NCBI GenBank assembly: GCA_947567595.1
Contig: CANOMQ010000008.1
Coordinates: 48,296-112,295 of the forward strand
DNA: 64,000 bases
Reading direction: 5' to 3'
From: an uncultured Lachnospiraceae bacterium
GTDB taxonomy: Bacteria; Bacillota; Clostridia; Lachnospirales; Lachnospiraceae
In this document: positions 1-64,000 of the stretch, piece after piece
How positions within the stretch are numbered: position 1 is the stretch's first letter
How the letters are laid out: each line of letters opens with the position of its first letter
Program-made: the position numbers and the translations under genes
Notes under the pieces: model-generated
The model's input: only the letters and a program-made list of their open reading frames with translations
What the model was told of the DNA's origin: nothing
The model's database searches: none

Positions 1-2
1 AG

Positions 3-581
3 GTGGAGGGATGTGAGTTGCAAAACATTTTACATATGGCGAGCGAGAGTGCCAATCTAAACTCTAAGGAGCAAAAGTTTTTAATATTCCGTCTGAAATG
101 TATTTTATACGATATCAGTAAATTGATTTTGTTTACGGCATTTTTTGCGGTGATGCATAAGCTAAGCGGTTTTATCTTCGCCTTTCTGATTTTTTATCCG
201 ATACGGCAGATATCCGGTGGGCTTCATTTTAAGCACTATTTTTCCTGTTTGGTGTTCTCATTTGTTTATATGCTTCTTGTTGTTGCAGTGCTTTCACCTC
301 TGACACTGGAACTTGCGGTTGTCGTCCCTATCTTGGCAGTTTGCGCAACTGTCATTTATGCGATAGGGCCGATACGTCCGCCTTCAAGACCTGCGTTGAG
401 TAAGCAGGAATTTGCGGAGCACCGTAAGAAGGCGTTTAGCATTGTTTGTTATGAAGCGGTACTGGTTGTATTGTTTTTTGATAGCGAGCTTGCCAGTGTG
501 GGGTATTGGACTATTATTTTGCATACGTTGCAGTTGGTAATAGCGTTTATTGTTAAGAAAGGTGGTGAAAGAAATGCTTAA
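3..581 (+). CDS. agrB: AgrB-like pheromone-processing membrane peptidase
   Basis: AgrB proteins are membrane cysteine endopeptidases that trim the AgrD precursor and form its thiolactone. The frame is open from a GTG at the window edge, and an ATG at base 36 is another possible start, so the N-terminus is uncertain. The family signature is clear: an Arg-Gln-x-x-Gly-Gly-x-His stretch followed by Cys, with His near residue 75 and Cys near 82, the same seven-residue spacing as the catalytic pair of staphylococcal AgrB. Several hydrophobic segments follow, fitting a polytopic membrane protein of about 190 residues, the usual family size. Its stop overlaps the start of the agrD-like gene, so the two are translationally coupled. 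The promoter lies outside the window. Confidence 0.9.
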   Translation: MEGCELQNILHMASESANLNSKEQKFLIFRLKCILYDISKLILFTAFFAVMHKLSGFIFAFLIFYPIRQISGGLHFKHYFSCLVFSFVYMLLVVAVLSPLTLELAVVVPILAVCATVIYAIGPIRPPSRPALSKQEFAEHRKKAFSIVCYEAVLVVLFFDSELASVGYWTIILHTLQLVIAFIVKKGGERNA

Positions 582-720
582 GAAATTGTCTTTGGAAAAG
601 GTTGAGTTACTTTTGGCTTCTGCTTTTGCAACTGTTCTTATTACTTTAATTGTTGATTTGCCTTATACAGGTCTGTGTACTTTCTTCTTTGGAGAGCCTG
701 AATATCCATTTGATGAGTAA
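574..720 (+). CDS. agrD: AgrD-like autoinducing peptide precursor, 48 aa
   Basis: This is a 48-residue frame starting at ATG 574 inside the end of agrB, behind the purine-rich GGTGGTGAAAG. It has the three-part AgrD layout. First is a hydrophobic amphipathic N-terminal region (about residues 1-30). Then comes a short core ending TGLCTFFF. Last is an acidic proline-containing tail, GEPEYPFDE, resembling the DEVEVPKEL tail of S. aureus AgrD. A single Cys lies five residues before the expected AgrB cut, so the predicted mature peptide would be a five-residue thiolactone ring Cys-Thr-Phe-Phe-Phe with a short exocyclic tail. The ring is inferred by analogy; the tail length cannot be read from sequence. 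Confidence 0.85.
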   Translation: MLKKLSLEKVELLLASAFATVLITLIVDLPYTGLCTFFFGEPEYPFDE

Positions 721-737
721 GCTCTATTATTCTCGCA

Positions 738-773
738 TTTTTATCGTATAGGAAATTTCCTATACGATAAAAA
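738..773. terminator. Perfect 36-bp palindrome after agrD
   Basis: Two 18-base arms, TTTTTATCGTATAGGAAA and its exact complement, meet with no spacer 18 bases after the agrD stop. A-rich and T-rich ends on both sides make it a plausible bidirectional terminator between agrBD and the convergent agrC gene. The lack of a loop is unusual, so a protein-binding palindrome is also possible. Confidence 0.6.
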
Positions 774-946
774 GCTTCGAATATCATTATTTCTACTATA
801 TTTAAGCAAATATAAAAAACCACATAAAACCGCATAAAATAATTTTTATATACCACTCACGAACAAAGCAAATATAAGACTCTGAAATTGTCATTGTTAG
901 GGAGACAAATTTGTACAGAATTTTAAATTTACTTATTTATAGATTT

Positions 947-2188
947 CTAAAAACACACTTTAAAACATAAGTAATTCATATTATCTTTTGTGATGTTTTC
1001 TGCTTGAATACTTGCTTTATATTTTTTCAATAATATATTCACTCTATATAGTCCAACTCCATGTTTCTCCCCCTTTGTGCTATATCCATACTCAAAAAAT
1101 TTTTCAATCTCACTATTGGTCTTCCAACTACTTATATTAGCTATAGAAAATAAAATTTTGCTCTCTTTTTTTCCCAATCTTAACTCCATTTCTGTATCCC
1201 CTTGTTCTCTGAGCGCTTCAATAGCATTATCAAAGAGAATACCGATAATCTCTATTAAATCATTTACTGCAATATGTTCAATATTAATATCTTGTATTTC
1301 ATATGTTATGTTAATATTGTATGCGGACGCAGTTGTGAACTTAGAGTATAAATAACCTACTAAAATTGGGGACATATTCAATTTCAATAATTTATTATAT
1401 TTATTATCCTGTAATATTCTCTCACAATATTTATCTTGTTCATCAAATAATTCTTCTATATTTCGAATTGTATATCGCATACATTTAATTGCATTAATAT
1501 GATTATCAAATTCATGCTGCTTCAGTCTAATTGTAGTCACTGCATCTTCAAATGTTTTTGTATATAACTCATAAGTTCTCAATTCCTCTTCCTTATGTTT
1601 CTTCTCGTTTTCTGAATTAATCCAAAGAATAAGCATTAGTGCTACTATCAAAAAGCAAATTACCATTTGTCGCATAGAATATGCATTAATCACTTTATAT
1701 TCTGTAAAATATGAAATCAAACATATTAGCAAAAAAAATAGCAATATAATAAAAATAACTCTTCCAAACTTGGTAACTATATTCACCAATATGTTAAAAT
1801 ATTCCCTTTTCCATATTAAAAAAAATGCTGCAATTAAAATATTTATAATTATCATTACCAAATAAATATCAAATATTTTAAGTATTGACTCACCAATTGC
1901 CGCATATATCAAAAGTTGAAGCATTGGTATCGTACATATTGTTACACCAAATGGTTTTATTGCCCGTTTCCATGTATTCGTTATTCTAATTCTTATATAC
2001 AGAAACCAATATACATACAATATTAAATTACCGAAACTAGTCCCTTCTAGTATAAATATTAATAACATATAAAATGCAAAATCAAAAACACTAATCCAGC
2101 TAATATTAATCTTCTTATTAGCCATTTTATGTATACAAAGTACAATACTCACATACTCCGTAAATAGTTTCAAAAAATTACCAATCAT
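947..2188 (-). CDS. agrC: AgrC-like GHKL sensor histidine kinase
   Basis: This is a membrane sensor kinase of 413 residues. The N-terminal half is a series of hydrophobic segments (roughly residues 10-190), the expected pheromone receptor domain. It is followed by a helical dimerisation region with an H-box-like QHEFDNHINAI. The C-terminal GHKL ATPase domain shows an N box (FDNAIEAL) and a glycine box (GEKHGVGLYRVN). It overlaps the upstream response-regulator gene by four bases, so the pair is translationally coupled. Encoded next to agrBD but convergent with it, it is the probable receptor for the agrD peptide. The gene is visibly more AT-rich than its neighbours, which may reflect transfer or diversification of the sensor. 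Confidence 0.88.
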   Translation of the reverse strand: MIGNFLKLFTEYVSIVLCIHKMANKKINISWISVFDFAFYMLLIFILEGTSFGNLILYVYWFLYIRIRITNTWKRAIKPFGVTICTIPMLQLLIYAAIGESILKIFDIYLVMIIINILIAAFFLIWKREYFNILVNIVTKFGRVIFIILLFFLLICLISYFTEYKVINAYSMRQMVICFLIVALMLILWINSENEKKHKEEELRTYELYTKTFEDAVTTIRLKQHEFDNHINAIKCMRYTIRNIEELFDEQDKYCERILQDNKYNKLLKLNMSPILVGYLYSKFTTASAYNINITYEIQDINIEHIAVNDLIEIIGILFDNAIEALREQGDTEMELRLGKKESKILFSIANISSWKTNSEIEKFFEYGYSTKGEKHGVGLYRVNILLKKYKASIQAENITKDNMNYLCFKVCF

Positions 2189-2904
2189 AATTCCTCAAAA
2201 AACCCCTTCTTCATCCTACCGCCAATCCGAACAACCTTCCCATTCCGCAGCTTCACCATCAAATTCACCTTATCCACATACTCAATAAACCGCCTGTTCA
2301 CGACGGTATTTCTGCTGCATTGGACAAAATGCTTTCTTGGCAAATCCTTCATAAGATTTTTCAGCGATGCATATGGAATTTCAATCGTCTCGTCGAGCGT
2401 GTAAATCATGACATTTCTAAAGCTTGTCTCCAAATAAATCATTCTGTCGATATTCAGGGCATAAAGCACGCCGTCCTTCCTGTAATAGAAAACGCCGCTG
2501 TCCCTGTCATCACAAAGAGGTGCCTGTAATGCACGGCTTATGATTTTGCCTACATTGTCCATATCGAAAGGCTTTTCAATGTAATCATAACAATGCAGAT
2601 TGTGAAACGCGTTCATCGCCTCATCTACAAGGCTTGTGATAAAAATAACAGGTGTAAATTCATAGCGCTTATATTTTCTGAGTCTGTCTATCAGCACAAT
2701 CCCCGAAATATCATGTGCGTTTTCGCCGTCCAAAATGATATCCACCAAGAACAGGTCAATTTCATTTTCCATCGCATACTTATACGCGTCCGCACTATTA
2801 TCAACGCAAAAAACAGCACCGACAGTGTCACATTTTCGTGTCAATTCCGCCAGTGCTTCCATACATGATCTATTGTCCTCAATTATCAGTACATTTCTTT
2901 TCAT
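2185..2904 (-). CDS. agrA: AgrA-like LytTR response regulator
   Basis: This is a 239-residue response regulator. Residues 1-125 form a receiver domain with the early acidic pair (IIEDN), the phosphoacceptor Asp near residue 55 (LFLVDIIL) and the conserved Lys in EKPFD. Residues about 140-239 form a LytTR DNA-binding domain (IYLETSFRNVMIY, FVQCSRNTVVN). This architecture is that of AgrA/ComE/VirR regulators that read out peptide-sensing histidine kinases. It is followed by, and overlaps by four bases, the AgrC-like kinase. It follows a small HTH gene by about 20 bases, giving the operon xre-agrA-agrC. The expected target is the agrBD promoter, which lies outside the window. Confidence 0.9.
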   Translation of the reverse strand: MKRNVLIIEDNRSCMEALAELTRKCDTVGAVFCVDNSADAYKYAMENEIDLFLVDIILDGENAHDISGIVLIDRLRKYKRYEFTPVIFITSLVDEAMNAFHNLHCYDYIEKPFDMDNVGKIISRALQAPLCDDRDSGVFYYRKDGVLYALNIDRMIYLETSFRNVMIYTLDETIEIPYASLKNLMKDLPRKHFVQCSRNTVVNRRFIEYVDKVNLMVKLRNGKVVRIGGRMKKGFFEEL

Positions 2905-2924
2905 AGTTTACAGCATGCCCAATG

Positions 2925-3167
2925 CTAACCGATTTCCTGCTCCAAATCGTGGAACAATCCGCTGTGGAAAAATTCGTCCAGCGGGATATTCAAACCGTCA
3001 CAGATTACTTTAATTGTCACAATTCCCGTATTTTTGCTGTTTCCGTTCATGATGTTTTTCAGTGTTGATGGCGGCATTCCCGCATTATACGCCAATTGTG
3101 AGATCTTCAAGTTCCTTTCATCACAAAGTTTTTTGATTCTGCACACTACTGCTTCCTGTGTCTTCAA
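2925..3167 (-). CDS. XRE-family HTH regulator, 80 aa
   Basis: This small cytoplasmic DNA-binding protein is almost entirely one helix-turn-helix domain of the Cro/C1 type. The recognition segment is around ISQLAYNAGMPPSTLKNIMNG (residues about 23-43). It is the first gene of the minus-strand operon with the agrA-like and agrC-like genes, about 20 bases upstream of the regulator. That position suggests it adjusts expression of the signalling genes, but no partner or operator was identified. Length and composition fit a complete gene. Confidence 0.8.
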   Translation of the reverse strand: MKTQEAVVCRIKKLCDERNLKISQLAYNAGMPPSTLKNIMNGNSKNTGIVTIKVICDGLNIPLDEFFHSGLFHDLEQEIG

Positions 3168-3337
3168 TTGCCCTTCACCTCTATATGAAATAATTTCTCA
3201 TAAAAGTTCCGCAAACGTATCAGTTATTGTCCATACGTGCTTCCCTTTTGTATTATCTCATATTACAAGATTTCTATCAGGCAACCGGTTCTTATATGGT
3301 CTTTGTGACATTTTTATACATTTTCTGCATATTCCGC

Positions 3338-4696
3338 CTATGCCTTATCCGTCCGAAGCGCTTTGCGGGAAACAATCAGGAACGTAAGCGCATGCACCAA
3401 AAATGTGACTGTCCAAGTGACCGGATACGATATGTAAATCGTTTTCATGGTGTGGTACTCTGGGATTTGGAAAATTGTCGCAATCCATAAAAGCCGCAGT
3501 CCGCAGGCACCAATCAAAGACACAATCATCGGAACGACGGAATATCCAATTCCCCTTAGCGCCCCGACAAACACGTCCATCATTCCGCAAAGCGCGTAAA
3601 GCGTGCAAATCACGTGCATTCGTCCCAGCCCTGCCGCCACCACATCTGCATTTGGCGAATAAATGCCAAGCAGCGGTTCCCCGAAAAGCACCGCAAGATT
3701 TCCGAGCACAGCTCCCGTGATGATGACATACAGCTCACCCGCAAACAAAATTTTGTAAATGCGCTTGTACTCTTTTGCACCATAATTCTGGCTGGTAAAG
3801 GAAATGGTCGCCTGATAAAAGGCATTCATTGCCATGTAGACAAAGCCTTCAATATTTGCCGCCGCCGAATTTCCGGCAACCGCCACCGCACCAAACGAGT
3901 TCACCGCCGACTGAATGACCACGTTCGACAGCGAAAACACCATTCCCTGAAAGCCTGCCGGCAGACCGATTTTGACAATCCTTACAAACTTTGCCCCATA
4001 AATCCGAAGCTCCCTTAGCTCTAAATGGATACCTCCCTGCTCCTTTATTAAACAGCGCACGACAAGAAGCGCCGAAATCGTTTGCGAAATCGCGGTTGCC
4101 GCCGCCACGCCTGCCACGCCCATATGACAGACAATGACAAAAAAGAGATTTAAAATCACGTTGATAATCCCTGCGCCAAGCAGATAGTAGAGCGGTCTTT
4201 GCGTATCGCCGACCGCGCGCAAAATGGCGCTTCCGAAATTGTAAACCATTGTTGATGTCATTCCGAGAAAGTAAATGCGCAGATATATGACCGCAAGCCC
4301 CAAAACCTCCTCGGGTGCCTGCATCAGCTCCAAAAGCGGTTTTGCACCTAAAATTCCTATAATTGTCAGGATAATGCCGCTGCAAATGCTTAGCAAAATC
4401 GACGTATGGACGGTTTCCTTTAAATCCTTCTCCTTTTTTGCGCCGTAATACTGCGCTACTAGAACATTCGTTCCTATTGAAAGTCCCACAAATACATTGG
4501 TTAGCAGATTAATCAGTGAGCTGTTTGAACCAACAGCAGCAAGCGCGTTGTCACCTGCAAAACGTCCAACCACCACAATGTCTGCCGCATTAAACAAAAG
4601 CTGTAAAATGCTCGAACACATCAGTGGAATGGCAAAGAGCAGCATTTTCTGAAATACCGAACCGCTGCACATATCGATTTCATATTTCTTCTTCAT
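3338..4696 (-). CDS. MATE family multidrug/Na+ efflux transporter (copy 1)
   Basis: This 452-residue polytopic membrane protein has the two-bundle MATE layout. It starts with the family-typical region MLLFAIPLMCSSILQLLFNAADIVVVGRFAG and then shows about twelve hydrophobic segments. MATE proteins export cationic drugs or metabolites using sodium or proton gradients; the substrate cannot be read here. It lies 17 bases downstream of a second, diverged MATE gene and both follow rsmF, so they are probably cotranscribed. The pair might work separately or reflect duplication; their sequences differ clearly. Confidence 0.9.
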   Translation of the reverse strand: MKKKYEIDMCSGSVFQKMLLFAIPLMCSSILQLLFNAADIVVVGRFAGDNALAAVGSNSSLINLLTNVFVGLSIGTNVLVAQYYGAKKEKDLKETVHTSILLSICSGIILTIIGILGAKPLLELMQAPEEVLGLAVIYLRIYFLGMTSTMVYNFGSAILRAVGDTQRPLYYLLGAGIINVILNLFFVIVCHMGVAGVAAATAISQTISALLVVRCLIKEQGGIHLELRELRIYGAKFVRIVKIGLPAGFQGMVFSLSNVVIQSAVNSFGAVAVAGNSAAANIEGFVYMAMNAFYQATISFTSQNYGAKEYKRIYKILFAGELYVIITGAVLGNLAVLFGEPLLGIYSPNADVVAAGLGRMHVICTLYALCGMMDVFVGALRGIGYSVVPMIVSLIGACGLRLLWIATIFQIPEYHTMKTIYISYPVTWTVTFLVHALTFLIVSRKALRTDKA

Positions 4697-4713
4697 GACC
4701 TACACCCTCTCTT

Positions 4714-6087
4714 TCACACATTTTCCATGTTATCCGCCATCTGTTTTGTCCCGCTCCATATCGGATTGCGCAAGGTCATCACAATCAATGGAATGACCAT
4801 CAGAAACCAAATTACCGGCTCCGTCCAGATAATTCCCCAGTATCCAAACAGCCGTACAAACACAAAGGTAAACACAAGCTTACCGACAAGCTCGATAAAG
4901 CTGGAAAAAATCGGCGTTTTGTAATCGCCAAAGCCCTGCATGGAATTGCGCAGAATGACGATAAACACGACAACAATCAAAAAGGACATGTCCACCTTCA
5001 GATAAGTCGCGCCCCAGTAAATGATTTTCGCATTGTCCGTGCTTGCAAGAAACGCAATTAAGTACGGCGAAACCGTGTGCGCAAGGACGAAAATAAACGC
5101 AACCCACATACTTCCTAAAAGCAGGGCGTCCTTCATTCCCTTGCGTATCCTGTCGTATTTGCCCGCGCCGAAATTCTGACCGCAATAGGTCGCCATCGCC
5201 GCTCCCAAGACGCTGACCGGAAGGTTCCAAATCTCAAACACCTTGCGCGCCGCCGTATGTGCCACAATAATCGTTGTCCCAAGCTGGTTAATGCCGCTTT
5301 GCAGCACCAGTGAGCCAAAATTGACAAGACTTGACATCAGCCCCATCGAAAGCCCGCTCTCGTACATTGCCAAAACCTGACTTTTGGTGAGCGCGAAATC
5401 CGACCTTGTGATATGCAGAACCGGAAAGCCCACGTAAATCCGAATGAGGCATAATATCACGGATACAAGCTGTGCCAAAACCGTCGCCACTGCGGCGCCC
5501 TTTACGCCCGTGCCAAATCCGAGAATAAACGCATAGTCGAGAACAACGTTTAAGACAGAGGCAATCACAAGAAAAATCAGCGGTGTCAGCGAGTCGCCGA
5601 TTGCCCGAAGCATGTTGGCGCACAGATTGTATGCGAGTGTGACAAACATTCCCCATATCAAAATGCTGATATAGGCACATGCCGTCTCAAGCTGTTTATC
5701 CGGTACATTTAAGAGGAGCAAAATCGGCTGGATAAACAGCACGGTTCCCACAATCAGAACCGCAGCCGTGGCAAAGCCAAGAAGAATGGAGCCTGCCACA
5801 TTTCGTTTCAGCCCCCTCTCGTCACCGCTTCCAAAATACCTTGAAGTAATCACGCTAAACCCCAAGCTCAAGCCGTTGAAAAAACCTGTGAACAACGCGT
5901 AGAGTGATGAAACCGCCCCCACTGCCGCAAGCGCGTCCTCGCCCAAAATACTTCCCACAATCTTTGTGTCTACCAAATTATAAAAAATCTGAAACAAATT
6001 CCCTAAAAAAATGGGAATTGCAAATAATAAAATGCGCTTTAACGGTCTGCCCTGTGTCAGGTTTAATGTTGTTTTCGATGCTTTCAT
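4714..6087 (-). CDS. MATE family multidrug/Na+ efflux transporter (copy 2)
   Basis: This is a 457-residue MATE transporter with N-terminal motif LLFAIPIFLGNLFQIFYNLVDTKIVG and about twelve membrane segments of normal spacing. It begins directly after the rsmF stop and precedes another MATE gene, so the order is argC-rsmF-MATE-MATE on one strand. The cytoplasmic start MKASKTTLNLTQGRPLKRIL is typical of the family. Substrate is unknown. Copy 1 downstream is related but not a recent duplicate. Confidence 0.9.
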   Translation of the reverse strand: MKASKTTLNLTQGRPLKRILLFAIPIFLGNLFQIFYNLVDTKIVGSILGEDALAAVGAVSSLYALFTGFFNGLSLGFSVITSRYFGSGDERGLKRNVAGSILLGFATAAVLIVGTVLFIQPILLLLNVPDKQLETACAYISILIWGMFVTLAYNLCANMLRAIGDSLTPLIFLVIASVLNVVLDYAFILGFGTGVKGAAVATVLAQLVSVILCLIRIYVGFPVLHITRSDFALTKSQVLAMYESGLSMGLMSSLVNFGSLVLQSGINQLGTTIIVAHTAARKVFEIWNLPVSVLGAAMATYCGQNFGAGKYDRIRKGMKDALLLGSMWVAFIFVLAHTVSPYLIAFLASTDNAKIIYWGATYLKVDMSFLIVVVFIVILRNSMQGFGDYKTPIFSSFIELVGKLVFTFVFVRLFGYWGIIWTEPVIWFLMVIPLIVMTLRNPIWSGTKQMADNMENV

Positions 6088-6088
6088 G

Positions 6089-7507
6089 TCATTTTCTCAA
6101 TCCCTTTGGATAGTGGTTTTTCATAATCTGCCCCGCAAGCTTTCCCCAGCCGATACTGTAGCCTGCGCAGGTTATCAGATACCAGCCCTTTTCTCCTTCG
6201 TAGTTTAGTGTCTGCCCGTTTAAATAGGCATTTATGACACTCGTGTCATTTTTATCCTCTCCTGCACATAGCTCCATGTGGCGCTTTACGTCCTCTTTTT
6301 TGAGTGCAAGCGCAAGTGCGTGCGACGGTTCAAAGCGGTTCTTTTTGAAGGTTCCCAAATGCAGTCCGGCGCGCAGTACCTTTAGTCCTTTGATGGACGG
6401 CATTCCCTGCGGCATTCGGTAGAGCTGCTCGCCAAAACAAAGCAGGCAGTCCTCTTTCCCTTCTAAGAGATTGATTGTCAGATTTTCCTGCTGGAAGGTA
6501 AAAAATTCCTTCACATCTTTTGCCGGACTGCCCTTTTGTAGTCCGTTTTTTAAAAATCCCTGATAAGCGTCCGGCACTTCTCCCGCCTTTTGCAAAACAG
6601 CCACATAGTGACCCTCCCCGTCTATCAGATGGGGAAACAGCCTTATTGTATCCGCAATATTTTTTACGTCTAAACCACCTGTCCATGCTGCCCTGCCATC
6701 GCTCATTCCTTCTTTTTTTTCAACCCTGACAATCTCATAATCCGGGTGGCGTGCCAAAAACCGTGCGATCGTTCCTTCATTTTCCTCCGGTGCGAAGGTG
6801 CAGGTGGAGTACACAAGCCTGCCGCCCGGACGCAGCATCTGATTGGCGCAGTCTAAAATTTCGTCCTGTCTGTCCGCACAAAGCCTCACGTTTTCAAGGC
6901 TCCATTCCCTGCATGCCTCCTCGTTTTTGCGAAACATGCCCTCTCCCGAGCAGGGCGCGTCAACGAGGATTTTATCAAAATATGCATCAAACAGCTCTGA
7001 CAGCCGCTTTGGTGCTTCGTTTGTCACAAGCGCGTTTTGAATACCCATGCGCTCTATATTTTCAGAGAGGATTTTTGCCCGCGCAGGGTGGATTTCATTG
7101 CACACCAAAAGTCCTTCATTTTGCATGTACGCGGCAATCTGCGTCGTTTTTCCGCCGGGCGCTGCGCACAGGTCAAGGATTTTTTCACCGGGCTTTGCGT
7201 CCAGACAGGGCACGGGCGTCATTGCGCTTGGCTCCTGTATGTAGTAGACGCCCGCCTCGTGAAACGGGTGCTTTCCAAACGGCATGGCTTCCTCATAATA
7301 GAATCCATTTGGCTCCCACGGCACACGGCGCGCCTGCGCGTTTTCAAAGTAAGGCGCTTTCTGCAAAAATTCCTGTGCACTTGTTTTTAGGGTGTTGACA
7401 CGCAGCGCCTGCATTTTTGGTTTTTCATAACTACGCACGAACGCAGGATACGCATTTCCAAGCATATCCTGCATTCTGAGTTCAAACGCTTTTGGTAACT
7501 TTATCAT
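6089..7507 (-). CDS. rsmF: RsmF-like 16S rRNA (cytosine-C5) methyltransferase
   Basis: This 472-residue NOL1/NOP2/Sun family enzyme transfers a methyl group from S-adenosylmethionine to a cytosine C5 in rRNA. Visible motifs are the SAM-binding LDLCAAPGGKTTQIA (near residue 112), the Pro-Cys motif DAPCSGEGMF (Cys near 186) and the catalytic Cys in STCTFAPEENE (near 236). The roughly 170-residue C-terminal extension fits the PUA-like RNA-binding part found in Gram-positive RsmF/YebU-type proteins. Its start overlaps the argC stop by four bases (ATGA). Confidence 0.9.
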   Translation of the reverse strand: MIKLPKAFELRMQDMLGNAYPAFVRSYEKPKMQALRVNTLKTSAQEFLQKAPYFENAQARRVPWEPNGFYYEEAMPFGKHPFHEAGVYYIQEPSAMTPVPCLDAKPGEKILDLCAAPGGKTTQIAAYMQNEGLLVCNEIHPARAKILSENIERMGIQNALVTNEAPKRLSELFDAYFDKILVDAPCSGEGMFRKNEEACREWSLENVRLCADRQDEILDCANQMLRPGGRLVYSTCTFAPEENEGTIARFLARHPDYEIVRVEKKEGMSDGRAAWTGGLDVKNIADTIRLFPHLIDGEGHYVAVLQKAGEVPDAYQGFLKNGLQKGSPAKDVKEFFTFQQENLTINLLEGKEDCLLCFGEQLYRMPQGMPSIKGLKVLRAGLHLGTFKKNRFEPSHALALALKKEDVKRHMELCAGEDKNDTSVINAYLNGQTLNYEGEKGWYLITCAGYSIGWGKLAGQIMKNHYPKGLRK

Positions 7508-8448
7508 AATACAAGTCCCTTATTTTCTTCACAGCCGAGAATGATGTTCAGGCATTGTACTGCCGCGCCGGACGCTCCCTTTCCGAGGTTGTCAAAGCGC
7601 GTGCTCACAAGGAGTCTGTCCTCATTTCCCGTCACATAGACCTCTATGCCGTCCCACCCTGAACAGGTGTTTCCTGCCAAAAATCCGTTGTATTCGGCTT
7701 CTTTTCCAAACGGCATGACTTTGACAAACGGCTCGCCTTTGTAGTAGGCTTCAAACAGCTCGTGCACTTGTTCGGGCGTCGGCTTACCGTTTAGCATGTC
7801 TGTGTAAAACTGCAGGGTTACGACCATGCCACTGTAGTAATCGCAGATGAGCGGCGAAAACAGTGGTGTTCTTGCAAGTCCCGTGACTGCCTGCATTTCC
7901 TTTAAGTGCTTGTGGTTTTGCGACAGCGCGTATTCCCTTGGCGCGTCGAGCTCTTCCTCCCGTACGCAGGACTCATAAACTTCGATTGTCTTTTTTCCGG
8001 CGCCGCTGTAGCCGGACATCGCAAATGCCGCTACAGGGTAATCCTTGGGGAGCATTCCTTTGGCAACCATCGGGTAGGCGATTGTGATAAAGCCTGTCGC
8101 GTAACAGCCGGGGACGGCTATGCGTTTTCCGGTTTTGATTGCTTCCCTGTGCTCCCACGAAAGCTCGGGGTATCCGTACGCCCAGCCTTCCTGTGTGCGG
8201 TGTGCGGTGGAGGTGTCTATGATAATGGTGTTGTCGTTTTCCACCATTGCGACTGCTTCCCTTGCCGCCGCGTCAGGCAGGCACAGAAATGTGATGTCGG
8301 ACGCGTTGATGTATTTTTTGATTTCGTCAGGATTTTTTCGCAGCTCTGACGGGATTTTCAGGATTTCAATGTCGTCGCGTCCCTCAAAACGCTCGAAAAT
8401 GCGAAGCCCCGTCGTGCCCTCGCTGCCGTCGATAAAAACTTTTTTCAT
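7504..8448 (-). CDS. argC: N-acetyl-gamma-glutamyl-phosphate reductase, type 2
   Basis: This enzyme catalyses the NADPH-dependent reduction of N-acetylglutamyl phosphate to the semialdehyde in arginine synthesis. The 314-residue length matches the short type 2 ArgC family. It shows a nucleotide-binding GSEGTTG near residues 8-14 and the catalytic Cys in VPGCYATG (about residue 115). No other arginine-biosynthetic gene is nearby. It instead heads a run with rsmF (four-base overlap) and two MATE genes. It has its own sigma-A-type promoter. Confidence 0.93.
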   Translation of the reverse strand: MKKVFIDGSEGTTGLRIFERFEGRDDIEILKIPSELRKNPDEIKKYINASDITFLCLPDAAAREAVAMVENDNTIIIDTSTAHRTQEGWAYGYPELSWEHREAIKTGKRIAVPGCYATGFITIAYPMVAKGMLPKDYPVAAFAMSGYSGAGKKTIEVYESCVREEELDAPREYALSQNHKHLKEMQAVTGLARTPLFSPLICDYYSGMVVTLQFYTDMLNGKPTPEQVHELFEAYYKGEPFVKVMPFGKEAEYNGFLAGNTCSGWDGIEVYVTGNEDRLLVSTRFDNLGKGASGAAVQCLNIILGCEENKGLVL

Positions 8449-8495
8449 CGGTGTTCTCCTTTGAGTTTTTATGGTTTATCGTCTTTACTTTAATA

Positions 8496-8524
8496 ATATT
8501 ATGACTGAACATGATAAAAGTCAA
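8496..8524 (-). promoter_or_regulatory. Sigma-A-type promoter of argC
   Basis: On the minus strand TTGACT is followed by 17 bases and then TAATAT, about 50 bases upstream of the argC start. Spacing is ideal. No convincing arginine-repressor box or T-box was seen. Confidence 0.75.
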
Positions 8525-8559
8525 GCTTGGAAAATAATATGAATATTATAAAGCATTAA

Positions 8560-8916
8560 TCATTGACTATTCCTTACCTGCTGCGTTACTTCGTCCAGCG
8601 TTTTTCTGAGCCTTTGTACTTCTGCAAGACTAAGTCCCGTGTCTTCCGCTATCTCCCCAACTGTCATCTTCCCTCTTTTCAACATCCGCAGTGCGGTTTC
8701 CTTTAAAATTGCCCTTGCGCTTGTTTCAATCAATGCTCCGCCCATAACCTCACCTACGCCTTTCTGTATGTTTTCATATTTCTGTGCAATTTCCTTAATC
8801 ACATCACTGGATAGCTCTATAATTGTCCGCTTGTCAAACGCTCCGATTACGCCTTGTTGCTCCAGTTCGTCAAGCCTTTCTAGGATTTTCTGATACTCCG
8901 CTTTTAACTCCGCCAG
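8560..8916 (-). CDS. Small helical/HTH-like protein, possible CTG start
   Basis: Not recognised with certainty. The frame opens directly after a stop at 8920-8922. A ribosome site AGGAAGGA lies eight bases before a CTG codon at 8914-8916, giving 118 residues; a later GTG at 8802 gives 80. The N-terminal part is helical and charged (EYQKILERLDELEQQG). The C-terminus (MTVGEIAEDTGLSLAEVQRLRKTL) resembles the helix-turn-helix tail common at the end of Rpn/PD-(D/E)XK transposase-like nucleases. It may be an independent small protein or the remnant of such a gene. There is no clear operon partner. Confidence 0.5.
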   Translation of the reverse strand: MAELKAEYQKILERLDELEQQGVIGAFDKRTIIELSSDVIKEIAQKYENIQKGVGEVMGGALIETSARAILKETALRMLKRGKMTVGEIAEDTGLSLAEVQRLRKTLDEVTQQVRNSQ

Positions 8917-9085
8917 CTTCTATTTCCTTCCTGTTTGTGTCTTTATCATATCATTATGCCACCCCAAATTCAAGAATTTCACAACATGAAACACGTTTAA
9001 AGACTGAATTTACAAAAACAGAGCCATCATTCCACAGCCAGCACCCCCACCATGAAACAACAGCCCTGTTAAACAATCCTTCTAA

Positions 9086-9304
9086 TCAGTCAAAATCAAA
9101 CTTCGTAAACCGTTTTGCCATATCCCGGTACCGGAAGCGTACCATCTCGTTCTTCTCGAGCACGTCCGCCTCCTTGCCTGTGTACTGGCAGCGCATACAG
9201 TAAAACTCGTCCTTTTCCTTGTCGTAAAACATATCGATATCCAAGTCCCTCATAAAGCACGAAGGACATCTGTAATTTAATTTGCCTTTTCTACCTTGAG
9301 ACAT
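9086..9304 (-). CDS. Zinc-ribbon small protein, 72 aa
   Basis: This is a short cytoplasmic protein with two Cys pairs, CPSC near residue 13 and CMRC near residue 36, the pattern of a treble-clef or zinc-ribbon fold. The C-terminus is charged and aromatic (RFRYRDMAKRFTKFDFD). A strong site AAGGAGG precedes the ATG, which lies inside the last 28 bases of the upstream gene, so the two are coupled. The function is unknown; nucleic-acid binding or a metal-stabilised adaptor are possible. Confidence 0.75.
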   Translation of the reverse strand: MSQGRKGKLNYRCPSCFMRDLDIDMFYDKEKDEFYCMRCQYTGKEADVLEKNEMVRFRYRDMAKRFTKFDFD

Positions 9305-11148
9305 GTCGCAAATACCTCCTTATTCCTGAGCGTGGTCGTGTAGCCTAATGTGAGCATTGGTGAGAATGCATAGCCCTCCTTCACATAGCCCGTGAAGTCT
9401 GTTCCGCAGGCTGCCATTGATACCTTCGTTTCAATCGGCGGAATGACTGCCGACACCTCCTTTGCACCTGCAAGGCTTTCCTCCCTGCACTTGTATGCGT
9501 AGTCGATGGTCTTTGTCTCGTTCTCACCCACGCAGCGAAGCGTAATGCCGTTCATATCCTCCGAGTACTCCGTCGTACCGTAGCAGCAAACGATATACTC
9601 GTTGATTTCCACCTCTGCGTCCGGCTTTGACATCTCCAAAATCGTACGCTCAATCTTAATATCCGAGCTGCCTTCCTCAAAGATAACCCTTGACTGCAAT
9701 TTCACCGTCAAATCATAAAACTCAATATCCACCGGGTCCAGCGTCAGGATACGCGTCTTACCCTGTCCATTCGCATTCGGCTCCTCCGAAAAATGCGCTT
9801 TCGTACGGCATAAGCAAAGGTCAACCTCCTCGCCGTTATAACATACCTTCGCACTCCTGACCGTGCCCTCGCCTGCGTAATGCGTGAAGTAACCCGCCCG
9901 GTACTTCTCCTGAATAAGGAACGGATACGACGCGTCCCAAACGTGCTTTGTCCCGATACCAGTCTGCCACTCAAGCTTTGCGGCATACGGACGCAAGTCC
10001 ACAATCGCGCCGCCCTGATCCATGTTGACGCACGCCCTCATAAACGGGTCACAGTACCAGAAAAGCTGTTTCTCGGAACCATATAAAATATCTCTCCAAA
10101 GCGCACACTCCGGCTCCGTGTAAACGCCCTTTGTCACGCCCTTCTTCTCCCTGTAGTAATCGGCAAACTCCGACATGGTCATATCGTCAAGCTTTCCCTC
10201 TTTTTTCAACTGCCCGTAATATGCGCAGCCGTCCTCATACGACTTTAACAAAAGCTCATACGGCGCTTCCCAGCGCCCCATCTTGTTCATCCAGCCGGGG
10301 CCGACAAACATCATATTGTAAGCGTAGCCGTTATTGTATTTCTCCAAATCCCTGTACTGGTCAATCAGGTTGTACATGTAAGGAAAATCCCATGTCTTGG
10401 AATCATAAATCATGCCGCGCAAGACGTTTTGCGGGTGCGTGCCGAAGTTCGAGCCGTTTCCGTCATAGCACGCAATCAAATCCCTTGACAAATGCGGGAT
10501 TGCCACAATGCCCGAATCCTCCGCCTCGTTTGCGGCAGGTGCATGTGTATTCTGCTTTGAGGGAATCCACGGTGCCCACGGGCCGCCGTCCATAAAAGTA
10601 TACCACGAATTGTTGCAGGTATGGTATGCCTTCGGGCCTTCCTCCCAGCAGGTCGCAACGGCACATTTTACCATCGGATATTTGCTCTTTATGTAATTAA
10701 TAAGGTCTGCGTCCATATAATAAGAGCCTGTCGACTCGGGATAAAAGCCGAACCGCTCATGGAATTTGCCAAACACATCGTCCACAATCGATTTTTTATC
10801 TTCCATGGAAAACATCCAAATGCAGAAGTCCTTCGTCTTATACTTCTCGCGAAACTCCGTGCAGGGAAGCCCTAACAAGGTGAGCGCAATCTCATCACCA
10901 TATTGTTCGTGGTGCTCCTTTGCAAGCGCAACCGCCTCATCGTTGAACAGGCTTGCGTACGTCATCTGAATGGTTGTCTTCAAGCCATTTTTGTGCGCAC
11001 ACTCCTGCTGCGTCTTAAAAATGTCGAGCGACTCCGTAAGCAGCGCTTTTCTTCCGATATCCTCCGTTTTTCCATGCCCTGTCACCTTTTCCGCATATTC
11101 CGGAACCATCTCCGGGCGATGGATAATATTTACCACAAATTTATCCAC
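9277..11148 (-). CDS. Uncharacterised deacetylase/GH57-like barrel protein
   Basis: This 623-residue protein has no signal peptide. The start was set at the GTG (11148) because GAAGGAGG lies just before it; an in-frame ATG seven codons upstream would put the start before its own ribosome site. The first 350 residues read like a polysaccharide-deacetylase or GH57-type (beta/alpha) barrel: IQMTYASLFND, ESTGSYYMDADLINYIKSKY and a Trp-rich GGPWAPWIPSK segment. The remainder is beta-rich. It sits downstream of an AraC regulator, galT and a GH53 galactanase, suggesting a role in carbohydrate breakdown. The biochemical activity is not identifiable by eye. Confidence 0.6.
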   Translation of the reverse strand: MDKFVVNIIHRPEMVPEYAEKVTGHGKTEDIGRKALLTESLDIFKTQQECAHKNGLKTTIQMTYASLFNDEAVALAKEHHEQYGDEIALTLLGLPCTEFREKYKTKDFCIWMFSMEDKKSIVDDVFGKFHERFGFYPESTGSYYMDADLINYIKSKYPMVKCAVATCWEEGPKAYHTCNNSWYTFMDGGPWAPWIPSKQNTHAPAANEAEDSGIVAIPHLSRDLIACYDGNGSNFGTHPQNVLRGMIYDSKTWDFPYMYNLIDQYRDLEKYNNGYAYNMMFVGPGWMNKMGRWEAPYELLLKSYEDGCAYYGQLKKEGKLDDMTMSEFADYYREKKGVTKGVYTEPECALWRDILYGSEKQLFWYCDPFMRACVNMDQGGAIVDLRPYAAKLEWQTGIGTKHVWDASYPFLIQEKYRAGYFTHYAGEGTVRSAKVCYNGEEVDLCLCRTKAHFSEEPNANGQGKTRILTLDPVDIEFYDLTVKLQSRVIFEEGSSDIKIERTILEMSKPDAEVEINEYIVCCYGTTEYSEDMNGITLRCVGENETKTIDYAYKCREESLAGAKEVSAVIPPIETKVSMAACGTDFTGYVKEGYAFSPMLTLGYTTTLRNKEVFATCLKVEKAN

Positions 11149-11269
11149 TGTTCTTCCTCCTTCTATCATCTTATTGCCATTTCACGACGGCTTATAGATG
11201 AAGTATAGCATTTCTGTCTGTTTTTTGTATCCAATATCCATTTAATTTCGTGCAATTTCAACCATTCTG

Positions 11270-12196
11270 TCACCAGCCCTTGAGCGCGGAAATTTTGTAA
11301 TCCGCAAGCTTGCGCTCATGGCTGTCGGGACGCTTTTTCCACTGGTACGGCGAAGTCCCCACAATGCGCCGGAAATTCCTGTTAAAGGTGGACGGGGTGA
11401 CAAAGCCGACCTTCTGCGCCACCTCCTCCATGCTGATGTCCGTCTTGTCAATCAGCTCACACGCTTTTCGGATACGCACGAAATTGACATACTCAATCGG
11501 CGTCATGTTCATTTTTTCCTGAAAAACGCGTCGGAAATGGGTTTCACTCATATGGCAGACCTGCGCCAAATCCGCAATTCGGAAATTGTTGGAATAATTT
11601 TTCTCCACATAATCAATCGCCCGCTCAAGTTGTAACGTTCCGTTGCGGATTTGCGTATGCGCCTCGTTTTTATCATTAAAGCGCGCAATTTCAAACACAA
11701 GCGCATACGCAATGCCCCATATGCACTCCTGATGGTATTCCCCCTTATGCCGAAATTCCTCCAAAAGCGTACGAACCAGCGTCGCAAAAGCCGGGTGCTC
11801 CTGCGCCTGCACAAAAAATGCCCTGTCATTTACCGTCTCCAATATATTGCGAATTTCCTGCGGCGTCCTGTTACTGCGCTTGAGCAGCTCCTTGGGGTCG
11901 ATATAGATATATTCCCAATACGCAACTACCTCCTGATCGCTTCTTGTCACATGCAGGAAATTTGCCGGAATGCAGGATACCATCTGCGCGTCAAAGCGGT
12001 GCATATCCTCCTCAATCACCAAATCACCTGTTCCATAATGGCAGTAGCCGATTTCCAGCAGGTTATGGAAATGAAGATTGTTAATATTTTCACCATATAC
12101 CTGCTTCCACTTGTCGCCGACTAAAACAAGCGCAGGTTTATCATTGGAAAGCTCATAAAATCGAAATTCTGTGGACTCCTTTTTCTTCTTGGACAT
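11270..12196 (-). CDS. AraC-family transcription regulator
   Basis: This is a 308-residue regulator. An N-terminal cupin-like sensing domain (residues about 1-170, with LHFHNLLEIGYCHYG) precedes a C-terminal pair of AraC-type helix-turn-helix motifs (IADLAQVCHMSETHFRRVF and SMEEVAQKVGFVTPSTFNRNFRR). Such proteins usually sense a sugar and activate adjacent catabolic genes. Neighbours are galT and a GH53 galactanase upstream and an unassigned barrel protein downstream, all on the same strand. The downstream gene has a TATACT -10 (11202-11207) but a poor -35, as expected of an activator-dependent promoter. Confidence 0.88.
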   Translation of the reverse strand: MSKKKKESTEFRFYELSNDKPALVLVGDKWKQVYGENINNLHFHNLLEIGYCHYGTGDLVIEEDMHRFDAQMVSCIPANFLHVTRSDQEVVAYWEYIYIDPKELLKRSNRTPQEIRNILETVNDRAFFVQAQEHPAFATLVRTLLEEFRHKGEYHQECIWGIAYALVFEIARFNDKNEAHTQIRNGTLQLERAIDYVEKNYSNNFRIADLAQVCHMSETHFRRVFQEKMNMTPIEYVNFVRIRKACELIDKTDISMEEVAQKVGFVTPSTFNRNFRRIVGTSPYQWKKRPDSHERKLADYKISALKGW

Positions 12197-12254
12197 ATCA
12201 AACCTCCGTCTTGCATAACCTGCGCATTTTCATACAGCTACAAGCACCTGCCTG

Positions 12255-13772
12255 TTATGGCTGCAGGCTCCCGATAAAACGCATAAACGCTGCCTGCCCC
12301 TTCTCGTCCCGCTTATAAACGCCGGCGTGCTCAAGCACCTGACCAAAAACAATGCCGACCTCCTTTTGCAGGATTTCCATAACATTCTCTTTCGTCACGG
12401 TATCATATTTTGGCAGGATTTCCTCCACCCAGTCCGCGTGCTTTTCGAGCGTTTCATCGGCACGAATATCCGCCTGATTGACAATCGCGTCAGCTAAAAG
12501 CTCAAGCTCTGACTTTAGGCGCGACGGCAGTACGGCAAGTCCCATGACCTCAATTAATCCGATGTTTTCCTTCTTAATATGATGTAATTCTGCGTGCGGG
12601 TGGTAAACGCCAAGCGGGTGCTCCTCGGTCGTGATGTTGTTGCGCAGCACAAGGTCAAGCTCATAATTCCCACCGCGCTTTCTTGCAATCGGCGTAATCG
12701 TATTGTGCGGCTCGCCGTCCGTCTCGGCAAAGATAAACGCGTCCTCGTCCGTATAGCCCCGCCACTTATTTAAAATAATGTCCGCAAGCGCAATAATGCG
12801 GTTATAGTCCGCATGGGAAAGACGGATTACCGACATCGGCCACTTCACAATGCCTGACGCAATGTCCTCAAAGCCCTTTACCACAAGGGTTTTTTCTACC
12901 GGAGCCTTCGCCATCGCAAACTCGTAGCAGCCGCCCTGAAAATGGTCGTGGCTTAAAATCGAACCGCCGACAATCGGCAAATCCGCGTTGGAGCCGACAA
13001 AATAATGCGGAAACTGCTCCACAAAATGAAAGAGCTTGACAAACGTGTCATGATTGATTTTCATCGGAATGTGCTGCGAATTAAACACAATGCAGTGCTC
13101 GTTATAATATACATAAGGAGAGTACTGGAAGCCCCACTGGTTTCCCTGAATTTCCACGGGGATAATCCTGTGGTTCTGCCTTGCGGGGTGGTTTACCCGT
13201 CCGGCATAGCCCTCGTTTTCCATACAAAGCTGGCATTTCGGATAGCCGCTCTGCTTTGCGTTTTTCGCCGCCGCAATCGCCTTCGGGTCCTTCTCCGGCT
13301 TGGAGAGATTAATCGTAATATCCATCTCGCCATACTCCGTGCCCGCCTTCCACTTCCTGTCGCGCGCAATGCGGTAGCGCCGGATATAGTCCGTATTCTG
13401 ACTAAACGCATAGTACCAGTCTGTCGCCGCCTTTGCGCCCTGTTCCTCATAAATATGGTTGAAGGTATAAATCACATCGGACGGGCGCGGCACAAGCCTT
13501 CCCATAATCTTCGTATCAAACAAATCCCTGTAGACAATGCTGTCGTCCGTCAAAAGCCCATGCGCTGCCGCATAGTCAAGCAGCTCCTTTAACAAGCCCT
13601 CCAAATCAAATTCTGCCGGATCTTTTATTTCAGGAAGCGTCTCCGGCTCCTCATAATCCTCAATGCCAAACAGCTCCAAAAGGCTGTTGATTGCATAAAT
13701 CCTGTCCGTCTCATCTAAAAGTCCTGCTGTCATCGCATATTGTACCAGTGTGGCGATATTCTCTGTAATCAT
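12255..13772 (-). CDS. galT: UDP-glucose--hexose-1-phosphate uridylyltransferase, type 2
   Basis: This is a Leloir-pathway enzyme exchanging UMP between UDP-glucose and galactose-1-phosphate. The 505-residue length and sequence (IYAINSLLELFG, GYPKCQLCMENEGYAGR, ILSHDHFQGGCYEFAM) fit the Gram-positive type 2 GalT family, which is longer than the E. coli enzyme. The start at ATG 13772 follows AAAGGAGG and overlaps the GH53 stop by four bases, so galactanase and GalT are made together. No galK or galE is present in the window. Confidence 0.92.
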   Translation of the reverse strand: MITENIATLVQYAMTAGLLDETDRIYAINSLLELFGIEDYEEPETLPEIKDPAEFDLEGLLKELLDYAAAHGLLTDDSIVYRDLFDTKIMGRLVPRPSDVIYTFNHIYEEQGAKAATDWYYAFSQNTDYIRRYRIARDRKWKAGTEYGEMDITINLSKPEKDPKAIAAAKNAKQSGYPKCQLCMENEGYAGRVNHPARQNHRIIPVEIQGNQWGFQYSPYVYYNEHCIVFNSQHIPMKINHDTFVKLFHFVEQFPHYFVGSNADLPIVGGSILSHDHFQGGCYEFAMAKAPVEKTLVVKGFEDIASGIVKWPMSVIRLSHADYNRIIALADIILNKWRGYTDEDAFIFAETDGEPHNTITPIARKRGGNYELDLVLRNNITTEEHPLGVYHPHAELHHIKKENIGLIEVMGLAVLPSRLKSELELLADAIVNQADIRADETLEKHADWVEEILPKYDTVTKENVMEILQKEVGIVFGQVLEHAGVYKRDEKGQAAFMRFIGSLQP

Positions 13773-14914
13773 GATTTTCCTCCTTTAACGATTTCATCCT
13801 GCGGTTGATATGCCTTGATTACCTGCAATGCCGGAAGCGCGTTTCCGTCGTAATCAAAAAGCGCCTGATTTGCCCATTCGTTTCCGCATGGCCCCTTTTC
13901 CTGAATATAAGGAAGCGATGTTTCCGTCGCCCAGCCGCTGCCGCTTACGGGAAGCCACGCAGGCTCCCAGTAGAAAAAGCCCCTGCCCTTCTTTTCCGGC
14001 ACGTTTTCAAGCGTCTGCAAAAACGCCTTCATAAAGTCACACTGCCCCTCCTTTGTCATGGCAAACGGCACCTTCGCGCAAAGCTCGGGCTTGGTCGCCA
14101 TGCCCTTTCGCTTGTCGGGTGCAAGCTTTTCATACGCAATATAATCCTGCGTTGTATGCCCCATTGACACCTCGGCAACAACCAGCTCCTTTCCATAGCG
14201 AACCGCAATGTCGTTCATGTTGTTTGCAAGGTCGTCGAGTGAGCCATGCCAAAACGGATAATACGAAAGCCCGATAATGTCAAAATCGGCGCCTTTATTT
14301 TCATATATGTACTGGTCAAACCATGTGCGGTAAAGCTCATTCTTTCCGCCGTTGTCCAAATGAATCATAACCCTTGCAGCCGGACACGCCTCCCTGACCG
14401 CCCGTACTCCGGCACTTACAAAGCGCGCAATATTGTCATAATGCGGCACCTGTCCCTCCGGCCAGAGCAGACCGTTTGTCAGCTCATTTCCGACCTGAAC
14501 CATATCGGGCACCGCACCGTCGCGGGCAAAATCTGCGAGTGTCTGCTTCGTAAAATCATACACCGCCTGCTCAAGCTGCTCCACATTATAGCCTTCCCAC
14601 GCCTTGGGTTTGCGCTGTTTTCCGGGGTCTGTCCAAAAATCACTGTAATGAAAATCCAGCAGAAATCCAAGCCCTGCCGCCTTTACGCGCTTTGCCATGC
14701 GAAGCGTCGCCGCATAGTCGTTGTTTCCGCCGCCATAGGGCACACCCTCCGGCGATTTGGGATCGTTCCAAAGACGCAGGCGGATATAATTGACATCATA
14801 GCTTTTCAGGATTTCAATCAAATCCCCTTCCCTGCCATTATCGAAAAACCGCGCGCCGAGCCGTTCAATTTCATCAAGCGATGAAATATCCATTCCTTTC
14901 ATATAGTCCGACAT
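13769..14914 (-). CDS. GH53 endo-beta-1,4-galactanase, cytoplasmic
   Basis: Glycoside hydrolase family 53 enzymes cut beta-1,4-galactan and its oligomers. The ATG at 14914 was chosen because GGAGG lies six bases ahead of it; the GTG two codons upstream has no room for a ribosome site. The protein is 381 residues. The catalytic pair is visible as Glu in VGNELTNG (about 144) and Glu in VVAEVSMG (about 248), and the N-terminal KGMDISSL is typical. There is no signal peptide, so it probably acts on imported galacto-oligosaccharides. It is coupled to galT, which would process the released galactose after phosphorylation. Confidence 0.9.
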   Translation of the reverse strand: MSDYMKGMDISSLDEIERLGARFFDNGREGDLIEILKSYDVNYIRLRLWNDPKSPEGVPYGGGNNDYAATLRMAKRVKAAGLGFLLDFHYSDFWTDPGKQRKPKAWEGYNVEQLEQAVYDFTKQTLADFARDGAVPDMVQVGNELTNGLLWPEGQVPHYDNIARFVSAGVRAVREACPAARVMIHLDNGGKNELYRTWFDQYIYENKGADFDIIGLSYYPFWHGSLDDLANNMNDIAVRYGKELVVAEVSMGHTTQDYIAYEKLAPDKRKGMATKPELCAKVPFAMTKEGQCDFMKAFLQTLENVPEKKGRGFFYWEPAWLPVSGSGWATETSLPYIQEKGPCGNEWANQALFDYDGNALPALQVIKAYQPQDEIVKGGKS

Positions 14915-14965
14915 AATCACCCTCCGTTTCCTATTTAAAATATTTGAAAAAACCGCTTAAATCAT

Positions 14966-15691
14966 TTATATTTTATCAATTACAGCCGCATTCGTAAACA
15001 AAATTTCCTCCAATTCCTCCAAATTTTTTATCTCATAATCAATACGCAGTCCCTTTGTATTCTGAAGTCCCTCGGGATTGTACCAGCAGCACACAATTCC
15101 CGCATTGTTTCCGCCCTGCATGTCGCTTGTGAGGGAGTCGCCGACAATCATGATTTCGTCTTTTTGGAATGTCCCAAACCGCGAAAGCGCCTCGAATGTA
15201 TATTCGAAAAACCCGGCATTTGGCTTCTGCACCCCGATTTCGTCCGAAATCATCACTGCGTCAAACAGCTTGTCAAAGCCTGACGCCGCAAGCTTTCTTC
15301 TCTGCGCCGCAACCGTTCCGTTTGTCGCGGCAGCCTGTATCATTCCCCGCGCCCGAAGCGATTCCACAAGCGTTTTCGCATTGTCGTTAAAAAAGACCTT
15401 ATCGCCCATTCGTAGCTGATATTCCTCATTAAACGGCTCCGCTTTTTCTTTTGGAAGTCCCTCGGTCTCAAAAAATTCAAGGAAGCGTCCTATCAGCACC
15501 TCCTGCTTGCTTATCTCGTTTCGCTCAAGACGCTCCCAATACTTTATATTAATCGCGGCGTAACGCTCCACCATCTCATCGGTACAGACGCCCATATCCA
15601 AAACCGCAAAGCATTTTTTCATGGCGTAATTCTCCGCCTTTGCGAAATTCAAGAGCGTCCCGTCAATATCCCACAATACCACCTTAATCAT
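14966..15691 (-). CDS. HAD-superfamily phosphatase, YjjG-like nucleotidase
   Basis: This is a cytoplasmic haloacid-dehalogenase fold hydrolase of 241 residues. Motif I is WDIDGTLLNF (Asp 8 and 10), motif II is around AAATNGTVAAQRRKL, and motif III/IV is the Lys in VQKPN plus IMIVGDSLTSDM. The cap sequence YAAINIKYWERLERNEISKQEVL resembles the YjjG non-canonical pyrimidine nucleotidase subgroup. The start was moved to the ATG at 15691, behind ACGGAGGAAACAG, because the longer frame adds a hydrophobic stretch with no ribosome site. It lies upstream of the galactanase gene on the same strand. Confidence 0.85.
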   Translation of the reverse strand: MIKVVLWDIDGTLLNFAKAENYAMKKCFAVLDMGVCTDEMVERYAAINIKYWERLERNEISKQEVLIGRFLEFFETEGLPKEKAEPFNEEYQLRMGDKVFFNDNAKTLVESLRARGMIQAAATNGTVAAQRRKLAASGFDKLFDAVMISDEIGVQKPNAGFFEYTFEALSRFGTFQKDEIMIVGDSLTSDMQGGNNAGIVCCWYNPEGLQNTKGLRIDYEIKNLEELEEILFTNAAVIDKI

Positions 15692-15823
15692 CTGTTTCCT
15701 CCGTTTCTGCAAAAATAGAAAAGCCCAAAAATAAAAGTAAAACCTAAACATATCCTATCATACGCACCTGCAAAATTCTATATACTTTCCAAAATAACAC
15801 CCCAAAAACACGCAAAACCGTGG

Positions 15824-15871
15824 TTCACAGTTTCTTCACGAAATTCACAGTTTCATCACATTTAGGTAACA
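15824..15871 (+). promoter_or_regulatory. Array of TTCACA-type direct repeats upstream of htrA
   Basis: Five related hexamers occur on one strand: TTCACA 15824, TTCACG 15835, TTCACA 15844, ATCACA 15855 and GTAACA 15866. Within pairs the step is 11 bases, about one helical turn. This is the pattern bound by OmpR/PhoP-family response regulators, including CssR-like secretion-stress regulators. A possible -10, TATATT, lies at 15892-15897 without a good -35, which suits an activated promoter. The regulator is inferred. Confidence 0.6.
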
Positions 15872-15976
15872 TTTAAAACACAAATTGGGTTTATATTTAG
15901 TATTGTCAACAGGAAAGCAAAACCGAACAGGAAAAAAAATAAAACAAGATTATCATGAAGAAGGAGCGATTTCATT

Positions 15977-17515
15977 ATGTATGATAACAATGACAGCTAT
16001 TCACAGGAAACAAACAACACTTCCACAAACGGCGGGTATCAGGAATATTACTACACCACCGGAAGCAAGTACAGTCAGACCATTGATGTCAACCCCGACA
16101 AGAAAAAAAGGAAAAAAGGCAATGGTTTTGGAAAAAAGGTGGTCAGCGTCGCCTGTCTCGGACTGGTGTTCGGAGTGACGGCAGGTGCGGTGTTCAGCGT
16201 TCCCGCCTACATGAGTGTCAAGGAATTAAATCAGGCAAAGGCGGCACTGGAGCAGGCACAGGCGCAGACAGGTGACAGCCTTCCCGGGACACAAGGCTCT
16301 GCATCCCTCTCCACGACCACAAACGGACTTACGACCTCGAACGCCGCATACTCCAAAAACAAGGTTGACGCCAATATCGCGGCAATTGCAAAGAACTGCC
16401 TGCCAAGCGTCGTTTCCATTACCAATAAGGGTGTCACGGAGGTGCAGACATTCTTTGGCAAATATTTGCAGGATACGGAGGGCAGCGGCTCCGGTATCAT
16501 TATCGGCGAGAACGACACGGAGCTGTTAATTGTCACAAACTATCATGTGGTATCGGGCGGCAATGAACTGACGGTTGTGTTCAGCTATGACGAGGACAGC
16601 GACGATCCGTCCATTGTAACCGCAAAAATCAAGGGCTATGACGCGGACAAGGATTTGGCAGTCATCGCCGTTCCCTTAAGCGAGGTTACCGATGAAATGC
16701 GTGCGCAAATCAAGGTCGCAACCATCGGCAGCTCCTCTGACCTTGAGCTTGGGCAGGAGGTTGTCGCAATCGGAAACGCACTCGGCTATGGTCAGTCCGT
16801 TACAACCGGTATCATCAGTGCGTTAAACCGCGAAGTCACTGTCTCTGATGACAACGGCGGTACGATTACCAACAAATTAATTCAGACCGACGCCGCAATC
16901 AATCCCGGAAACTCCGGCGGTGCGCTTTTAAATATGAACGGAGAGTTAATTGGTATCAATTCGGTGAAGGTTTCCTCAAGCTCCGTTGAGGGCATGGGTT
17001 ATGCCATTCCGATTTCCGACGTGCAGTCAATTATCGAGGAGCTGATGTTAAAGGAGAGCCGCGAGGTGGTTTCCGAAAGCGCACAGGGGTATCTTGGCAT
17101 TAGCGGTACCGATGTGACAAACGAAATCAACGAAACCTATGATTTGCCGCTTGGCGTGTTTATCACCAAGATTTATGACGGCTCGCCCGCCGCTTCCGCT
17201 GGGCTTGCAAAGGGCAATATCATCACAAAATTTGACGGGCAGACCATCAAGACATGGAATGACTTGGTAACCGTCCTGACCTACTACCGCGCAGGCGAGA
17301 CCGTTGATGTCGTTGCAATGGTTCAGGGTGCAGACGGCTATGTGGAAAAGACCTTTACGCTTATGCTTGGGACAAAGGAGAGCTTTGGCGGGGAAACCCT
17401 ATCGCCAAACAAGCAGGATACAGACAGGGACGCCGGACAGGACGACAGAAATGAAATGGAAATTCCTGAGAATGGGTATTTTGATCCGTTTGAGTTCTTC
17501 TGGTCAATGCCTTAA
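15977..17515 (+). CDS. htrA: HtrA/DegP-like membrane-anchored serine protease
   Basis: This 512-residue surface quality-control protease has a cytoplasmic N-terminal tail rich in Asn, Ser and Tyr (1-50) and one membrane anchor (about 53-75). A Ser/Thr-rich linker leads to the trypsin-like domain, with the catalytic triad His about 190 (NYHVVS), Asp about 226 (DKDLAV) and Ser about 313 (NPGNSGGAL). A single PDZ domain follows (about 375-470). The protein domain faces outside. The ATG at 15977 follows GAAGGAGCG. An array of direct repeats upstream suggests two-component control, and a bidirectional terminator ends the unit. Confidence 0.93.
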   Translation: MYDNNDSYSQETNNTSTNGGYQEYYYTTGSKYSQTIDVNPDKKKRKKGNGFGKKVVSVACLGLVFGVTAGAVFSVPAYMSVKELNQAKAALEQAQAQTGDSLPGTQGSASLSTTTNGLTTSNAAYSKNKVDANIAAIAKNCLPSVVSITNKGVTEVQTFFGKYLQDTEGSGSGIIIGENDTELLIVTNYHVVSGGNELTVVFSYDEDSDDPSIVTAKIKGYDADKDLAVIAVPLSEVTDEMRAQIKVATIGSSSDLELGQEVVAIGNALGYGQSVTTGIISALNREVTVSDDNGGTITNKLIQTDAAINPGNSGGALLNMNGELIGINSVKVSSSSVEGMGYAIPISDVQSIIEELMLKESREVVSESAQGYLGISGTDVTNEINETYDLPLGVFITKIYDGSPAASAGLAKGNIITKFDGQTIKTWNDLVTVLTYYRAGETVDVVAMVQGADGYVEKTFTLMLGTKESFGGETLSPNKQDTDRDAGQDDRNEMEIPENGYFDPFEFFWSMP

Positions 17516-17555
17516 TTACGCCCCCCCTTTCATTATTAACATAGATTTTTACAAT

Positions 17556-17594
17556 AAAAAAATGCAAACCACGCGCAATGGTTTGCATTTTTTT
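17556..17594. terminator. Bidirectional terminator between htrA and psuG
   Basis: Arms of 16 bases (AAAAAAATGCAAACCA and its complement) flank the loop CGCGCAA, with A and T runs at either end. It serves convergent htrA and psuG. Confidence 0.9.
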
Positions 17595-17602
17595 ATTACG
17601 AA

Positions 17603-18526
17603 CTAACCTAATTTACTCAGCTCCACAGCCGTCTTAGCCGCAAGCCGCGCATTATTATAAACAAGCTGAATGTTCGAGTCCAAGCTGTCCCCGCCTGTAA
17701 TCTCCTTTACCTTCGCAAGCAGAAACGGCGTCGTGTCCTTTCCATGAATGCCCTCTTTTTTGCTCTGTGCAATCGCCTCGTCAATCGCCTTGTTAATGAC
17801 GTCCGGCTCCATTGAAAATTCCTCAGGAATGGGATTTGTGACAAGCATTCCGCCCTTTAAGCCGATTTCCTGCTTTACATGAAACGCTGTCGCAAGCTCA
17901 AGCGGCGTATCCAGCTCATAATCCACACCAAAGCCGCTCTTTCTCGTGTAAAATGCCGGAAGCTCCTTCGTGCCATAGCCAATCACGGGCACGCCCTTCG
18001 TCTCCAAATATTCGAGCGTCAGTCCCAAATCCAAAATGGACTTTGCACCTGCACAGATCACCATCACGGGCGTCATTGCAAGCTCCTCCAAATCCGCCGA
18101 AATGTCCATCGTCGTCTCCGCGCCCCTGTGAACGCCGCCGATACCGCCTGTCGCAAAAATTTGAATGCCTGCAAGGCTTGCGATAATCATCGTCGTTGTC
18201 ACTGTCGTCGCGCCGTCCATGCCCTTTGCGATAATAATCGGCAAATCGCGTCTTGAAACTTTCGGCACGTCATAGCCGGTCTTTCCAAGGTGTTCAATCT
18301 CGTCCTTTGTCAGCCCCGCCTTCAGCCTTCCGCCGATAATCGCAATCGTTGCCGGAATGGCGCCGTTGTCACGGATAACCTGCTCCACCTTCAATGCCGT
18401 TTCCACGTTCTGCGGATAGGGCATACCATGTGAGATAATGGTGGACTCCAAAGCCACGACCGGTTTGTTTTCCGCAAGCGCCTGCGCAACCTCCGGTGCA
18501 ATGTCCAAATATTGATTTTTCTCCAT
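17603..18526 (-). CDS. psuG: Pseudouridine-5'-phosphate glycosidase
   Basis: PsuG splits pseudouridine 5'-phosphate into uracil and ribose 5-phosphate. The sequence carries the family's conserved N-terminus (VVALESTIISHGMPYPQN) and the TVTTTMIIASLAGI and FATGGIGGVHRG segments. The start at ATG 18526 was chosen because AAAAGGAG precedes it by about ten bases; a longer frame lacks such a site. The protein is 307 residues, normal for the family. It lies downstream of a PfkB kinase on the same strand, the usual psuK-psuG pairing for salvage of pseudouridine from RNA turnover. Confidence 0.93.
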   Translation of the reverse strand: MEKNQYLDIAPEVAQALAENKPVVALESTIISHGMPYPQNVETALKVEQVIRDNGAIPATIAIIGGRLKAGLTKDEIEHLGKTGYDVPKVSRRDLPIIIAKGMDGATTVTTTMIIASLAGIQIFATGGIGGVHRGAETTMDISADLEELAMTPVMVICAGAKSILDLGLTLEYLETKGVPVIGYGTKELPAFYTRKSGFGVDYELDTPLELATAFHVKQEIGLKGGMLVTNPIPEEFSMEPDVINKAIDEAIAQSKKEGIHGKDTTPFLLAKVKEITGGDSLDSNIQLVYNNARLAAKTAVELSKLG

Positions 18527-18624
18527 ACGCGTTAAACTCCTTTTCTTTATAAAATAATCCTTTTCCATGCTTCCTGCCTGATACCTGCATGGCTCATACC
18601 GCCATTATAGCACGTTTCCAAAAA

Positions 18625-19713
18625 TTACAAAAGCTCTATTCCCGCTCTTTTTTCAACCTCCGCCGCACTTAACATCGGATTGATGGTCTGCGCGCTCTCG
18701 ATGGTAATGCCAGCCGCCGCAATGCCAAGCTGCGCCATCTCCCGAATGCCAAGCCGCTTCATATAGCCAAGCGCCAAGCCTGCCATGAACGCGTCGCCTG
18801 CGCCTGTCGTGCTGGCTGCCCTTGCCGCCTCGACCTCAAGAAGGAACTGCTGCGTCTCGTTCGCACAGTAGACACCCCGCTCGCCAAGCGTGATAAACAC
18901 GTTTTTTACACCCTTTTCCAAAAGCACGGATGCCGCCCTTTCCAAATCCGCGTCGCCTGCAATCGAAACGCCGCTTAACACCTGCGCCTCATGCTTGTTT
19001 GGCGTGACGGCATACAGCTTATCCAGTACCGGTAACAGCTTTTCGGCTTTTTTTCCGGAAACGGGGTCTGCAAAAATGGGCGACTTGCTCTTTTCACAGA
19101 TACATTCGACCGTGCATGCGGGTATGTTGGTATCAATCACCACAAGCCTTCCGCGATTTATAAGCTCAAGTTTAGTCTGTATATATTCCGGCGTGATATG
19201 CTCGTAAATCCGCATGTCCGAGAGCGCAAGCTTCATGTCCCCGTTTTCATCTGCGATATACAGATAGGTTGATGTGCTTTCGTTCGTGACGCGCAGACTG
19301 TCCTGCAGCTCAATGCCAAGCTCGCGGCAGCTTTCCGTAAGCTGTCCCGCGTACACGTCGTCCCCCATTGCAGTCACAAGCTTGACGTCCGCCCCCAAAA
19401 GCCGCAAATTATGCGCGATGTTCCTTCCCACGCCGCCAAGTGAAAGAATGGTCTTTCCGGGATTGGAGTCCCTGTCCACAAGCGCTGCGTCCGGCACGCC
19501 GCCAATGTCAATGTTTGCGCCGCCGACGACCGTACAGTAGCTTGGCCCGTTCGTCACATAGCCCTTTCCCAAAATATAGCCCTTTTTCATCAGATTGGAA
19601 ATGTGTACTGCTGCCGACGAGCGCGCAATGCCCGCCTTTGCCGCCAGCTCCTCCTGCGAAATCATAGGATTTTCCACAATCCACTGAAAAATCTGTGCCT
19701 CTCTGTTTGTCAT
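18625..19713 (-). CDS. psuK: Pseudouridine kinase with N-terminal winged HTH
   Basis: This 362-residue protein fuses an N-terminal helix-turn-helix (residues 1-60, ISQEELAAKAGIARSSAAVHISNLMKKGYI) to a PfkB-family sugar kinase. The kinase part shows GGANIDIGG near the start, GGVGRNIAHN, and the anion-hole/catalytic TTGAGDAF near the end. Next to psuG the likely substrate is pseudouridine. The fused HTH suggests autoregulation in response to the nucleoside. The start at ATG 19713 follows GGAGGAG. Confidence 0.88.
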   Translation of the reverse strand: MTNREAQIFQWIVENPMISQEELAAKAGIARSSAAVHISNLMKKGYILGKGYVTNGPSYCTVVGGANIDIGGVPDAALVDRDSNPGKTILSLGGVGRNIAHNLRLLGADVKLVTAMGDDVYAGQLTESCRELGIELQDSLRVTNESTSTYLYIADENGDMKLALSDMRIYEHITPEYIQTKLELINRGRLVVIDTNIPACTVECICEKSKSPIFADPVSGKKAEKLLPVLDKLYAVTPNKHEAQVLSGVSIAGDADLERAASVLLEKGVKNVFITLGERGVYCANETQQFLLEVEAARAASTTGAGDAFMAGLALGYMKRLGIREMAQLGIAAAGITIESAQTINPMLSAAEVEKRAGIELL

Positions 19714-19840
19714 AAATGCTCCTCCTGCGTGTGCACTTACCAAATTTTTCTACACTTTTGTTTATTATGCTGAATTTTTATCTGTTTTTTTATCTATTCT
19801 TACTATAACATTAACAAAATCCGATGTCAATGCGTTCATG

Positions 19841-19886
19841 CACAAACACTTTTCATGTGTACAAACACCATTTGATTTGTTATAAT
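19841..19886 (+). promoter_or_regulatory. arcC promoter with direct repeats
   Basis: A TATAAT at 19881-19886 lies 17 bases after TGTACA (19858-19863). Two direct copies of an ACAAACAC core (19842 and 19861), each preceded by TTCATG, overlap the -35 area. They could be an operator for arcC or for the divergent psuK, whose product carries an HTH domain. Confidence 0.55.
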
Positions 19887-19943
19887 ATATCATAAACCAA
19901 TTTCAGAAGAAAAGAAAGAGCAAGAACGGAGGTTTTCTATTAT

Positions 19944-20876
19944 ATGAGTAAGAAAAAAGCAGTTGTCGCGTTAGGGCATGACGCACTTGGATCTACCATT
20001 GTGGAACAGCAGGACGCGGTAAAGAAGACGGCAAAGGCACTGGCGGACTTGGTGGAGGCGGGCTATCAGCTTACGATTACCCACAGCAATGGCCCTCAGG
20101 TCAGCATGATCCACAAGGCAATGACCGAGCTGCGCCGCATTTATATCGACTACACGCCCGCCCCGATGTGCGTGTGCTCCGCCATGAGTCAGGGCTATGT
20201 GGGCTATGATATTCAAAATTCCCTCAAATCGGAGCTTTTAAAGCGCGGCATTTCAAAGCCCGTGAGCACGATTTTGACGCAGGTGACCGTTGATCCTTAT
20301 GACGAGGGTTTTTACGAGCCGAAAAAGGCAATCGGCAGATACATGTCAAAGGACGATGCCGACATTGAGATTAACAAGGGAAATTATGTCATTAAGCAGG
20401 CGGACGGCTACCGCAGGATTGTCGCCGCGCCAAAGCCGATTGACATTGTGGAAATCGCGGCAATCCGGACGCTTGCCGACGCGGGGCAGGTGGTCATTGC
20501 GTGCGGCGGCGGCGGTATTCCCGTCATCGAGCAGCAGCATGTCTTAAAGGGCGCGTCTGCCGTTATCGAGAAGGACAGCATTGCCGGAAAGCTTGCGGCG
20601 GATTTGAAGGCGGACGAGCTGTTTATCCTGACAAGCGTGGATTATGTCTACCTGAATTTCGGCAAGGAAAACCAGACGCCCATTCAGAGCATGAACGTCG
20701 CACAGGCAAAGGAATATATCGAACAGGGGCAGTTTGGCGAGACCGATATGCTGCCAAAGATACTGGCGGCAATCGCCTATCTTGAAGAAACGCCAAACGG
20801 CAAGGTCATTATCACCGCGCTTGACAAAACGTCCGATGTGATTAACGACAAGGTGGGTACCGTGATTACAAAATAG
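19944..20876 (+). CDS. arcC: Carbamate kinase
   Basis: The enzyme makes ATP from carbamoyl phosphate and ADP in arginine, agmatine or purine-ring breakdown. The 310-residue sequence shows the amino-acid-kinase fold features of ArcC: ALGHDALGS near the N-terminus, THSNGPQV near residue 50, ACGGGGIPV near 190 and DKD/EKDSIAGKLAADL. It stands alone between terminators, with no arcA or arcB nearby, so its carbamoyl phosphate source is not shown here. The start follows ACGGAGG. Confidence 0.93.
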   Translation: MSKKKAVVALGHDALGSTIVEQQDAVKKTAKALADLVEAGYQLTITHSNGPQVSMIHKAMTELRRIYIDYTPAPMCVCSAMSQGYVGYDIQNSLKSELLKRGISKPVSTILTQVTVDPYDEGFYEPKKAIGRYMSKDDADIEINKGNYVIKQADGYRRIVAAPKPIDIVEIAAIRTLADAGQVVIACGGGGIPVIEQQHVLKGASAVIEKDSIAGKLAADLKADELFILTSVDYVYLNFGKENQTPIQSMNVAQAKEYIEQGQFGETDMLPKILAAIAYLEETPNGKVIITALDKTSDVINDKVGTVITK

Positions 20877-20880
20877 CGTA

Positions 20881-20916
20881 AAAAAGCGTCATGCACAAAC
20901 CGTCATGACGCTTTTT
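20881..20916. terminator. Bidirectional terminator between arcC and lspA-like gene
   Basis: Arms AAAAAGCGTCATG (20881-20893) and the complementary CATGACGCTTTTT (20904-20916) enclose a ten-base loop. The right arm overlaps the last codons of the convergent lspA-like gene. Confidence 0.88.
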
Positions 20917-21403
20917 CTTCGTTTTGCAGCAGCTCCCTGACCAAAATCAGCATTGCGCCGATGATGATGGCAAAGTCCGATACATTAAAGACGACTGCCT
21001 CCAACGCATTTTTCAGTTTTGCGAGCACCTTGTTTTTAACGGGTGGAAGACAGAAGGAAACGTAATCGACCACATATCCGCGTTTCAGCCTGTCATAGGT
21101 GTTGCTGTACGCGCCGCCAAGCAGCAGCGCCAGTCCGCCCTTTAACACGGCGTTTCCCTTTGTCGTGAGCGTCGCCGCAAAAATTCCGGTCATGAACGCG
21201 CTAAAGACGAGCGAGAGCATTGCCACAAGCTTTGCGTTTTTTGCGCCAAGGTGCAGCATTGCGCCTGTGTTGTGGTGCTTTTTTATGCAAATGCGCCCTC
21301 CTGCTGCCGGAATTTTGTCCTCCGGTGCGACGTGCCCTTCAATGTAGTGCTTTATCCCGCAGTCTGCCGCGAAAAATGACACGAGTGTCATAAAATATCC
21401 CAT
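20903..21403 (-). CDS. LspA-like signal peptidase II
   Basis: Lipoprotein signal peptidases are integral membrane aspartyl proteases. This 166-residue protein has about four hydrophobic segments and the paired catalytic Asp motifs in correct order: NTYDRLKRGYVVDYVSF (Asp near residue 113) and FNVSDFAIIIG (Asp near 142). The N-terminal half deviates from canonical LspA, with a loop of about 30 polar residues (HVAPEDKIPAAGGRICIKKHHN) after the first helix. It may therefore be a second, specialised paralogue. A lipoprotein gene lies immediately upstream on the same strand. Confidence 0.8.
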   Translation of the reverse strand: MGYFMTLVSFFAADCGIKHYIEGHVAPEDKIPAAGGRICIKKHHNTGAMLHLGAKNAKLVAMLSLVFSAFMTGIFAATLTTKGNAVLKGGLALLLGGAYSNTYDRLKRGYVVDYVSFCLPPVKNKVLAKLKNALEAVVFNVSDFAIIIGAMLILVRELLQNEEKAS

Positions 21404-21487
21404 CGACCTGCACTCCTTTCCTGCTGCCTGTTTACCTCTAAGCTATCACAAAAAAGGCGTCCCTGTCAATTCCTTATCGTCTGATTG

Positions 21488-22543
21488 TTATCGTCTGATT
21501 GTTCCCTCAATCACCGTGTTTGCGGCGTCCGCCGTCGCGTTTCCGGCGTCAGAGGCACCCGAGCTGCTCTCCCCTGTCTCGGACTGGGACTCGCCTGTGC
21601 CCGTTCCTGTACCAGCTCCACTGCCATTGCCATTGCCATTACCTGTGCCGTTTTGGTTCCGCACATTCAGCTTGCCGTGCAGTCCCATATAAAAGTCCTC
21701 CATTGCGCCGTTAATCTGAAACTGGTTTGACTCAAGAACGGTAATATACTCTTTTACTAATTTCCCCAAATTGCTGTCGGGATTGGCGTCCGCAAACTTG
21801 CGGTAATACTGGAGCGACTCCTTGTCCACCACGTCGTCCGTCTCGCCCTTGTAATAGTGCTCCGTGCCTTCCGCGCTGTTATAGCCGCCGGAAATCGCGT
21901 TTGTCGCAATCTCCTCATAAAGCTTTGACGCCGCGTCCGTTGTCAGATGGTTTGGAAATTTCTCAAGGTGCTTTTCAAACAAAAGCGCGCGCTCAAGCAT
22001 TTCCGAGAGCGTCATGTTAATGACCTTGCGGTTCTCCTCATCAGACATTGCCATGGACGGCTTTTCATTCTCAAGCTTCATTAAATCCATAAACGCTACC
22101 ATGTCCTCGGGCATATACTGCCTGCTCTCGTTTAATCCTGCAAAATCAATATTCCTGATGTCATCGCCAAAGCTTAAAATCCCCGAGAAAAAACGCTCCA
22201 CGTCCGCCGCTCCCGCGCTGACAATGTTTGTATTGATATAATCCATGATATTGTTGGGGTCAGTGCCCTCATCGCCAATCATGGCGTCAAACTCGCTATA
22301 ATCCCCACTGCCACTGCCACTGCCGTCGCCAGCAGTGCCGTCGCCGTTTTCCCCGCTGCCGCCCTCACTGCTGCCTTCCTGTGAGGACTCCGAGCTTTGG
22401 GAGGTCTGTCCCGTAAGCGGGTCCTGATTGTCATTGACCTTGTCCTTTTTGCCGCACGCGGAAACGCAAAGCGCCACTGCGCAGGTCAGTGCGGTTGTCA
22501 CTGCTACTTTTTTGAACATACTTTTCTTTTTTATAACCTTCAT
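21488..22543 (-). CDS. Putative surface lipoprotein with Gly/Ser-rich linkers
   Basis: Not assignable to a known family. The start at ATG 22543 follows GGAGGAAATC. A signal peptide ends in a lipobox (VSAC, about residue 42-45), so the mature protein should be anchored outside. After the Cys come a Ser/Gly/Glu-rich linker (about residues 55-95), a helical acidic core of about 200 residues, and a C-terminal low-complexity tail of Gly-Asn, Gly-Thr and Ser-Glu repeats. The LspA-like gene downstream could process it, but that is an inference from position. Confidence 0.75.
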   Translation of the reverse strand: MKVIKKKSMFKKVAVTTALTCAVALCVSACGKKDKVNDNQDPLTGQTSQSSESSQEGSSEGGSGENGDGTAGDGSGSGSGDYSEFDAMIGDEGTDPNNIMDYINTNIVSAGAADVERFFSGILSFGDDIRNIDFAGLNESRQYMPEDMVAFMDLMKLENEKPSMAMSDEENRKVINMTLSEMLERALLFEKHLEKFPNHLTTDAASKLYEEIATNAISGGYNSAEGTEHYYKGETDDVVDKESLQYYRKFADANPDSNLGKLVKEYITVLESNQFQINGAMEDFYMGLHGKLNVRNQNGTGNGNGNGSGAGTGTGTGESQSETGESSSGASDAGNATADAANTVIEGTIRR

Positions 22544-22635
22544 AACGATTTCCTCCATTTTCGTTCTGATATTTTTTGTCACTATCAGCATTTCTCTTTT
22601 TTGGCGAAAATATGCATGATAAATTTGAAAATGAT

Positions 22636-22664
22636 TGAAATACTTTCAGAATTAGACTAAAATA
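22636..22664 (+). promoter_or_regulatory. Sigma-A-type promoter of the kdgK-like gene
   Basis: TTGAAA (22636-22641), a 17-base spacer and TAAAAT (22659-22664) lie about 50 bases upstream of the start. Confidence 0.7.
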
Positions 22665-22711
22665 GAATTATAAAATCAAAAAATTTTTATGTACCACAAA
22701 GGAGGTATTTC

Positions 22712-23800
22712 ATGCAACATAGCAATCCCCTGCTTCACGGCAATGACAGCACGAACAAATTTATCACCATCGGCGAAATCATGCTTCGTCTGACGCCGCC
22801 AAACTACGAAAAAATCCGTATGACCTCAAATTTCGAGGCAAGCTACGGCGGAAGCGAGGCAAACATCGCGCTTGCGCTTGCCAACCTCGGTATCGACAGC
22901 ACATTTTTCAGCGTTGTTCCGAACAACAGTTTGGGAAAGAGTGCAGTCCGTATGCTGCGCAGCAACGACGTGCACTGTACGCCCGTCATTTTAAGCACGC
23001 CGGAGGAAACGCCCACGCACCGTCTTGGCAGCTACTATCTTGAGACCGGATACGGAATCCGTCCAAGCAAGGTCATCTATGACCGAAAGAACAGTGCGAT
23101 TACGGAATATGATTTTAGCAAGGTTGATTTGCACGCCTTGTTTGAAGGCTTTACATGGCTGCATTTGAGCGGTATCACACCCGCGCTTGCACCAAACTGC
23201 GCGGAGCTGATTATGAACTGCCTGAAAGTGGCAAAAGAGATGGGGCTGACGGTCAGCTTTGACGGAAATTTCCGTAGCAAGCTTTGGACATGGGAGCAGG
23301 CAAGGGATTTCTGTACGCAGTGCCTGCCTTATGTGGACGTGTTGTTTGGCATTGAGCCGTATCATTTGTGGAAGGACGAGGAAAACCACGCGAAGGGCGA
23401 TGTGAAGGACGGCGTGCCTTTGCAGTTAAGCTACGAGCAGCAGGACGAAATTTTCCACGCCTTTGTGGAGCGCTATCCGAACATCAAGTGTATTGCGCGC
23501 CATGTGCGTTATGCGCATAGTGGTTCGGAGAATAGCCTGAAAGCCTTTCTTTGGTACGAAGACCATACATTCGAGAGCAAGCTTTTTACGTTCAATATCC
23601 TCGACCGTGTCGGCGGCGGCGACGCGTTTGCGAGCGGGCTGATTTACGCGATGATGCACGGGTACAGACCTATGGATATGGTCAATTTCGCGGTGGCAAG
23701 CAGCGTGATTAAGCATACCATACGAGGCGACGCGAATATCACGGACGATGTGGCTAGTATTCGGAATCTGATGAATATGAATTATGATATTAAGCGGTAA
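22712..23800 (+). CDS. PfkB-family sugar kinase, KDG kinase-like
   Basis: This is a ribokinase-fold kinase of 362 residues. Motif 1 is YGGSEANIALALANLG near residue 47, and motif 2 with the catalytic Asp is VGGGDAFASGL near residue 300. The segments FITIGEIMLRLTPP and SFDGNFRSKLW match 2-dehydro-3-deoxygluconate kinases. Those enzymes phosphorylate KDG from uronate breakdown. No other uronate gene is adjacent, so the substrate is provisional; fructokinase-like activity cannot be excluded. It has its own promoter, an AAAGGAGG site and a terminator, so it is monocistronic. Confidence 0.85.
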   Translation: MQHSNPLLHGNDSTNKFITIGEIMLRLTPPNYEKIRMTSNFEASYGGSEANIALALANLGIDSTFFSVVPNNSLGKSAVRMLRSNDVHCTPVILSTPEETPTHRLGSYYLETGYGIRPSKVIYDRKNSAITEYDFSKVDLHALFEGFTWLHLSGITPALAPNCAELIMNCLKVAKEMGLTVSFDGNFRSKLWTWEQARDFCTQCLPYVDVLFGIEPYHLWKDEENHAKGDVKDGVPLQLSYEQQDEIFHAFVERYPNIKCIARHVRYAHSGSENSLKAFLWYEDHTFESKLFTFNILDRVGGGDAFASGLIYAMMHGYRPMDMVNFAVASSVIKHTIRGDANITDDVASIRNLMNMNYDIKR

Positions 23801-23807
23801 AAAAATC

Positions 23808-23838
23808 CCCCCTGTCGGTTTGTGCGGCAGGGGGTTTT
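23808..23838 (+). terminator. Terminator after the kdgK-like gene
   Basis: CCCCCTG (23808-23814) pairs with CAGGGGG (23828-23834), followed by TTTT. The remaining roughly 255 bases up to the convergent subtilase gene show no supported gene. Confidence 0.85.
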
Positions 23839-24095
23839 CTTTTATTGGTTTTTATCTATTCTTTCTCAATTTCAGAAACGTTTCAATATAAAATTTTTAC
23901 TCTTGACAAAACTGCCATATGCCTTTAAAATGCGAGTTATAAAGAGGAATGGGTTTTTCGACCGTACAGCTATTGCTCAAGCGGCTTGCTCGTTTCTTTT
24001 TTTGTCCTTAAAATATCATACAGATACCGTTTTCCGTCTTTTGCATGACTTGATATTATTAATCATTTTTTAATACAAGAAAACTCCGACCATTT

Positions 24096-25811
24096 TCACC
24101 CAAGCTCCGCAAGAAACTCAAAAACACCTGCGATGTTGAGGCTGCCGTAGCCCCATTCACGATTCGGATACTCCAGGTAATCCTCCCTGTCCGCCCCACG
24201 AATCAGATAATTTTTGATTGCCGTGGAGTTTACAAAAAGGTCGTTTTGGTTCACCACCGCCCACTCCAACAGCTGCGCACAGCCGCCAGCCGTGATTGCC
24301 GCCGAGATGCTTGTGCCGTTTCCCGGACCAAACGGTGTGGAAACATTGACGCCCGGCGCTGCGATGTCCGGCACGACAAGCCCGTTTTTCCCAAACCCGC
24401 GCCCCGACGAAGGCGCGATGCTGACATTTGAGGACTGATAGTTGGACACCGTGATGGTCCCTTCGGCGTAAGCCGGCTCCGTGATGGTGGTCTGCGGACT
24501 TGCCTCGAGAAAATAGGTATCGGACGAAAGAAACTGCGAAATCGGCAGCCAAATGTCAAAGCAGCCGCCCGCCACATTTCCCGCAGAATTGACCCGGATA
24601 TTCCAAACGCCCGCCGTGGGCTCGATAAACCGGAACCGAATCAGCTCTGCCCCCGAAGTATGCTCCACCCAAAAATATTCAATGATAATCCGCGTCTTTT
24701 CAAACACAAAGGTAAATTCCTGCGGCTGCGGACTGCGCGGATTGCTCCAACGGATTCCTTCTCCGCCGGGCGTGCGCACCGTTACGTTGTAATAATACGG
24801 CGCCTCCCCCCACAAATCCATGACAAATCCCCGCTCATTCTCCCCGACGCGAAGCTGCACGTCCTTATACGCCTCCCGCATGCTCATCTCGGCATGAAAA
24901 TGATGCGACGTATTGCCCTCGTTTCCCGCAGGCGTCACAATGACCTGACTTTTCTTATAGCTCAATGTATTGAGATATGTTGCAAGTGTACCGGAGCCCG
25001 CATGGTCCCCCAAGCTTGTTCCTAAGCCAAAGCAGATTACAAGCGGCGTATATAATACCTGAGCAAACTTTTGCAGGTATTGCAGCGCCTGCAAAATATC
25101 GGTTTCAGAATAGCAGGGCACTCCCTCCGGAATTTTGTAATAATCCCTAAGATACGGTTTAATTTCCTTGAGCTTAACCATGACAATCCGTGCATCGGGC
25201 GCTGCTCCGACAAAGCTTCCGTTTGCAATCGGGCTTCCCGCCGCAACTGCCGCCAGCTCGCTCCCGTGTCCGTTTGCGTCCGTGCTTGGCACAATCGAAA
25301 ACGGGTCGTCGCTTTGCAGCGCCGCGTTAATATCCTCCTGCGTATATTCGGAGCCGTACTCAAATCCTTCGGGAAGCGTTCCGGTCTGAATGGTTTGGTC
25401 CCATATTGCCAAAATCCGGCTGTTTCCCGCCATGTCGCGGAAAACCTCGTCCTGATAATGGATACCCGTATCAATAAAACCGATTGTCACGTTTTTCCCC
25501 GTCAGATTTAACGGCGGTCTTTGCACGGAAAGAATCCCCACGTCCGCAAGGCTGAGCGTGTTGAGGTCCACGTTCCGGTCCTGCTGGTCCACCTGAACAA
25601 GCCCGTAGCATTTTGGAATAAACGAGTACGATGCTTTCGAAAAGCGCAAATCGGGCAAATCGCTTCGTCTAATATAATAAATCTGCAAATCCTCATTGAT
25701 AATATGATTACAGTAATCAACGGGTCTTTCATACTCGTAATCAGCGGGTAGCACAAAATTAACCACCAAATCGGCATATTCGTTCGATAAAATGCGTTCT
25801 CTGCAAGCCAC
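24096..25811 (-). CDS. Csp-like S8 subtilase
   Basis: This 571-residue subtilisin-family protease has an intact triad: Asp near 114 (GFIDTGIHY), His near 182 (DANGHGSELA) and Ser near 501 (GNGTSISAA). The large insertion between His and Ser fits the beta-barrel (jelly-roll) domain of clostridial CspA/B/C proteases, which act in spore germination. The N-terminal 95 residues fit a short prodomain and there is no obvious signal peptide. No cortex hydrolase gene (sleC) lies nearby, so the target is unknown. Confidence 0.85.
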   Translation of the reverse strand: MACRERILSNEYADLVVNFVLPADYEYERPVDYCNHIINEDLQIYYIRRSDLPDLRFSKASYSFIPKCYGLVQVDQQDRNVDLNTLSLADVGILSVQRPPLNLTGKNVTIGFIDTGIHYQDEVFRDMAGNSRILAIWDQTIQTGTLPEGFEYGSEYTQEDINAALQSDDPFSIVPSTDANGHGSELAAVAAGSPIANGSFVGAAPDARIVMVKLKEIKPYLRDYYKIPEGVPCYSETDILQALQYLQKFAQVLYTPLVICFGLGTSLGDHAGSGTLATYLNTLSYKKSQVIVTPAGNEGNTSHHFHAEMSMREAYKDVQLRVGENERGFVMDLWGEAPYYYNVTVRTPGGEGIRWSNPRSPQPQEFTFVFEKTRIIIEYFWVEHTSGAELIRFRFIEPTAGVWNIRVNSAGNVAGGCFDIWLPISQFLSSDTYFLEASPQTTITEPAYAEGTITVSNYQSSNVSIAPSSGRGFGKNGLVVPDIAAPGVNVSTPFGPGNGTSISAAITAGGCAQLLEWAVVNQNDLFVNSTAIKNYLIRGADREDYLEYPNREWGYGSLNIAGVFEFLAELG

Positions 25812-25876
25812 TGTTTTACCCCTTTTTCAGGTAATTGTTATAGTTTATGCCACATTACCGTAAAACGTGTTTCCCA

Positions 25877-26761
25877 TTAGCGACTCTTTTGCGCAATGGC
25901 TTTTTGCAGCGCGCCAAGCACCCGCTTTTTGTCGGCGCTCCAAACTGGCGCAATCAGCTTTGCCTTCGCCCCGTCTCCCGTCATGCGGTGGATTACCATA
26001 CCCGGCGGGAGGATTGCAATGCAGTCTGCCACCAAGCGGGCGTATTCCTCAAGCTCCAGCGTCCGAAATTTCCCCTGCAAATATTCCCGCTCCAAATCCG
26101 TTCCCTCTAAGACGTGCAAAAGCTGCAGCTTTATGCCGTCCGCGCCGCTTTTTCCGACGTAGGAAACCGTTTCCATCATTTCGTCTTTTGTTTCATACGG
26201 AAGTCCGAGGATTACGTGGACAATCACCTGTATGTCCGCTTCCTTCAGTTTCCGCACCGCCTCGTCATAAACCGCAAGCACATATCCGCGGCGGATATAA
26301 TCGGCTGTCTTTTCATGAATGGTCTGCAAACCAAGCTCCACCCAGACAGGTTTTCGCCTGTTAAGCTCCTTTAACAGCGCGGTGACTTCATCGGACAGAC
26401 AGTCCGGTCTTGTAGCAATTGAGAGCACAGCCACCTGCGCGTCGGACATCGCTTCCTCATAAAGCGCGCGCAGCCGTTCCACTGGCGCATACGTGTTGGT
26501 AAACGCCTGAAAATAGGCAATATACTTCGCCCCGTGATATTTCCCTGCAAGCCGCTCTTTTCCGCGCGCAAGCTGTTCGGTTATGGAAAGCGCACGGCAC
26601 TGCGCAAAATCGCCGGAGCCTGCGCCCGAGCAGAAAATACAGCCGCGCGTCCCAAGCGTGCCGTCCCTGTTCGGACAGGTAAATCCACCGTCCAGCGCAA
26701 TTTTATAGACCTTTTCCCCAAAGGTGTCCTGCAAATATTGGTTGAGTGCATAATACTCCAT
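25877..26761 (-). CDS. TIGR01212-type radical SAM protein
   Basis: This 294-residue protein of the YhcC/TIGR01212 group has the cluster-binding cysteines at about 29, 41 and 44 (TCPNRDGTLGTRGCIFC), a wider first gap than the classical CX3CX2C. The SAM-barrel segments RPDCLSDEV, VELGLQTIHEKTA and VHVILGLPYETKDEM are visible. The reaction is not established for the group. The start at ATG 26761 sits five bases from the D-lactate dehydrogenase stop, with a GAGGT site inside that gene, so the two are cotranscribed. Confidence 0.88.
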   Translation of the reverse strand: MEYYALNQYLQDTFGEKVYKIALDGGFTCPNRDGTLGTRGCIFCSGAGSGDFAQCRALSITEQLARGKERLAGKYHGAKYIAYFQAFTNTYAPVERLRALYEEAMSDAQVAVLSIATRPDCLSDEVTALLKELNRRKPVWVELGLQTIHEKTADYIRRGYVLAVYDEAVRKLKEADIQVIVHVILGLPYETKDEMMETVSYVGKSGADGIKLQLLHVLEGTDLEREYLQGKFRTLELEEYARLVADCIAILPPGMVIHRMTGDGAKAKLIAPVWSADKKRVLGALQKAIAQKSR

Positions 26762-26765
26762 GCGC

Positions 26766-27746
26766 TCAGACCTCAAACGGCGTCGTTCTTCCCTCTATAA
26801 AATCCTTCGCGCAAAGCAGCGAGTTTTCCACCATGTTCGCCACCGCCTCGTCCGTGTAAAACGCCGTGTGCGGTGTCACAAGGACGTTGGAATACGACTT
26901 TAGTATGGCAAGCTGCGGATTATTTAACGGCTCTCCCACACGGTTAAAATAGTAAAGCCCGCTCTCCTGCTCAATCACATCAAGCCCCGCAAAGCCAACC
27001 TTCCCGCTCTCTACCCCGTCAATGAGCGCCTGCGTGTCAATCAGGGAACCTCTTGCACAGTTTATCAGAATGACGCCCTGTTTCATTTTGTCAATCGCCG
27101 CCTTATCTATCATATGATAATTGTCGTTTGTGGCAGGCGCATGAAGGGAAATGATGTCACAGTCTGTAAAAATTTTATCAAGCGGCACGTACTGCGCGTT
27201 TTCCTGTACCTCATCGCTCTCATAAATATCATACGCAAGGATTTTACAGCCAAAGCCTTTTAAATGCGTGATGACAGTTTTGCCGATTTTTCCCGTCCCG
27301 ATAATGCCGACCGTGCAGTTTGGAAGCTCCTTGCCGATTTTCCCCTTTAATGTAAAATCCTGCACGGCTGCCGTATTCATGATATGCTTGATTTTGCGGC
27401 ACCCCATTAACATCAGCATGATGGTGTAATCCGCCACGCTTGACGGCGAATACGTAATGTGGATAACGCCCATGCCAACGCTTTTTGCATATGCGTAGTC
27501 GATATGGTCATAGCCGATTGTGCGCGTGGCAATGCATTTTACGCCAAGCGCCTTCCAGCGTTCTATCATTTCCTTATTAATTACTGTCGTGATGATATTG
27601 ACGACATCATACTCCTTTGCATAGTCAAGGTTTTCCATGCAGGGTGTTTCGTTTGTGTATGCCCATTCCACCTGATATTGTTCGCAGAACCGCTGAAAAT
27701 CCGGCAGCTCGTCGAAGTCGCGCATACTGTATACGTATACCTTCAT
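26766..27746 (-). CDS. ldhA: D-lactate dehydrogenase (D-2-hydroxyacid family)
   Basis: This NADH-dependent enzyme reduces pyruvate to D-lactate. It is 326 residues long with a Rossmann glycine motif VGIIGTGKIGK, the catalytic Arg in NCARGSLID, Glu in GLDVIEQESG and His in VTPHTAFYT. Related VanH-type dehydrogenases share the fold, but no vancomycin-resistance genes are present. It is a fermentative redox sink close to ptb-buk, transcribed divergently. Its promoter is well formed, without the Rex-like operator seen at ptb. Confidence 0.92.
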   Translation of the reverse strand: MKVYVYSMRDFDELPDFQRFCEQYQVEWAYTNETPCMENLDYAKEYDVVNIITTVINKEMIERWKALGVKCIATRTIGYDHIDYAYAKSVGMGVIHITYSPSSVADYTIMLMLMGCRKIKHIMNTAAVQDFTLKGKIGKELPNCTVGIIGTGKIGKTVITHLKGFGCKILAYDIYESDEVQENAQYVPLDKIFTDCDIISLHAPATNDNYHMIDKAAIDKMKQGVILINCARGSLIDTQALIDGVESGKVGFAGLDVIEQESGLYYFNRVGEPLNNPQLAILKSYSNVLVTPHTAFYTDEAVANMVENSLLCAKDFIEGRTTPFEV

Positions 27747-27791
27747 TTGCTATTTTTCCTCCGTTTCTCTATCACTCGTTGCTGTATCATC

Positions 27792-27820
27792 AGTATAGCA
27801 TAGTTTGGTTTTTTTTCCAA
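27792..27820 (-). promoter_or_regulatory. Sigma-A-type promoter of ldhA
   Basis: TTGGAA (27820-27815), 17 bases, TATACT (27797-27792). The start codon is about 45 bases downstream. No Rex-like palindrome overlaps it. Confidence 0.8.
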
Positions 27821-27890
27821 TGTAATACGTTCCTGAAATGCGTTCCTCCATGGCTTTTTTTATTGCACCTTAAAAAATACTTGATGCACC

Positions 27891-27927
27891 TTGACCGCCG
27901 TTTTAGAAAGTGTTATTATTTTAACAA
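27891..27927 (+). promoter_or_regulatory. ptb-buk promoter with Rex-like operator
   Basis: TTGACC (27891-27896), a 17-base spacer and TATTAT (27914-27919) form a sigma-A promoter. The 18-mer GTGTTATTATTTTAACAA at 27910-27927 matches the Rex consensus TTGTTAAN4TTAACAA at 12 of 14 fixed positions and covers the -10. Rex is a repressor released by NADH, so this would link butyrate kinase expression to redox state. The rex gene is not in the window. Confidence 0.75.
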
Positions 27928-27984
27928 CCAAGGATTTTTCCTTAATTTACAACAAAAAAGATATTTAGAATGGAGGATTTTCAA

Positions 27985-28905
27985 ATGAGTAAGGGATTTC
28001 AGGATTTGCTGAAAAAGGTCTACGAATGCGAGCGCAAGACCGTCGCCGTTGCCGTTGCGGAAGACGAGCCGGTGCTTGAGGCTGTGCAGGCTGCAAAGGA
28101 GAAGGGTATTGCAGACGCGATTTTAGTCGGTGACGAGGCAAAAATCAGGGAAATTGCCGCTTCCATGAATATGGATTTGGCTGGCTTTGAGATCATCAAT
28201 GAGCCGGACCATGTGCAGGCGTCGCTTACGGCTGTCAAGCTTGTTCACGACGGCAAGGCGGATATGTACATGAAGGGACTGATTGACACCAAGAATTTCT
28301 TGAAGAGTGTTTTGGATAAGGAAGTCGGACTTCGTACAGGAAGGGCGCTCTCGCATGTGTGCGTGTTTGAAATCAAGGGTATTGACCGCCTGTTGTTCTT
28401 ATCGGACGTTGCGTTTATGACGTATCCGACGCTTGAGGACAAGGTTGCGATTATCAACAATACGGTTGAGGTCTGCCACGCCTGCGGTATCGCAAATCCG
28501 AAGGTTGCCCCTGTTGCGGCGGTTGAGGTTGTCAATCCGAAGATGCCTTGCACGGTTGACGCTGACGAGCTTGCAAAGATGAATGACGAGGGCAAGATTA
28601 CGGGCTGTGTGATTGATGGGCCGCTTTCGATGGATATGGCGATTGACAGCGCCGCGGCTGCACACAAGGGCGGAACGGGCAGGAAGATTGCGGGCGACGC
28701 GGACGTTATCCTGTTCCCTGATATTCATGCAGGAAATCTTGTATATAAAGTGCTGACACATCTTTGTGATGTAAAGAACGGCAATATTTTAACGGGTACT
28801 GCCGCGCCTGTTATCCTGACATCACGTTCTGACTCGTTTGAGGCGAAGCTGAACTCGATTGCGCTTGCGGCGGTTGTTGCGGAAGCGATGAAGAAAGCGA
28901 AATAA
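27985..28905 (+). CDS. ptb: Phosphate butyryltransferase
   Basis: Converts butyryl-CoA and phosphate to butyryl phosphate. The 306-residue sequence shows the phosphotransacylase-family segments [36 protein letters not shown] and [11 protein letters not shown]. The start at ATG 27985 lies eight bases after GGAGG; the longer in-frame start would overlap that site. Butyrate kinase follows 16 bases after its stop. Related phosphate acyltransferases exist, but pairing with buk and the nearby crotonase operon make the butyryl assignment strong. Confidence 0.93.
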
Positions 28906-28921
28906 AAGGAGGAATCATATT

Positions 28922-29989
28922 ATGGCAATCAAAAGTCTGATTATTAATCCGGGCTCTACTTCCACCAAGATTGGTGTATTTGAAGATGAAACGTTACTGT
29001 TTGAGGAAACCTTAAGGCATTCTACGGAGGAGATTTCCCAGTATGCCACGATTGTAGACCAAAAGGATTTCAGAAAGAAAATTATTACGGATTTGTTAGC
29101 GGAAAAGAATTTTGATATCAATTCACTGAATGTTGTTGTCGGGCGCGGCGGTATGCTGAAACCGATTTCGGGCGGTACATATGCGGTGACGGACGCGCTG
29201 CTTGCCGACTTAAAGGTTGGCGTACAGGGACAGCACGCTTCCAATCTCGGCGGTATTCTTGCAAAGGAAATCGCGGATTCGGTTGGCGTTCCCTCTTATA
29301 TTGTTGACCCTGTTGTGGTTGATGAATTGATGCCGATTGCACGGTATTCGGGTGTGCCCGAGCTTCCGCGCGGCAGTATTTTCCATGCATTGAATCAAAA
29401 GGCGGTTGCGAAGCGATATGCCACAGAGGTTGGAAAGGCATATGATGAGCTGCGGTTAATCGTGGTTCATATGGGCGGCGGCGTTTCAGTCGGGGCGCAT
29501 GAGAATGGTAAGGTTATTGATGTGTTCAGCGCATTTGACGGCGACGGCGCGTTCTCACCGGAGCGTGCGGGCGGTGTTCCCTGTGGGGCGCTTGTCAAGA
29601 TGTGCTTTTCGGGGAAATATACCGAGAAAGAAGTCTACAGTAAGCTGATTGGCAAGGGCGGATTTAACGCTTATCTTGGCACAAATGATATGCGCGAGGT
29701 GTCAAAGCTTGCCGACGAAGGAAACACGACGGCTAAGGAAGCTAAGGAAGCGTTCCTGCTGCAGGTGTCAAAGGATATCGGCTCTATGGCATGCGTTTTG
29801 AATGGAAAGGTTGACCAAATTATCGTAACGGGCGGTATCGCGTACGCAGCAGATGTTGTCGCAACTCTCAAGGAACGTGCCGAGTGGATTGCTCCGTTTA
29901 CGGTATATCCCGGCGAAGATGAGCTGCTTGCGCTCGCACAGGGCGCGCTTCGCGTGATGAATGGGGAAGAGAAGGCAATGGACTATTAA
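28922..29989 (+). CDS. buk: Butyrate kinase
   Basis: Transfers phosphate from butyryl phosphate to ADP, the ATP-yielding last step of butyrate formation. The 355-residue protein has the acetate/butyrate kinase signature [11 protein letters not shown] near the N-terminus, [11 protein letters not shown] in the middle and VTGGIAYA near the C-terminus. Its stop (TAATG) overlaps the glycerate kinase start by one base, so the two are translationally coupled. Confidence 0.94.
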
Positions 29990-31131
29990 TGAAAGCAGTT
30001 GTTGCAATTGATTCACTCAAAGGTAGTTTATCATCTCTTGAAGCCGGCAGGGCGATTGGCGAAGGAATAAAAAGGGCAATGCCAAATGCCGAGGTCTGTG
30101 TCCGCCCGCTTGCCGACGGCGGCGAGGGCACTGTGGAAGCGCTCGCTTTGGGAATGGGCGGCGAGCTGGAATGCGTCACGGTAACAGGACCTTTGGGCGA
30201 GCCTGTCGAATGTACATACGGAGTGATTGCGGACACAAAGACCGCCATTATTGAAATGTCGGGCGCCGCGGGAATCACGCTTGTCGCGGAGCAGGACAGA
30301 AATCCGCTGAACACCACGACATACGGCGTAGGCGAAGTGATTAAAAACGCGATTGTCAAAGGGTGCAGGCGCTTTATCGTCGGCATTGGCGGAAGCGTCA
30401 CAAACGACGGCGGACTCGGCATGCTTCAGGCATTGGGCTACGGAATGCTTGACAAAGACGGAAAACAGGTTCCATTCGGTGCAAGGGGCTTAAAGGAGCT
30501 GGAAACCATTACGGACGACTATGTTTTGCCTGAACTCAAGGAATGCACCTTCCGCATTGCCTGTGATGTAACAAATGTTTTATGCGGGGAACAGGGCTGC
30601 AGCGCGGTCTTTGGCCCGCAAAAGGGCGCAACGCCGACCATGATTATGCAGATGGATAAGTGGCTTGCCTACTACGCAAAGCTGACCTGTGAAAAATATC
30701 CGCACGCCAATGCCAAACAGGCAGGAACGGGGGCTGCTGGCGGTTTGGGATTTGCCTTTCTCTCCTACACCAACGCCGTTTTGGAATCCGGAATTAAGAT
30801 TGTTTTGGAGGAAACAAAGCTGGAGGACTATATTGCCGCATCGGATATTGTTGTGACTGGGGAGGGAAGGCTTGACGGACAGACGGTTTTGGGAAAAGCG
30901 CCAATCGGTGTCGCAGAGCTTGCCAAAAAGCATGGCAAAAAGGTCATTGCATTTTCCGGCTGCGTGACAGACGACGCTATCGCCTGCAATGCGCATGGAA
31001 TTGACGCATTTTTCCCGATTCTCAGGGGCGTACAGACATTGCAGGAAGCAATGGATTCCGACAACGCGAGAAAGAACATGGTAAATACGGTTGAACAGGT
31101 GTTTCGTTTAATCGACAGTTTTCAGGAATAG
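29989..31131 (+). CDS. Glycerate kinase (GlxK/GarK type)
   Basis: This 380-residue glycerate kinase of the bacterial type phosphorylates D-glycerate. Family segments are the N-terminal IDSLKGSLSSLEAG, RPLADGGEGTVEAL, GIGGSVTNDGGLGMLQALG and the later SDIVVTGEGRLDGQT. It is coupled to buk by a TAATG junction. The same operon continues into a truncated permease stub. Cotranscription with butyrate kinase is unexpected metabolically and may simply reflect insertion of a glycerate use pair behind buk. Confidence 0.9.
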   Translation: MKAVVAIDSLKGSLSSLEAGRAIGEGIKRAMPNAEVCVRPLADGGEGTVEALALGMGGELECVTVTGPLGEPVECTYGVIADTKTAIIEMSGAAGITLVAEQDRNPLNTTTYGVGEVIKNAIVKGCRRFIVGIGGSVTNDGGLGMLQALGYGMLDKDGKQVPFGARGLKELETITDDYVLPELKECTFRIACDVTNVLCGEQGCSAVFGPQKGATPTMIMQMDKWLAYYAKLTCEKYPHANAKQAGTGAAGGLGFAFLSYTNAVLESGIKIVLEETKLEDYIAASDIVVTGEGRLDGQTVLGKAPIGVAELAKKHGKKVIAFSGCVTDDAIACNAHGIDAFFPILRGVQTLQEAMDSDNARKNMVNTVEQVFRLIDSFQE

Positions 31132-31143
31132 AAGGACAAAACT

Positions 31144-31263
31144 ATGGGATATGATTTCAGCACACTTGGCGCAATTTTTGGGCTAATCATTGCGATTATA
31201 TTGATTATCAAAAAAGTGCAGCCTGCATACAGCCTGATACTGGGCGCACTAATTGGTGCATAA
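31144..31263 (+). pseudogene. N-terminal stub of a GntP-type permease, 39 codons
   Basis: An ATG 12 bases after the glycerate kinase stop begins a frame of 39 residues, one membrane segment and a second one started (GLIIAIILIIKK then SLILGALIGA). This reads like the first helices of gluconate/glycerate GntP-family permeases, which are often paired with glycerate kinase. It ends at TAA just where the permease should continue, and a terminator follows within 35 bases. It is therefore most likely a deletion remnant. A genuine 39-residue membrane peptide is the alternative. Confidence 0.65.
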
Positions 31264-31295
31264 AGTTATAAAAGCAAAAAATTGGACTGTACATA

Positions 31296-31328
31296 AAAAT
31301 CCCCCGCATTTATTTTGCGGGGGATTTT
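31296..31328. terminator. Bidirectional terminator, ptb operon / flagellin
   Basis: Thirteen-base arms AAAATCCCCCGCA and TGCGGGGGATTTT around a seven-base loop, between convergent units. Confidence 0.92.
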
Positions 31329-31344
31329 ATTTGCTATGTATTAT

Positions 31345-32100
31345 TTACATAATCTTCGTAATCATCGCTTCCTGTTCTCTCTGCTTCTTGAACATTGCAA
31401 TCTGCACTTTCTGCAAATTCTCGTCACGCTTCAAATCCGTGGACGCCTTTGCCATGTCCAAATCCTCAATACGGCTCTGTGCCGCTGTCATGTTTTCGTA
31501 GGCAACCTGATTCGAGCGTTCTCTTGCGGCAAGTCCGTTTGCACTTGCGCCCAGCTTGCTTCTGTCTGAGCTTACCTTCTCAATTGCCCTGTCAATCGTA
31601 TCAAGGTCGAACTTTCCGCCTGTTACATTAAAGCCTGCAATGCCGATTGCGTCCAAGCTCGCGTCGCCAAGCTGGATTTTACTGCCCTTTCCTGTGGGGT
31701 TGCTTGCAATCTCCATCGTCGCAAAGCTGCCGTCCAAAAGCTTTGTCTCATTGTAGATTGTATTCTTTGCAGCTTCGCCGATTCCTGCCATCTGCTGGTC
31801 AATCTCGTCCTGTATGATTCTCCTGTCGTCCTCGCTGTTCGTGCCGTTCATCGCCCTTACGGCAAGCTCCCGGATTCCCTGAAGGCGCTCCATGATACTG
31901 TCATAACCGCCGTCCGCAATGTTCGTGACATTGATACCCTCGCGGGTGTTTCTCGTTGCCACATTGGTCGCGTTTGCGTTTGCCCTTAACTTATTGGCAA
32001 TCGCCATTCCCGCCGCATTGTCGGCAGCCCTGTTTATTTTTTTGCCGCTGGCGATTTGCCCGTAGCCGTTCACCGCGTTAATTCTTGTAATGCCGCTCAT
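31345..32100 (-). CDS. Short orphan flagellin-like protein
   Basis: This 251-residue protein has both conserved flagellin ends. The N-terminal D0/D1-like region is INRAADNAAGMAIANKLRANANATNVATRNTREGI (split here only for description), continuing to IRELAVRAMNGTNSEDDR. The C-terminal region is KLGASANGLAARERSNQVAYENMTAAQSRIEDLDMAK. The variable centre is only about 40 residues. The first 25 residues of ordinary flagellin are shortened and the usual C-terminal Leu-Leu-Arg end is replaced by EQEAMITKIM. No other motility gene is near. It may be a minor filament protein or a secreted flagellin relative. The ATG at 32100 follows AAAGGATGG. Confidence 0.8.
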   Translation of the reverse strand: MSGITRINAVNGYGQIASGKKINRAADNAAGMAIANKLRANANATNVATRNTREGINVTNIADGGYDSIMERLQGIRELAVRAMNGTNSEDDRRIIQDEIDQQMAGIGEAAKNTIYNETKLLDGSFATMEIASNPTGKGSKIQLGDASLDAIGIAGFNVTGGKFDLDTIDRAIEKVSSDRSKLGASANGLAARERSNQVAYENMTAAQSRIEDLDMAKASTDLKRDENLQKVQIAMFKKQREQEAMITKIM

Positions 32101-32145
32101 AACAACCATCCTTTCTTACCGAAATTACCATAATATACTACTTTC

Positions 32146-32174
32146 ATCATATCTCATTTTTTTCGGTTTGGCAA
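32146..32174 (-). promoter_or_regulatory. Sigma-A-type promoter of the flagellin-like gene
   Basis: TTGCCA (32174-32169), 17 bases, TATGAT (32151-32146). A sigma-28 (TAAA/CCGATAT) motif, expected for class III flagellin genes, was not found in this upstream region. Confidence 0.65.
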
Positions 32175-32270
32175 TATCTGTAAGCAGTTTTTTAACAGAT
32201 TTTATATAATTTTTATCACAACTGTTTTATACGAGAGTCCGTGTTTAAAGCCTCTATTTGAAACCTATTT

Positions 32271-33467
32271 TTAAAGCCTGCACTTAAAGTCTTCATACCC
32301 GAATTGTCTCACCACCTGCAGCCTCCCGTCCTCTCTAAGCGCCGCAATATCCGGCAGGGGCATTCCGTTGAAGGTATTGTTTTTCACCATCGAATAGATT
32401 GCCATATCCCCAAAAATCAGCCGCTCCCCGATCTTGAGCGGCGCGTCAAACGAATAATCCCCGATAATGTCCCCCGCAAGGCAGGTCGGTCCTGCAAGCC
32501 GGTATGTGTAGGGCTTTTCCCCACGCTCACCGCTTCCGTAAAGCGGCGGGCGGTACGGCATTTCAATGACGTCCGGCATATGGCAGGCTGCGGACGCGTC
32601 AAGGATTGCAATGTGCGCTTCCCCGTTTTGCACAAGCGCAAGCACCTGCGTCACCAAAAAACCCGCATTCAGCGCAACCGCCTCGCCCGGCTCCAAGTAT
32701 ACCTGCAACTGGTATTTCTCCTGAATGTGCTTCACCAGTTTTATTAATTTATCAACATCATAATCCGTTCTTGTAATATGGTGTCCGCCGCCGAAGTTCA
32801 GCCATTTCATCTGATACAGGTATTTCCCGAATTTTGCTTCCACCGCCGCCAAGGTCTGCTCGAGCGCGTCTGCATTCTGCTCGCAAAGACAGTGAAAATG
32901 CAGTCCCGATATGCCTTCAAGCTCGGCTTCCTCAAAATCGGAAACCGTCACGCCAAGGCGCGAACCCGGCGCACAGGGGTCGTAAATCGAATGCTCCTGC
33001 GTGGAGCACTCGGGATTGATACGAATGCCGCATTCTTTTCCTGCCCCAAGCGCCCTGTCCCTGTACTGCTTCCACTGCGCAAAGGAATTGAACACAATAT
33101 GGTCGCAAAACTGCAAAAGCTGCTCCATATGCGCCTCACAGTACGCAGGCGAGAACACATGGTTTTCGCATTTTTTCCCTGCACCGCCAAGGTCCGTAAT
33201 CTCGTTTTTGCAAAGCTCCTCATACCCCAGCCGCGCCTCGTACAATCCGCTTGCCGTAACGCCGTCGATGTAACGCCCAATCAGCGGATAATAGAAATAC
33301 ATCGAAAACGCCTTCTGCGCAAGGAGGATTTTACACCCCGTCTCATCACTGACATGGCGAAGGATTTCCAAATTGCCGCGCAGTGCCGCCTCACTGACGA
33401 CATAGCTTGGCGTGGCAATCTGATTTTGTATATTCTTTTCTGTAATCAGCTCAAAACGATAATCCAA
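32271..33467 (-). CDS. nspC: Carboxy(nor)spermidine decarboxylase
   Basis: This PLP-dependent alanine-racemase-fold decarboxylase (398 residues) removes CO2 from carboxyspermidine or carboxynorspermidine. The PLP lysine is visible in KILLAQKAFSMYF near residue 48. Substrate-side features are the glycine-rich LNFGGGHHITR, the acidic PGEAVALNAGF and the GPTCLAGDIIG segment with the active-site Cys from the partner subunit. It ends the polyamine operon, 12 bases after the carboxyspermidine dehydrogenase gene, and with it forms the SAM-independent route to spermidine. Confidence 0.92.
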   Translation of the reverse strand: MDYRFELITEKNIQNQIATPSYVVSEAALRGNLEILRHVSDETGCKILLAQKAFSMYFYYPLIGRYIDGVTASGLYEARLGYEELCKNEITDLGGAGKKCENHVFSPAYCEAHMEQLLQFCDHIVFNSFAQWKQYRDRALGAGKECGIRINPECSTQEHSIYDPCAPGSRLGVTVSDFEEAELEGISGLHFHCLCEQNADALEQTLAAVEAKFGKYLYQMKWLNFGGGHHITRTDYDVDKLIKLVKHIQEKYQLQVYLEPGEAVALNAGFLVTQVLALVQNGEAHIAILDASAACHMPDVIEMPYRPPLYGSGERGEKPYTYRLAGPTCLAGDIIGDYSFDAPLKIGERLIFGDMAIYSMVKNNTFNGMPLPDIAALREDGRLQVVRQFGYEDFKCRL

Positions 33468-33479
33468 GGTACACTCCTT

Positions 33480-34739
33480 TTATTCTACCAGCACTGGCGC
33501 ATGGCTCTCCTGCCACGGCAGCCCCCACTTGTTTAACGCCTCCATGTACGGGTCGGGATCAAATTCCTCCACCGTGTAAACGCCCGCCTTGTTCCACGTT
33601 CCGGTCAAAAGCATCATTGCGCCAATCATGGCAGGCACGCCCGTCGTGTACGAAATCGCCTGCGAGCCGACCTCCCTGTAGCACTCCTGATGGTCGCACA
33701 CGTTGTAGAGATAATAGGTCTTGTCCTTCCCGTCCTTTTTCCCCGTGAAAATACAGCCGATATTCGTCTTACCCTTTGTGCGCGGTCCAAGGCTTGCGGG
33801 GTCTGGCAGCAGCGCCTTTAAGAACTGAATTGGCACAATCTCCCTTCCCTCGTAGCAAATCGGCGTTGTGGAAAGCATTCCCACGTCCTCCAAACACCGC
33901 ATATGGTCAAGATAGCTTTGTCCAAATGTCATAAAAAACCGGATACGCTTTACATTCGGAATGTTTTTGGCAAGCGACTCGATTTCCTCGTGGTGCAACA
34001 GATACATATCTTTTTGACCTACTTGGTCAAAGTTGTACTCGCGCTTTATGCTCATTGCCGGAATTTCCACCCAATGACCGTTTTCCCAATAACTTCCGGG
34101 CGCGGACACCTCCCGCAGATTGATTTCCGGATTAAAATTCGTCGCAAACGCATACCCGTGGTCTCCGCCGTTGCAGTCCAAAATATCAATGGTCTCAATC
34201 TCGTCAAATTCATGCTTTAGGGCATACGCACAATACGCCTGCGTCACACCGGGGTCAAAGCCCGAGCCTAGAAGCGCGGTGATGCCCGCTTCCTCAAAGC
34301 GCTTTTGATACGCCCACTGCCATGAGTAATCAAAATATGCGGAAAAGCCCGCCTCCCTGCACCGTTTTTCATAAGTGGCATGCCACTTTGGCTCCTCAAT
34401 GTTTTCCGGCTCATAGTTTGCCGTGTCCATATAATTGACCTTACATGCCAGACACGCCTCCATAATGGTCAAATCCTGATACGGCAGTGCGATGTTCATC
34501 ACCAAATCAGGCTGATAGCTTTTTATGAGTGCCTCAACCTCCTCCTGATTGTCCGCATTAACCTGCGCCGTCGTAATTTTTGTTTTCGTCTTACCGTCCA
34601 GCTTTTCCTTTAGCGCGTCGCACTTTGCTTTCGTGCGGCTTGCAATCATAAGCTCCTCAAATACTGCGCTGTTTTGGCAGCATTTCTGAATTGCCACGCT
34701 TGCCACGCCGCCACAGCCAATCACCAATACCCTTCCCAT
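33480..34739 (-). CDS. Carboxyspermidine dehydrogenase (saccharopine DH-like)
   Basis: This 419-residue enzyme condenses a diamine such as putrescine with L-aspartate semialdehyde and reduces the imine with NADPH, giving carboxyspermidine. The N-terminal Rossmann motif VIGCGGVASVAIQKC and the middle GSGFDPGVTQAYCAYA are typical of Lys1-like saccharopine dehydrogenases. The assignment to polyamine rather than lysine metabolism rests on adjacency to nspC and speB. It starts 23 bases after speB. Confidence 0.9.
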   Translation of the reverse strand: MGRVLVIGCGGVASVAIQKCCQNSAVFEELMIASRTKAKCDALKEKLDGKTKTKITTAQVNADNQEEVEALIKSYQPDLVMNIALPYQDLTIMEACLACKVNYMDTANYEPENIEEPKWHATYEKRCREAGFSAYFDYSWQWAYQKRFEEAGITALLGSGFDPGVTQAYCAYALKHEFDEIETIDILDCNGGDHGYAFATNFNPEINLREVSAPGSYWENGHWVEIPAMSIKREYNFDQVGQKDMYLLHHEEIESLAKNIPNVKRIRFFMTFGQSYLDHMRCLEDVGMLSTTPICYEGREIVPIQFLKALLPDPASLGPRTKGKTNIGCIFTGKKDGKDKTYYLYNVCDHQECYREVGSQAISYTTGVPAMIGAMMLLTGTWNKAGVYTVEEFDPDPYMEALNKWGLPWQESHAPVLVE

Positions 34740-34762
34740 CTGATACAGACCTCCCTCTTTCT

Positions 34763-35623
34763 TTATCTAATATAACGCTCTTCCAATTTGAGCAAAAGCT
34801 CCCGAAGAACCTTAAGCGCCGTCGCCGTCGAAGCGCCGCTCGCGTCCAAAGGCGGCGACAGCTCGTTGATGTCGCACCCTACAATATCAAGCATCCCGAC
34901 CTGTAAAACCGCCTCCAGCAACTGCAAAAACGATACGCCGCCTGCCTCCGGCGTTCCCGTGCCGGGGAAACAGGACGGATCAAGCACGTCCAAATCCAGC
35001 GTGAAATACACCGGCTTTCCTTTTAGTGCGGCAACTGTCTCCTCCAAGCCTGCAAAGTCAAATTTGTGCGTGTGCACGTGCTTCCTGCCCCAAGCAAATT
35101 CCGCGCGCTCCCCGCTTCGAATTCCAAATTGATAAATCCTGCCGTCTCCGACAATATCCCACACCCTGCGCAAAACCGTCGCATGGGAAAGCCGCGCGCC
35201 AAGATAGTCGTCGCGCAAATCCGCGTGCGCGTCAAAATGAATGATATGCAAATCAGGGTACTTCTGTGCCACCGCCCAGACTGCCCCTAAGGTCACAAGA
35301 TGTTCGCCGCCAATCATAAGCGGCAGCTTTCCGTCCGCAAGGATTTTTTCCGTGTAGGCAGTAATCTCCTCCAATGCTTTTTCTGTATCGCCAAAGCAAA
35401 GCTCCAAATCACCGCCGTCAAACACCGCCGCGTCCTCCAAATCCAAGTCCTGATATGGACTGTACGTTTCCAGCCCATAGGACTCCGCCCGCATGGTTCT
35501 GCTTGCAAAACGCGTGCCGGGGCGGTATGAGGTCGTGGAGTCAAACGGCGCGCCGAACAGGACAATCCGCGCAGCGTCATATTCCTTGTCGCAGCCTAAA
35601 AATGTTTCTATATTTCTCTCCAT
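34763..35623 (-). CDS. speB: Agmatinase
   Basis: Hydrolyses agmatine to putrescine and urea at a two-manganese centre. The 286-residue ureohydrolase shows the metal ligands in GGEHLVTLG (His), HFDAHADLRDD and TLDLDVLDPS. The ATG at 35623 was chosen because GGGGAAG lies ahead of it; a longer frame has no ribosome site. The start overlaps the end of a small antitoxin-like gene. Together with the upstream arginine-decarboxylase-like gene it provides putrescine for both spermidine routes in this operon. Confidence 0.92.
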   Translation of the reverse strand: MERNIETFLGCDKEYDAARIVLFGAPFDSTTSYRPGTRFASRTMRAESYGLETYSPYQDLDLEDAAVFDGGDLELCFGDTEKALEEITAYTEKILADGKLPLMIGGEHLVTLGAVWAVAQKYPDLHIIHFDAHADLRDDYLGARLSHATVLRRVWDIVGDGRIYQFGIRSGERAEFAWGRKHVHTHKFDFAGLEETVAALKGKPVYFTLDLDVLDPSCFPGTGTPEAGGVSFLQLLEAVLQVGMLDIVGCDINELSPPLDASGASTATALKVLRELLLKLEERYIR

Positions 35624-35820
35624 GATGCTTCCCCTGCTTCCTGACACTGACCGTTTTGGTGCTGTTTCCTTGAAATTTCCAGTTCCCCAAGAAATTGACT
35701 CTTTGTGACCGTCTGTGATTCCCGATTACGGAAAAATTGCCGGATTACCTGCTGAACAACCTGCAATTCATCTTCCGTACATCGCTGAATCATTGACACA
35801 GTGGTTTCTAATGTGCTCAT
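35608..35820 (-). CDS. Small antitoxin-like protein inside the polyamine operon
   Basis: This 70-residue protein begins MSTLETTVSMIQRCTEDELQ, resembling small antitoxins of Lachnospiraceae that carry an ISRKQ-type helix near the end. Here the expected C-terminal tail after ISRKQHQNGQ is cut short, and the stop lies inside the start of speB. No toxin gene is adjacent. It may be a decayed antitoxin kept as a translational leader for speB, or a real small protein. A ribosome site GGAGGCAG precedes the ATG. Confidence 0.5.
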   Translation of the reverse strand: MSTLETTVSMIQRCTEDELQVVQQVIRQFFRNRESQTVTKSQFLGELEISRKQHQNGQCQEAGEASWREI

Positions 35821-35909
35821 ACTGCCTCCTTGCCATCAAATCAAATTTACATTGTTATCAAATGCAAAATACTTTACTTTGCAAATCATTATATCCCGAA
35901 CGCATTTAA

Positions 35910-36767
35910 TTACGCCCCCTCAACCTTCTCCAGCAGCTCCTCCACATAATTTGGCAGCGCAAACGCTCCCTTATGAAGCTGTTCATTATAGTACCTCGTC
36001 TTAATTCCCCGCGCCTTCCAGCGCGCGACGTCCTGTCCGTCCAACGGGTGATACTTTTTTGACGCGAAACCAAAAAGCCAGTGCCCCGAAGGATACGTCG
36101 GGATATGCGCCTGATAAACCTTGCTGATGGGAAACGACTCCACAATCCGCTTGTGCGCCCGCTGCATTGCCGTCGCGTCATTGGGATAGAACGGACTCTC
36201 GTGCTGGTTTACCATAATCCCGTCAGCCTGCAGTGCCTTATAGCAGTTCCCATAAAACTCCTTTGTAAAAAGCCCCTCGCCCGGTCCAAACGGGTCGGTG
36301 GAGTCCACCAAAATCAAATCATATTCCTCCACAAACTTGCGCACAAATTTCAGCCCATCGTCATAATAAATATGCACCCGTTCGTCCGCAAAGCCGCACG
36401 CGGTCTGCGGCAGATACCTGCGGCACGCCTCCACGACCTCCTCGTCAATCTCAACCACATCAATGTGCTCGATTTCCGGATACCGGACAAGCTCCCGCAC
36501 CGTACCACCGTCGCCGCCGCCAATCACAAGCGCCTTTTTGACACACGGGTGAACCGCCATCGGCACGTGCACAATCATTTCGTGATAAATAAATTCGTCC
36601 TTCTCCGTCAGCATCATATAACCATCAAGTGTTAAAAATTTACCAAACTCCTTCGACGAAAAAATGTCAATCCGCTGAAATTCGGACTGCGACGAATAGA
36701 GCTGCTCGTCAACCTGTATTGAAAGCTTGACATGCTCTGTATGCTTTTCCGTAAACCACAATTCCAT
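35910..36767 (-). CDS. speE: Spermidine synthase (aminopropyltransferase)
   Basis: Transfers the aminopropyl group of decarboxylated S-adenosylmethionine to putrescine. The 285-residue protein has the glycine-rich GGGDGGTVREL near residue 84, the acidic VVEIDEEVVEACRRYLP and the catalytic region VDSTDPFGPGEGLFT. Its N-terminus MELWFTEKHTEHVKLSIQV is typical for bacterial SpeE. Whether it prefers putrescine or a longer amine cannot be told from sequence. It lies between the decarboxylase gene and speB. Confidence 0.93.
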   Translation of the reverse strand: MELWFTEKHTEHVKLSIQVDEQLYSSQSEFQRIDIFSSKEFGKFLTLDGYMMLTEKDEFIYHEMIVHVPMAVHPCVKKALVIGGGDGGTVRELVRYPEIEHIDVVEIDEEVVEACRRYLPQTACGFADERVHIYYDDGLKFVRKFVEEYDLILVDSTDPFGPGEGLFTKEFYGNCYKALQADGIMVNQHESPFYPNDATAMQRAHKRIVESFPISKVYQAHIPTYPSGHWLFGFASKKYHPLDGQDVARWKARGIKTRYYNEQLHKGAFALPNYVEELLEKVEGA

Positions 36768-36841
36768 GAAGCAACCTCCACTCCTGCATAAACCAGCAGA
36801 TTAAGATTTCTATTCCAATCTATCCTCTAAAAAAAGCCTCG

Positions 36842-38287
36842 CTATTCTTTCATCACATTGAGCGTTTCCACCTGCATATCCTCCGGTCCTGTGAGCGAAC
36901 ACCCCTTATCCTTCGCATACGCAATATAATCAAGGATACTGCGCGTAATCAGCTCCCCCGGCGCCAATATCGGGATACCGGGCGGATAGCACATCACAAA
37001 TTCCGCGCACACCCTGTTCTCGCACTGTGCAAGCGGCAGGGACTGTTTTTCACTGTAAAATGCCTCCTGCGGCGAAAACATCACCGTCGGATTAATATAT
37101 TCGGCGCTCATCAGGCTGCTTCTGTCCTTTTTGTAAAGACGCCTGATTTCCGCAAGCGCACTCACAAGACGCTCAATGTCCCGCGGTCTGTCGCCCACCG
37201 ACACATACGCAAGAATATTTCCCAAATCCCCAAACTCCGTCTGTATATCATATTCATCGCGCAGCAAATCATAAACCTCAATCCCCGCAAGCCCCACCGG
37301 AAGCGTATTCACGCAAAGCTTTGTAATGTCAAAATCAAAAACAGAGTCCCCGTTTACAAGTTCCTTCGAATATGCGTAATAATCGCCAATCTGATTGATT
37401 TCCTTTCTCGCATACTCCACCAGCTCCTTCACCTTGTCAAAAATTTCCTGCCCGTGAAGCGCCAAGTTCCTTCTCGAAATATCAAGGCTAGAGAGCAAAA
37501 GATACGAGCCGCTTGTCGTCTGCGTAATGTTAATAATCTGCCTGACATATCCTTCATTCATTTCAGGGCCAATCAGCAGAAACGACGACTGTGTCAGAGA
37601 GCCGCCTGACTTATGCATACTCACTGCCGCCATATCCGCTCCCGCCTCCATCGCCGTCATCGGTAAATCCTTATCAAAATAAAACTGTGTGCCATGCGCC
37701 TCATCGACCAGCATTTTCATGCCATGCGCATGTGCCAAATCCGTAATTCCTTTCAGGTTGGAGCAAATTCCATAATAAGTCGGATTATTGACAAGCACCG
37801 CCTTTGCGTCCGGATTTTCCACGATTGCCTTTTCCACCTCGCTAAGCCTCATGCCAAGCGCAATGCCAAGACGGTTATCCATGTCTGGGTTGACATAAAC
37901 AGGAATTGCCCCGCATAAAATCATGATGTTGATAACGCTTCTGTGTACATTTCTTGGAAGAATAATCTTATCGCCGCGCTTGCAGACAGAAAGCACCATG
38001 CTTTGGACTGCCGCCGTCGTCCCGCCTACCATAAAATACGCATGTGCCGCGCCAAACGCCTCCGCCGCCAGCTCCTGCGCCTCCTTGATGACGGATACAG
38101 GGTGACATAAGTTATCCAGCATTTTCATGGAATTGACATCGACCGAAAGGCATTTTTGCCCGAGAAACTCCGTCAGCGCAAGGTTTCCCTTTCCGTGCTT
38201 ATGTCCCGGCACGTCAAACGGCACGAGCCGCTCCCCCTTCATTTTCTCCAAAGCCTCCAAAATAGGCGCGCGTGACTGATTCAGCAT
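36842..38287 (-). CDS. Orn/Lys/Arg decarboxylase, SpeA-like
   Basis: This 481-residue fold-type-I PLP decarboxylase is of the short form lacking the N-terminal wing domain found in the inducible E. coli enzymes. The PLP lysine is in AAVSMHKSGGSLTQSS (near residue 230). Also visible are FDVPGHKHGKGN at the start and VDEAHGTQFYF before the lysine. Adjacent speB (agmatinase) argues for arginine as substrate, giving agmatine, but lysine or ornithine cannot be excluded. It follows speD by 20 bases. Confidence 0.88.
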   Translation of the reverse strand: MLNQSRAPILEALEKMKGERLVPFDVPGHKHGKGNLALTEFLGQKCLSVDVNSMKMLDNLCHPVSVIKEAQELAAEAFGAAHAYFMVGGTTAAVQSMVLSVCKRGDKIILPRNVHRSVINIMILCGAIPVYVNPDMDNRLGIALGMRLSEVEKAIVENPDAKAVLVNNPTYYGICSNLKGITDLAHAHGMKMLVDEAHGTQFYFDKDLPMTAMEAGADMAAVSMHKSGGSLTQSSFLLIGPEMNEGYVRQIINITQTTSGSYLLLSSLDISRRNLALHGQEIFDKVKELVEYARKEINQIGDYYAYSKELVNGDSVFDFDITKLCVNTLPVGLAGIEVYDLLRDEYDIQTEFGDLGNILAYVSVGDRPRDIERLVSALAEIRRLYKKDRSSLMSAEYINPTVMFSPQEAFYSEKQSLPLAQCENRVCAEFVMCYPPGIPILAPGELITRSILDYIAYAKDKGCSLTGPEDMQVETLNVMKE

Positions 38288-38307
38288 TCCCCTTCTGCCT
38301 CCATCTT

Positions 38308-39135
38308 TTACGTTTGATAAATATTCTCACCACTAAAAATTTCAATCATTTCCTGCCGCAAACTATTGCTTATCTGCAATCTCGTCTTGGGCGTTATCTC
38401 ATAAATATCCGAATTGAACAAATAGTTCTGCAAATCCATTTCCTTAATCAACATCTTTGTATGAAAAATATTTGCCTGATACATGTTAATATCAATCGCA
38501 TCATACTTTTGCAAAATGGATTCATTGATATAATCCTGAATGGAGGTTATTCTATGATCCATAAAAAGCTTTCTGCCCTCCACGTTTCTCGTAAACCCAC
38601 GTACCCGGTAATCCATCGTGATAATATCCGAATCAAAACTGCCAATCAAATAATCCAGTGTGCTAAGCGGCGTGATTTCCCCGCAGGTCGCCACGTCAAT
38701 ATCCACGCGGAAGGTTGCGATATTCGTCTCGGGGTGATACTCCGGGTACGTATGCACCGCGATATGACTTTTATCCAAGTGCGCCACAATCTCATCATTG
38801 TGATTTGACGCCGCAAGCGTATCCTCGTACACAAGCGCCGCGCTTGCCGCACTTTTATGGCCTGCCGGTATCATGTTGGACTCTGCTATCAGAAAGGTCA
38901 CGCTCGCCCCCTGCGGTTCATAATCCTGCCTCGAGACATTTAAAACATGCGCGCCTATCATCTCCGTCACACGAAACAAAATTTTTGTCAGTCGCTCCGA
39001 ATTGTACTGTTCGTCAATGTATGCGATATAGTCCTTCTGTTCCCGTGCGCTTTTGGCATAGCAGACATCATAGATGTTGAAGCTCAATGATTTTGTCAGA
39101 TTGTTGAAGCCGTACAGTTTTAATTTTGTTTCCAT
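38308..39135 (-). CDS. speD: S-adenosylmethionine decarboxylase proenzyme
   Basis: Supplies decarboxylated SAM for SpeE. The 275-residue sequence resembles the long E. coli-type (class 1a) proenzyme. The self-cleavage site is expected at Lys-Ser in DKSHIAVHTYPE, producing a pyruvoyl group from Ser, and is followed by FRVDIDVATCGEITPLSTLDYL and the IDYRVRGFTR segment. It is the first gene of the polyamine operon. The chain would be cleaved into a small beta and a larger alpha subunit. Confidence 0.93.
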   Translation of the reverse strand: METKLKLYGFNNLTKSLSFNIYDVCYAKSAREQKDYIAYIDEQYNSERLTKILFRVTEMIGAHVLNVSRQDYEPQGASVTFLIAESNMIPAGHKSAASAALVYEDTLAASNHNDEIVAHLDKSHIAVHTYPEYHPETNIATFRVDIDVATCGEITPLSTLDYLIGSFDSDIITMDYRVRGFTRNVEGRKLFMDHRITSIQDYINESILQKYDAIDINMYQANIFHTKMLIKEMDLQNYLFNSDIYEITPKTRLQISNSLRQEMIEIFSGENIYQT

Positions 39136-39191
39136 TCCGATAGCTACTCCTCACTCTCAGTCTTCTTCGTTTTTCCCAATACTACATACGC

Positions 39192-39223
39192 TAAAAAAGT
39201 GGAAACCGTTTCCAATTTCCACT
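39192..39223 (-). terminator. Terminator after the Uma2 gene
   Basis: On the minus strand AGTGGAAA, a ten-base loop, TTTCCACT and a T run. The speD operon begins about 60 bases further, so it needs its own promoter here. Confidence 0.8.
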
Positions 39224-39253
39224 CGCAAGCTCAATCACATCTTTTACAGCCGC

Positions 39254-39796
39254 TTATAACTCAAGGTTAGACATACGGATTACAAAGTCTGTGTAAATTC
39301 CTGCCGGAATATCTTCTGTAAAGCTATATTCTCTCATATCGTCCTGTGTGAAATTATAGACCATAACCCTGCTTTTCTCGGCATCGACAAGCCAGTATTC
39401 GCGCACACCTGCCGAGCGGTATTTAAACAGCTTCGTCGTATAGTCAATTCTGCGGCTTGAAGGCGATACGACCTCGATAATCCAGTCTGGCGCGCCGTTA
39501 CAGCCCTTATCGTCAAGCTTGTTGGAGTCCTGAATAACGCAGATATCCGGCTCCACATAATTCTTGTCGTCCGCGTCGATGAAAACGCCAAACGGGGCAA
39601 TGTCAACCTCGCCCTTGCCGTTATTCCTTCTGATGTGTTCGCGGATTGTCGCAAAAAGCTCGCCGACGATGCGCTGGTGATTCCTTGTGGAAGGCGCCAT
39701 ATAGTAGACCTTTCCGTCAATCAGCTCTGCGCGCTGTCCGTCGGGGAGGTCGTAAATGTCGTTGATTGTATATGTATTTAATTCCGTTAATGCCAT
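39254..39796 (-). CDS. Uma2-family (DUF820) nuclease-like protein
   Basis: This 180-residue PD-(D/E)XK-fold protein of the Uma2/DUF820 family carries the family's core signature: YVEPDICVIQ (acidic pair), APDWIIEVVSPSSR (Glu) and the later DYTTKLFKYRSAGVREYWLVD. It was set to start at ATG 39796, eight bases after AAGGAG. The physiological role of the family is unclear despite the nuclease fold. It stands alone between two terminators, separating the polyamine and butyrate operons. Confidence 0.88.
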   Translation of the reverse strand: MALTELNTYTINDIYDLPDGQRAELIDGKVYYMAPSTRNHQRIVGELFATIREHIRRNNGKGEVDIAPFGVFIDADDKNYVEPDICVIQDSNKLDDKGCNGAPDWIIEVVSPSSRRIDYTTKLFKYRSAGVREYWLVDAEKSRVMVYNFTQDDMREYSFTEDIPAGIYTDFVIRMSNLEL

Positions 39797-39862
39797 ATTT
39801 ATTCTCCTTATCCGTAATATTTGAGTATATTTGTATTTGATTATACCCCATCTTTCGACAAA

Positions 39863-39897
39863 ATAAAACCCCAAAGACAAAATCTTTGGGGTTTTAT
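39863..39897. terminator. Terminator of the butyryl-CoA operon
   Basis: Fifteen-base arms ATAAAACCCCAAAGA and its complement around CAAAA, with T runs at each end, 20 bases after the etfA stop. Confidence 0.92.
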
Positions 39898-39917
39898 TGT
39901 AAAATTTATTCGGAAAA

Positions 39918-40961
39918 CTATTTATTTGCCACTGCCGCCTTAATCTGCTCAGTAAGCATAGGTACAATCTTATTCAAATCGCCTACAACGCCATAATCTG
40001 CCACATCAAAGATCGGTGCTGTCTCGTCCTTGTTGATTGCGATGATGATGTCAGACTCCTCCATGCCTGCCAAGTGCTGAATGGCACCGGAGATACCGAT
40101 TGCGAAGTATACGTTCGGACGAACCGTCTTACCGGTCTGTCCAACCTGTAAATCCTTTCTCTTCCAGCCTGCGTCAACAACTGCACGCGAACAGCTTACC
40201 GTGCCGCCGATTGCCTCTGCCAAATCCTCCAAAATCTTGAAGTTTTCCGGGCTGCCTACACCACGTCCGCCGGATACCAAAATCTTAGCGTCCATAATGT
40301 CAACCGTGTCTGTGATATTCTTAACAATGTCTACAATCTCAACATACTTGCTGTCGGGCGTAAAGCCGGGATTGAACTCCTCGATAACAGCCTTTGCGCC
40401 TTCCTTCTTCTCAAGCTTCTGCATAACGCCGGGACGTACGGTTGCCATCTGCGGACGGAAATCCGGACATGCAATCGTTGCGATGGTGTTGCCGCCAAAT
40501 GCAGGTCTTGTCATCAGAAGCTGGTTGTGCTTCTGCTCTTTTCCGGGAATCGGATTGATCGGGAAATCGCCGATTTCAAGTGATGTACAGTCTGCCGTCA
40601 AGCCCGTATGAACTCTTGCAGAAACTCTCGGTCCTAAGTCACGTCCAATTGCCGTTGCACCTACGAGTAAAATTTCCGGTTTATATTTGTTGATTACAGA
40701 CGCCAGTGCATGTGCATACGGCTCTGTCCTGTACTCCTTTAACTCAGGGTCGTCCACAACGATAACCCTGTCTGCGCCGTAAGCCGCAAGCTCGTCTGCC
40801 AAGCCCTTTACATCACTTCCAACCAATACTGCCGTTACCTCTGCCGATAATTTTTCTGCGAGTCTTTTTCCTTCGCCAATCAGCTCAAGGGCAATTCCGC
40901 TCACCTTGTTATCTACCTGCTGTGCGAAGACAAACACGCCTTTATATTCTTCTAAATTCAT
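39918..40961 (-). CDS. etfA: Electron transfer flavoprotein alpha subunit
   Basis: Partner of EtfB and Bcd in electron-bifurcating reduction of crotonyl-CoA, which drives ferredoxin reduction by NADH. The 347-residue protein has the C-terminal FAD-binding block: SGGRGVGSPENF, SRAVVDAGW, VGQTGKTV and FAIGISGAIQHLAGM. It is the last gene of the operon, 25 bases after etfB. Confidence 0.95.
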   Translation of the reverse strand: MNLEEYKGVFVFAQQVDNKVSGIALELIGEGKRLAEKLSAEVTAVLVGSDVKGLADELAAYGADRVIVVDDPELKEYRTEPYAHALASVINKYKPEILLVGATAIGRDLGPRVSARVHTGLTADCTSLEIGDFPINPIPGKEQKHNQLLMTRPAFGGNTIATIACPDFRPQMATVRPGVMQKLEKKEGAKAVIEEFNPGFTPDSKYVEIVDIVKNITDTVDIMDAKILVSGGRGVGSPENFKILEDLAEAIGGTVSCSRAVVDAGWKRKDLQVGQTGKTVRPNVYFAIGISGAIQHLAGMEESDIIIAINKDETAPIFDVADYGVVGDLNKIVPMLTEQIKAAVANK

Positions 40962-40986
40962 GATAAACCTCCATAATTATATCAAA

Positions 40987-41769
40987 TTATATAACATGCT
41001 TTTCCTGTAACTTGTTCATGATGTAATCTACAGACTCAGCGGCGTCTAAGTTCACCTTTTCGCCTTGTCCCTTACGAACCTTGTCAGATGCCCGCGCAAT
41101 CTGTGTCGGGGAACCCTTCAAGCCGAGGTTCGAATCGTCTACATCTTTCAGGTCTGCTCTGCCCCATGTTGTAATCTCTGCCTTGTACGCATCGAAAATT
41201 CCACCGGGTGTCATATAACGAGGCTCATTTAACTCTGCAAGCGCAGTGATTAAGCAAGGCATTTTTGCCTTTAACACATGGTATCTGTCGTCGTACTGAC
41301 GTTCTACAATCACGCTGTCGCCTTCGATTTTGATGTTCTGTGCATACGAGATTACAGGAATGCCGAGGTGCTCTGAAATCTGCGGTCCAACCTGTGCCGT
41401 ATCGCCGTCGATTGCCTGACGGCCTGTGATGATAAGATCATACTCCAAATTTCTGATTGCGCCTGCAAGTGTCTGTGAGGTTGCCCATGTATCGGCACCG
41501 CCGAGCACTCTGTCTGTTACGAGAATACCCTTGTCCGCGCCCATTGCAAGTGCCTCACGCAGCACTTCCTCTGCCTTGGGAAGTCCCATTGTAACGACTG
41601 TTACCTCTGCGCCGTACTGATCCTTTAAACGCAATGCTGCCTCAAGACCTGCCTTGTCATCAGGATTCATGATTGTCAGCATAGCTGCTCTATCAAGTGT
41701 ACCGTCGGGATTAAACTTCACGCCGCCCTTTGTATCCGGTACCTGTTTCACACATACTACAACTTTCAT
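40987..41769 (-). CDS. etfB: Electron transfer flavoprotein beta subunit
   Basis: This 260-residue EtfB begins with the usual MKVVVCVKQVPDT. It shows the ITGRQAIDGDTAQVGP nucleotide-binding stretch and the C-terminal signature region around MPCLITALAELNEPRYMT. It forms the heterodimer with EtfA and in clostridia holds the bifurcating FAD. It lies between bcd and etfA with short gaps, in the standard order. Confidence 0.95.
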   Translation of the reverse strand: MKVVVCVKQVPDTKGGVKFNPDGTLDRAAMLTIMNPDDKAGLEAALRLKDQYGAEVTVVTMGLPKAEEVLREALAMGADKGILVTDRVLGGADTWATSQTLAGAIRNLEYDLIITGRQAIDGDTAQVGPQISEHLGIPVISYAQNIKIEGDSVIVERQYDDRYHVLKAKMPCLITALAELNEPRYMTPGGIFDAYKAEITTWGRADLKDVDDSNLGLKGSPTQIARASDKVRKGQGEKVNLDAAESVDYIMNKLQEKHVI

Positions 41770-41809
41770 GTTTATTCTCCTTCTATTTCTATAGATTGTT
41801 TATATTCTT

Positions 41810-42976
41810 CTATTTTAACAGGTTCGCGGAGATGACCATACGTTGAACCTCACTCGTTCCTTCGTAAATCTCTGTAATCTTCGCGTCTCTCATCATACGC
41901 TCAACTTCATACTCTCTCGTGTAGCCATATCCGCCGTGAAGCTGTACTGCCTTTGTGGTCACTTCCATAGCCATCTCTGCCGCGTAAAGCTTTGCCATAG
42001 CAGCCTCTACGTTGTAAGAGGTCTTGTGATCCTTCGTGTACTGATCCTTTGTGCAGGCAGCCTTGTAAACCATGTACTGTGCAGCCTGTGCCTTTGTCGC
42101 CATGTCAGCAAGCTGGAACTGTGTATTTTGGAATGCTCCGATTGCACGTCCAAACTGCTTTCTCTCCTGAACATATGCGATGGTTCTCTCAAGCGCGCCC
42201 TCGCCGATACCAAGCGCCTGTGCAGCGATACCGATACGTCCGCCGTCAAGCGTATGCATTGCGATACCAAAGCCTTTGCCCTGCTGTCCAAGCATATTCT
42301 CCTTCGGGATACGACAGTCCGTGAAAATCAGCTCATACGTTGAGGAACCACGGATACCCATCTTCTTTTCCTTCGTACCGAATGAAAAGCCGGGTGTGCC
42401 CTTCTCTACGATAAATGCGGAAATTTCCTTTGTCATTCTGCCGCGCTTCTCAATCATGCCTGTAATCGCAAAGATTACATAAACATCTGCTTCTTTTCCG
42501 TTTGTGATAAAAATCTTTGAGCCATTTAATACCCACTCGTCACCCTCTAAAACAGCCTTTGTCTGCTGTCCCTGCGCGTCGGTACCTGCGCCCGGCTCTG
42601 TCAGACCGAATGCGCCAATCTTCTTACCGCTTGCAAGGTCAGGTAAATATTTCTGCTTCTGCTCCTCTGTTCCATATGTCAAAATCGGGTCACAGCAAAG
42701 TGATGTATGTGCTGATACGATAACTGCCGTTGTGCCGCAAACCTTTGCCAGCTCCTCAACACACATTGCATATGTCAAAACATCGCAGCCCTGTCCGCCG
42801 TACTCCTTCGGAATGGGAATGCCCATAAAGCCTGCCTTTGCCATCTTGGCAACGGTCTCTCTTGGGAACTCCTCTGTCTCATCTACCTCGATTGCAAGAG
42901 GCTTCACCTCTTTCTCTGCGAACTCTCTGAACAGGGAGCGCGCCATTTCATGCTCTTTACTTAATGTAAAATCCAT
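41810..42976 (-). CDS. bcd: Butyryl-CoA dehydrogenase
   Basis: Reduces crotonyl-CoA to butyryl-CoA with the EtfAB complex. The 388-residue acyl-CoA dehydrogenase shows the flavin/substrate segments FGLTEPGAGTDAQGQQ and WVLNGSKIFITNG and the catalytic Glu in ITEIYEGTSEVQR near residue 367. QLHGGYGYTREY is typical of short-chain enzymes. It is the fourth gene of the operon. Confidence 0.95.
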   Translation of the reverse strand: MDFTLSKEHEMARSLFREFAEKEVKPLAIEVDETEEFPRETVAKMAKAGFMGIPIPKEYGGQGCDVLTYAMCVEELAKVCGTTAVIVSAHTSLCCDPILTYGTEEQKQKYLPDLASGKKIGAFGLTEPGAGTDAQGQQTKAVLEGDEWVLNGSKIFITNGKEADVYVIFAITGMIEKRGRMTKEISAFIVEKGTPGFSFGTKEKKMGIRGSSTYELIFTDCRIPKENMLGQQGKGFGIAMHTLDGGRIGIAAQALGIGEGALERTIAYVQERKQFGRAIGAFQNTQFQLADMATKAQAAQYMVYKAACTKDQYTKDHKTSYNVEAAMAKLYAAEMAMEVTTKAVQLHGGYGYTREYEVERMMRDAKITEIYEGTSEVQRMVISANLLK

Positions 42977-43014
42977 GTTATTATTCCTCCATTTAATTCT
43001 CTATTAACAATTGC

Positions 43015-43857
43015 TTACTTTTTAGCATAATCGTAGAAGCCTACGCCTGTCTTCTTTCCAAGCTTGCCTGCACGTACCATCTTTCTAAGAAGCGGGGAAG
43101 GCGCATACTTCGAATCGCCTGTCTCTGCGTAGATGACTTCCATAATCGCAAGCACGATGTCCAGTCCGATATAATCGCCGAGCGCCAAAGGCCCCATCGG
43201 GTGGTTTGCTCCAAGCTGCATTGCTACGTCAATATCCGCAACGCTTGCAACACCCGCAGCGTATACGTTGATTGCCTCGTTAATCATCGGAATCAAAATT
43301 CTGTTTACAACAAAGCCTGCCGCCTCGTTTACTTCAACCGGAGTCTTGCCGATTTCCGTTGCAATACCCTTAATCTTCTCCACCAAATCAGCCGGTGTGT
43401 TTGCGCCTGCGATAACCTCTACAAGCTTCATTCTGTCAGCCGGATTAAAGAAGTGCATACCAATCAGAGGACGGTCAAGCCCTGCACCCATCTCTGTAAT
43501 AGAAAGGGAAGATGTATTTGTCGCAAAGATACACTCGGGTTTTACAATCTCCTGCAGTTCCTTGAAGGTTGTCTTCTTGATTTCCATTTTCTCAGGCGCT
43601 ACCTCGATTACAAGGTCACAGTCTGTACAAATGTCCTTCAAGCCTGTCGCAATCTTTGCCGCGATTGCGTCCGCTTTGTCCTGTGTGATTTTTTCCTTGC
43701 TTACAAGGAAATTCAAATTCTTTAAAATCTTAGCCTTTCCGCCGTCTGCAAACTCCTGCTTAATATCGCATAAGCAAACCTCATATCCGTCTGTCATTGC
43801 AAACGCCTGTGCAATTCCCGAACCCATTGTTCCTGCGCCGATAATTCCTACTTTCAT
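43015..43857 (-). CDS. hbd: 3-hydroxybutyryl-CoA dehydrogenase
   Basis: Reduces acetoacetyl-CoA to 3-hydroxybutyryl-CoA. The 280-residue sequence has the N-terminal dinucleotide motif GAGTMGSGIAQAFA, the catalytic His in GMHFFNPADRMKLVEVI and the C-terminal HPMGPLALGDYIGLD. These features match clostridial Hbd. Spacing to crt and bcd is 27 and 38 bases. Confidence 0.95.
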   Translation of the reverse strand: MKVGIIGAGTMGSGIAQAFAMTDGYEVCLCDIKQEFADGGKAKILKNLNFLVSKEKITQDKADAIAAKIATGLKDICTDCDLVIEVAPEKMEIKKTTFKELQEIVKPECIFATNTSSLSITEMGAGLDRPLIGMHFFNPADRMKLVEVIAGANTPADLVEKIKGIATEIGKTPVEVNEAAGFVVNRILIPMINEAINVYAAGVASVADIDVAMQLGANHPMGPLALGDYIGLDIVLAIMEVIYAETGDSKYAPSPLLRKMVRAGKLGKKTGVGFYDYAKK

Positions 43858-43884
43858 GTTTATCCCTCCATTTTGATTTTCATA

Positions 43885-44670
43885 CTATTTATTCTGAAAC
43901 GGCTCTTTTACTTTCTCTTTATTCTTGTCAAGGAAAAATGCCATGCCATACTTCTGATCCTCTGTCTCAAAGCAGTCGCCAAAAAGCTTCTCCTCAATCA
44001 CGATTGCCTTGTCCATATCCACGTCAAGCCCCTCGTTGATTGCCTTCTTGCAGTTGCGAACGGCAATCGGCGCGTTCTTTGCGATACCGCCTGCCATCTT
44101 CTGTGCCTGCGCCAGTAACTCCTCCGCCGGATAAACCGCGTTTACAAGACCGATGCGAAGCGCTTCGTCCGCCTTAATATTTCTTGCCGTATAAATCATC
44201 TGTTTTGCCATGCCTGCGCCTACCAGACGCGCAAGTCTCTGCGTACCGCCAAAGCCCGGTGTGATGCCAAGACCAACCTCAGGCTGTCCGAATACGGCAT
44301 TCTCCGCACAAATACGGATGTCACAGCTCATTGCAAGCTCACAGCCGCCGCCAAGCGCAAAGCCGTTTACTGCTGCAATCACAGGGATTGGGAATGTTTC
44401 AAGCTTGCGGAACACATCGTTTCCTTTCTTGCCAAACGCCTCGCCCTCTGCCTTTGTGAGCGTACTCATCTCGCCGATGTCCGCGCCTGCGACAAAGGAT
44501 TTTGCGCCCGCGCCTGTCAAAATCAGGCAGCGCACTGCATCAAGGTCAACTGCGTCAAGCGTCGCATTCAATTCATCAAGGACCTGTGAATTTAACGCGT
44601 TCAAAGCCTTCTCGCGGTTGATTGTAATCGTACCAACCGCGCCGTTTACTTCATATAATATAAAATCCAT
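43885..44670 (-). CDS. crt: Crotonase (3-hydroxybutyryl-CoA dehydratase)
   Basis: Dehydrates 3-hydroxybutyryl-CoA to crotonyl-CoA. The 261-residue enoyl-CoA hydratase-family protein shows the oxyanion-hole segment FVAGADIGEM and the catalytic stretch NGFALGGGCELAMSCDIRI, with Glu in VFGQPEVGLGITPGFGG. It lies directly after thl with an 11-base gap. Confidence 0.94.
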   Translation of the reverse strand: MDFILYEVNGAVGTITINREKALNALNSQVLDELNATLDAVDLDAVRCLILTGAGAKSFVAGADIGEMSTLTKAEGEAFGKKGNDVFRKLETFPIPVIAAVNGFALGGGCELAMSCDIRICAENAVFGQPEVGLGITPGFGGTQRLARLVGAGMAKQMIYTARNIKADEALRIGLVNAVYPAEELLAQAQKMAGGIAKNAPIAVRNCKKAINEGLDVDMDKAIVIEEKLFGDCFETEDQKYGMAFFLDKNKEKVKEPFQNK

Positions 44671-44681
44671 ATTCTATCTCC

Positions 44682-45869
44682 TTATGCCTCGTACTTCTTA
44701 ACAACAGTTGAGCAGCCCATGCCGCCGCCGATACAAAGCGTTGCAAGACCTGTCTTTGCGCCCTTTGCTTCCATCTCGTGGAGCAGTGTTACCAAAATAC
44801 GGCAGCCTGACGCTCCTACAGGATGTCCAAGTGCGATTGCGCCGCCGTTCGGATTGAGCTGCTTATCAACATCAATGCCCAAGTCTCTTCCGACTGCAAT
44901 TGACTGTGCCGCAAATGCCTCGTTTGCCTCGATAATGTCAAAATCTTCAATCTTCATACCGGTCTTAGCCAGCACCTTCTTGGTTGCCGCTACAGGGCCG
45001 ATACCCATAACCTCCGGTCTTACGCCTGCAAGTGCACCTGCAACCCACTCAGCCATCGGAGTTACGCCGAGTTCTTTTGCCTTCTCCTCGCTCATGACAA
45101 CGATTGCCGCTGCGCCATCATTGATTCCTGATGCATTTCCTGCCGTTACATACTTATCCTTGTTAATCGGACGAAGTTTTGCAAGACCTTCAATTGTAGA
45201 GCCTGCTCTAGGTCCCTCGTCAACCTTAAACTCAACGGTTTCTTTCTTTTTCTTTACCATAACCGGAACGATTTCCTTGTCGAATGCGCCTGACTTCTGT
45301 GCCGCTTCCGCCTTCTGCTGGCTCTTTAACGCGAACTCGTCAAGCTCTTCCCTTGTAATCTTCCACTCGTCGCAGATATTGTCTGCTGTCTGTATCATGT
45401 GATAGTCATTAAATGCATCCCAAAGTGCGTCCTTAATCATGGTGTCCACCAAAACGCCATTGTTCATTCTGTAACCGAAACGTGCATTGGGAAGTGCAAA
45501 AGGAGCCATAGACATATTTTCCATACCGCCTGCGACAACAACATCCGCGTCGCCTGCCAAAATCATCTGTGCAGCCATATTCACGCAATTCAGACCGGAA
45601 CCGCATACAACATTGATTGTGACAGCGGGTGTCTCAATCGGAAGTCCTGCCTTGATTGCCGACTGGCGCGCCACGTTCTGTCCCTGACCTGCCTGAATAA
45701 CACAACCCATATATACATGGTCTACCTTGTCAGGGGCTACTCCTGCTCTGTTTAAAGCTTCCTTGATTACGATAGAGCCCAGCTCTGTCACGGGTGTCGT
45801 GCTGAGTGAGCCGCCCATAGTACCGATTGCCGTACGGCATGCGCCTGCTAATACGATTTTCTTTGCCAT
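44682..45869 (-). CDS. thl: Acetyl-CoA acetyltransferase (thiolase)
   Basis: Condenses two acetyl-CoA to acetoacetyl-CoA. The 395-residue thiolase has the nucleophilic Cys in [13 protein letters not shown] near residue 88, the His in GHPVGASG and the second Cys in LCIGGGMG near the end. It is the first gene of the operon thl-crt-hbd-bcd-etfB-etfA, preceded by ATGGAGGAAAAAG and a promoter with a Rex-like operator. Confidence 0.95.
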
Positions 45870-45928
45870 TGTCTTTTTCCTCCATTTTGATAACTATTGT
45901 TTCTTCGTTAAAATACCTTCGATTGTGT

Positions 45929-45986
45929 TTGTTATTTTTATCACAATCATTGCTTGTATTCTATCACATTGTTAAAAAAAAAGCAA
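45929..45986 (-). promoter_or_regulatory. thl operon promoter with Rex-like operator
   Basis: On the minus strand TTGCTT (45986-45981), 17 bases and TAGAAT (45963-45958) form a sigma-A promoter. Immediately downstream, TTGTGATAAAAATAACAA (45946-45929) matches TTGTTAAN4TTAACAA at 11 of 14 fixed positions. Rex binding just after the transcription start would block the operon at low NADH. The promoter lies inside the last codons of the M23 gene fragment. Confidence 0.75.
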
Positions 45987-46435
45987 TCCCTAAATGCAAC
46001 TTTCCGACGCCATTCCTTCGTTGTTTCATCACGCACTGCCTCACATCTGTTCGCGCTTAAAAACCGCGCGATTTGGTAAAAATCAACCCATATTTCGTTT
46101 CCGTTTTCACGCCGCTCTTCATCGAAAATCAGTTCGAGTCCTACATGCAGATGCACCGTATCAATGTTGTTAACATTTTCCCTGTCACTATACCCGGTAT
46201 GCCCCATGTAGCCAATGACATCCCCCGCCGACACATAGTCCCCCTCTTTTAAACCTTCCGCATAAGGACGGTTTTGTCTTAAATGCGCATAATAATAGTA
46301 TCGTTTTTTATCATGACTGCGGATTCCAATACGCCAGCCGCCATAACGGTTCCAGCCAAGCGCCTCCACATAACCGGATTCGCAGGCGATAATCGGCGTA
46401 CCAAAGTGCGAATAAAACCATATATCGGATTTTGG
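45947..46435 (-). pseudogene. 3' half of an M23-type peptidase gene, cut by the mobile element
   Basis: The frame is open from just after a stop at 46436-46438 to 45947. Host-derived coding begins at about 46404 with GTPIIACESG. It runs on through GWRIGIRSHDKKRYYYYAHL and GYMGHTGY to the zinc motif HLHVGLE. These are the C-terminal LytM/M23 endopeptidase features, but the N-terminal third and a start are missing. The 5' half lies at 62231-62866, about 15.9 kb away, and joins in frame at the same Gly-Thr-Pro. Excision of the element would restore the gene. The thl promoter lies within its 3' end. Confidence 0.88.
46391..46406. other. Attachment-site half, recombinase end
   Basis: On the minus strand TTTGGTACGCCGATT marks the resumption of the M23 reading frame. 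It shares TTGG, AC and CC with the other end (62276-62289). The exact two-base crossover cannot be fixed without an uninterrupted site. Confidence 0.75.
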
Positions 46436-46507
46436 TTAAATTATTATCAATATATCATCTTCCGTATAATTTTTCCAATTTTCGTAAACCAAAGGATTCA
46501 TAACCAA

Positions 46508-46537
46508 AAAAGGTGGAAGACTGCCCTCCCACCTTTT
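46508..46537. terminator. Terminator after the large serine recombinase
   Basis: AAAAGGTGG pairs with CCACCTTTT around 12 bases, just beyond the recombinase stop and before the attachment site. Confidence 0.85.
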
Positions 46538-46543
46538 CAACTG

Positions 46544-48349
46544 TTATAATCCCTTTTTCTCTATGACAACCTTTTCTTCAATCATTTTCCTATATGATTC
46601 ATCAGAATCCATTGATTGATTATTTTTCTTTTGTATGTTATCAACACTTGATATATTCAAGAAACTGTCAATGTCAATCTTAAAATGAATATCTATCTCA
46701 TTACCAGTAATTATAATATTCTCAATGAGAATTGACAACAACTTTTTCTTTACATTCAATGGTGCATCCTCAAATACCTCCCTCCAGACCGGCACCATTT
46801 TTATCGTTTTCAAGTATTCATCCATAGCGAGTTGCTTCGCTTGAATGCTTTTCTCTAACTGTTCAATTTCTCTCTTTATCTCTGTAGCCTTATCTTCCGT
46901 AATCTTTAAACCCTCATTTATATACTTGCTGTCAAACTCACCTTCTCCAATGATAGCCTTATATAAAGCTTGTTTAAAGTATTCAATATTCTTTTGCGTT
47001 TTAATATATTCTATTTTCAGACATTCCAGCCTTTCTTGCTCTGCTTGTGATTCTCCAATGAGAACCTTTTTATTTTTCATAACCTCGTCAGAACAATCAA
47101 TCTGCACCACTCGGTCAAGAAAATTATTTACTTCTTCCAATACTGCCGCCTCCAACTTATATCTGCTTATATAAGATTTAGCGGCACACATTTTTTTATT
47201 TCTCCCCCTCGTGTTGCACTTATAAAAATCGGTGTATGACCTTGAAATCTCACCGTTTACTTTATGTACCTTTTGTGAGGATACCGCAGGTGATATTTTA
47301 CCATGGCAATATCCACACTCTAATAATCCTACCAACAGCAACGGACTTTTCCATGTCCTGTCCTCAATCGGTCTTAAATTGTCGGTATATTTTTTGTACC
47401 TTCTGGCAAGTATTTCTTGTGCCAGTTGCCACCTTTCTTCGCTTACAATCACATAATCAGGATTGGCTTTTTCAGCTAAAATCCATTCCTCCGGCGAAAC
47501 TGCCCTTTGACTTTTCTTTACCTCCAGAAAATCCTCTTTTGTAATATCTGCATTTTGGGGCTTCTCAACCTCTTTCATACGTGTTTTCCCATATGACATA
47601 TACCCTTTATATAAAGGGTTTTTCAGAATACTTCTAACTGTTGATGTATTCCACTTGTTGCCCTTCCTTGTTTTTAACTTCCTATCTTCATTAAGATATG
47701 CAATAAGTCCACTCAAACTCATATTTTCATCTATCAGTTTATTATATATATCTTGTACCACTCCGCTTTCAAATGGCTCTTTTGTAAATTCGTTTATCAT
47801 TCTTCCTTTCCTATCAAGTTGCCCTGTTGGAATCAATGTAAATCCATATGGAACTATGCCACCTGTGAACTTCCCTTGCTTTGTTTTATAATTCCTTCCG
47901 CTGTCTACCCTTGCGGCCGTTTTTTTACTTTCTGTGCTTGCTCCCCAGAACCTTATTATATTCATCAAATTATCTGATGAATTTTCAAAAGTTTGTTGCC
48001 CCTCACAAACACTCCATACTTCCACGCCACATTCTACAATGCGTTTTAGAAGAAAGGGAGTTTCATCATCTTTGCGCCCTAAACGGTCAAACATAAAGAC
48101 AAGAAGCACATCAATATTTTTCTCTCCAACATCCTTGATGACTTCCTGTAGAACCTTGCGTTCGTTAAGCCCTTTATGATATCCAGAAACCCCAGGCTCA
48201 ATGTATTCCTTATTTAATTCCCACTCCTCCCTTTTTTTGATAAATTCCATACAGGCATTCCTTTGCATAGGAATATCATCTTCTATGTTTACCTGTTTCT
48301 TTGTGCTTACCCGATATAAGCACCCCACTCTTTTTTTCTCCAGTTCCAT
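46544..48349 (-). CDS. Large serine recombinase (element integrase)
   Basis: This 601-residue site-specific recombinase has an N-terminal resolvase/invertase catalytic domain (1-150) with the nucleophile in YRVSTKKQ (Ser 15) and the Arg-rich FMFDRLGRK. A recombinase DNA-binding domain follows (about 165-290, YGFTLIPTG, NPLYKGYMSYG). A zinc ribbon (CGYCHGK then CNTRGRNKKMC) and a long coiled-coil C-terminus (about 400-530) complete the large serine integrase architecture. It is nearest the attachment site and should catalyse integration and, with a helper, excision. It overlaps or abuts a small gene upstream. Confidence 0.93.
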   Translation of the reverse strand: MELEKKRVGCLYRVSTKKQVNIEDDIPMQRNACMEFIKKREEWELNKEYIEPGVSGYHKGLNERKVLQEVIKDVGEKNIDVLLVFMFDRLGRKDDETPFLLKRIVECGVEVWSVCEGQQTFENSSDNLMNIIRFWGASTESKKTAARVDSGRNYKTKQGKFTGGIVPYGFTLIPTGQLDRKGRMINEFTKEPFESGVVQDIYNKLIDENMSLSGLIAYLNEDRKLKTRKGNKWNTSTVRSILKNPLYKGYMSYGKTRMKEVEKPQNADITKEDFLEVKKSQRAVSPEEWILAEKANPDYVIVSEERWQLAQEILARRYKKYTDNLRPIEDRTWKSPLLLVGLLECGYCHGKISPAVSSQKVHKVNGEISRSYTDFYKCNTRGRNKKMCAAKSYISRYKLEAAVLEEVNNFLDRVVQIDCSDEVMKNKKVLIGESQAEQERLECLKIEYIKTQKNIEYFKQALYKAIIGEGEFDSKYINEGLKITEDKATEIKREIEQLEKSIQAKQLAMDEYLKTIKMVPVWREVFEDAPLNVKKKLLSILIENIIITGNEIDIHFKIDIDSFLNISSVDNIQKKNNQSMDSDESYRKMIEEKVVIEKKGL

Positions 48350-48350
48350 A

Positions 48351-48614
48351 TCATCTTTCTCCTTTGCGCAATAAATTATTTATGTATGTTTCAACTAATA
48401 ACTTTTGCAATTCCTCTATCATACAGTAATTCTCTTTATCTTCTGTAAAATGCAATCTTACTTTATATCCATTTTTACTATCTTCTTTTGTAAGTACATT
48501 ATTTTCCTCTCTGGTATAGCACCCTACTTTCCCCATACCTTCAGAAGTTCTTTTTTGTACATTTCTATGCACAATATCATTACAGTATGAGTCTTTCACA
48601 AGCATCTGATTCAT
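48351..48614 (-). CDS. Small protein upstream of the recombinase
   Basis: This 87-residue protein is not firmly recognised. Its C-terminal half (YKVRLHFTEDKENYCMIEELQKLLVETYINNLLR) has the look of the short TnpW-like proteins found beside TnpX-type recombinases of Tn4451-like elements. The Cys- and charge-rich N-terminal half is unlike them. It begins after AAAGGAGAA and ends one base from the recombinase start, so the two are coupled. A role as a recombination directionality factor is possible but untested. Confidence 0.65.
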   Translation of the reverse strand: MNQMLVKDSYCNDIVHRNVQKRTSEGMGKVGCYTREENNVLTKEDSKNGYKVRLHFTEDKENYCMIEELQKLLVETYINNLLRKGER

Positions 48615-48824
48615 AGAAAATTCTCCTTTAAAAATTTTCTATTTCTATTCAAATGCTTGTTTTACGGTATACCTTTACATCCATTCGCTTTAGCACAAAC
48701 CTTTTTGAAACGGTGACATTGTAACGCTTCTTCTCAAACAAGTTGTGAACGAAGAGTGAACTTTAAAAAACTTCATTTTTATAAATATTTATTGCTTCTC
48801 TATACTTCCGCTCAAAAAATATAC

Positions 48825-48860
48825 AAAAAAGACAGCCACCATACAAGCGACTGCCTTTTT
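48825..48860 (-). terminator. Terminator after the methyltransferase gene
   Basis: Minus-strand AAAAAGGCAG and CTGTCTTTTTT arms. The sequence is almost the same as that at 53036-53072, including the loop flanks. Confidence 0.8.
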
Positions 48861-48882
48861 CATCTAAACACTTTTTAATTCT

Positions 48883-50121
48883 CTATTTTAGTTGCTCCAT
48901 ACCATTATACTTCCAGTTACTGCTTTCCTCGCCTTGGTAGTTCCCTCTGCACCAGATGTATTCCCTGCCGAATGTTTGTTTCCCATCAGCATCAACAGTA
49001 CCTTTCCCAAAATCACCAATGCACTCTACATAATATTCAATGTCCTTATCTTGATACCTTCTGCTGTTTTTATCATTTTCCTCAAGCACATCAAAATCAT
49101 GGTATGCCCCCTGCAAGTCTGGCAGTACCTTTAAATCTTTATCCGTCTTGCTATATTCTTCCTCATATCTATATTTCGGGTTATAGTCCGACTTGATGAA
49201 ATATTTTATTTCCCCAAATTCATCCATCATGTCATTATGTAATATCTCCGTCATTTCATGAACCATACCTATGGGAAATCCCATCATATACGGCGCATCC
49301 TTCCCACCAAATAATGTTGCCGGGTGGTATGGCGGGTCAAAATACCATAGCTTATTCTTTTTGCTCATTGCTTCATCTTCTGGATGTTCTGCCCCGTCCG
49401 AATCTTTATATGGCTTGCCGTTATATTTCTTTATCAGTTCCCTATAGTCCAGACTCTCTATAATGACATTACGTTTTTTGATAATGTCATGTACTTTAGG
49501 TATACGCTTTTTTGCAAGCTCAATAATATTTCTAATCTCCTCTTTCTCGTCCTTATCCCCTATATTTAAACTATAGTTAGCCGTTCCGGGTGCCGTGCAT
49601 CCATTAAATTCTGACTGTACCACCCAGTATGTCATAGCCGCCGCGAGCAAAGGCTCCACTATTTTATCAGAAATCCTATCATCATTATTATATTCTTTTT
49701 TTATTTCACTTATCGCTGACGCCGAACTATTGCAACGGTTGTACACAAAAACCTCGAATAATTCCTCGCACATACAGCCGCCGATTTCCTCTATCAGCTT
49801 TATCAGCTTATCCGGCTCATCCCTGCACGCCTCAAAATAGGAAACAACACCATAATCCAAATCGTTTATGACTATCATCTCAAACCATCCTTCAGGTACA
49901 GACAGGCCAATCTTTCCACCCCCGGTAAACGCGTCAATGAATATATCCGCCTTATTCCCGTCATCCTCCATCCTGACTGCCATGTTGAACAGCCTGTTCA
50001 TCAAATATTTTCCAACAAATTGTTTTCCGCCAAAATATCCGAGCCCGAATTTTATTTTTACGGTATCCATCCATTTTCGCCTGTCACTGACAGGGGAGAA
50101 CTTATAATCATACAGCCTCAT
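48883..50121 (-). CDS. D12-class (Dam-like) DNA adenine methyltransferase
   Basis: This 412-residue enzyme should methylate adenine N6 in DNA. The N-terminal FGLGYFGGKQFVGK corresponds to the D12-class start motif, FIDAFTGGGKIGLS is the SAM-binding motif I, and LWYFDPPYHPATLF holds the catalytic DPPY. A large target-recognition insert lies between them. No restriction gene is adjacent. Its start overlaps the stop of the DUF927-like ATPase gene by four bases, so the two are made together, hinting at a replication or self-marking role. Confidence 0.88.
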   Translation of the reverse strand: MRLYDYKFSPVSDRRKWMDTVKIKFGLGYFGGKQFVGKYLMNRLFNMAVRMEDDGNKADIFIDAFTGGGKIGLSVPEGWFEMIVINDLDYGVVSYFEACRDEPDKLIKLIEEIGGCMCEELFEVFVYNRCNSSASAISEIKKEYNNDDRISDKIVEPLLAAAMTYWVVQSEFNGCTAPGTANYSLNIGDKDEKEEIRNIIELAKKRIPKVHDIIKKRNVIIESLDYRELIKKYNGKPYKDSDGAEHPEDEAMSKKNKLWYFDPPYHPATLFGGKDAPYMMGFPIGMVHEMTEILHNDMMDEFGEIKYFIKSDYNPKYRYEEEYSKTDKDLKVLPDLQGAYHDFDVLEENDKNSRRYQDKDIEYYVECIGDFGKGTVDADGKQTFGREYIWCRGNYQGEESSNWKYNGMEQLK

Positions 50122-52442
50122 GCTTCATTCTCCTTGTCCTCTTTTTTATCGCTGTCTTTCATGCCCTTACTGTCAACAATATCTTTTTCCAATACAATCT
50201 CCGCAAGGGTGACATTATTCGCCCCTCGTGAACCTTCACCCTTTTTCCATATAATCCTGTCTTCATATTTTTTCAGTATAAGGCTTTCAAAATCACCCAA
50301 CAGAACATTCCCGAAGATTTCCTGCAATATTTCCTTTGCTTCATTCCTGTTTTTTGCGCTTTCAAGCCGTTCTATACAGACTGTCAATTCATCATCTTTC
50401 AATTTTCCGCCATGTACCAGAACCCATTCAACCAGCTTGTTTACCCTTATGTGGATAATATATTGCTTTTCCGTTTCTTCCAGCTTTCCTATATAACCGC
50501 CCTTGCCATTCCATTTTTTATTTTCTGTGAAGAATACGCCCCTGTGTCCTTTTATAAAATCGATAATATCCGCATAAATGTCAATGTCAGAATCCGCACT
50601 AAGGCGGCTCATTTTTTCAACTGCATTGTCAATCAATATTCCTAAGACGTTCTCACTTTTTGTATGGAATGGTACTTTGCCACCGTTCAAATAGCTGTTG
50701 ACACTTTTTTCAAGATAGCTGTTTCCCTTCTTACTGCCCCCGCCTTTTCCCAGACGCTCCTCAATCTTTTTAAAATCTGCCTTATCCAGATTATTGCCTA
50801 TCCAGCCATAATCCGCTTCTACCTCCATTCCCGAAACACTTTCTTCTATTGCCGCCCTCAACAAAATCTCAAGCGTTGTAATAATAAGCGCAAATCTTTT
50901 AGAACAGGAACGCAACATGCCCTCAAGGTTCTTCTTTTTCTCTACCACATGCAATATTGCTGATATGATACTGTTTATTTCAGTATACATATCCGTGACA
51001 AACTCCTTATCCTTCGTAAGCTCCCCTGCAAGATAATTTATCAACATTAAAATGCCATGCCCATAATGTGTATACGCCACTTCTTCGGTAGTCTCTGCCA
51101 TCCTGCTGTCATAAAACAAATCCTCCGGCTCAATTCTTAACTCAATGAACCGCCTGTACTGCCCTAAATCCCTGCTTTCCTCTAACAGCTTATCCAGCAT
51201 CGGCTCAACACTGCTGCTTATAACAGGCCCATATGTCCTTTTGCCTGACAACTCGCTTCCCTGTCCTGCAAGCCTTTCTTTTACCTTGCCCTCATACTCC
51301 CTGAATATATCCATAAGCAATGCATGGCGTTTTGAGTTTTCTGATTTCCCTTCAATCTTAAGCATCCTCTCGTCAAGTATGTATGGCAATACCAGCCTTT
51401 CTGACCTTGCTATCTCCATTGCGTTATCCGTGTCGGTAAAGCTTCCTTCCAACATCCCCGGATCGCCAAACATACTCAATGCAAAATGGCTGATTATGCT
51501 CTTTCCGCTCGCACGTTTCCCAACAATATTCATGTTAATATTGTTTTCTTTCGTATATGGCAACAACTGCCTTATTACACCCGTACACGCTGTAGCAATT
51601 ATCAGCGCATCCGTATCAGAATAATGTATCAGCCGCGAAAAATCCACAAGCCAGTCCTCATAATCCACGGCTGTGTCTTCCGCATTCCTCAGCCCAGCCG
51701 CAACCTCATTTGCGCATTCTCCATGGAACATGTCAATTTCATTCGCCACACAGTAAATCTTGTCATATTTAAAAATCTGTACTCCGCTATAAAAATCCCA
51801 GCCCAATTCCCTGTAACGCTTAATCTGCAAATCTTTCTGGTAGCACAATTTTGAAAGAATGTCACATATTGCTTTGCTCGCCCTGTCAATATCACTGTTA
51901 ATCCCTATAATCCTCTCTACTTTCGAGGTTATAAATTCTTCCTCACTTTTCTCATTGTCAAGCACAATATCCCTGTACGCAAACATATCTATGTCAACAT
52001 AAAACCCATCTCTGTTTAAAATCCTTATCGTAAATTTCGACCCTTTCGACACGTCTTTTATGTCAATATCCTCATATACCTTTACAGACAAGCAGTCTCC
52101 CCTGTCTGCTTCTGGCTCATCATCCTCTTCATCTTCTTCCATTGAATCCGGCTTGTCGTTTTTCCCGTCCTGCTCCCCTGATTCCGGCTTGGCCTCTTCT
52201 CCATCTTTCTTTTCCGGGTTCGGCTTGGTTTCCTCTCCATCTTCCTTTTCCGGGTTCGGCTTGGCTTCCTCCCCATTTTTTTCCACTAAATCTGTTTTAA
52301 CGTTCTTTTCAACATTGTCGTTAAACACTAATTTTGGTTTCTTTCCTTCCGTATCGCCATCTATCTTCCTGCTGATTTCTGACAATCTATCTATAACCTC
52401 TCCTAATCCCTGATTTTTTCCCTTTGCTAACTGTTCTCCCAT
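50118..52442 (-). CDS. DUF927-like P-loop ATPase with acidic repeats
   Basis: This protein of 774 residues from ATG 52442, chosen for GGGAGG five bases ahead, has three parts. Residues about 57-105 are four 12-residue acidic repeats of the type GEEAKPNPEKED. Residues about 180-300 include GWDFYSGVQIFKY. The ATPase core follows, with Walker A GKRASGKS near 308-315, then SFTDTDNAMEIARSERL and the Asp/Glu of YILDERML. This resembles DUF927 superfamily helicase-like proteins of mobile elements, which may act in replication. The 3' end is coupled to the adenine methyltransferase. Confidence 0.75.
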   Translation of the reverse strand: MGEQLAKGKNQGLGEVIDRLSEISRKIDGDTEGKKPKLVFNDNVEKNVKTDLVEKNGEEAKPNPEKEDGEETKPNPEKKDGEEAKPESGEQDGKNDKPDSMEEDEEDDEPEADRGDCLSVKVYEDIDIKDVSKGSKFTIRILNRDGFYVDIDMFAYRDIVLDNEKSEEEFITSKVERIIGINSDIDRASKAICDILSKLCYQKDLQIKRYRELGWDFYSGVQIFKYDKIYCVANEIDMFHGECANEVAAGLRNAEDTAVDYEDWLVDFSRLIHYSDTDALIIATACTGVIRQLLPYTKENNINMNIVGKRASGKSIISHFALSMFGDPGMLEGSFTDTDNAMEIARSERLVLPYILDERMLKIEGKSENSKRHALLMDIFREYEGKVKERLAGQGSELSGKRTYGPVISSSVEPMLDKLLEESRDLGQYRRFIELRIEPEDLFYDSRMAETTEEVAYTHYGHGILMLINYLAGELTKDKEFVTDMYTEINSIISAILHVVEKKKNLEGMLRSCSKRFALIITTLEILLRAAIEESVSGMEVEADYGWIGNNLDKADFKKIEERLGKGGGSKKGNSYLEKSVNSYLNGGKVPFHTKSENVLGILIDNAVEKMSRLSADSDIDIYADIIDFIKGHRGVFFTENKKWNGKGGYIGKLEETEKQYIIHIRVNKLVEWVLVHGGKLKDDELTVCIERLESAKNRNEAKEILQEIFGNVLLGDFESLILKKYEDRIIWKKGEGSRGANNVTLAEIVLEKDIVDSKGMKDSDKKEDKENEA

Positions 52443-53035
52443 AGTAACCTCCCCGGTATGCTTTTCTAACATTATACTACAAACACGCACATTTTCCCAT
52501 GCCCATTCTTGAAATTCTTGGCAAGTGTATGCCAAAAATTACATACTGCTCCATAATATGCCCCAAATGCCGCCAGCCCACATCATGAAACAGCCATAAT
52601 ATACAATGCGTTATGATTCCCATAAACAGAGAACAGTTCATACGCCCCTATCCGGGTCATTCTTTAGCAGGTAAATATTTTTACTGCCTGTGGCGGCTAT
52701 TTCAATAAACCCTTGCTATGCTTTCTGAAACAAATATTGTCAACCGATTCAACCGTACTGTTTTCTGATTTTCTAACCAGTCCATATTATGAACCATTTT
52801 TCATGCCATCTCATATATGCCGCACAATCCATACAAAAAAATCCACTCATGCAAAAACCCTTATTTTTCTTCCCTTTTTCAAAAAATATCTCCCACCCAC
52901 CTATTCCAAAACCTCCAATTTAAGAAAAATTTATTAGATTCAATGTAACATGAATCAGAATTGTGAAAATCATTCACATGATACAAAAACCTCATAAATA
53001 ACCAACCCTCTCATTTCCGCCATATATGTTGACAC
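52443..53035. other. Gene-free stretch upstream of the DUF927-like gene
   Basis: About 590 AT-rich bases without a supported gene on either strand. The short open frames here lack ribosome sites. It should contain the promoter of the ATPase-methyltransferase operon, but no convincing -35/-10 pair was found. There are many scattered CAT and TTTC runs, and no tandem repeat. Confidence 0.6.
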
Positions 53036-53072
53036 AAAAAAAGACAGCCACTTTATAAGCAACTGCCTTTTT
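53036..53072 (-). terminator. Terminator after the small-gene pair
   Basis: Minus-strand AAAAAGGCAG ... CTGTCTTTTTTT hairpin with G-U pairing, adjoining the stop at 53076. It is nearly identical to the hairpin at 48825-48860. Confidence 0.8.
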
Positions 53073-53075
53073 GTT

Positions 53076-53270
53076 TCATATACTCTTGTTTAATCTCTTT
53101 CTATATGCCTTGCATATTTCCTCCGCAAGCACTACATCATCATTCGTCTGGAAATCATTTGGCGTTTCAATGGTAGCCACCTGCCGGGTCTGCCCTGTAG
53201 AAGGCATATAAACAAATACCCCGATTATATTGCCGCTTATCTTCGGTATCACTCGTAATTTAGTTGCCAT
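53076..53270 (-). CDS. Small uncharacterised protein, 64 aa
   Basis: This unrecognised short beta-rich protein (LRVIPKISGNIIGVFVYMP) has a helical C-terminus (VVLAEEICKAYRKRLNKSI). AAAGGGG precedes the ATG at a suitable distance. The start overlaps the preceding gene by 22 bases, so it is probably translated from the same message. It is typical of accessory genes of integrative elements. Confidence 0.65.
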   Translation of the reverse strand: MATKLRVIPKISGNIIGVFVYMPSTGQTRQVATIETPNDFQTNDDVVLAEEICKAYRKRLNKSI

Positions 53271-53458
53271 TCCTTAAACCCCTTTCTATCTTCTCCACTG
53301 CATTTCTCGCTTTCCAGTTTTTTGTACTCGCTGTCAAGAGCCATGATAAGCCTGAACACGTCTTTATTTTCCATATTCTTTGTCAATACGGAAAGTTTTA
53401 TGGTAAGACTGCTGTTTTCGCCCTCGAAACCCTGCTTGAATCCATATTGTTGTGTCAT
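53249..53458 (-). CDS. Small uncharacterised protein, 69 aa
   Basis: Unrecognised. The ATG at 53458 was chosen because GAGGAGG precedes it; a longer frame would include six more codons over that site. The sequence is polar and mixed (SLTIKLSVLTKNMENKDVFRLIMALDSEYKKLESEK). It overlaps the following 64-residue gene. Confidence 0.62.
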   Translation of the reverse strand: MTQQYGFKQGFEGENSSLTIKLSVLTKNMENKDVFRLIMALDSEYKKLESEKCSGEDRKGFKEWQLNYE

Positions 53459-53807
53459 TGCCTGCCTCCTCATCATTTTTTATAAACATCAACTTATGTG
53501 ACACATGCATATAGACAGGCACAAGCAAAAATCCCACCCGGTACAGCCGGGCAGGACTTTTCATTTTACCTATAGAATTATCCGAAAACATAAGATTTGA
53601 AAACAGGGTATATGCTGTACGTCCCTCCTTTCCAGTGCTTATTATGATATGCTGTCTGCACTGCCGACAACACCTTGTACAGTTGAATTATAAGTGAAAT
53701 TGTTTTAGGAAGAATAAATGCGTCAGGCACTTTTTAAAGCCTAAAAGACTATTTCATTATTCTCTTTTCGCCCGGAGACAATGCTCCATACTCTTCGTTA
53801 ACAGTTA

Positions 53808-53847
53808 CAAAAATAATCCCCTGTTCCCAAATCTCACAGGGGATTAT
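53808..53847 (-). terminator. Terminator in the 53.5-54.0 kb spacer
   Basis: Minus-strand ATAATCCCCTGT, an 11-base loop, ACAGGGGATTAT and TTTTT. It ends the operon 54727-53968. The rest of the spacer 53459-53967 holds no supported gene. Confidence 0.85.
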
Positions 53848-53967
53848 AACGCCTATGTATTACCTTGACTGTAGGCGAAACAACGGTTTATCTCCTAATC
53901 ATTTATGCATCATGCCACCCAAATTTCCTCATGCCCTTACTTGTGAGTGTACTGCCAACTTTTTCCT

Positions 53968-54171
53968 TCAGCCGCCATTCTCACTTTTTTCCACAAGCCA
54001 GTCCATCGCCTCCCTTGCTCCCGGCCATGCGTTTTCTTCATAGAAATATGCCCCGCTTTCCTTAATCCCCTCGCCGTCCTTGCTGAATACGCAGAATACA
54101 TATCCCATTTCAATATCACTCCAATAAACCTTTATCTCATACCCTTTATACTGCTCAATCATTATTTCCAT
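53968..54171 (-). CDS. Small uncharacterised protein, 67 aa
   Basis: Unrecognised. Opening at ATG 54171 behind GAGAGGTGC gives YKGYEIKVYWSDIEMGYVFCVF, a beta-hairpin-like start, then AYFYEENAWPGAREAMDWLVEK, a helix. This looks like a compact alpha/beta accessory protein of mobile elements. A second ATG three codons later is an equal start candidate. It follows the 165-residue gene by 58 bases. Confidence 0.6.
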   Translation of the reverse strand: MEIMIEQYKGYEIKVYWSDIEMGYVFCVFSKDGEGIKESGAYFYEENAWPGAREAMDWLVEKSENGG

Positions 54172-54229
54172 GCACCTCTCTAAATCCTCTCCTGAACCTC
54201 TGGAAGCCCTTTTCCTCAAAAGAGGAGGC

Positions 54230-54727
54230 TTACGCCCCCTCTTTTACTTCTTCCTCATTACCGATACCCTCAACACCCTCGCAGATCACCAGCTTATTCT
54301 TTTCCAGCCTTACGCCAGCCACCGGAACACCCAACTCCATCATCATTTTTAACTTGTCCTCACTGTACTCCACCCTTGCATGACGGGCATTGACTGTTTC
54401 ATACACTTTCTTCTTGTCACCGCTGACCGCAACAACAATCAATTCCATGTTCATATCAGAACCGCTGTCCTCATTCAGCCATGACAGGTTATTCACCCCT
54501 GTTTTTAACTGCAAGTTGCTCATGTTGAAACCCTGAACATCCAGCTTAAGGACTTCTTTTCCGTCCTCTTCCCCAAGGACAAAACCGTAAATCTTCTCAT
54601 TGTTTTTCAGCTTTGTCATTACCTGCTTCTCCGTTAATCCAATGAATCCCTTGCTCTTACTGTCGTAGAAATCATAGCCAATCAATCTCTGCCCTAAAAA
54701 GTTGCCATTGCTTAAATACATACACAT
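54230..54727 (-). CDS. Uncharacterised element protein, 165 aa
   Basis: Unrecognised soluble protein. The start was placed at ATG 54727, after AAAGAGGC, rather than eleven codons earlier. It has alternating strands and helices, including NGNFLGQRLIGYDFYD, KQVMTKLKNNEKIYGFVL and a Met-rich KLKMMMELGVPVAGVRL near the end. It is the first gene after the duplicated spacer and is driven by a promoter like that of the SprT gene. The similar upstream DNA of both genes suggests joint regulation. Confidence 0.68.
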   Translation of the reverse strand: MCMYLSNGNFLGQRLIGYDFYDSKSKGFIGLTEKQVMTKLKNNEKIYGFVLGEEDGKEVLKLDVQGFNMSNLQLKTGVNNLSWLNEDSGSDMNMELIVVAVSGDKKKVYETVNARHARVEYSEDKLKMMMELGVPVAGVRLEKNKLVICEGVEGIGNEEEVKEGA

Positions 54728-54784
54728 AATGTTTGCCTCTTTCTTTCCGTGCCTTAGCACTAACTTTATTTATCTTATACATAT

Positions 54785-54813
54785 ATACTAACGCTGATAT
54801 ATGCTTGTGCCTA
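54785..54813 (-). promoter_or_regulatory. Candidate promoter with CAGCGTTA box
   Basis: Minus-strand TAGGCA, 17 bases, TAGTAT, with CAGCGT directly in front of the -10. The same CAGCGT-TA(T/G)(A/T)AT block occurs at 59303 and 61448. Confidence 0.55.
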
Positions 54814-54920
54814 GACGTGATAGTGCAAGGAAATAAACCATTATGTAACACTTATTTTTAGGGAGATTGCCGCATATTTTATGATTTATACATAACCATT
54901 AACTTGTTCATACTTCCATT

Positions 54921-55236
54921 CCCCATGCTGTCCCATAGGAATATATATTGCCCGTTTCAAATAAACCAACAAAACCAACTTACTGCTTTCCTGTTTTTCC
55001 TGTATTGCTTAATCAATTTTATATTGTCCTTTCCTATATTTTCATCTGTACAGAATTTCTCAAACTTTCATTTACACTTTATCACAATCAATATCCATGC
55101 TGACAATTTTTATCCACTGCATAGGTTGATGTATACATATTTTTTCCATACTGCATACGAAATGAAAATTCCCACCAATTTTTTTTACCATGCTGGAACA
55201 CTTATCATGCTTTAGGAGAATTTCATATACTTATAT
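54921..55236. repeat. Intergenic direct repeat, copy A
   Basis: About 310 bases that match 61566-61875 imperfectly in the same orientation. Shared blocks include GTATTGTCCTTTC-like text, CTTTCAT, TGATGTATACATATTTTT-like text, ACTGCATACGAA and CTTATCATGCTTTAGGAGAA. Both copies lie upstream of minus-strand operons. Plus-strand hydrophobic frames run through both copies but have no ribosome site. Confidence 0.82.
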
Positions 55237-55297
55237 TATTTTATTGTTTTATTTTTAATCCAATATGTTTTTCAATTATCCTCATTGAGTTAAACCA

Positions 55298-55337
55298 ATC
55301 AAAAAGACTGCCCTTTTTAAAGACAGTCCTTTTTGAT
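55298..55337. terminator. Terminator after the lipoprotein gene
   Basis: ATCAAAAAGACTG and CAGTCCTTTTTGAT arms, with T runs on the minus strand, 60 bases after the stop. Confidence 0.85.
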
Positions 55338-55396
55338 GTATATTGCAATTTAATTGTATATCCTGTTTTATACAGGAAATCATATTTCTTGTCTGC

Positions 55397-57022
55397 TTAT
55401 TCCGCACTTGTTACAAGCCACTCACCGGAACTTTGTACGTCAATTTTCACTTGGAATGTATTTTCTATATTCTCAATATCCAAATGAGTGTTTGCGCCAA
55501 AATCTGTATGCTCATCTATATGTTTACTCTCCCAATCATTAGAAATTCTATTAAACTCCTCCTCACCTATTTCTCGTGTTGTTCCATTTTCAGTTAGTGT
55601 ACCTCCATAATATTCTTCTCCACCTTCACTCCAGCTTCCGTATAATTCTTTTACAGAAAATGTTGTTCCATCATAAAAGTATAAAGACGTGATTGAATAT
55701 CCATCATTGCTTATTTTGCCGAGATATGTTCTATCCGACTGATTTACCCCTTTAATGTTCGCCATGCTTTCTGAACCTAAATCAACAGTCGTACTATTCC
55801 AGTTACCATCTTTGTATGATAGCAAAAGTTCTTGTTTTCCGTCATTGTTTAAATCATTTAAACCAAAATAAAATTTTTCACCTTCATATCCATATGAAGT
55901 TCCATAATCATCACCTATGGGTAAAGTCCGCTCATCGTTGATGTACTGCCTTAATATTTCAAGGCTGTTAACTTTCTCCTGTGACACTTCTCCTTTCGTT
56001 ATAATGCCTGTTCCGTCATGCTTGACAATATCCACTTTCTTTATTTCTACAGGTACAGATTGTCCGTCACTCATAGCTGTTGCATAGGCATTGAGATAAT
56101 TGACCATTTCCTCTAAGGTGCATGGAGTCATATCGTAGAAACAGGTGTAGGCTAATGTATGTTGATGTGTTTCTTTTTCTATATATGCTTCATATTCTTC
56201 GTCTGCAACTTCTCCTGTTTGCTCTCCGTTTTCCACAATGTAGAACATTCCACTACTATCAAGTGGATCGGGTTTTGCCAATGCACGTTCATAAATCTGT
56301 TTTAAACTTCCTTCAGTAAAATCATACTCGTTCCATAAAGTAGCCGCCCACCAATATTCATCGCCGCATTGTACTTCTGTATTAAAGTATTCCTTTACAA
56401 CTTTTATTGTACCATCATTTTGCTCTGATAAACTGCTATTTTCCCGCAGATATTTCTCTTCCGAACAAACTAACGCCGTTTTATTATTGTTCCACCCATA
56501 GACCTCAAAAGATGAGGGTTCTGTATTACTGAATATGTAAAGATAAGGAATTCCCTCTCCAGAAAAATCACCTACTATTACATTACTTCTATTTGTCTCA
56601 TATTCATTAATATATGCATCAACTTGATTTATATGGAATGGTTCATTCCAAGATATAATATCCGATATTGTATTTTCGTCATATCCACCACGAAAACTGA
56701 AATCCCCTGCCAAACCATCTGCTATCAGCTGTGCAAATGCTGTTGCCTGTTCTGCTGTCATTTTACAGTTGGCAGTATCACCATAGTAAGGCATCTCACC
56801 TAATGCAGATTGTACTTTTTCTTCCTGTGTAATTTCCGGTATAGTTTCTTCTTTCTTCGTGCTTTCTTCCTCTGTTACCTCTGCTTCTTCTGTTGTTTCT
56901 GCTGTTTCCTCAACACTTGTTGTATCAGGAATTTCAGCTTGTGAGGCTGTTTTATCCCCACAAGCTGATAAACTGAATACAAGTGTCAAGGCTGTCATAA
57001 GTGCTACTGTTTTCCTTTTCAT
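55397..57022 (-). CDS. Large lipoprotein of the element cargo operon
   Basis: Unassigned 541-residue secreted lipoprotein. The signal peptide ends in the lipobox LSAC (Cys 21). An acidic Thr/Glu-rich linker follows (about residues 30-70). The remainder is rich in Tyr, Asn and Glu and has a Ca-binding-like DLNNDGKQELLLSY (about 375-388), resembling FG-GAP/VCBS or EF-hand loops. An Asp-rich strand pattern recurs. The ATG follows AAAAGGAG. It is last in the operon with membrane and lipoprotein genes; a surface role is likely but function is unknown. Confidence 0.78.
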   Translation of the reverse strand: MKRKTVALMTALTLVFSLSACGDKTASQAEIPDTTSVEETAETTEEAEVTEEESTKKEETIPEITQEEKVQSALGEMPYYGDTANCKMTAEQATAFAQLIADGLAGDFSFRGGYDENTISDIISWNEPFHINQVDAYINEYETNRSNVIVGDFSGEGIPYLYIFSNTEPSSFEVYGWNNNKTALVCSEEKYLRENSSLSEQNDGTIKVVKEYFNTEVQCGDEYWWAATLWNEYDFTEGSLKQIYERALAKPDPLDSSGMFYIVENGEQTGEVADEEYEAYIEKETHQHTLAYTCFYDMTPCTLEEMVNYLNAYATAMSDGQSVPVEIKKVDIVKHDGTGIITKGEVSQEKVNSLEILRQYINDERTLPIGDDYGTSYGYEGEKFYFGLNDLNNDGKQELLLSYKDGNWNSTTVDLGSESMANIKGVNQSDRTYLGKISNDGYSITSLYFYDGTTFSVKELYGSWSEGGEEYYGGTLTENGTTREIGEEEFNRISNDWESKHIDEHTDFGANTHLDIENIENTFQVKIDVQSSGEWLVTSAE

Positions 57023-57035
57023 TGGTTTTCTCCTT

Positions 57036-57941
57036 TTATTGACTGCCTATTACCTCTTGTTTTAAATGTTCAAATTCCTCTTTTGTAAGCATACCATTTT
57101 CATATAGCTTAGACAACTCCGACAAAGAAGTTACTTTATTTGTATTAACTCCCGTACTTTTTCTTACCTCATTAACTGTATGCTCTACAGAAACAGGATT
57201 CACAATATTTACATATAATTCCTGTACCTCACTTACTGCTTTGTAGAAATCCTTTATTTCCTGCTTGCCTAATTCAGATGCCAAGAAAGCTACTGTCAGG
57301 GAAGTAAACTCTATACAAATATTTGTCCTCTTAAGGAAAAAAGCATGTAATACAAAATAAATCACCAGAAAGAAACCTATGACAATAGATGCCAACACTC
57401 CCAAGGCAAATGCTATCCAAAATAAAGCTATTATACCTTTCAGAACTATTTGGGATTCCACATCAGGCATTGCAAATACCATGTTAATCCAGCGATACCA
57501 AGCTATTTCTATAGTAATCGATAAAAATGCTAAAATTAACATCCAGATGTGCGACAATGTTCCTACTTTAATTCCTTTCATTTCGCTTGCTATAATCCTG
57601 TGCTGTACATTTGCCCTAAACGCAAATATCCATTTCTTCTGATATACCCTGCCTATAAAATAGACCGCCTTATCTGTCAAAATGCAGAAACCATTTTCCT
57701 GTATGCCTTTTATCAGCAAATTGGTTGCGTTTTTAATTCCCAATACAGCATATATTTTTTCCTGCTCATTGCCAACAAACTTATGTAGTTTGTTGTAGAA
57801 ATCATCAAAATCAATTTGCCTGTTCGTATCATCAAAAGGCTTATCACTTGACACTTTCTGATGTTGTCGTACTGCAAATATCAAAAGTACTATTGTACAT
57901 AAAATTAGAATGATACCTAAAAAAATCCAAAATACCCCCAT
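57036..57941 (-). CDS. Membrane protein with C-terminal SHOCT domain
   Basis: This 301-residue protein has an N-terminal membrane helix (about 4-24), a soluble beta-rich part that resembles a PH-like fold (NGFCILTDKAVYFIGRVYQKK), and membrane segments around 130-155 and 165-215. The final 30 residues form the short SHOCT oligomerisation motif, ELSKLYENGMLTKEEFEHLKQEVI. SHOCT tails are known on many bacterial membrane and secreted proteins. The function is unknown. It lies between the large lipoprotein and a small membrane protein gene. Confidence 0.78.
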   Translation of the reverse strand: MGVFWIFLGIILILCTIVLLIFAVRQHQKVSSDKPFDDTNRQIDFDDFYNKLHKFVGNEQEKIYAVLGIKNATNLLIKGIQENGFCILTDKAVYFIGRVYQKKWIFAFRANVQHRIIASEMKGIKVGTLSHIWMLILAFLSITIEIAWYRWINMVFAMPDVESQIVLKGIIALFWIAFALGVLASIVIGFFLVIYFVLHAFFLKRTNICIEFTSLTVAFLASELGKQEIKDFYKAVSEVQELYVNIVNPVSVEHTVNEVRKSTGVNTNKVTSLSELSKLYENGMLTKEEFEHLKQEVIGSQ

Positions 57942-57973
57942 TTTATATTACTCCTTATCTCACTGCTCGCTTC

Positions 57974-58309
57974 TCATTTTACAGATTTCTTACGGCAAAT
58001 CCACTTAATCGCAATTATAATGATTGAAACTACTGCCGTAATGCTTATAATGGGAAGATAGCCTCCAGATATCGTAACCATTTCTTTTATAATTTCTATA
58101 AAGAACATAATTAAATAAACTATCGCTACCACAACAGCAGACTCCATTGCAAAACTGTTTGACTGTTTTTTATTCTGCTCCATATCATCAGGCATATTGT
58201 CAAACAAGTGCATATTTGCCTGATTTCTCTTTTTAGCAGCATTTATGATTGGAAATGCAATTAAAATAATAATTGAACAAATCGCCAAAATAAGATAAAT
58301 GAAATCCAT
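57974..58309 (-). CDS. Small membrane protein, 111 aa
   Basis: Unrecognised. An N-terminal hydrophobic helix (4-22) is followed by a polar loop with basic and Asn-rich residues (NAAKKRNQANMHLFDNMPDDMEQ), then two further helices (about 53-75 and 82-102) and a basic end. It lies between a small lipoprotein and the SHOCT protein in one operon. Confidence 0.72.
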   Translation of the reverse strand: MDFIYLILAICSIIILIAFPIINAAKKRNQANMHLFDNMPDDMEQNKKQSNSFAMESAVVVAIVYLIMFFIEIIKEMVTISGGYLPIISITAVVSIIIIAIKWICRKKSVK

Positions 58310-58323
58310 AGTTAATTCCTCCC

Positions 58324-58506
58324 TTAATTTACAATGTCCTTTATAATGTCGCTTCCAGCCTTTAAGTAATAATGATATTTACAGTATCCTTCCTCATAAA
58401 TCTCATCATCACAGCCGCTTTCTTTACATGTGTTCGTTATGCTACATGCTGTAAGCTGTAGCACTATACCGAGTCCTATAAACATGCTTAATACCTTCTT
58501 TTTCAT
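58324..58506 (-). CDS. Small cysteine-rich lipoprotein, 60 aa
   Basis: The signal sequence ends in LTAC (Cys 21). The mature part is only 40 residues, with three further Cys in ITNTCKESGCDDEIYEEGYCKYHYY, a spacing like a tiny disulfide-linked or metal-binding knot. AGGAG precedes the ATG. First gene of the cargo operon, behind a strong promoter. Confidence 0.75.
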   Translation of the reverse strand: MKKKVLSMFIGLGIVLQLTACSITNTCKESGCDDEIYEEGYCKYHYYLKAGSDIIKDIVN

Positions 58507-58553
58507 TGATTAAACTCCTTTCTCCTTATGTACTCACACAAAACACATTGGGT

Positions 58554-58582
58554 ATTATATCATCTTTCCGCATACTTTTCAA
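58554..58582 (-). promoter_or_regulatory. Promoter of the lipoprotein/membrane operon
   Basis: TTGAAA (58582-58577), 17 bases, TATAAT (58559-58554) on the minus strand, a near-consensus promoter. The divergent XRE gene shares this region and may repress it. Confidence 0.85.
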
Positions 58583-58653
58583 TGCTTTTAGCAAATTCTC
58601 CATATCCTATAGCATGTCGATATCACGTACAATCGTTACATGGAGGTGCTCAT

Positions 58654-58947
58654 ATGATAAATGGTTTAGGCCAGCGGCTACAGGAACAGCGCATATTACG
58701 AAATCTTTCCCAGAAACAGGTTGCTTCCTCTATTGGCGTGTCTGCATCCGTCATATCAAACTATGAAAGCGGAGAAAGGACACCCAGCGTTGAGATACTC
58801 ATATCGCTTGCGCATTTATACCACTGTTCCGCTGATTATCTGCTTGGTATTGATAAATCTAATACTGTTAAACTACTTGATGTTTCTATGCTGAATGATA
58901 AACAATACCAGTTATTACAATCCTTTTTACTAAGCTTACAGGAATAG
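58654..58947 (+). CDS. XRE-family HTH repressor
   Basis: This 97-residue DNA-binding protein has a complete Cro/C1-type domain (LGQRLQEQRILRNLSQKQVASSIGVSASVISNYESGERTPSVEILISLAHLY, residues about 5-57, shown here as one domain) and a short helical tail. The ATG at 58654 follows TGGAGG; earlier in-frame starts have no site. It is the only plus-strand gene of the element and is divergent from the cargo operon, the typical position of an element repressor. A hairpin with ten-base arms overlaps its stop (58933-58961). Confidence 0.85.
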   Translation: MINGLGQRLQEQRILRNLSQKQVASSIGVSASVISNYESGERTPSVEILISLAHLYHCSADYLLGIDKSNTVKLLDVSMLNDKQYQLLQSFLLSLQE

Positions 58948-59018
58948 CAAACCTGTAAGCTGAACTAAATACATTTGCTAATCTTCTTTTCTATCACCGT
59001 CTTTCTGCAATCAGTGTG

Positions 59019-59270
59019 TCAGACCCGCCCTTTCAAACCAGCCAGCATGTCATGCATTTCCTGCATATCTGTTTTTTCTATTGTTGTCAGATAACTTTGC
59101 ATAAGGCTTATACTGCACATCTCATAAGAATCTTCAACTCCGTTCACTGTTTTTGTTCCTTGATATACCAGTTCAAGAAGTCCGATCAGGTTGTGAATCT
59201 TCGACTCGACCATGTCGATCATATCGTCAAGCCTGCCCAATTCCTTTCTTAAGTTTTCTATTTCCTCCAT
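59019..59270 (-). CDS. Small coiled-coil protein, 83 aa
   Basis: Unrecognised. The start at ATG 59270 was chosen after AAAGGAGGGG. The first 45 residues form a heptad-like helix (IENLRKELGRLDDMIDMVESKIHNLIGLLELV), followed by a second helix rich in Met. It probably multimerises. It is monocistronic with its own near-consensus promoter. Confidence 0.7.
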   Translation of the reverse strand: MEEIENLRKELGRLDDMIDMVESKIHNLIGLLELVYQGTKTVNGVEDSYEMCSISLMQSYLTTIEKTDMQEMHDMLAGLKGRV

Positions 59271-59302
59271 ACTGTCCCCTCCTTTCTTCATAATGGGTGG
59301 GG

Positions 59303-59331
59303 ATTATAACGCTGTGGAAGTATAAATGCAA
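59303..59331 (-). promoter_or_regulatory. Promoter of the coiled-coil gene
   Basis: TTGCAT (59331-59326), 17 bases, TATAAT (59308-59303), with CAGCGT just ahead of the -10 as in two other element promoters. Confidence 0.8.
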
Positions 59332-59855
59332 GCATTTCCTTTCTACGTATTATCTCTTTTCCATACGTACCACATGGCTACTCCTTTGTATCGATATATC
59401 TCATATCAGTTTCCTTTTCATTCACTTACTTTTGGGAGCGTCCATGTATATCTATCTACCATGCCAATTTTCATGCATGATTTATTTATTCTGAAAGAGT
59501 GACATAGCCATGACAATGAAAAAGACAGGAGACTGTTGTATACCCCTGCCCTTCCTTGTGTCCTGCATATTCATATTGCTTATGCTTAAAAATCTTACAT
59601 GAAATTCTGTTGCCTTCTTCTATTTTCCATGCTTTCCGACTATCTAACCATATGTTCTCTTCCAATTCCGTATTTGTATGTCAGATTATACCTTTGTTAT
59701 TTATTCCCCAAACTTATTGCCTTACTATTCCTCCATGCCCAACATTTTTCTATAAAGCATATTCTTCATTCAAATCTATGCTATTTCAATATTTCTTAGT
59801 TTGTTTACATTTCCTCATACAATGTTTACATCTAAATCCATTATGTTAGTATGTC
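59332..59855. other. Gene-free spacer
   Basis: About 520 bases between the coiled-coil gene promoter and the resolvase stop. No frame has a ribosome site. An AAAAAGACAGGAGACTGTTG-type imperfect hairpin near 59520 may be a terminator for the downstream direction. Nothing else was seen. Confidence 0.55.
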
Positions 59856-60431
59856 TTAAAAGTCTATTGGCTTATTATCTTCCTCATGTTCCGCCACCCT
59901 CCTATAAAATGTACTCCTGCTGATATTCAGTTGCTTACTTGCATAAGTAGCAGATATATTTCCAGACTTCCATTGATGATACATTTCATCAAATGTATCT
60001 AACTGTTTTGCTGGTCTGCCCTTATACTTCCCGTGTTCCTTTGCAATCTCTATTCCTTCACGTTGCCGTTGCCTTATATACTCTCTTTCCAACTCCGCTA
60101 CCGCCCCGAATATCGTAAGCATGAACTTACCAGCCGGAGTGTTTGTATCAATACTTTCTTTTTGGCTGACAAATTGTACATGCTTACTGTTTAACTGCTC
60201 TGTCAGTTCAAGTAAATCTTTTGTATTCCTCGCAAACCGAGAAATACTTTCCACAACTACAGAATCGCCCTCACGCACAAAGTTCATCATTTCCAACAGG
60301 GCAGGGCGGTCTGTATTCCTGCCGCTCATTTTATCAAGGTATACTTTATCAACCTCCAGTGACTTCATGATTTCTTCCTGACGTGCTGTATTTTGTTCTT
60401 TTGTACTCACTCTGACATATCCAATCTTCAT
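59856..60431 (-). CDS. Small serine resolvase/invertase
   Basis: This 191-residue resolvase-family recombinase has its catalytic Ser 9 in GYVRVSTKEQ, a conserved Arg in SISRFARN (about 68-72), the E-helix LTIFGAVAELEREYIRQRQREGI, and a C-terminal helix-turn-helix (SATYASKQLNISRSTFYRRV). Such proteins resolve cointegrates or invert short segments. It acts independently of the large integrase and no transposase is near, so its target within the element is open. Confidence 0.93.
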   Translation of the reverse strand: MKIGYVRVSTKEQNTARQEEIMKSLEVDKVYLDKMSGRNTDRPALLEMMNFVREGDSVVVESISRFARNTKDLLELTEQLNSKHVQFVSQKESIDTNTPAGKFMLTIFGAVAELEREYIRQRQREGIEIAKEHGKYKGRPAKQLDTFDEMYHQWKSGNISATYASKQLNISRSTFYRRVAEHEEDNKPIDF

Positions 60432-60666
60432 AATGCCTGCTCCTTTCTCAACTAGACTGATAAATGTGAGATACCAAAAATTTTCATCCTTTCAAAAAAT
60501 GTTCCAAAAAGCTATACCCTACCCATGCAGAACAATCATACACTTTTTATACACCAAAATTGTTCCAGTAGAGCAGGAATACTATTTTTGAAACACTTCT
60601 TGAAACATATTTCATATATATCCATTCTTATTTCAGAGCAGATTTACAGGCACATTTTAGCAAAAT

Positions 60667-60716
60667 AAAATGTCAGGAGAAATCCATATACCGCATATGA
60701 CTTTCTACTGACATTT
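60667..60716 (-). terminator. Imperfect long hairpin after the SprT-like gene
   Basis: Arms around AAATGTCAG and CTGACATTT, extended inward by AGAAA/TTTCT and CATAT/ATATG. It is a degraded relative of the 43-base palindrome at 61909-61951; both are followed by similar CTTGT(G/A)AGTGTAC text. The rest of 60432-60743 has no supported gene. Confidence 0.7.
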
Positions 60717-60743
60717 CCATTTCTTGTGAGTGTACCTACAAAA

Positions 60744-61406
60744 TCACTTTTCCACTTTTACATACTGCTCATTACAATCCATACAAAGTACACGAATCTC
60801 TTTCGTTGCCCGAAAGCTGTTCCCACAACAGGGACATTGATATTTCCGTGTGCTTGTCTTTCTTTTCCCTGTTTGAATCCCCTTTCCGTCCACGCCGCCC
60901 TTTCCATTATCATCACCAGAGCCATTCCCTCCAATGCCAGCAATCCCCATAACACCGTCACGGTTTATATTCATAGGTTTTTCTATTCCATTGTTTTGTA
61001 ATACCTCTATAAACTCCTGTGACGGCTCTGTTACCGAATAGCCTATATACTTTGCATAACTGATTATCAATCCCCTTGCCTCTGCTTCCCTCTTGAAATT
61101 CTTGTTATGGTAACGTTCACTCTGGCTTGTATCTGCTATATTGTTTAGCTGACAGTAGAAATGGATTAACTCATGCTGTAAGGTCGCCATGACGTTTTCT
61201 ATATTTCTATCCAAGTGCTCCGCACTTATATTTATCTCGTTAAAATGGTTTTCCTCTGCTTTCCATACCTTACCCACTGTAAAATGTCCGTATGTCCTTG
61301 GGCTACTCATAATCGTTATCACGACTGGCGGTAACTCATTGTCAAAATAAACCTCATTGAGAACCTCAAAGCCATACTCTAATACTTCCTGCATATTTTT
61401 TAACAT
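60744..61406 (-). CDS. SprT-like zinc metalloprotein with zinc ribbon
   Basis: This 220-residue SprT/Spartan-like protein has the HExxH motif QHELIHFYC (His 78, Glu 79, His 82) and a downstream His at YHNKNF (about 100), the usual third ligand. A Gly/Asp-rich linker (about 155-180) leads to a C-terminal zinc ribbon, CPCCGNSF then CMDC. The start was set at ATG 61406 after GGAGG. Related proteins cleave DNA-protein crosslinks or handle replication damage. Its presence in the element suggests a replication or transfer role. Confidence 0.85.
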   Translation of the reverse strand: MLKNMQEVLEYGFEVLNEVYFDNELPPVVITIMSSPRTYGHFTVGKVWKAEENHFNEINISAEHLDRNIENVMATLQHELIHFYCQLNNIADTSQSERYHNKNFKREAEARGLIISYAKYIGYSVTEPSQEFIEVLQNNGIEKPMNINRDGVMGIAGIGGNGSGDDNGKGGVDGKGIQTGKRKTSTRKYQCPCCGNSFRATKEIRVLCMDCNEQYVKVEK

Positions 61407-61447
61407 CCCTATGTACCTCCATGTCATTTCATTTTTTATCTTTCTTC

Positions 61448-61476
61448 ATTCTAACGCTGTAGGTCATGCCTGTCTG
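61448..61476 (-). promoter_or_regulatory. Candidate promoter of the SprT-like gene
   Basis: Minus-strand CAGACA, 17 bases, TAGAAT (61453-61448), with CAGCGT directly ahead of the -10, the same box as at 54785 and 59303. Confidence 0.6.
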
Positions 61477-61565
61477 TGGTGGTAATGTACGGGTTATCAG
61501 TTGGTTTTTATGCGATATGCAAGAAAAAACAGTACCGACCGTTAATTGACAATACTGTTTTTATT

Positions 61566-61875
61566 CTCCATGCTATCCTCTATTAAAATCTATTGTCTGT
61601 CTCAAATAAACTTAAAATTTTATTTTATTGCTTTATTCATTTCCCTATATTGTTTAATCAGTTTTGTATTGTCCTTTCATATTTTTTTATCTGCTAATTT
61701 TTTTCAAAACTTTCATCTACACTTCACTTACTAAGGAAATTATGCTGGCAGTTTTTCCCCACTGCATGGGTTTATGTATACATATTTTTACCCTACTGCA
61801 TACGAACTGAAATTTCTCACCCAATTTTTTTACCACATCTATACGCTTATCATGCTTTAGGAGAAAATCATACGC
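61566..61875. repeat. Intergenic direct repeat, copy B
   Basis: About 310 bases matching 54921-55236 imperfectly, with the best block around TTATGTATACATATTTTT and CTTATCATGCTTTAGGAG. Lies upstream of the SprT-like gene, as copy A lies upstream of the 165-residue gene. Confidence 0.82.
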
Positions 61876-61908
61876 CTATGTTGTTATACACATCTTTAAA
61901 AAATAAAA

Positions 61909-61951
61909 TGCCGGGATTCTGCCATATACTGTATATGGCAGAATCCCGGCA
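61909..61951. repeat. 43-base palindrome with one-base loop
   Basis: Perfect 21-base arms, starting TGCCGGGATTCTGCCATAT, flank a single T at 61930. The sequence is far more GC-rich than its surroundings. A T-rich run follows on the minus strand, so it could be a terminator. The element end lies about 340 bases away, so a structural or replication role is also possible. Confidence 0.85.
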
Positions 61952-62230
61952 CTTTTCATTCTTGTAAGTGTACTCACAAAATTACATACGGATAATAGAA
62001 TCAGTACTGATTCCATTATCCATATCGGACACTATTATAATTAAAATATAATCGACACACATTATCACCTAAAAATATTTTTACCCCCTCTCCTCACCTA
62101 TATTCATATTATCCCCTCAATCAAAGTCTCCTAACTTACTAATTCTATTTCCAAAAATCCAGTATTTATGCGGCTTACAGCAATTAGCACACCTAATTTT
62201 CAGCTAACTAAAACATAATACATGCTAATT
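61952..62230. other. Element terminus, no gene
   Basis: About 280 AT-rich bases without a supported gene, between the palindrome and the end of the split M23 frame. The text AAGTGTACTCACAAAATTACATA near the start resembles the end of the SprT-like gene's 3' region. Confidence 0.55.
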
Positions 62231-62866
62231 TCAGCTATTGTAACAAGGTTGAATTTCTATATAGTTTTTTATACTATTTGGTGTGCCAATGAGTCCCATC
62301 ATGTCATGTCCCAAATGCTGCCTTTTGTAGCCGAATGACCGCGACACACCGAAGTCATCATAGTCCTGATACTCAAATCCTTTTGCAATCGGAGAAAATG
62401 CCTTCAAGCCGTATTTTTTCTCCATTTCCCCTTGTTCGTTTTCGATTTCGTACTCCCCGACCATTCCGCCAAGCACGGCGGTGTACGCTTCATAATAATA
62501 AGAAAAATACTGGTACTTTTGGGCAAAACTTTCCTTTGTCTCCTCCTTTGCGCTAAGCTTTGCCGCCGCCTCGTCAATGTAGCCCTCCGACTTTTTCCCA
62601 AACTCACCACCACCCTTTACGGCAGCATAGGCAAGCAGCGTAATCCAGTCAAGGTGCGTTTCGCTCTGATAGCTTTCCACGTCCAAAAGACATGCCTTTT
62701 TCATCGCCTCCGCCGTTACGTTAAAATCCACCCATTTAATCTTGCCGTTATCTGTCTGCGTAACCAAAACACTCTCATGCGCGCCCTCATATACATAAAT
62801 CCCCACTGCCAGCAGAAACACCGCCATAACAAGACAGGCAAACATTTTGTTTTTCTTATTTCCCAT
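62231..62866 (-). pseudogene. 5' half of the M23-type peptidase gene
   Basis: From ATG 62866, behind a GGCGGA site, the frame encodes a short cytoplasmic start and a membrane/signal segment (MFACLVMAVFLLAVGIYVYEG). A roughly 150-residue helical domain follows, then GVSRSFGYKRQHLGHDMMGLIGTP, the beginning of an M23 domain with its first metal His/Asp (HLGHD). After Gly-Thr-Pro the frame runs into element DNA for 15 codons and stops. The rest of the catalytic domain, including HLHVGLE, lies at 45947-46404. The protein as it stands cannot be active. Confidence 0.88.
62276..62289. other. Attachment-site half, distal end
   Basis: On the minus strand TTGGCACACCAAAT ends the host part of the M23 gene. 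Compared with TTGGTACGCCGATT at the other end, bases TTGG, AC and CC are shared. Confidence 0.75.
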
Positions 62867-62888
62867 AAACAATCCGCCATTTTTTGTC

Positions 62889-63080
62889 CTATCTCTTCAA
62901 TATATGAATGCAAAGAAAATTAAATACATTAATTTCTGCACACTGACCGATATACTCTTTCAGACAATCCACAACAACATTCCAGTCCACGCTCCTTCTT
63001 CCCTTGAAACGCAGGTCATTGATGGCCACAATGCTTTTACCGTCAGCATCCTTTATTATATCAGCTACTTTCTTATCCAT
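62889..63080 (-). pseudogene. 5' fragment of an unidentified gene
   Basis: A good start (ATG 63080 after AAGGAG) opens a 63-residue frame: ADGKSIVAINDLRFKGRRSVDWNVVVDCLKEYIGQ. This reads like the N-terminus of longer proteins found on Firmicute mobile elements. It changes abruptly to a hydrophobic tail (NVFNFLCIHILKR) and stops. It is probably the truncated first part of a larger gene; the family was not identified. Confidence 0.5.
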
Positions 63081-63227
63081 TGCAGCTGCTCCTTATCTAA
63101 TTCAATTCATCAAAAGTCCAACAGCTACACTGTATCATGCAGCCTGCATAATTCCATTTAAAAATCCATAAAAACAATTTAGTAAATTTATCCTGCAGGC
63201 AGCTTTTGGGAATAAGTTCACATAGGC

Positions 63228-63395
63228 TTACTGAAACATTTTAAATCCCCCAAATACTTCCTTTATCAGTGTGACATTCGCCAGTCCAAAGTCAATCAGA
63301 GGCTGGAACCTCTGTGTAACAGCATCACCCATTGCCGCCAGACCTACGTTGATAAACAGAATGGCAAGGCTTTCCTCCTTATGCGCCCGTGTGCA
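63228..63395 (-). pseudogene. 3' fragment of an unidentified membrane protein gene
   Basis: A frame of about 50 codons with no start: KEESLAILFINVGLAAMGDAV, then TQRFQPLIDFGLANVTLIKEVFGGFKMFQ, ending at 63228. It follows the terminator of the 58-residue gene, so it is not expressed from there. It appears to be the tail of a deleted gene. The family is unknown. Confidence 0.4.
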
Positions 63396-63400
63396 TAAAA

Positions 63401-63430
63401 AAGCCCTATGGATTGATTCCCATAGGACTT
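63401..63430 (-). terminator. Terminator after the 58-residue gene
   Basis: AGTCCTATGG pairs with CCATAGGGCT around AATCAAT on the minus strand, followed by TTTTTT. Confidence 0.85.
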
Positions 63431-63463
63431 ATCGCTATAGATTCTATAGTGCCTTTAAACTAT

Positions 63464-63640
63464 TTACTTATCCGGTCTGCCGCCAAATGCGCCAAATCCG
63501 CCCCTGTCCGGAACGAAGCCGTCATAATCCGGTGAAAAGCGTTCCGCTCCCGGTATGTCCGCCAGGCCTCTCCCTCTCTCAAAAGAGCCGAATGCCCGCT
63601 CCCGCATGGACATCAGTTGTTCAAACTGTTCCCCGCCCAT
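63464..63640 (-). CDS. Small Gly/Arg/Phe-rich protein, 58 aa
   Basis: Unrecognised. ATG 63640 begins MGGEQFEQLMSMRERAFGSFERGRGLAD; the C-terminus is rich in Gly, Phe and Arg (DRGGFGAFGGRPDK) and probably disordered. It starts three bases after the MarR stop and shares its message; a terminator follows. Function cannot be assigned; small proteins in this position often accompany transport operons. Confidence 0.6.
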   Translation of the reverse strand: MGGEQFEQLMSMRERAFGSFERGRGLADIPGAERFSPDYDGFVPDRGGFGAFGGRPDK

Positions 63641-63643
63641 ACG

Positions 63644-64000
63644 TTACCTTGCCTGATCCATCCAGTCAGTTATACGCTCCTCCTCTCTGTCATCAACCTC
63701 CTGTACTCCAAACGCTGCAATAATCCTGTCTAAATATTGCCCAAACTGCTGCAATTCCTCCAATGACAGGCAGTCGAGAATTTCCTGATAATCTGTTTCA
63801 GGCTGCTGAATCTTTTTTCCTTTTTCCGTCAGATGAACAACCATGACCCGTTTGTCGTTTTCAGAGGGCTTACGTTCCACATGACCGCTTTTTTCCAGCT
63901 TATTTAACAGCTCGTTCAGCGATTGCTGCCGAATGCCCAGCAGATACGCCAGCTCCCTTGTCTTAATTTCCGGCTGGATTTTCAGCATGGCAAGGATTCT
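63644..64000 (-). CDS. MarR-family regulator, N-terminus beyond window
   Basis: Partial, open through the window edge. The visible 118 or so residues contain the winged helix: ILAMLKIQPEIKTRELAYLLGIRQQSLNELLNKLEKSGHVERKPSENDKRVMVVHLTEKGKK is the MarR recognition helix and wing (described as one domain). A helical dimerisation tail follows. Such proteins sense small molecules and repress adjacent efflux genes. Cotranscribed with the 58-residue gene downstream. Confidence 0.88.
   Translation of the reverse strand, partial: RILAMLKIQPEIKTRELAYLLGIRQQSLNELLNKLEKSGHVERKPSENDKRVMVVHLTEKGKKIQQPETDYQEILDCLSLEELQQFGQYLDRIIAAFGVQEVDDREEERITDWMDQAR

What the first reader, a model, noticed from the sequence alone, without database searches (positions are those of the whole stretch)
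45947..62866. A 15.9-kb element splits a peptidase gene, and excision would rebuild it
Two in-frame halves of an M23 gene, in the same orientation and broken at the same Gly-Thr-Pro codons, enclose a large serine recombinase and cargo. This defines both ends of the element precisely. It also makes peptidase activity a possible phase-variable trait dependent on excision.
Basis: partly seen in the sequence, partly recalled or inferred. Interest (0 to 1): 0.85.

Follow-up and report, generated by a model that had tools for sequence, protein, structure and literature searches.

The report
Mobile element splitting a sporulation gene
A 15.9-kb mobile DNA element sits inside a gut bacterium's probable spore-formation gene in such a way that cutting the element out would rebuild the gene exactly, and related bacteria show the same gene split again and again by different elements, which suggests it is rebuilt on purpose when a spore is made.

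Summary
An M23 peptidase gene is cut at its Gly-Thr-Pro codons by a 15,885-bp low-GC element with a large serine recombinase (LSR). Relatives keep the gene whole, so excision would rebuild it. Neither half holds all the predicted zinc ligands.

"Phase variation" is not the best reading. Of 32 congeneric genomes with any part of the gene, 20 keep it whole, 11 have it split and 1 is unclear; three carry two insertions in it. Six other genera have it split too. Splits fall at three sites in the catalytic core and involve at least four LSR groups.

The gene looks like a mother-cell sporulation gene. Of 53 family genomes with it, 51 have SpoIVA, against 84 of 147 without it; a sigma-E/K-type -10 box lies upstream in 25 of 26 congeners tested. 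In two congeneric pairs, split copies are under strong purifying selection; in the better of them the insertion predates the species split.

Best reading: a skin/SP-beta/gin-type sporulation gene-intervening element with a new target gene, excised in the mother cell. Excision, and the factor that would direct it, are not shown.

The parts
62290..62866 (-). N-terminal part of the M23 gene (ATG 62866; N-terminal hydrophobic segment, N-terminal domain, HxxxD motif HLGHD); an in-frame TTG lies at 62872
   Evidence: the same gene is whole in relatives; motif by alignment to solved M23 enzymes
62899..62906 (-). CATATATT, a -10 box of sigma-E/sigma-K type, 32 bases before the ATG (-35 region near 62920-62927 is an imperfect match)
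   Evidence: CATANNNT in 25 of 26 congeners tested; 57 of 80 named relatives against 199 of 988 control ORFs in the same window
62280..62289 (-). attL core TTGGCACACC
46405..62289 (.). intervening element, 15,885 bp including one core copy
   Evidence: junctions against whole-gene relatives; GC drop
46395..46404 (-). attR core TTGGTACGCC
45947..46402 (-). C-terminal part of the M23 gene (HLH motif, stop)
   Evidence: PF01551 E 4.9e-9; 95% identical to the same stretch of G002
46544..48349 (-). large serine recombinase, 601 aa (type A1), beside attR
   Evidence: PF00239, PF07508, PF13408; phrog_95 integrase E 1e-78; 42% identical to the LSR that splits the same gene in G148
48351..48614 (-). 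87-aa ORF directly upstream of the LSR, no Pfam or PHROGs match; a directionality factor is not excluded
48883..50121 (-). D12-class adenine DNA methyltransferase (cargo)
   Evidence: PF02086, phrog_56
50118..52535 (-). DUF927 / primase-helicase-like protein (cargo)
   Evidence: PF06048, phrog_8841
58528..58947 (+). HTH_3 repressor-like regulator
   Evidence: PF01381, phrog_8
59856..60431 (-). small serine recombinase of resolvase/invertase type, 191 aa
   Evidence: PF00239 E 1e-43
60744..61427 (-). SprT-like zinc protein (cargo)
   Evidence: PF10263, phrog_6361

Best explanation
The insert is a sporulation gene-intervening element. A large serine recombinase put it between the two halves of the metal site of an M23 peptidoglycan peptidase gene that is transcribed in the mother cell during spore formation. 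Vegetative cells and spores keep the element. During sporulation the recombinase, with a directionality factor, recombines attL with attR in the mother cell; the gene is rejoined in frame and active peptidase is made there. Because the mother cell dies, the element is not lost from the lineage. Shown by sequence: exact split, LSR, empty sites in relatives, repeated splits by different LSRs, association with SpoIVA, promoter box, selection on split copies in two congeneric pairs. Inferred: mother-cell timing, excision, the directionality factor, and the peptidase's role in spore building.
For: Whole gene in relatives and exact junctions. SpoIVA in 51 of 53 family genomes with the gene against 84 of 147 without, Fisher p 1.4e-8. 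CATANNNT upstream in 25 of 26 congeners tested, and in 12 of 12 congeners' spoIVA genes taken as positive control. In 80 named relatives, in the same -150..+30 window as the control, the box occurs in 57 and the full ATA-N15-17-CATANNNT pattern in 29, against 199 and 22 of 988 other ORFs; with the longer windows it is 68 and 33 of 80, against 27% and 2.2% in shuffles. G029/G030: element genes near both ends differ at pS 0.26-0.33, flanking host genes at 0.19-0.29, so the insertion is older than the species split; yet the two parts differ by 8.5 and 3.5 nonsynonymous changes where about 116 and 139 are expected without constraint (p 2e-17 and 9e-24). The doubly split G007/G036 pair behaves likewise. 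No consistent speed-up of amino-acid change on split branches. Rejoined frames are open in the 12 of 17 split genomes that could be checked. Published parallels: prophage in spsM, three-recombinase gin in gerE, skin in sigK.
Against: No excision product was found: 0 matches to the predicted circle joint in viral contigs. No directionality factor was identified, and sigma-E-like sites inside the G000 element are near chance (6 against 4.2 expected). The selection test rests on two congeneric pairs, not on the window's own copy, whose insertion could be recent. In G007/G036 the N-side flank could not be compared and the pairing of G036 contigs rests on binning (7% contamination). G010 (96% complete) and G012 (90%) have SpoIVA but no match to either half, so the gene is not essential everywhere. 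G017 (97% complete) and G006 lack the first N part, and G037 and G014 the C part, in their assemblies; some of these may be real losses. The SpoIVA association is not corrected for shared ancestry.
Confidence: 0.78

Rival explanations
1. The conserved M23 codons are just a convenient landing site. The gene is knocked out for good and its halves are remnants.
For: GTP is a conserved stretch of the fold and LSRs often use conserved genes (recalled); some congeners lack the gene; four split genomes lack one part in the assembly.
Against: Halves keep open frames and metal-ligand motifs; dN/dS of split-split pairs is 0.02-0.05, within the range of whole-gene pairs (0-0.10), in pairs where the insertion appears ancestral.
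Confidence: 0.12
2. Excision is ordinary phage or element induction in growing cells, so the peptidase is a heritable on/off trait.
For: Type A2 elements are prophages: the G221 one has head and tail genes and the G007 one an endolysin. One A2 LSR probably moved recently between species (pS 0.046 against 0.356 for the host thiolase gene). SP-beta itself has both routes (PMC4191935).
Against: The gene follows SpoIVA and has a mother-cell promoter box, so it should be silent in growing cells. Heritable excision would lose the element, yet an ancestral insertion persists in G029/G030.
Confidence: 0.07
3. The pieces are expressed separately and assemble into a working two-chain peptidase, so no excision is needed.
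For: Would also explain constraint on the pieces.
Against: In G006, G007 and G036 the middle piece is under 30 codons. The conserved promoter box lies upstream of the N part. N parts carry unrelated element-coded tails.
Confidence: 0.03

Closest known systems
skin element in sigK (Bacillus subtilis, Clostridioides difficile)
   Same: LSR-bearing element splits a sporulation gene of the mother cell; excision rejoins it (PMC4191935, PMC5025042, passages read)
   Different: Target here is an M23 peptidase, not a sigma factor; no directionality factor found; three sites and several LSR groups hit one gene
SP-beta prophage in spsM (B. subtilis)
   Same: A2 elements at the same site are prophages with structural or lysis genes, like SP-beta in spsM
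   Different: The window's own element shows no phage structural gene among the ten of its ORFs scanned with PHROGs
gin in gerE (Bacillus cereus)
   Same: Non-phage island with three serine recombinases (PMC5595907, passages); the type-B and G059 elements of this gene also have three LSRs
   Different: The window's element has one LSR plus a small resolvase; no counterpart of gin's GirX was recognised
yin in yabG (Clostridium botulinum), vfbin in spoVFB, vrin in spoVR
   Same: Element inside a sporulation gene (PMC10747680 and PMC4191935, passages)
   Different: Other genes; in the passages read each is one element in one gene

Membership tests
sporulation gene-intervening element (skin type) | element splits a coding sequence that relatives have whole | tested here: met
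sporulation gene-intervening element (skin type) | the split gene is a sporulation gene expressed in the mother cell | tested here: met
   by proxy only: SpoIVA association p 1.4e-8; CATANNNT promoter box against 988 control ORFs in the same window, with spoIVA as positive control. No expression data
sporulation gene-intervening element (skin type) | element encodes a site-specific (serine) recombinase | tested here: met
sporulation gene-intervening element (skin type) | repeated core at both ends and in-frame rejoining | tested here: met
sporulation gene-intervening element (skin type) | a directionality factor under sporulation control | tested here: inconclusive
   no candidate with a sigma-E site above chance in the G000 element; 87-aa ORF next to the LSR not characterised
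sporulation gene-intervening element (skin type) | excision during sporulation, in the mother cell only | not testable with these tools
   needs DNA from sporulating cells
prophage | phage structural and lysis genes inside the element | tested here: not met
   none among the 10 ORFs of the window element scanned with PHROGs; smaller ORFs were not scanned there. Met for the A2 element of G221
integrative conjugative or mobilisable element | relaxase inside the element | tested here: not met
   none among the 17 ORFs of the window element scanned with Pfam; met for the G283 element (PF03432)

The most novel reading that the evidence does not exclude
One mother-cell peptidase gene is a family-wide docking gene. 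At least four recombinase groups have independently put prophages, a relaxase-bearing island, other islands and a 2.8-kb near-minimal unit into its catalytic core, and some species carry two different elements in it at once, so that two separate excisions would be needed before the enzyme can be made in each sporulating cell. The interrupted state would then be a tolerated, possibly useful, timing lock on peptidoglycan cutting during spore formation.
Probability: 0.45. Interest if true: 0.85.

Novelty: new variant of a known kind. Interest (0 to 1): 0.68.

Why it matters
Known target genes of this class in the passages read are sigK, spsM, spoVFB, spoVR, gerE and yabG. A peptidoglycan peptidase in Lachnospiraceae would add an enzyme whose metal site itself is divided, in common gut spore-formers. 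Many insertions of unrelated elements into one gene make an open question testable by comparison: do mobile elements pick mother-cell genes because excision there costs neither host nor element? Species with two elements in one gene would show whether excisions are ordered. The recurrent att sites also give a set of recombinases that share one conserved target.

Tried and rejected
Searching IMG/VR for relatives of the window's LSR (3 candidate stretches, none confirmed) and of the A2 LSR (none), and for the predicted joint of the excised circle (0 hits). Looking for sigma-E/K promoters inside elements to find a directionality factor: G000 6 sigma-E-like sites against 4.2 expected, G148 5 against 3.2, G059 3 against 1.6; G312 has 3 against 0.6 (and 2 sigma-K-like against 0.3), but none was tied to a gene. 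Upstream alignment of the A2 LSRs showed no shared promoter that I could recognise. The sigma-K family model does not separate sigma factors here (0 of 38 over its cut-off, 38 of 38 with matches), so whether sigK is itself split was not settled by name, although the best sigma match of each genome is an unbroken frame. NCBIfam gave no name for the peptidase (best hits far below cut-off). A chimeric assembly was rejected: one contig, same site in other genera. Nine paper searches listed no paper whose title or abstract start describes this gene as a target or gut relatives of skin (open-licence library only, most hits seen as listings).
Full report
1. The observation. The window is bases 48296-112295 of contig 8 of a 4.16-Mb genome. 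On the - strand an M23 peptidase gene begins at ATG 62866, runs to ...H-D-M-M-G-L-I-Gly-Thr-Pro, and is then cut. The rest, Gly-Thr-Pro-I-I-A-C-E-S-G..., resumes at 46402 and ends at 45947. The shared core TTGG[C/T]AC[A/G]CC lies at 62280-62289 and 46395-46404, so the insert is 15,885 bp. Its GC is 37.5%; the left flank (10 kb) has 47.6%, the short right flank (1.7 kb) 45.2%. The C half alone matches Peptidase_M23. In the whole gene of a relative the domain spans the cut. Alignment to solved M23 enzymes puts HxxxD in the N half and the HLH motif in the C half; that these hold the zinc ligands is established knowledge of the family (recalled). Neither half can hold the full metal site.

2. Empty site. 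The nearest named relative with a whole gene is Lachnospiraceae bacterium COE1 (its protein is identical to that of G002); the G002 gene is one frame of 351 codons, 89% and 95% identical to the two halves. So relatives have one gene, not two, and the finding's own refuter is not met.

3. The gene is split again and again. I searched all 38 genomes held for the genus with each half: 31 of 38 match the N half, 30 of 38 the C half, 32 match at least one. Reading ORFs and junctions gives 20 whole, 11 split and 1 (G024) whose contig ends exactly at the Gly-Thr-Pro codons and cannot be judged. Site A (the window's site): G000, G037, G031, G015, G014, G007, G036, G006. Site B (about 27 codons earlier, before Asp-Phe-Gly): G029, G030, G017, and also G007, G036, G006, which therefore carry two insertions (gene in three pieces). 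Missing parts: G037 and G014 have no C half, and G006 and G017 no first N part, in the assembly. In the wider family, 397 genomes searched with the C half gave 209 with some match and, by hand count of the listing, 111 at E 2e-56 or better. Seven of the 111 are split (G000, G221, G283, G250, G312, G059, G148); G378 is at a contig edge and not counted. Five of the six new ones are cut at the Gly-Thr-Pro codons; G059 is cut just before Gly-His-Asp (site C). As a comparison, SpoIVA was found in 36 of 38 congeners with no clear internal break; in four it is partial, at contig ends or in pieces on two contigs.

4. The recombinases are of several kinds. A1: G000 and G148, 42% identical. A2: 516-aa enzymes in seven congeners, with G221 and G250 58-63% identical to one of them. 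C: G283 and G312, 49%. B: three tandem LSRs in six congeners. G059 has another three-LSR set, up to 38% identical to B, which can be counted with B or apart; hence at least four groups. Other between-group identities are mostly 20-28%. The cargo differs too: the G221 element has head and tail genes and the G007 A2 element an endolysin, so A2 elements are prophages; the G283 element has a relaxase; the G312 insert is about 2.8 kb with the LSR and small ORFs. Counting one event per LSR set and genus, I infer at least nine insertions (A1 two, A2 three, C two, B one, G059 one); no tree was built for this.

5. It looks like a sporulation gene. In 200 family genomes (nearly one per genus) 53 matched the N half, one of them weakly (G043, E 2e-5), and 135 have SpoIVA. 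Of the 53, 51 have SpoIVA; of the other 147, 84 do (hand tally of the two lists; Fisher p 1.4e-8; shared ancestry is not corrected for). The two exceptions are G043 and G200 (87% complete). Within the genus the test says little, since 36 of 38 have SpoIVA. Upstream of the gene, 25 of 26 congeners tested have CATANNNT, a -10 box of the sigma-E/sigma-K type (recalled consensus); G001 is the exception, and G013, G014 and G018 were missed by my extraction. For G016, G031 and G015 the box picked automatically is not the one in the aligned column. The spoIVA genes of 12 of 12 congeners taken have the same -10 box, with a different -35 region. In 80 named relatives (the best 80 of 568), in the window -150..+30 around the first start codon of the frame, 57 have the box and 29 the full ATA-N15-17-CATANNNT pattern; 988 other ORFs of the same loci give 199 and 22. 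With longer windows (150-603 bases) the figures are 68 and 33 of 80, against 27% and 2.2% in shuffles of the same windows. In G000 the -35 region is an imperfect match.

6. Split copies are under selection. In G029/G030 the insertion is ancestral: near both junctions the element's genes differ at pS 0.26-0.33 (three recombinases, ZorA/ZorB-like pair, a 557-aa ORF), and the flanking host genes at 0.19-0.29. Only the middle cargo differs more (0.59-0.81), which looks like later replacement. The N part differs by 8.5 nonsynonymous changes (116 expected without constraint) and the C part by 3.5 (139 expected). G007/G036, split twice, differ by 14 (155 expected) and 5 (170 expected); element genes there differ at pS 0.33-0.50 (one small ORF at 0.73) and host genes on the C side at 0.31-0.49. 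The N-side flank could not be compared, because the G036 contig there is nearly identical to the G007 one and is probably misplaced; the other G036 copy was used. Amino-acid change is not consistently faster on split branches than on whole-gene branches: of 18 comparisons (one of them repeating another, the misplaced G036 copy) the split branch has more changes in 9, fewer in 5 and equal in 4, by at most 3. Rejoined frames are open in the 12 split genomes checked, of 17 in all: four more lack a part, and G059 was not resolved by the pattern used. The HxH motif is present in each C half looked at. A gene dead since the insertion would not look like this in G029/G030.

7. How it most likely works. 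Transcription from the mother-cell promoter reads only the N part while the element is in place. During sporulation the LSR with a directionality factor recombines attL and attR, the frame is restored through Gly-Thr-Pro, and the enzyme is made in a cell that will die, so the lineage keeps the element. This is the published behaviour of skin and SP-beta, and gin is rejoined during sporulation (passages of PMC5025042, PMC4191935, PMC5595907). In C. difficile the LSR is constitutive and the directionality factor is sporulation-specific, so the absence of a sigma-E site at the LSR here is not a contradiction; but no factor was identified. Excision has not been observed.

8. Known or new. The class is known. 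The passages read name sigK, spsM, spoVFB, spoVR, gerE and yabG as targets. Nine paper searches listed no paper whose title or abstract start puts an M23 gene or Lachnospiraceae in this role, within an open-licence library. What I have not seen described is one gene taken at three sites by unrelated recombinases, with two elements in it at once. One search listed one further sigK insertion paper (PMC10745906), which I did not open.

A matched-window promoter control was added, GC of the flanks was recomputed, the number of LSR groups was lowered from five to at least four, and caveats on G007/G036, on missing parts and on listings were added.

Noticed in passing
L105:6126-8190 (G007), also G036, G006, G029, G030: Three-recombinase elements carry a ZorA/ZorB-like (MotA/MotB-type) pair beside the next M23 part (PADLOC on the G007 pair; the others by ORF similarity). 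No other Zorya gene was looked for.
   Followed up: partly
L117:16586-19057 (G017): At the place of the ZorA/B-like pair G017 has a TIR-NLR-like defence protein (PDLC03015, E 2e-141).
   Followed up: no
L220:5086-7935 (G312): A 2.8-kb near-minimal intervening unit: one LSR and small ORFs; a good start for finding a directionality factor.
   Followed up: partly
L111 and L108 (A2 recombinases of G006 and G036): These LSRs differ at pS 0.046 while the host thiolase gene differs at 0.356, so the prophage probably moved recently between species.
   Followed up: partly
L106 (G007:C3) and L109 (G036:C102): Contigs nearly identical although other shared loci differ at pS 0.3-0.5; probably a misplaced contig in one assembly. 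The other G036 N part (C49) was used in the tests.
   Followed up: partly
window 62889-63988: In the split congeners whose upstream side was listed an hpf-type ribosome-hibernation gene lies just upstream of the M23 gene; here a small ORF and a MarR gene lie there instead, so the upstream side was rearranged while the promoter box stayed (the name hpf is recalled).
   Followed up: partly
G010, G012 (no locus): Congeners of 96% and 90% completeness with SpoIVA but no match to either half, so the gene can be absent.
   Followed up: no
G241:C10:75783-76851: An ortholog whose matches fall in several short frames without an obvious insert; a pseudogene or sequencing error.
   Followed up: no
L113-L116 (G029 and G030 elements): The sugar-transport-like middle cargo (function guessed from sequence, no family search) differs far more (pS 0.59-0.81) than the element's ends, as if cargo was exchanged inside a fixed insertion.
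   Followed up: partly
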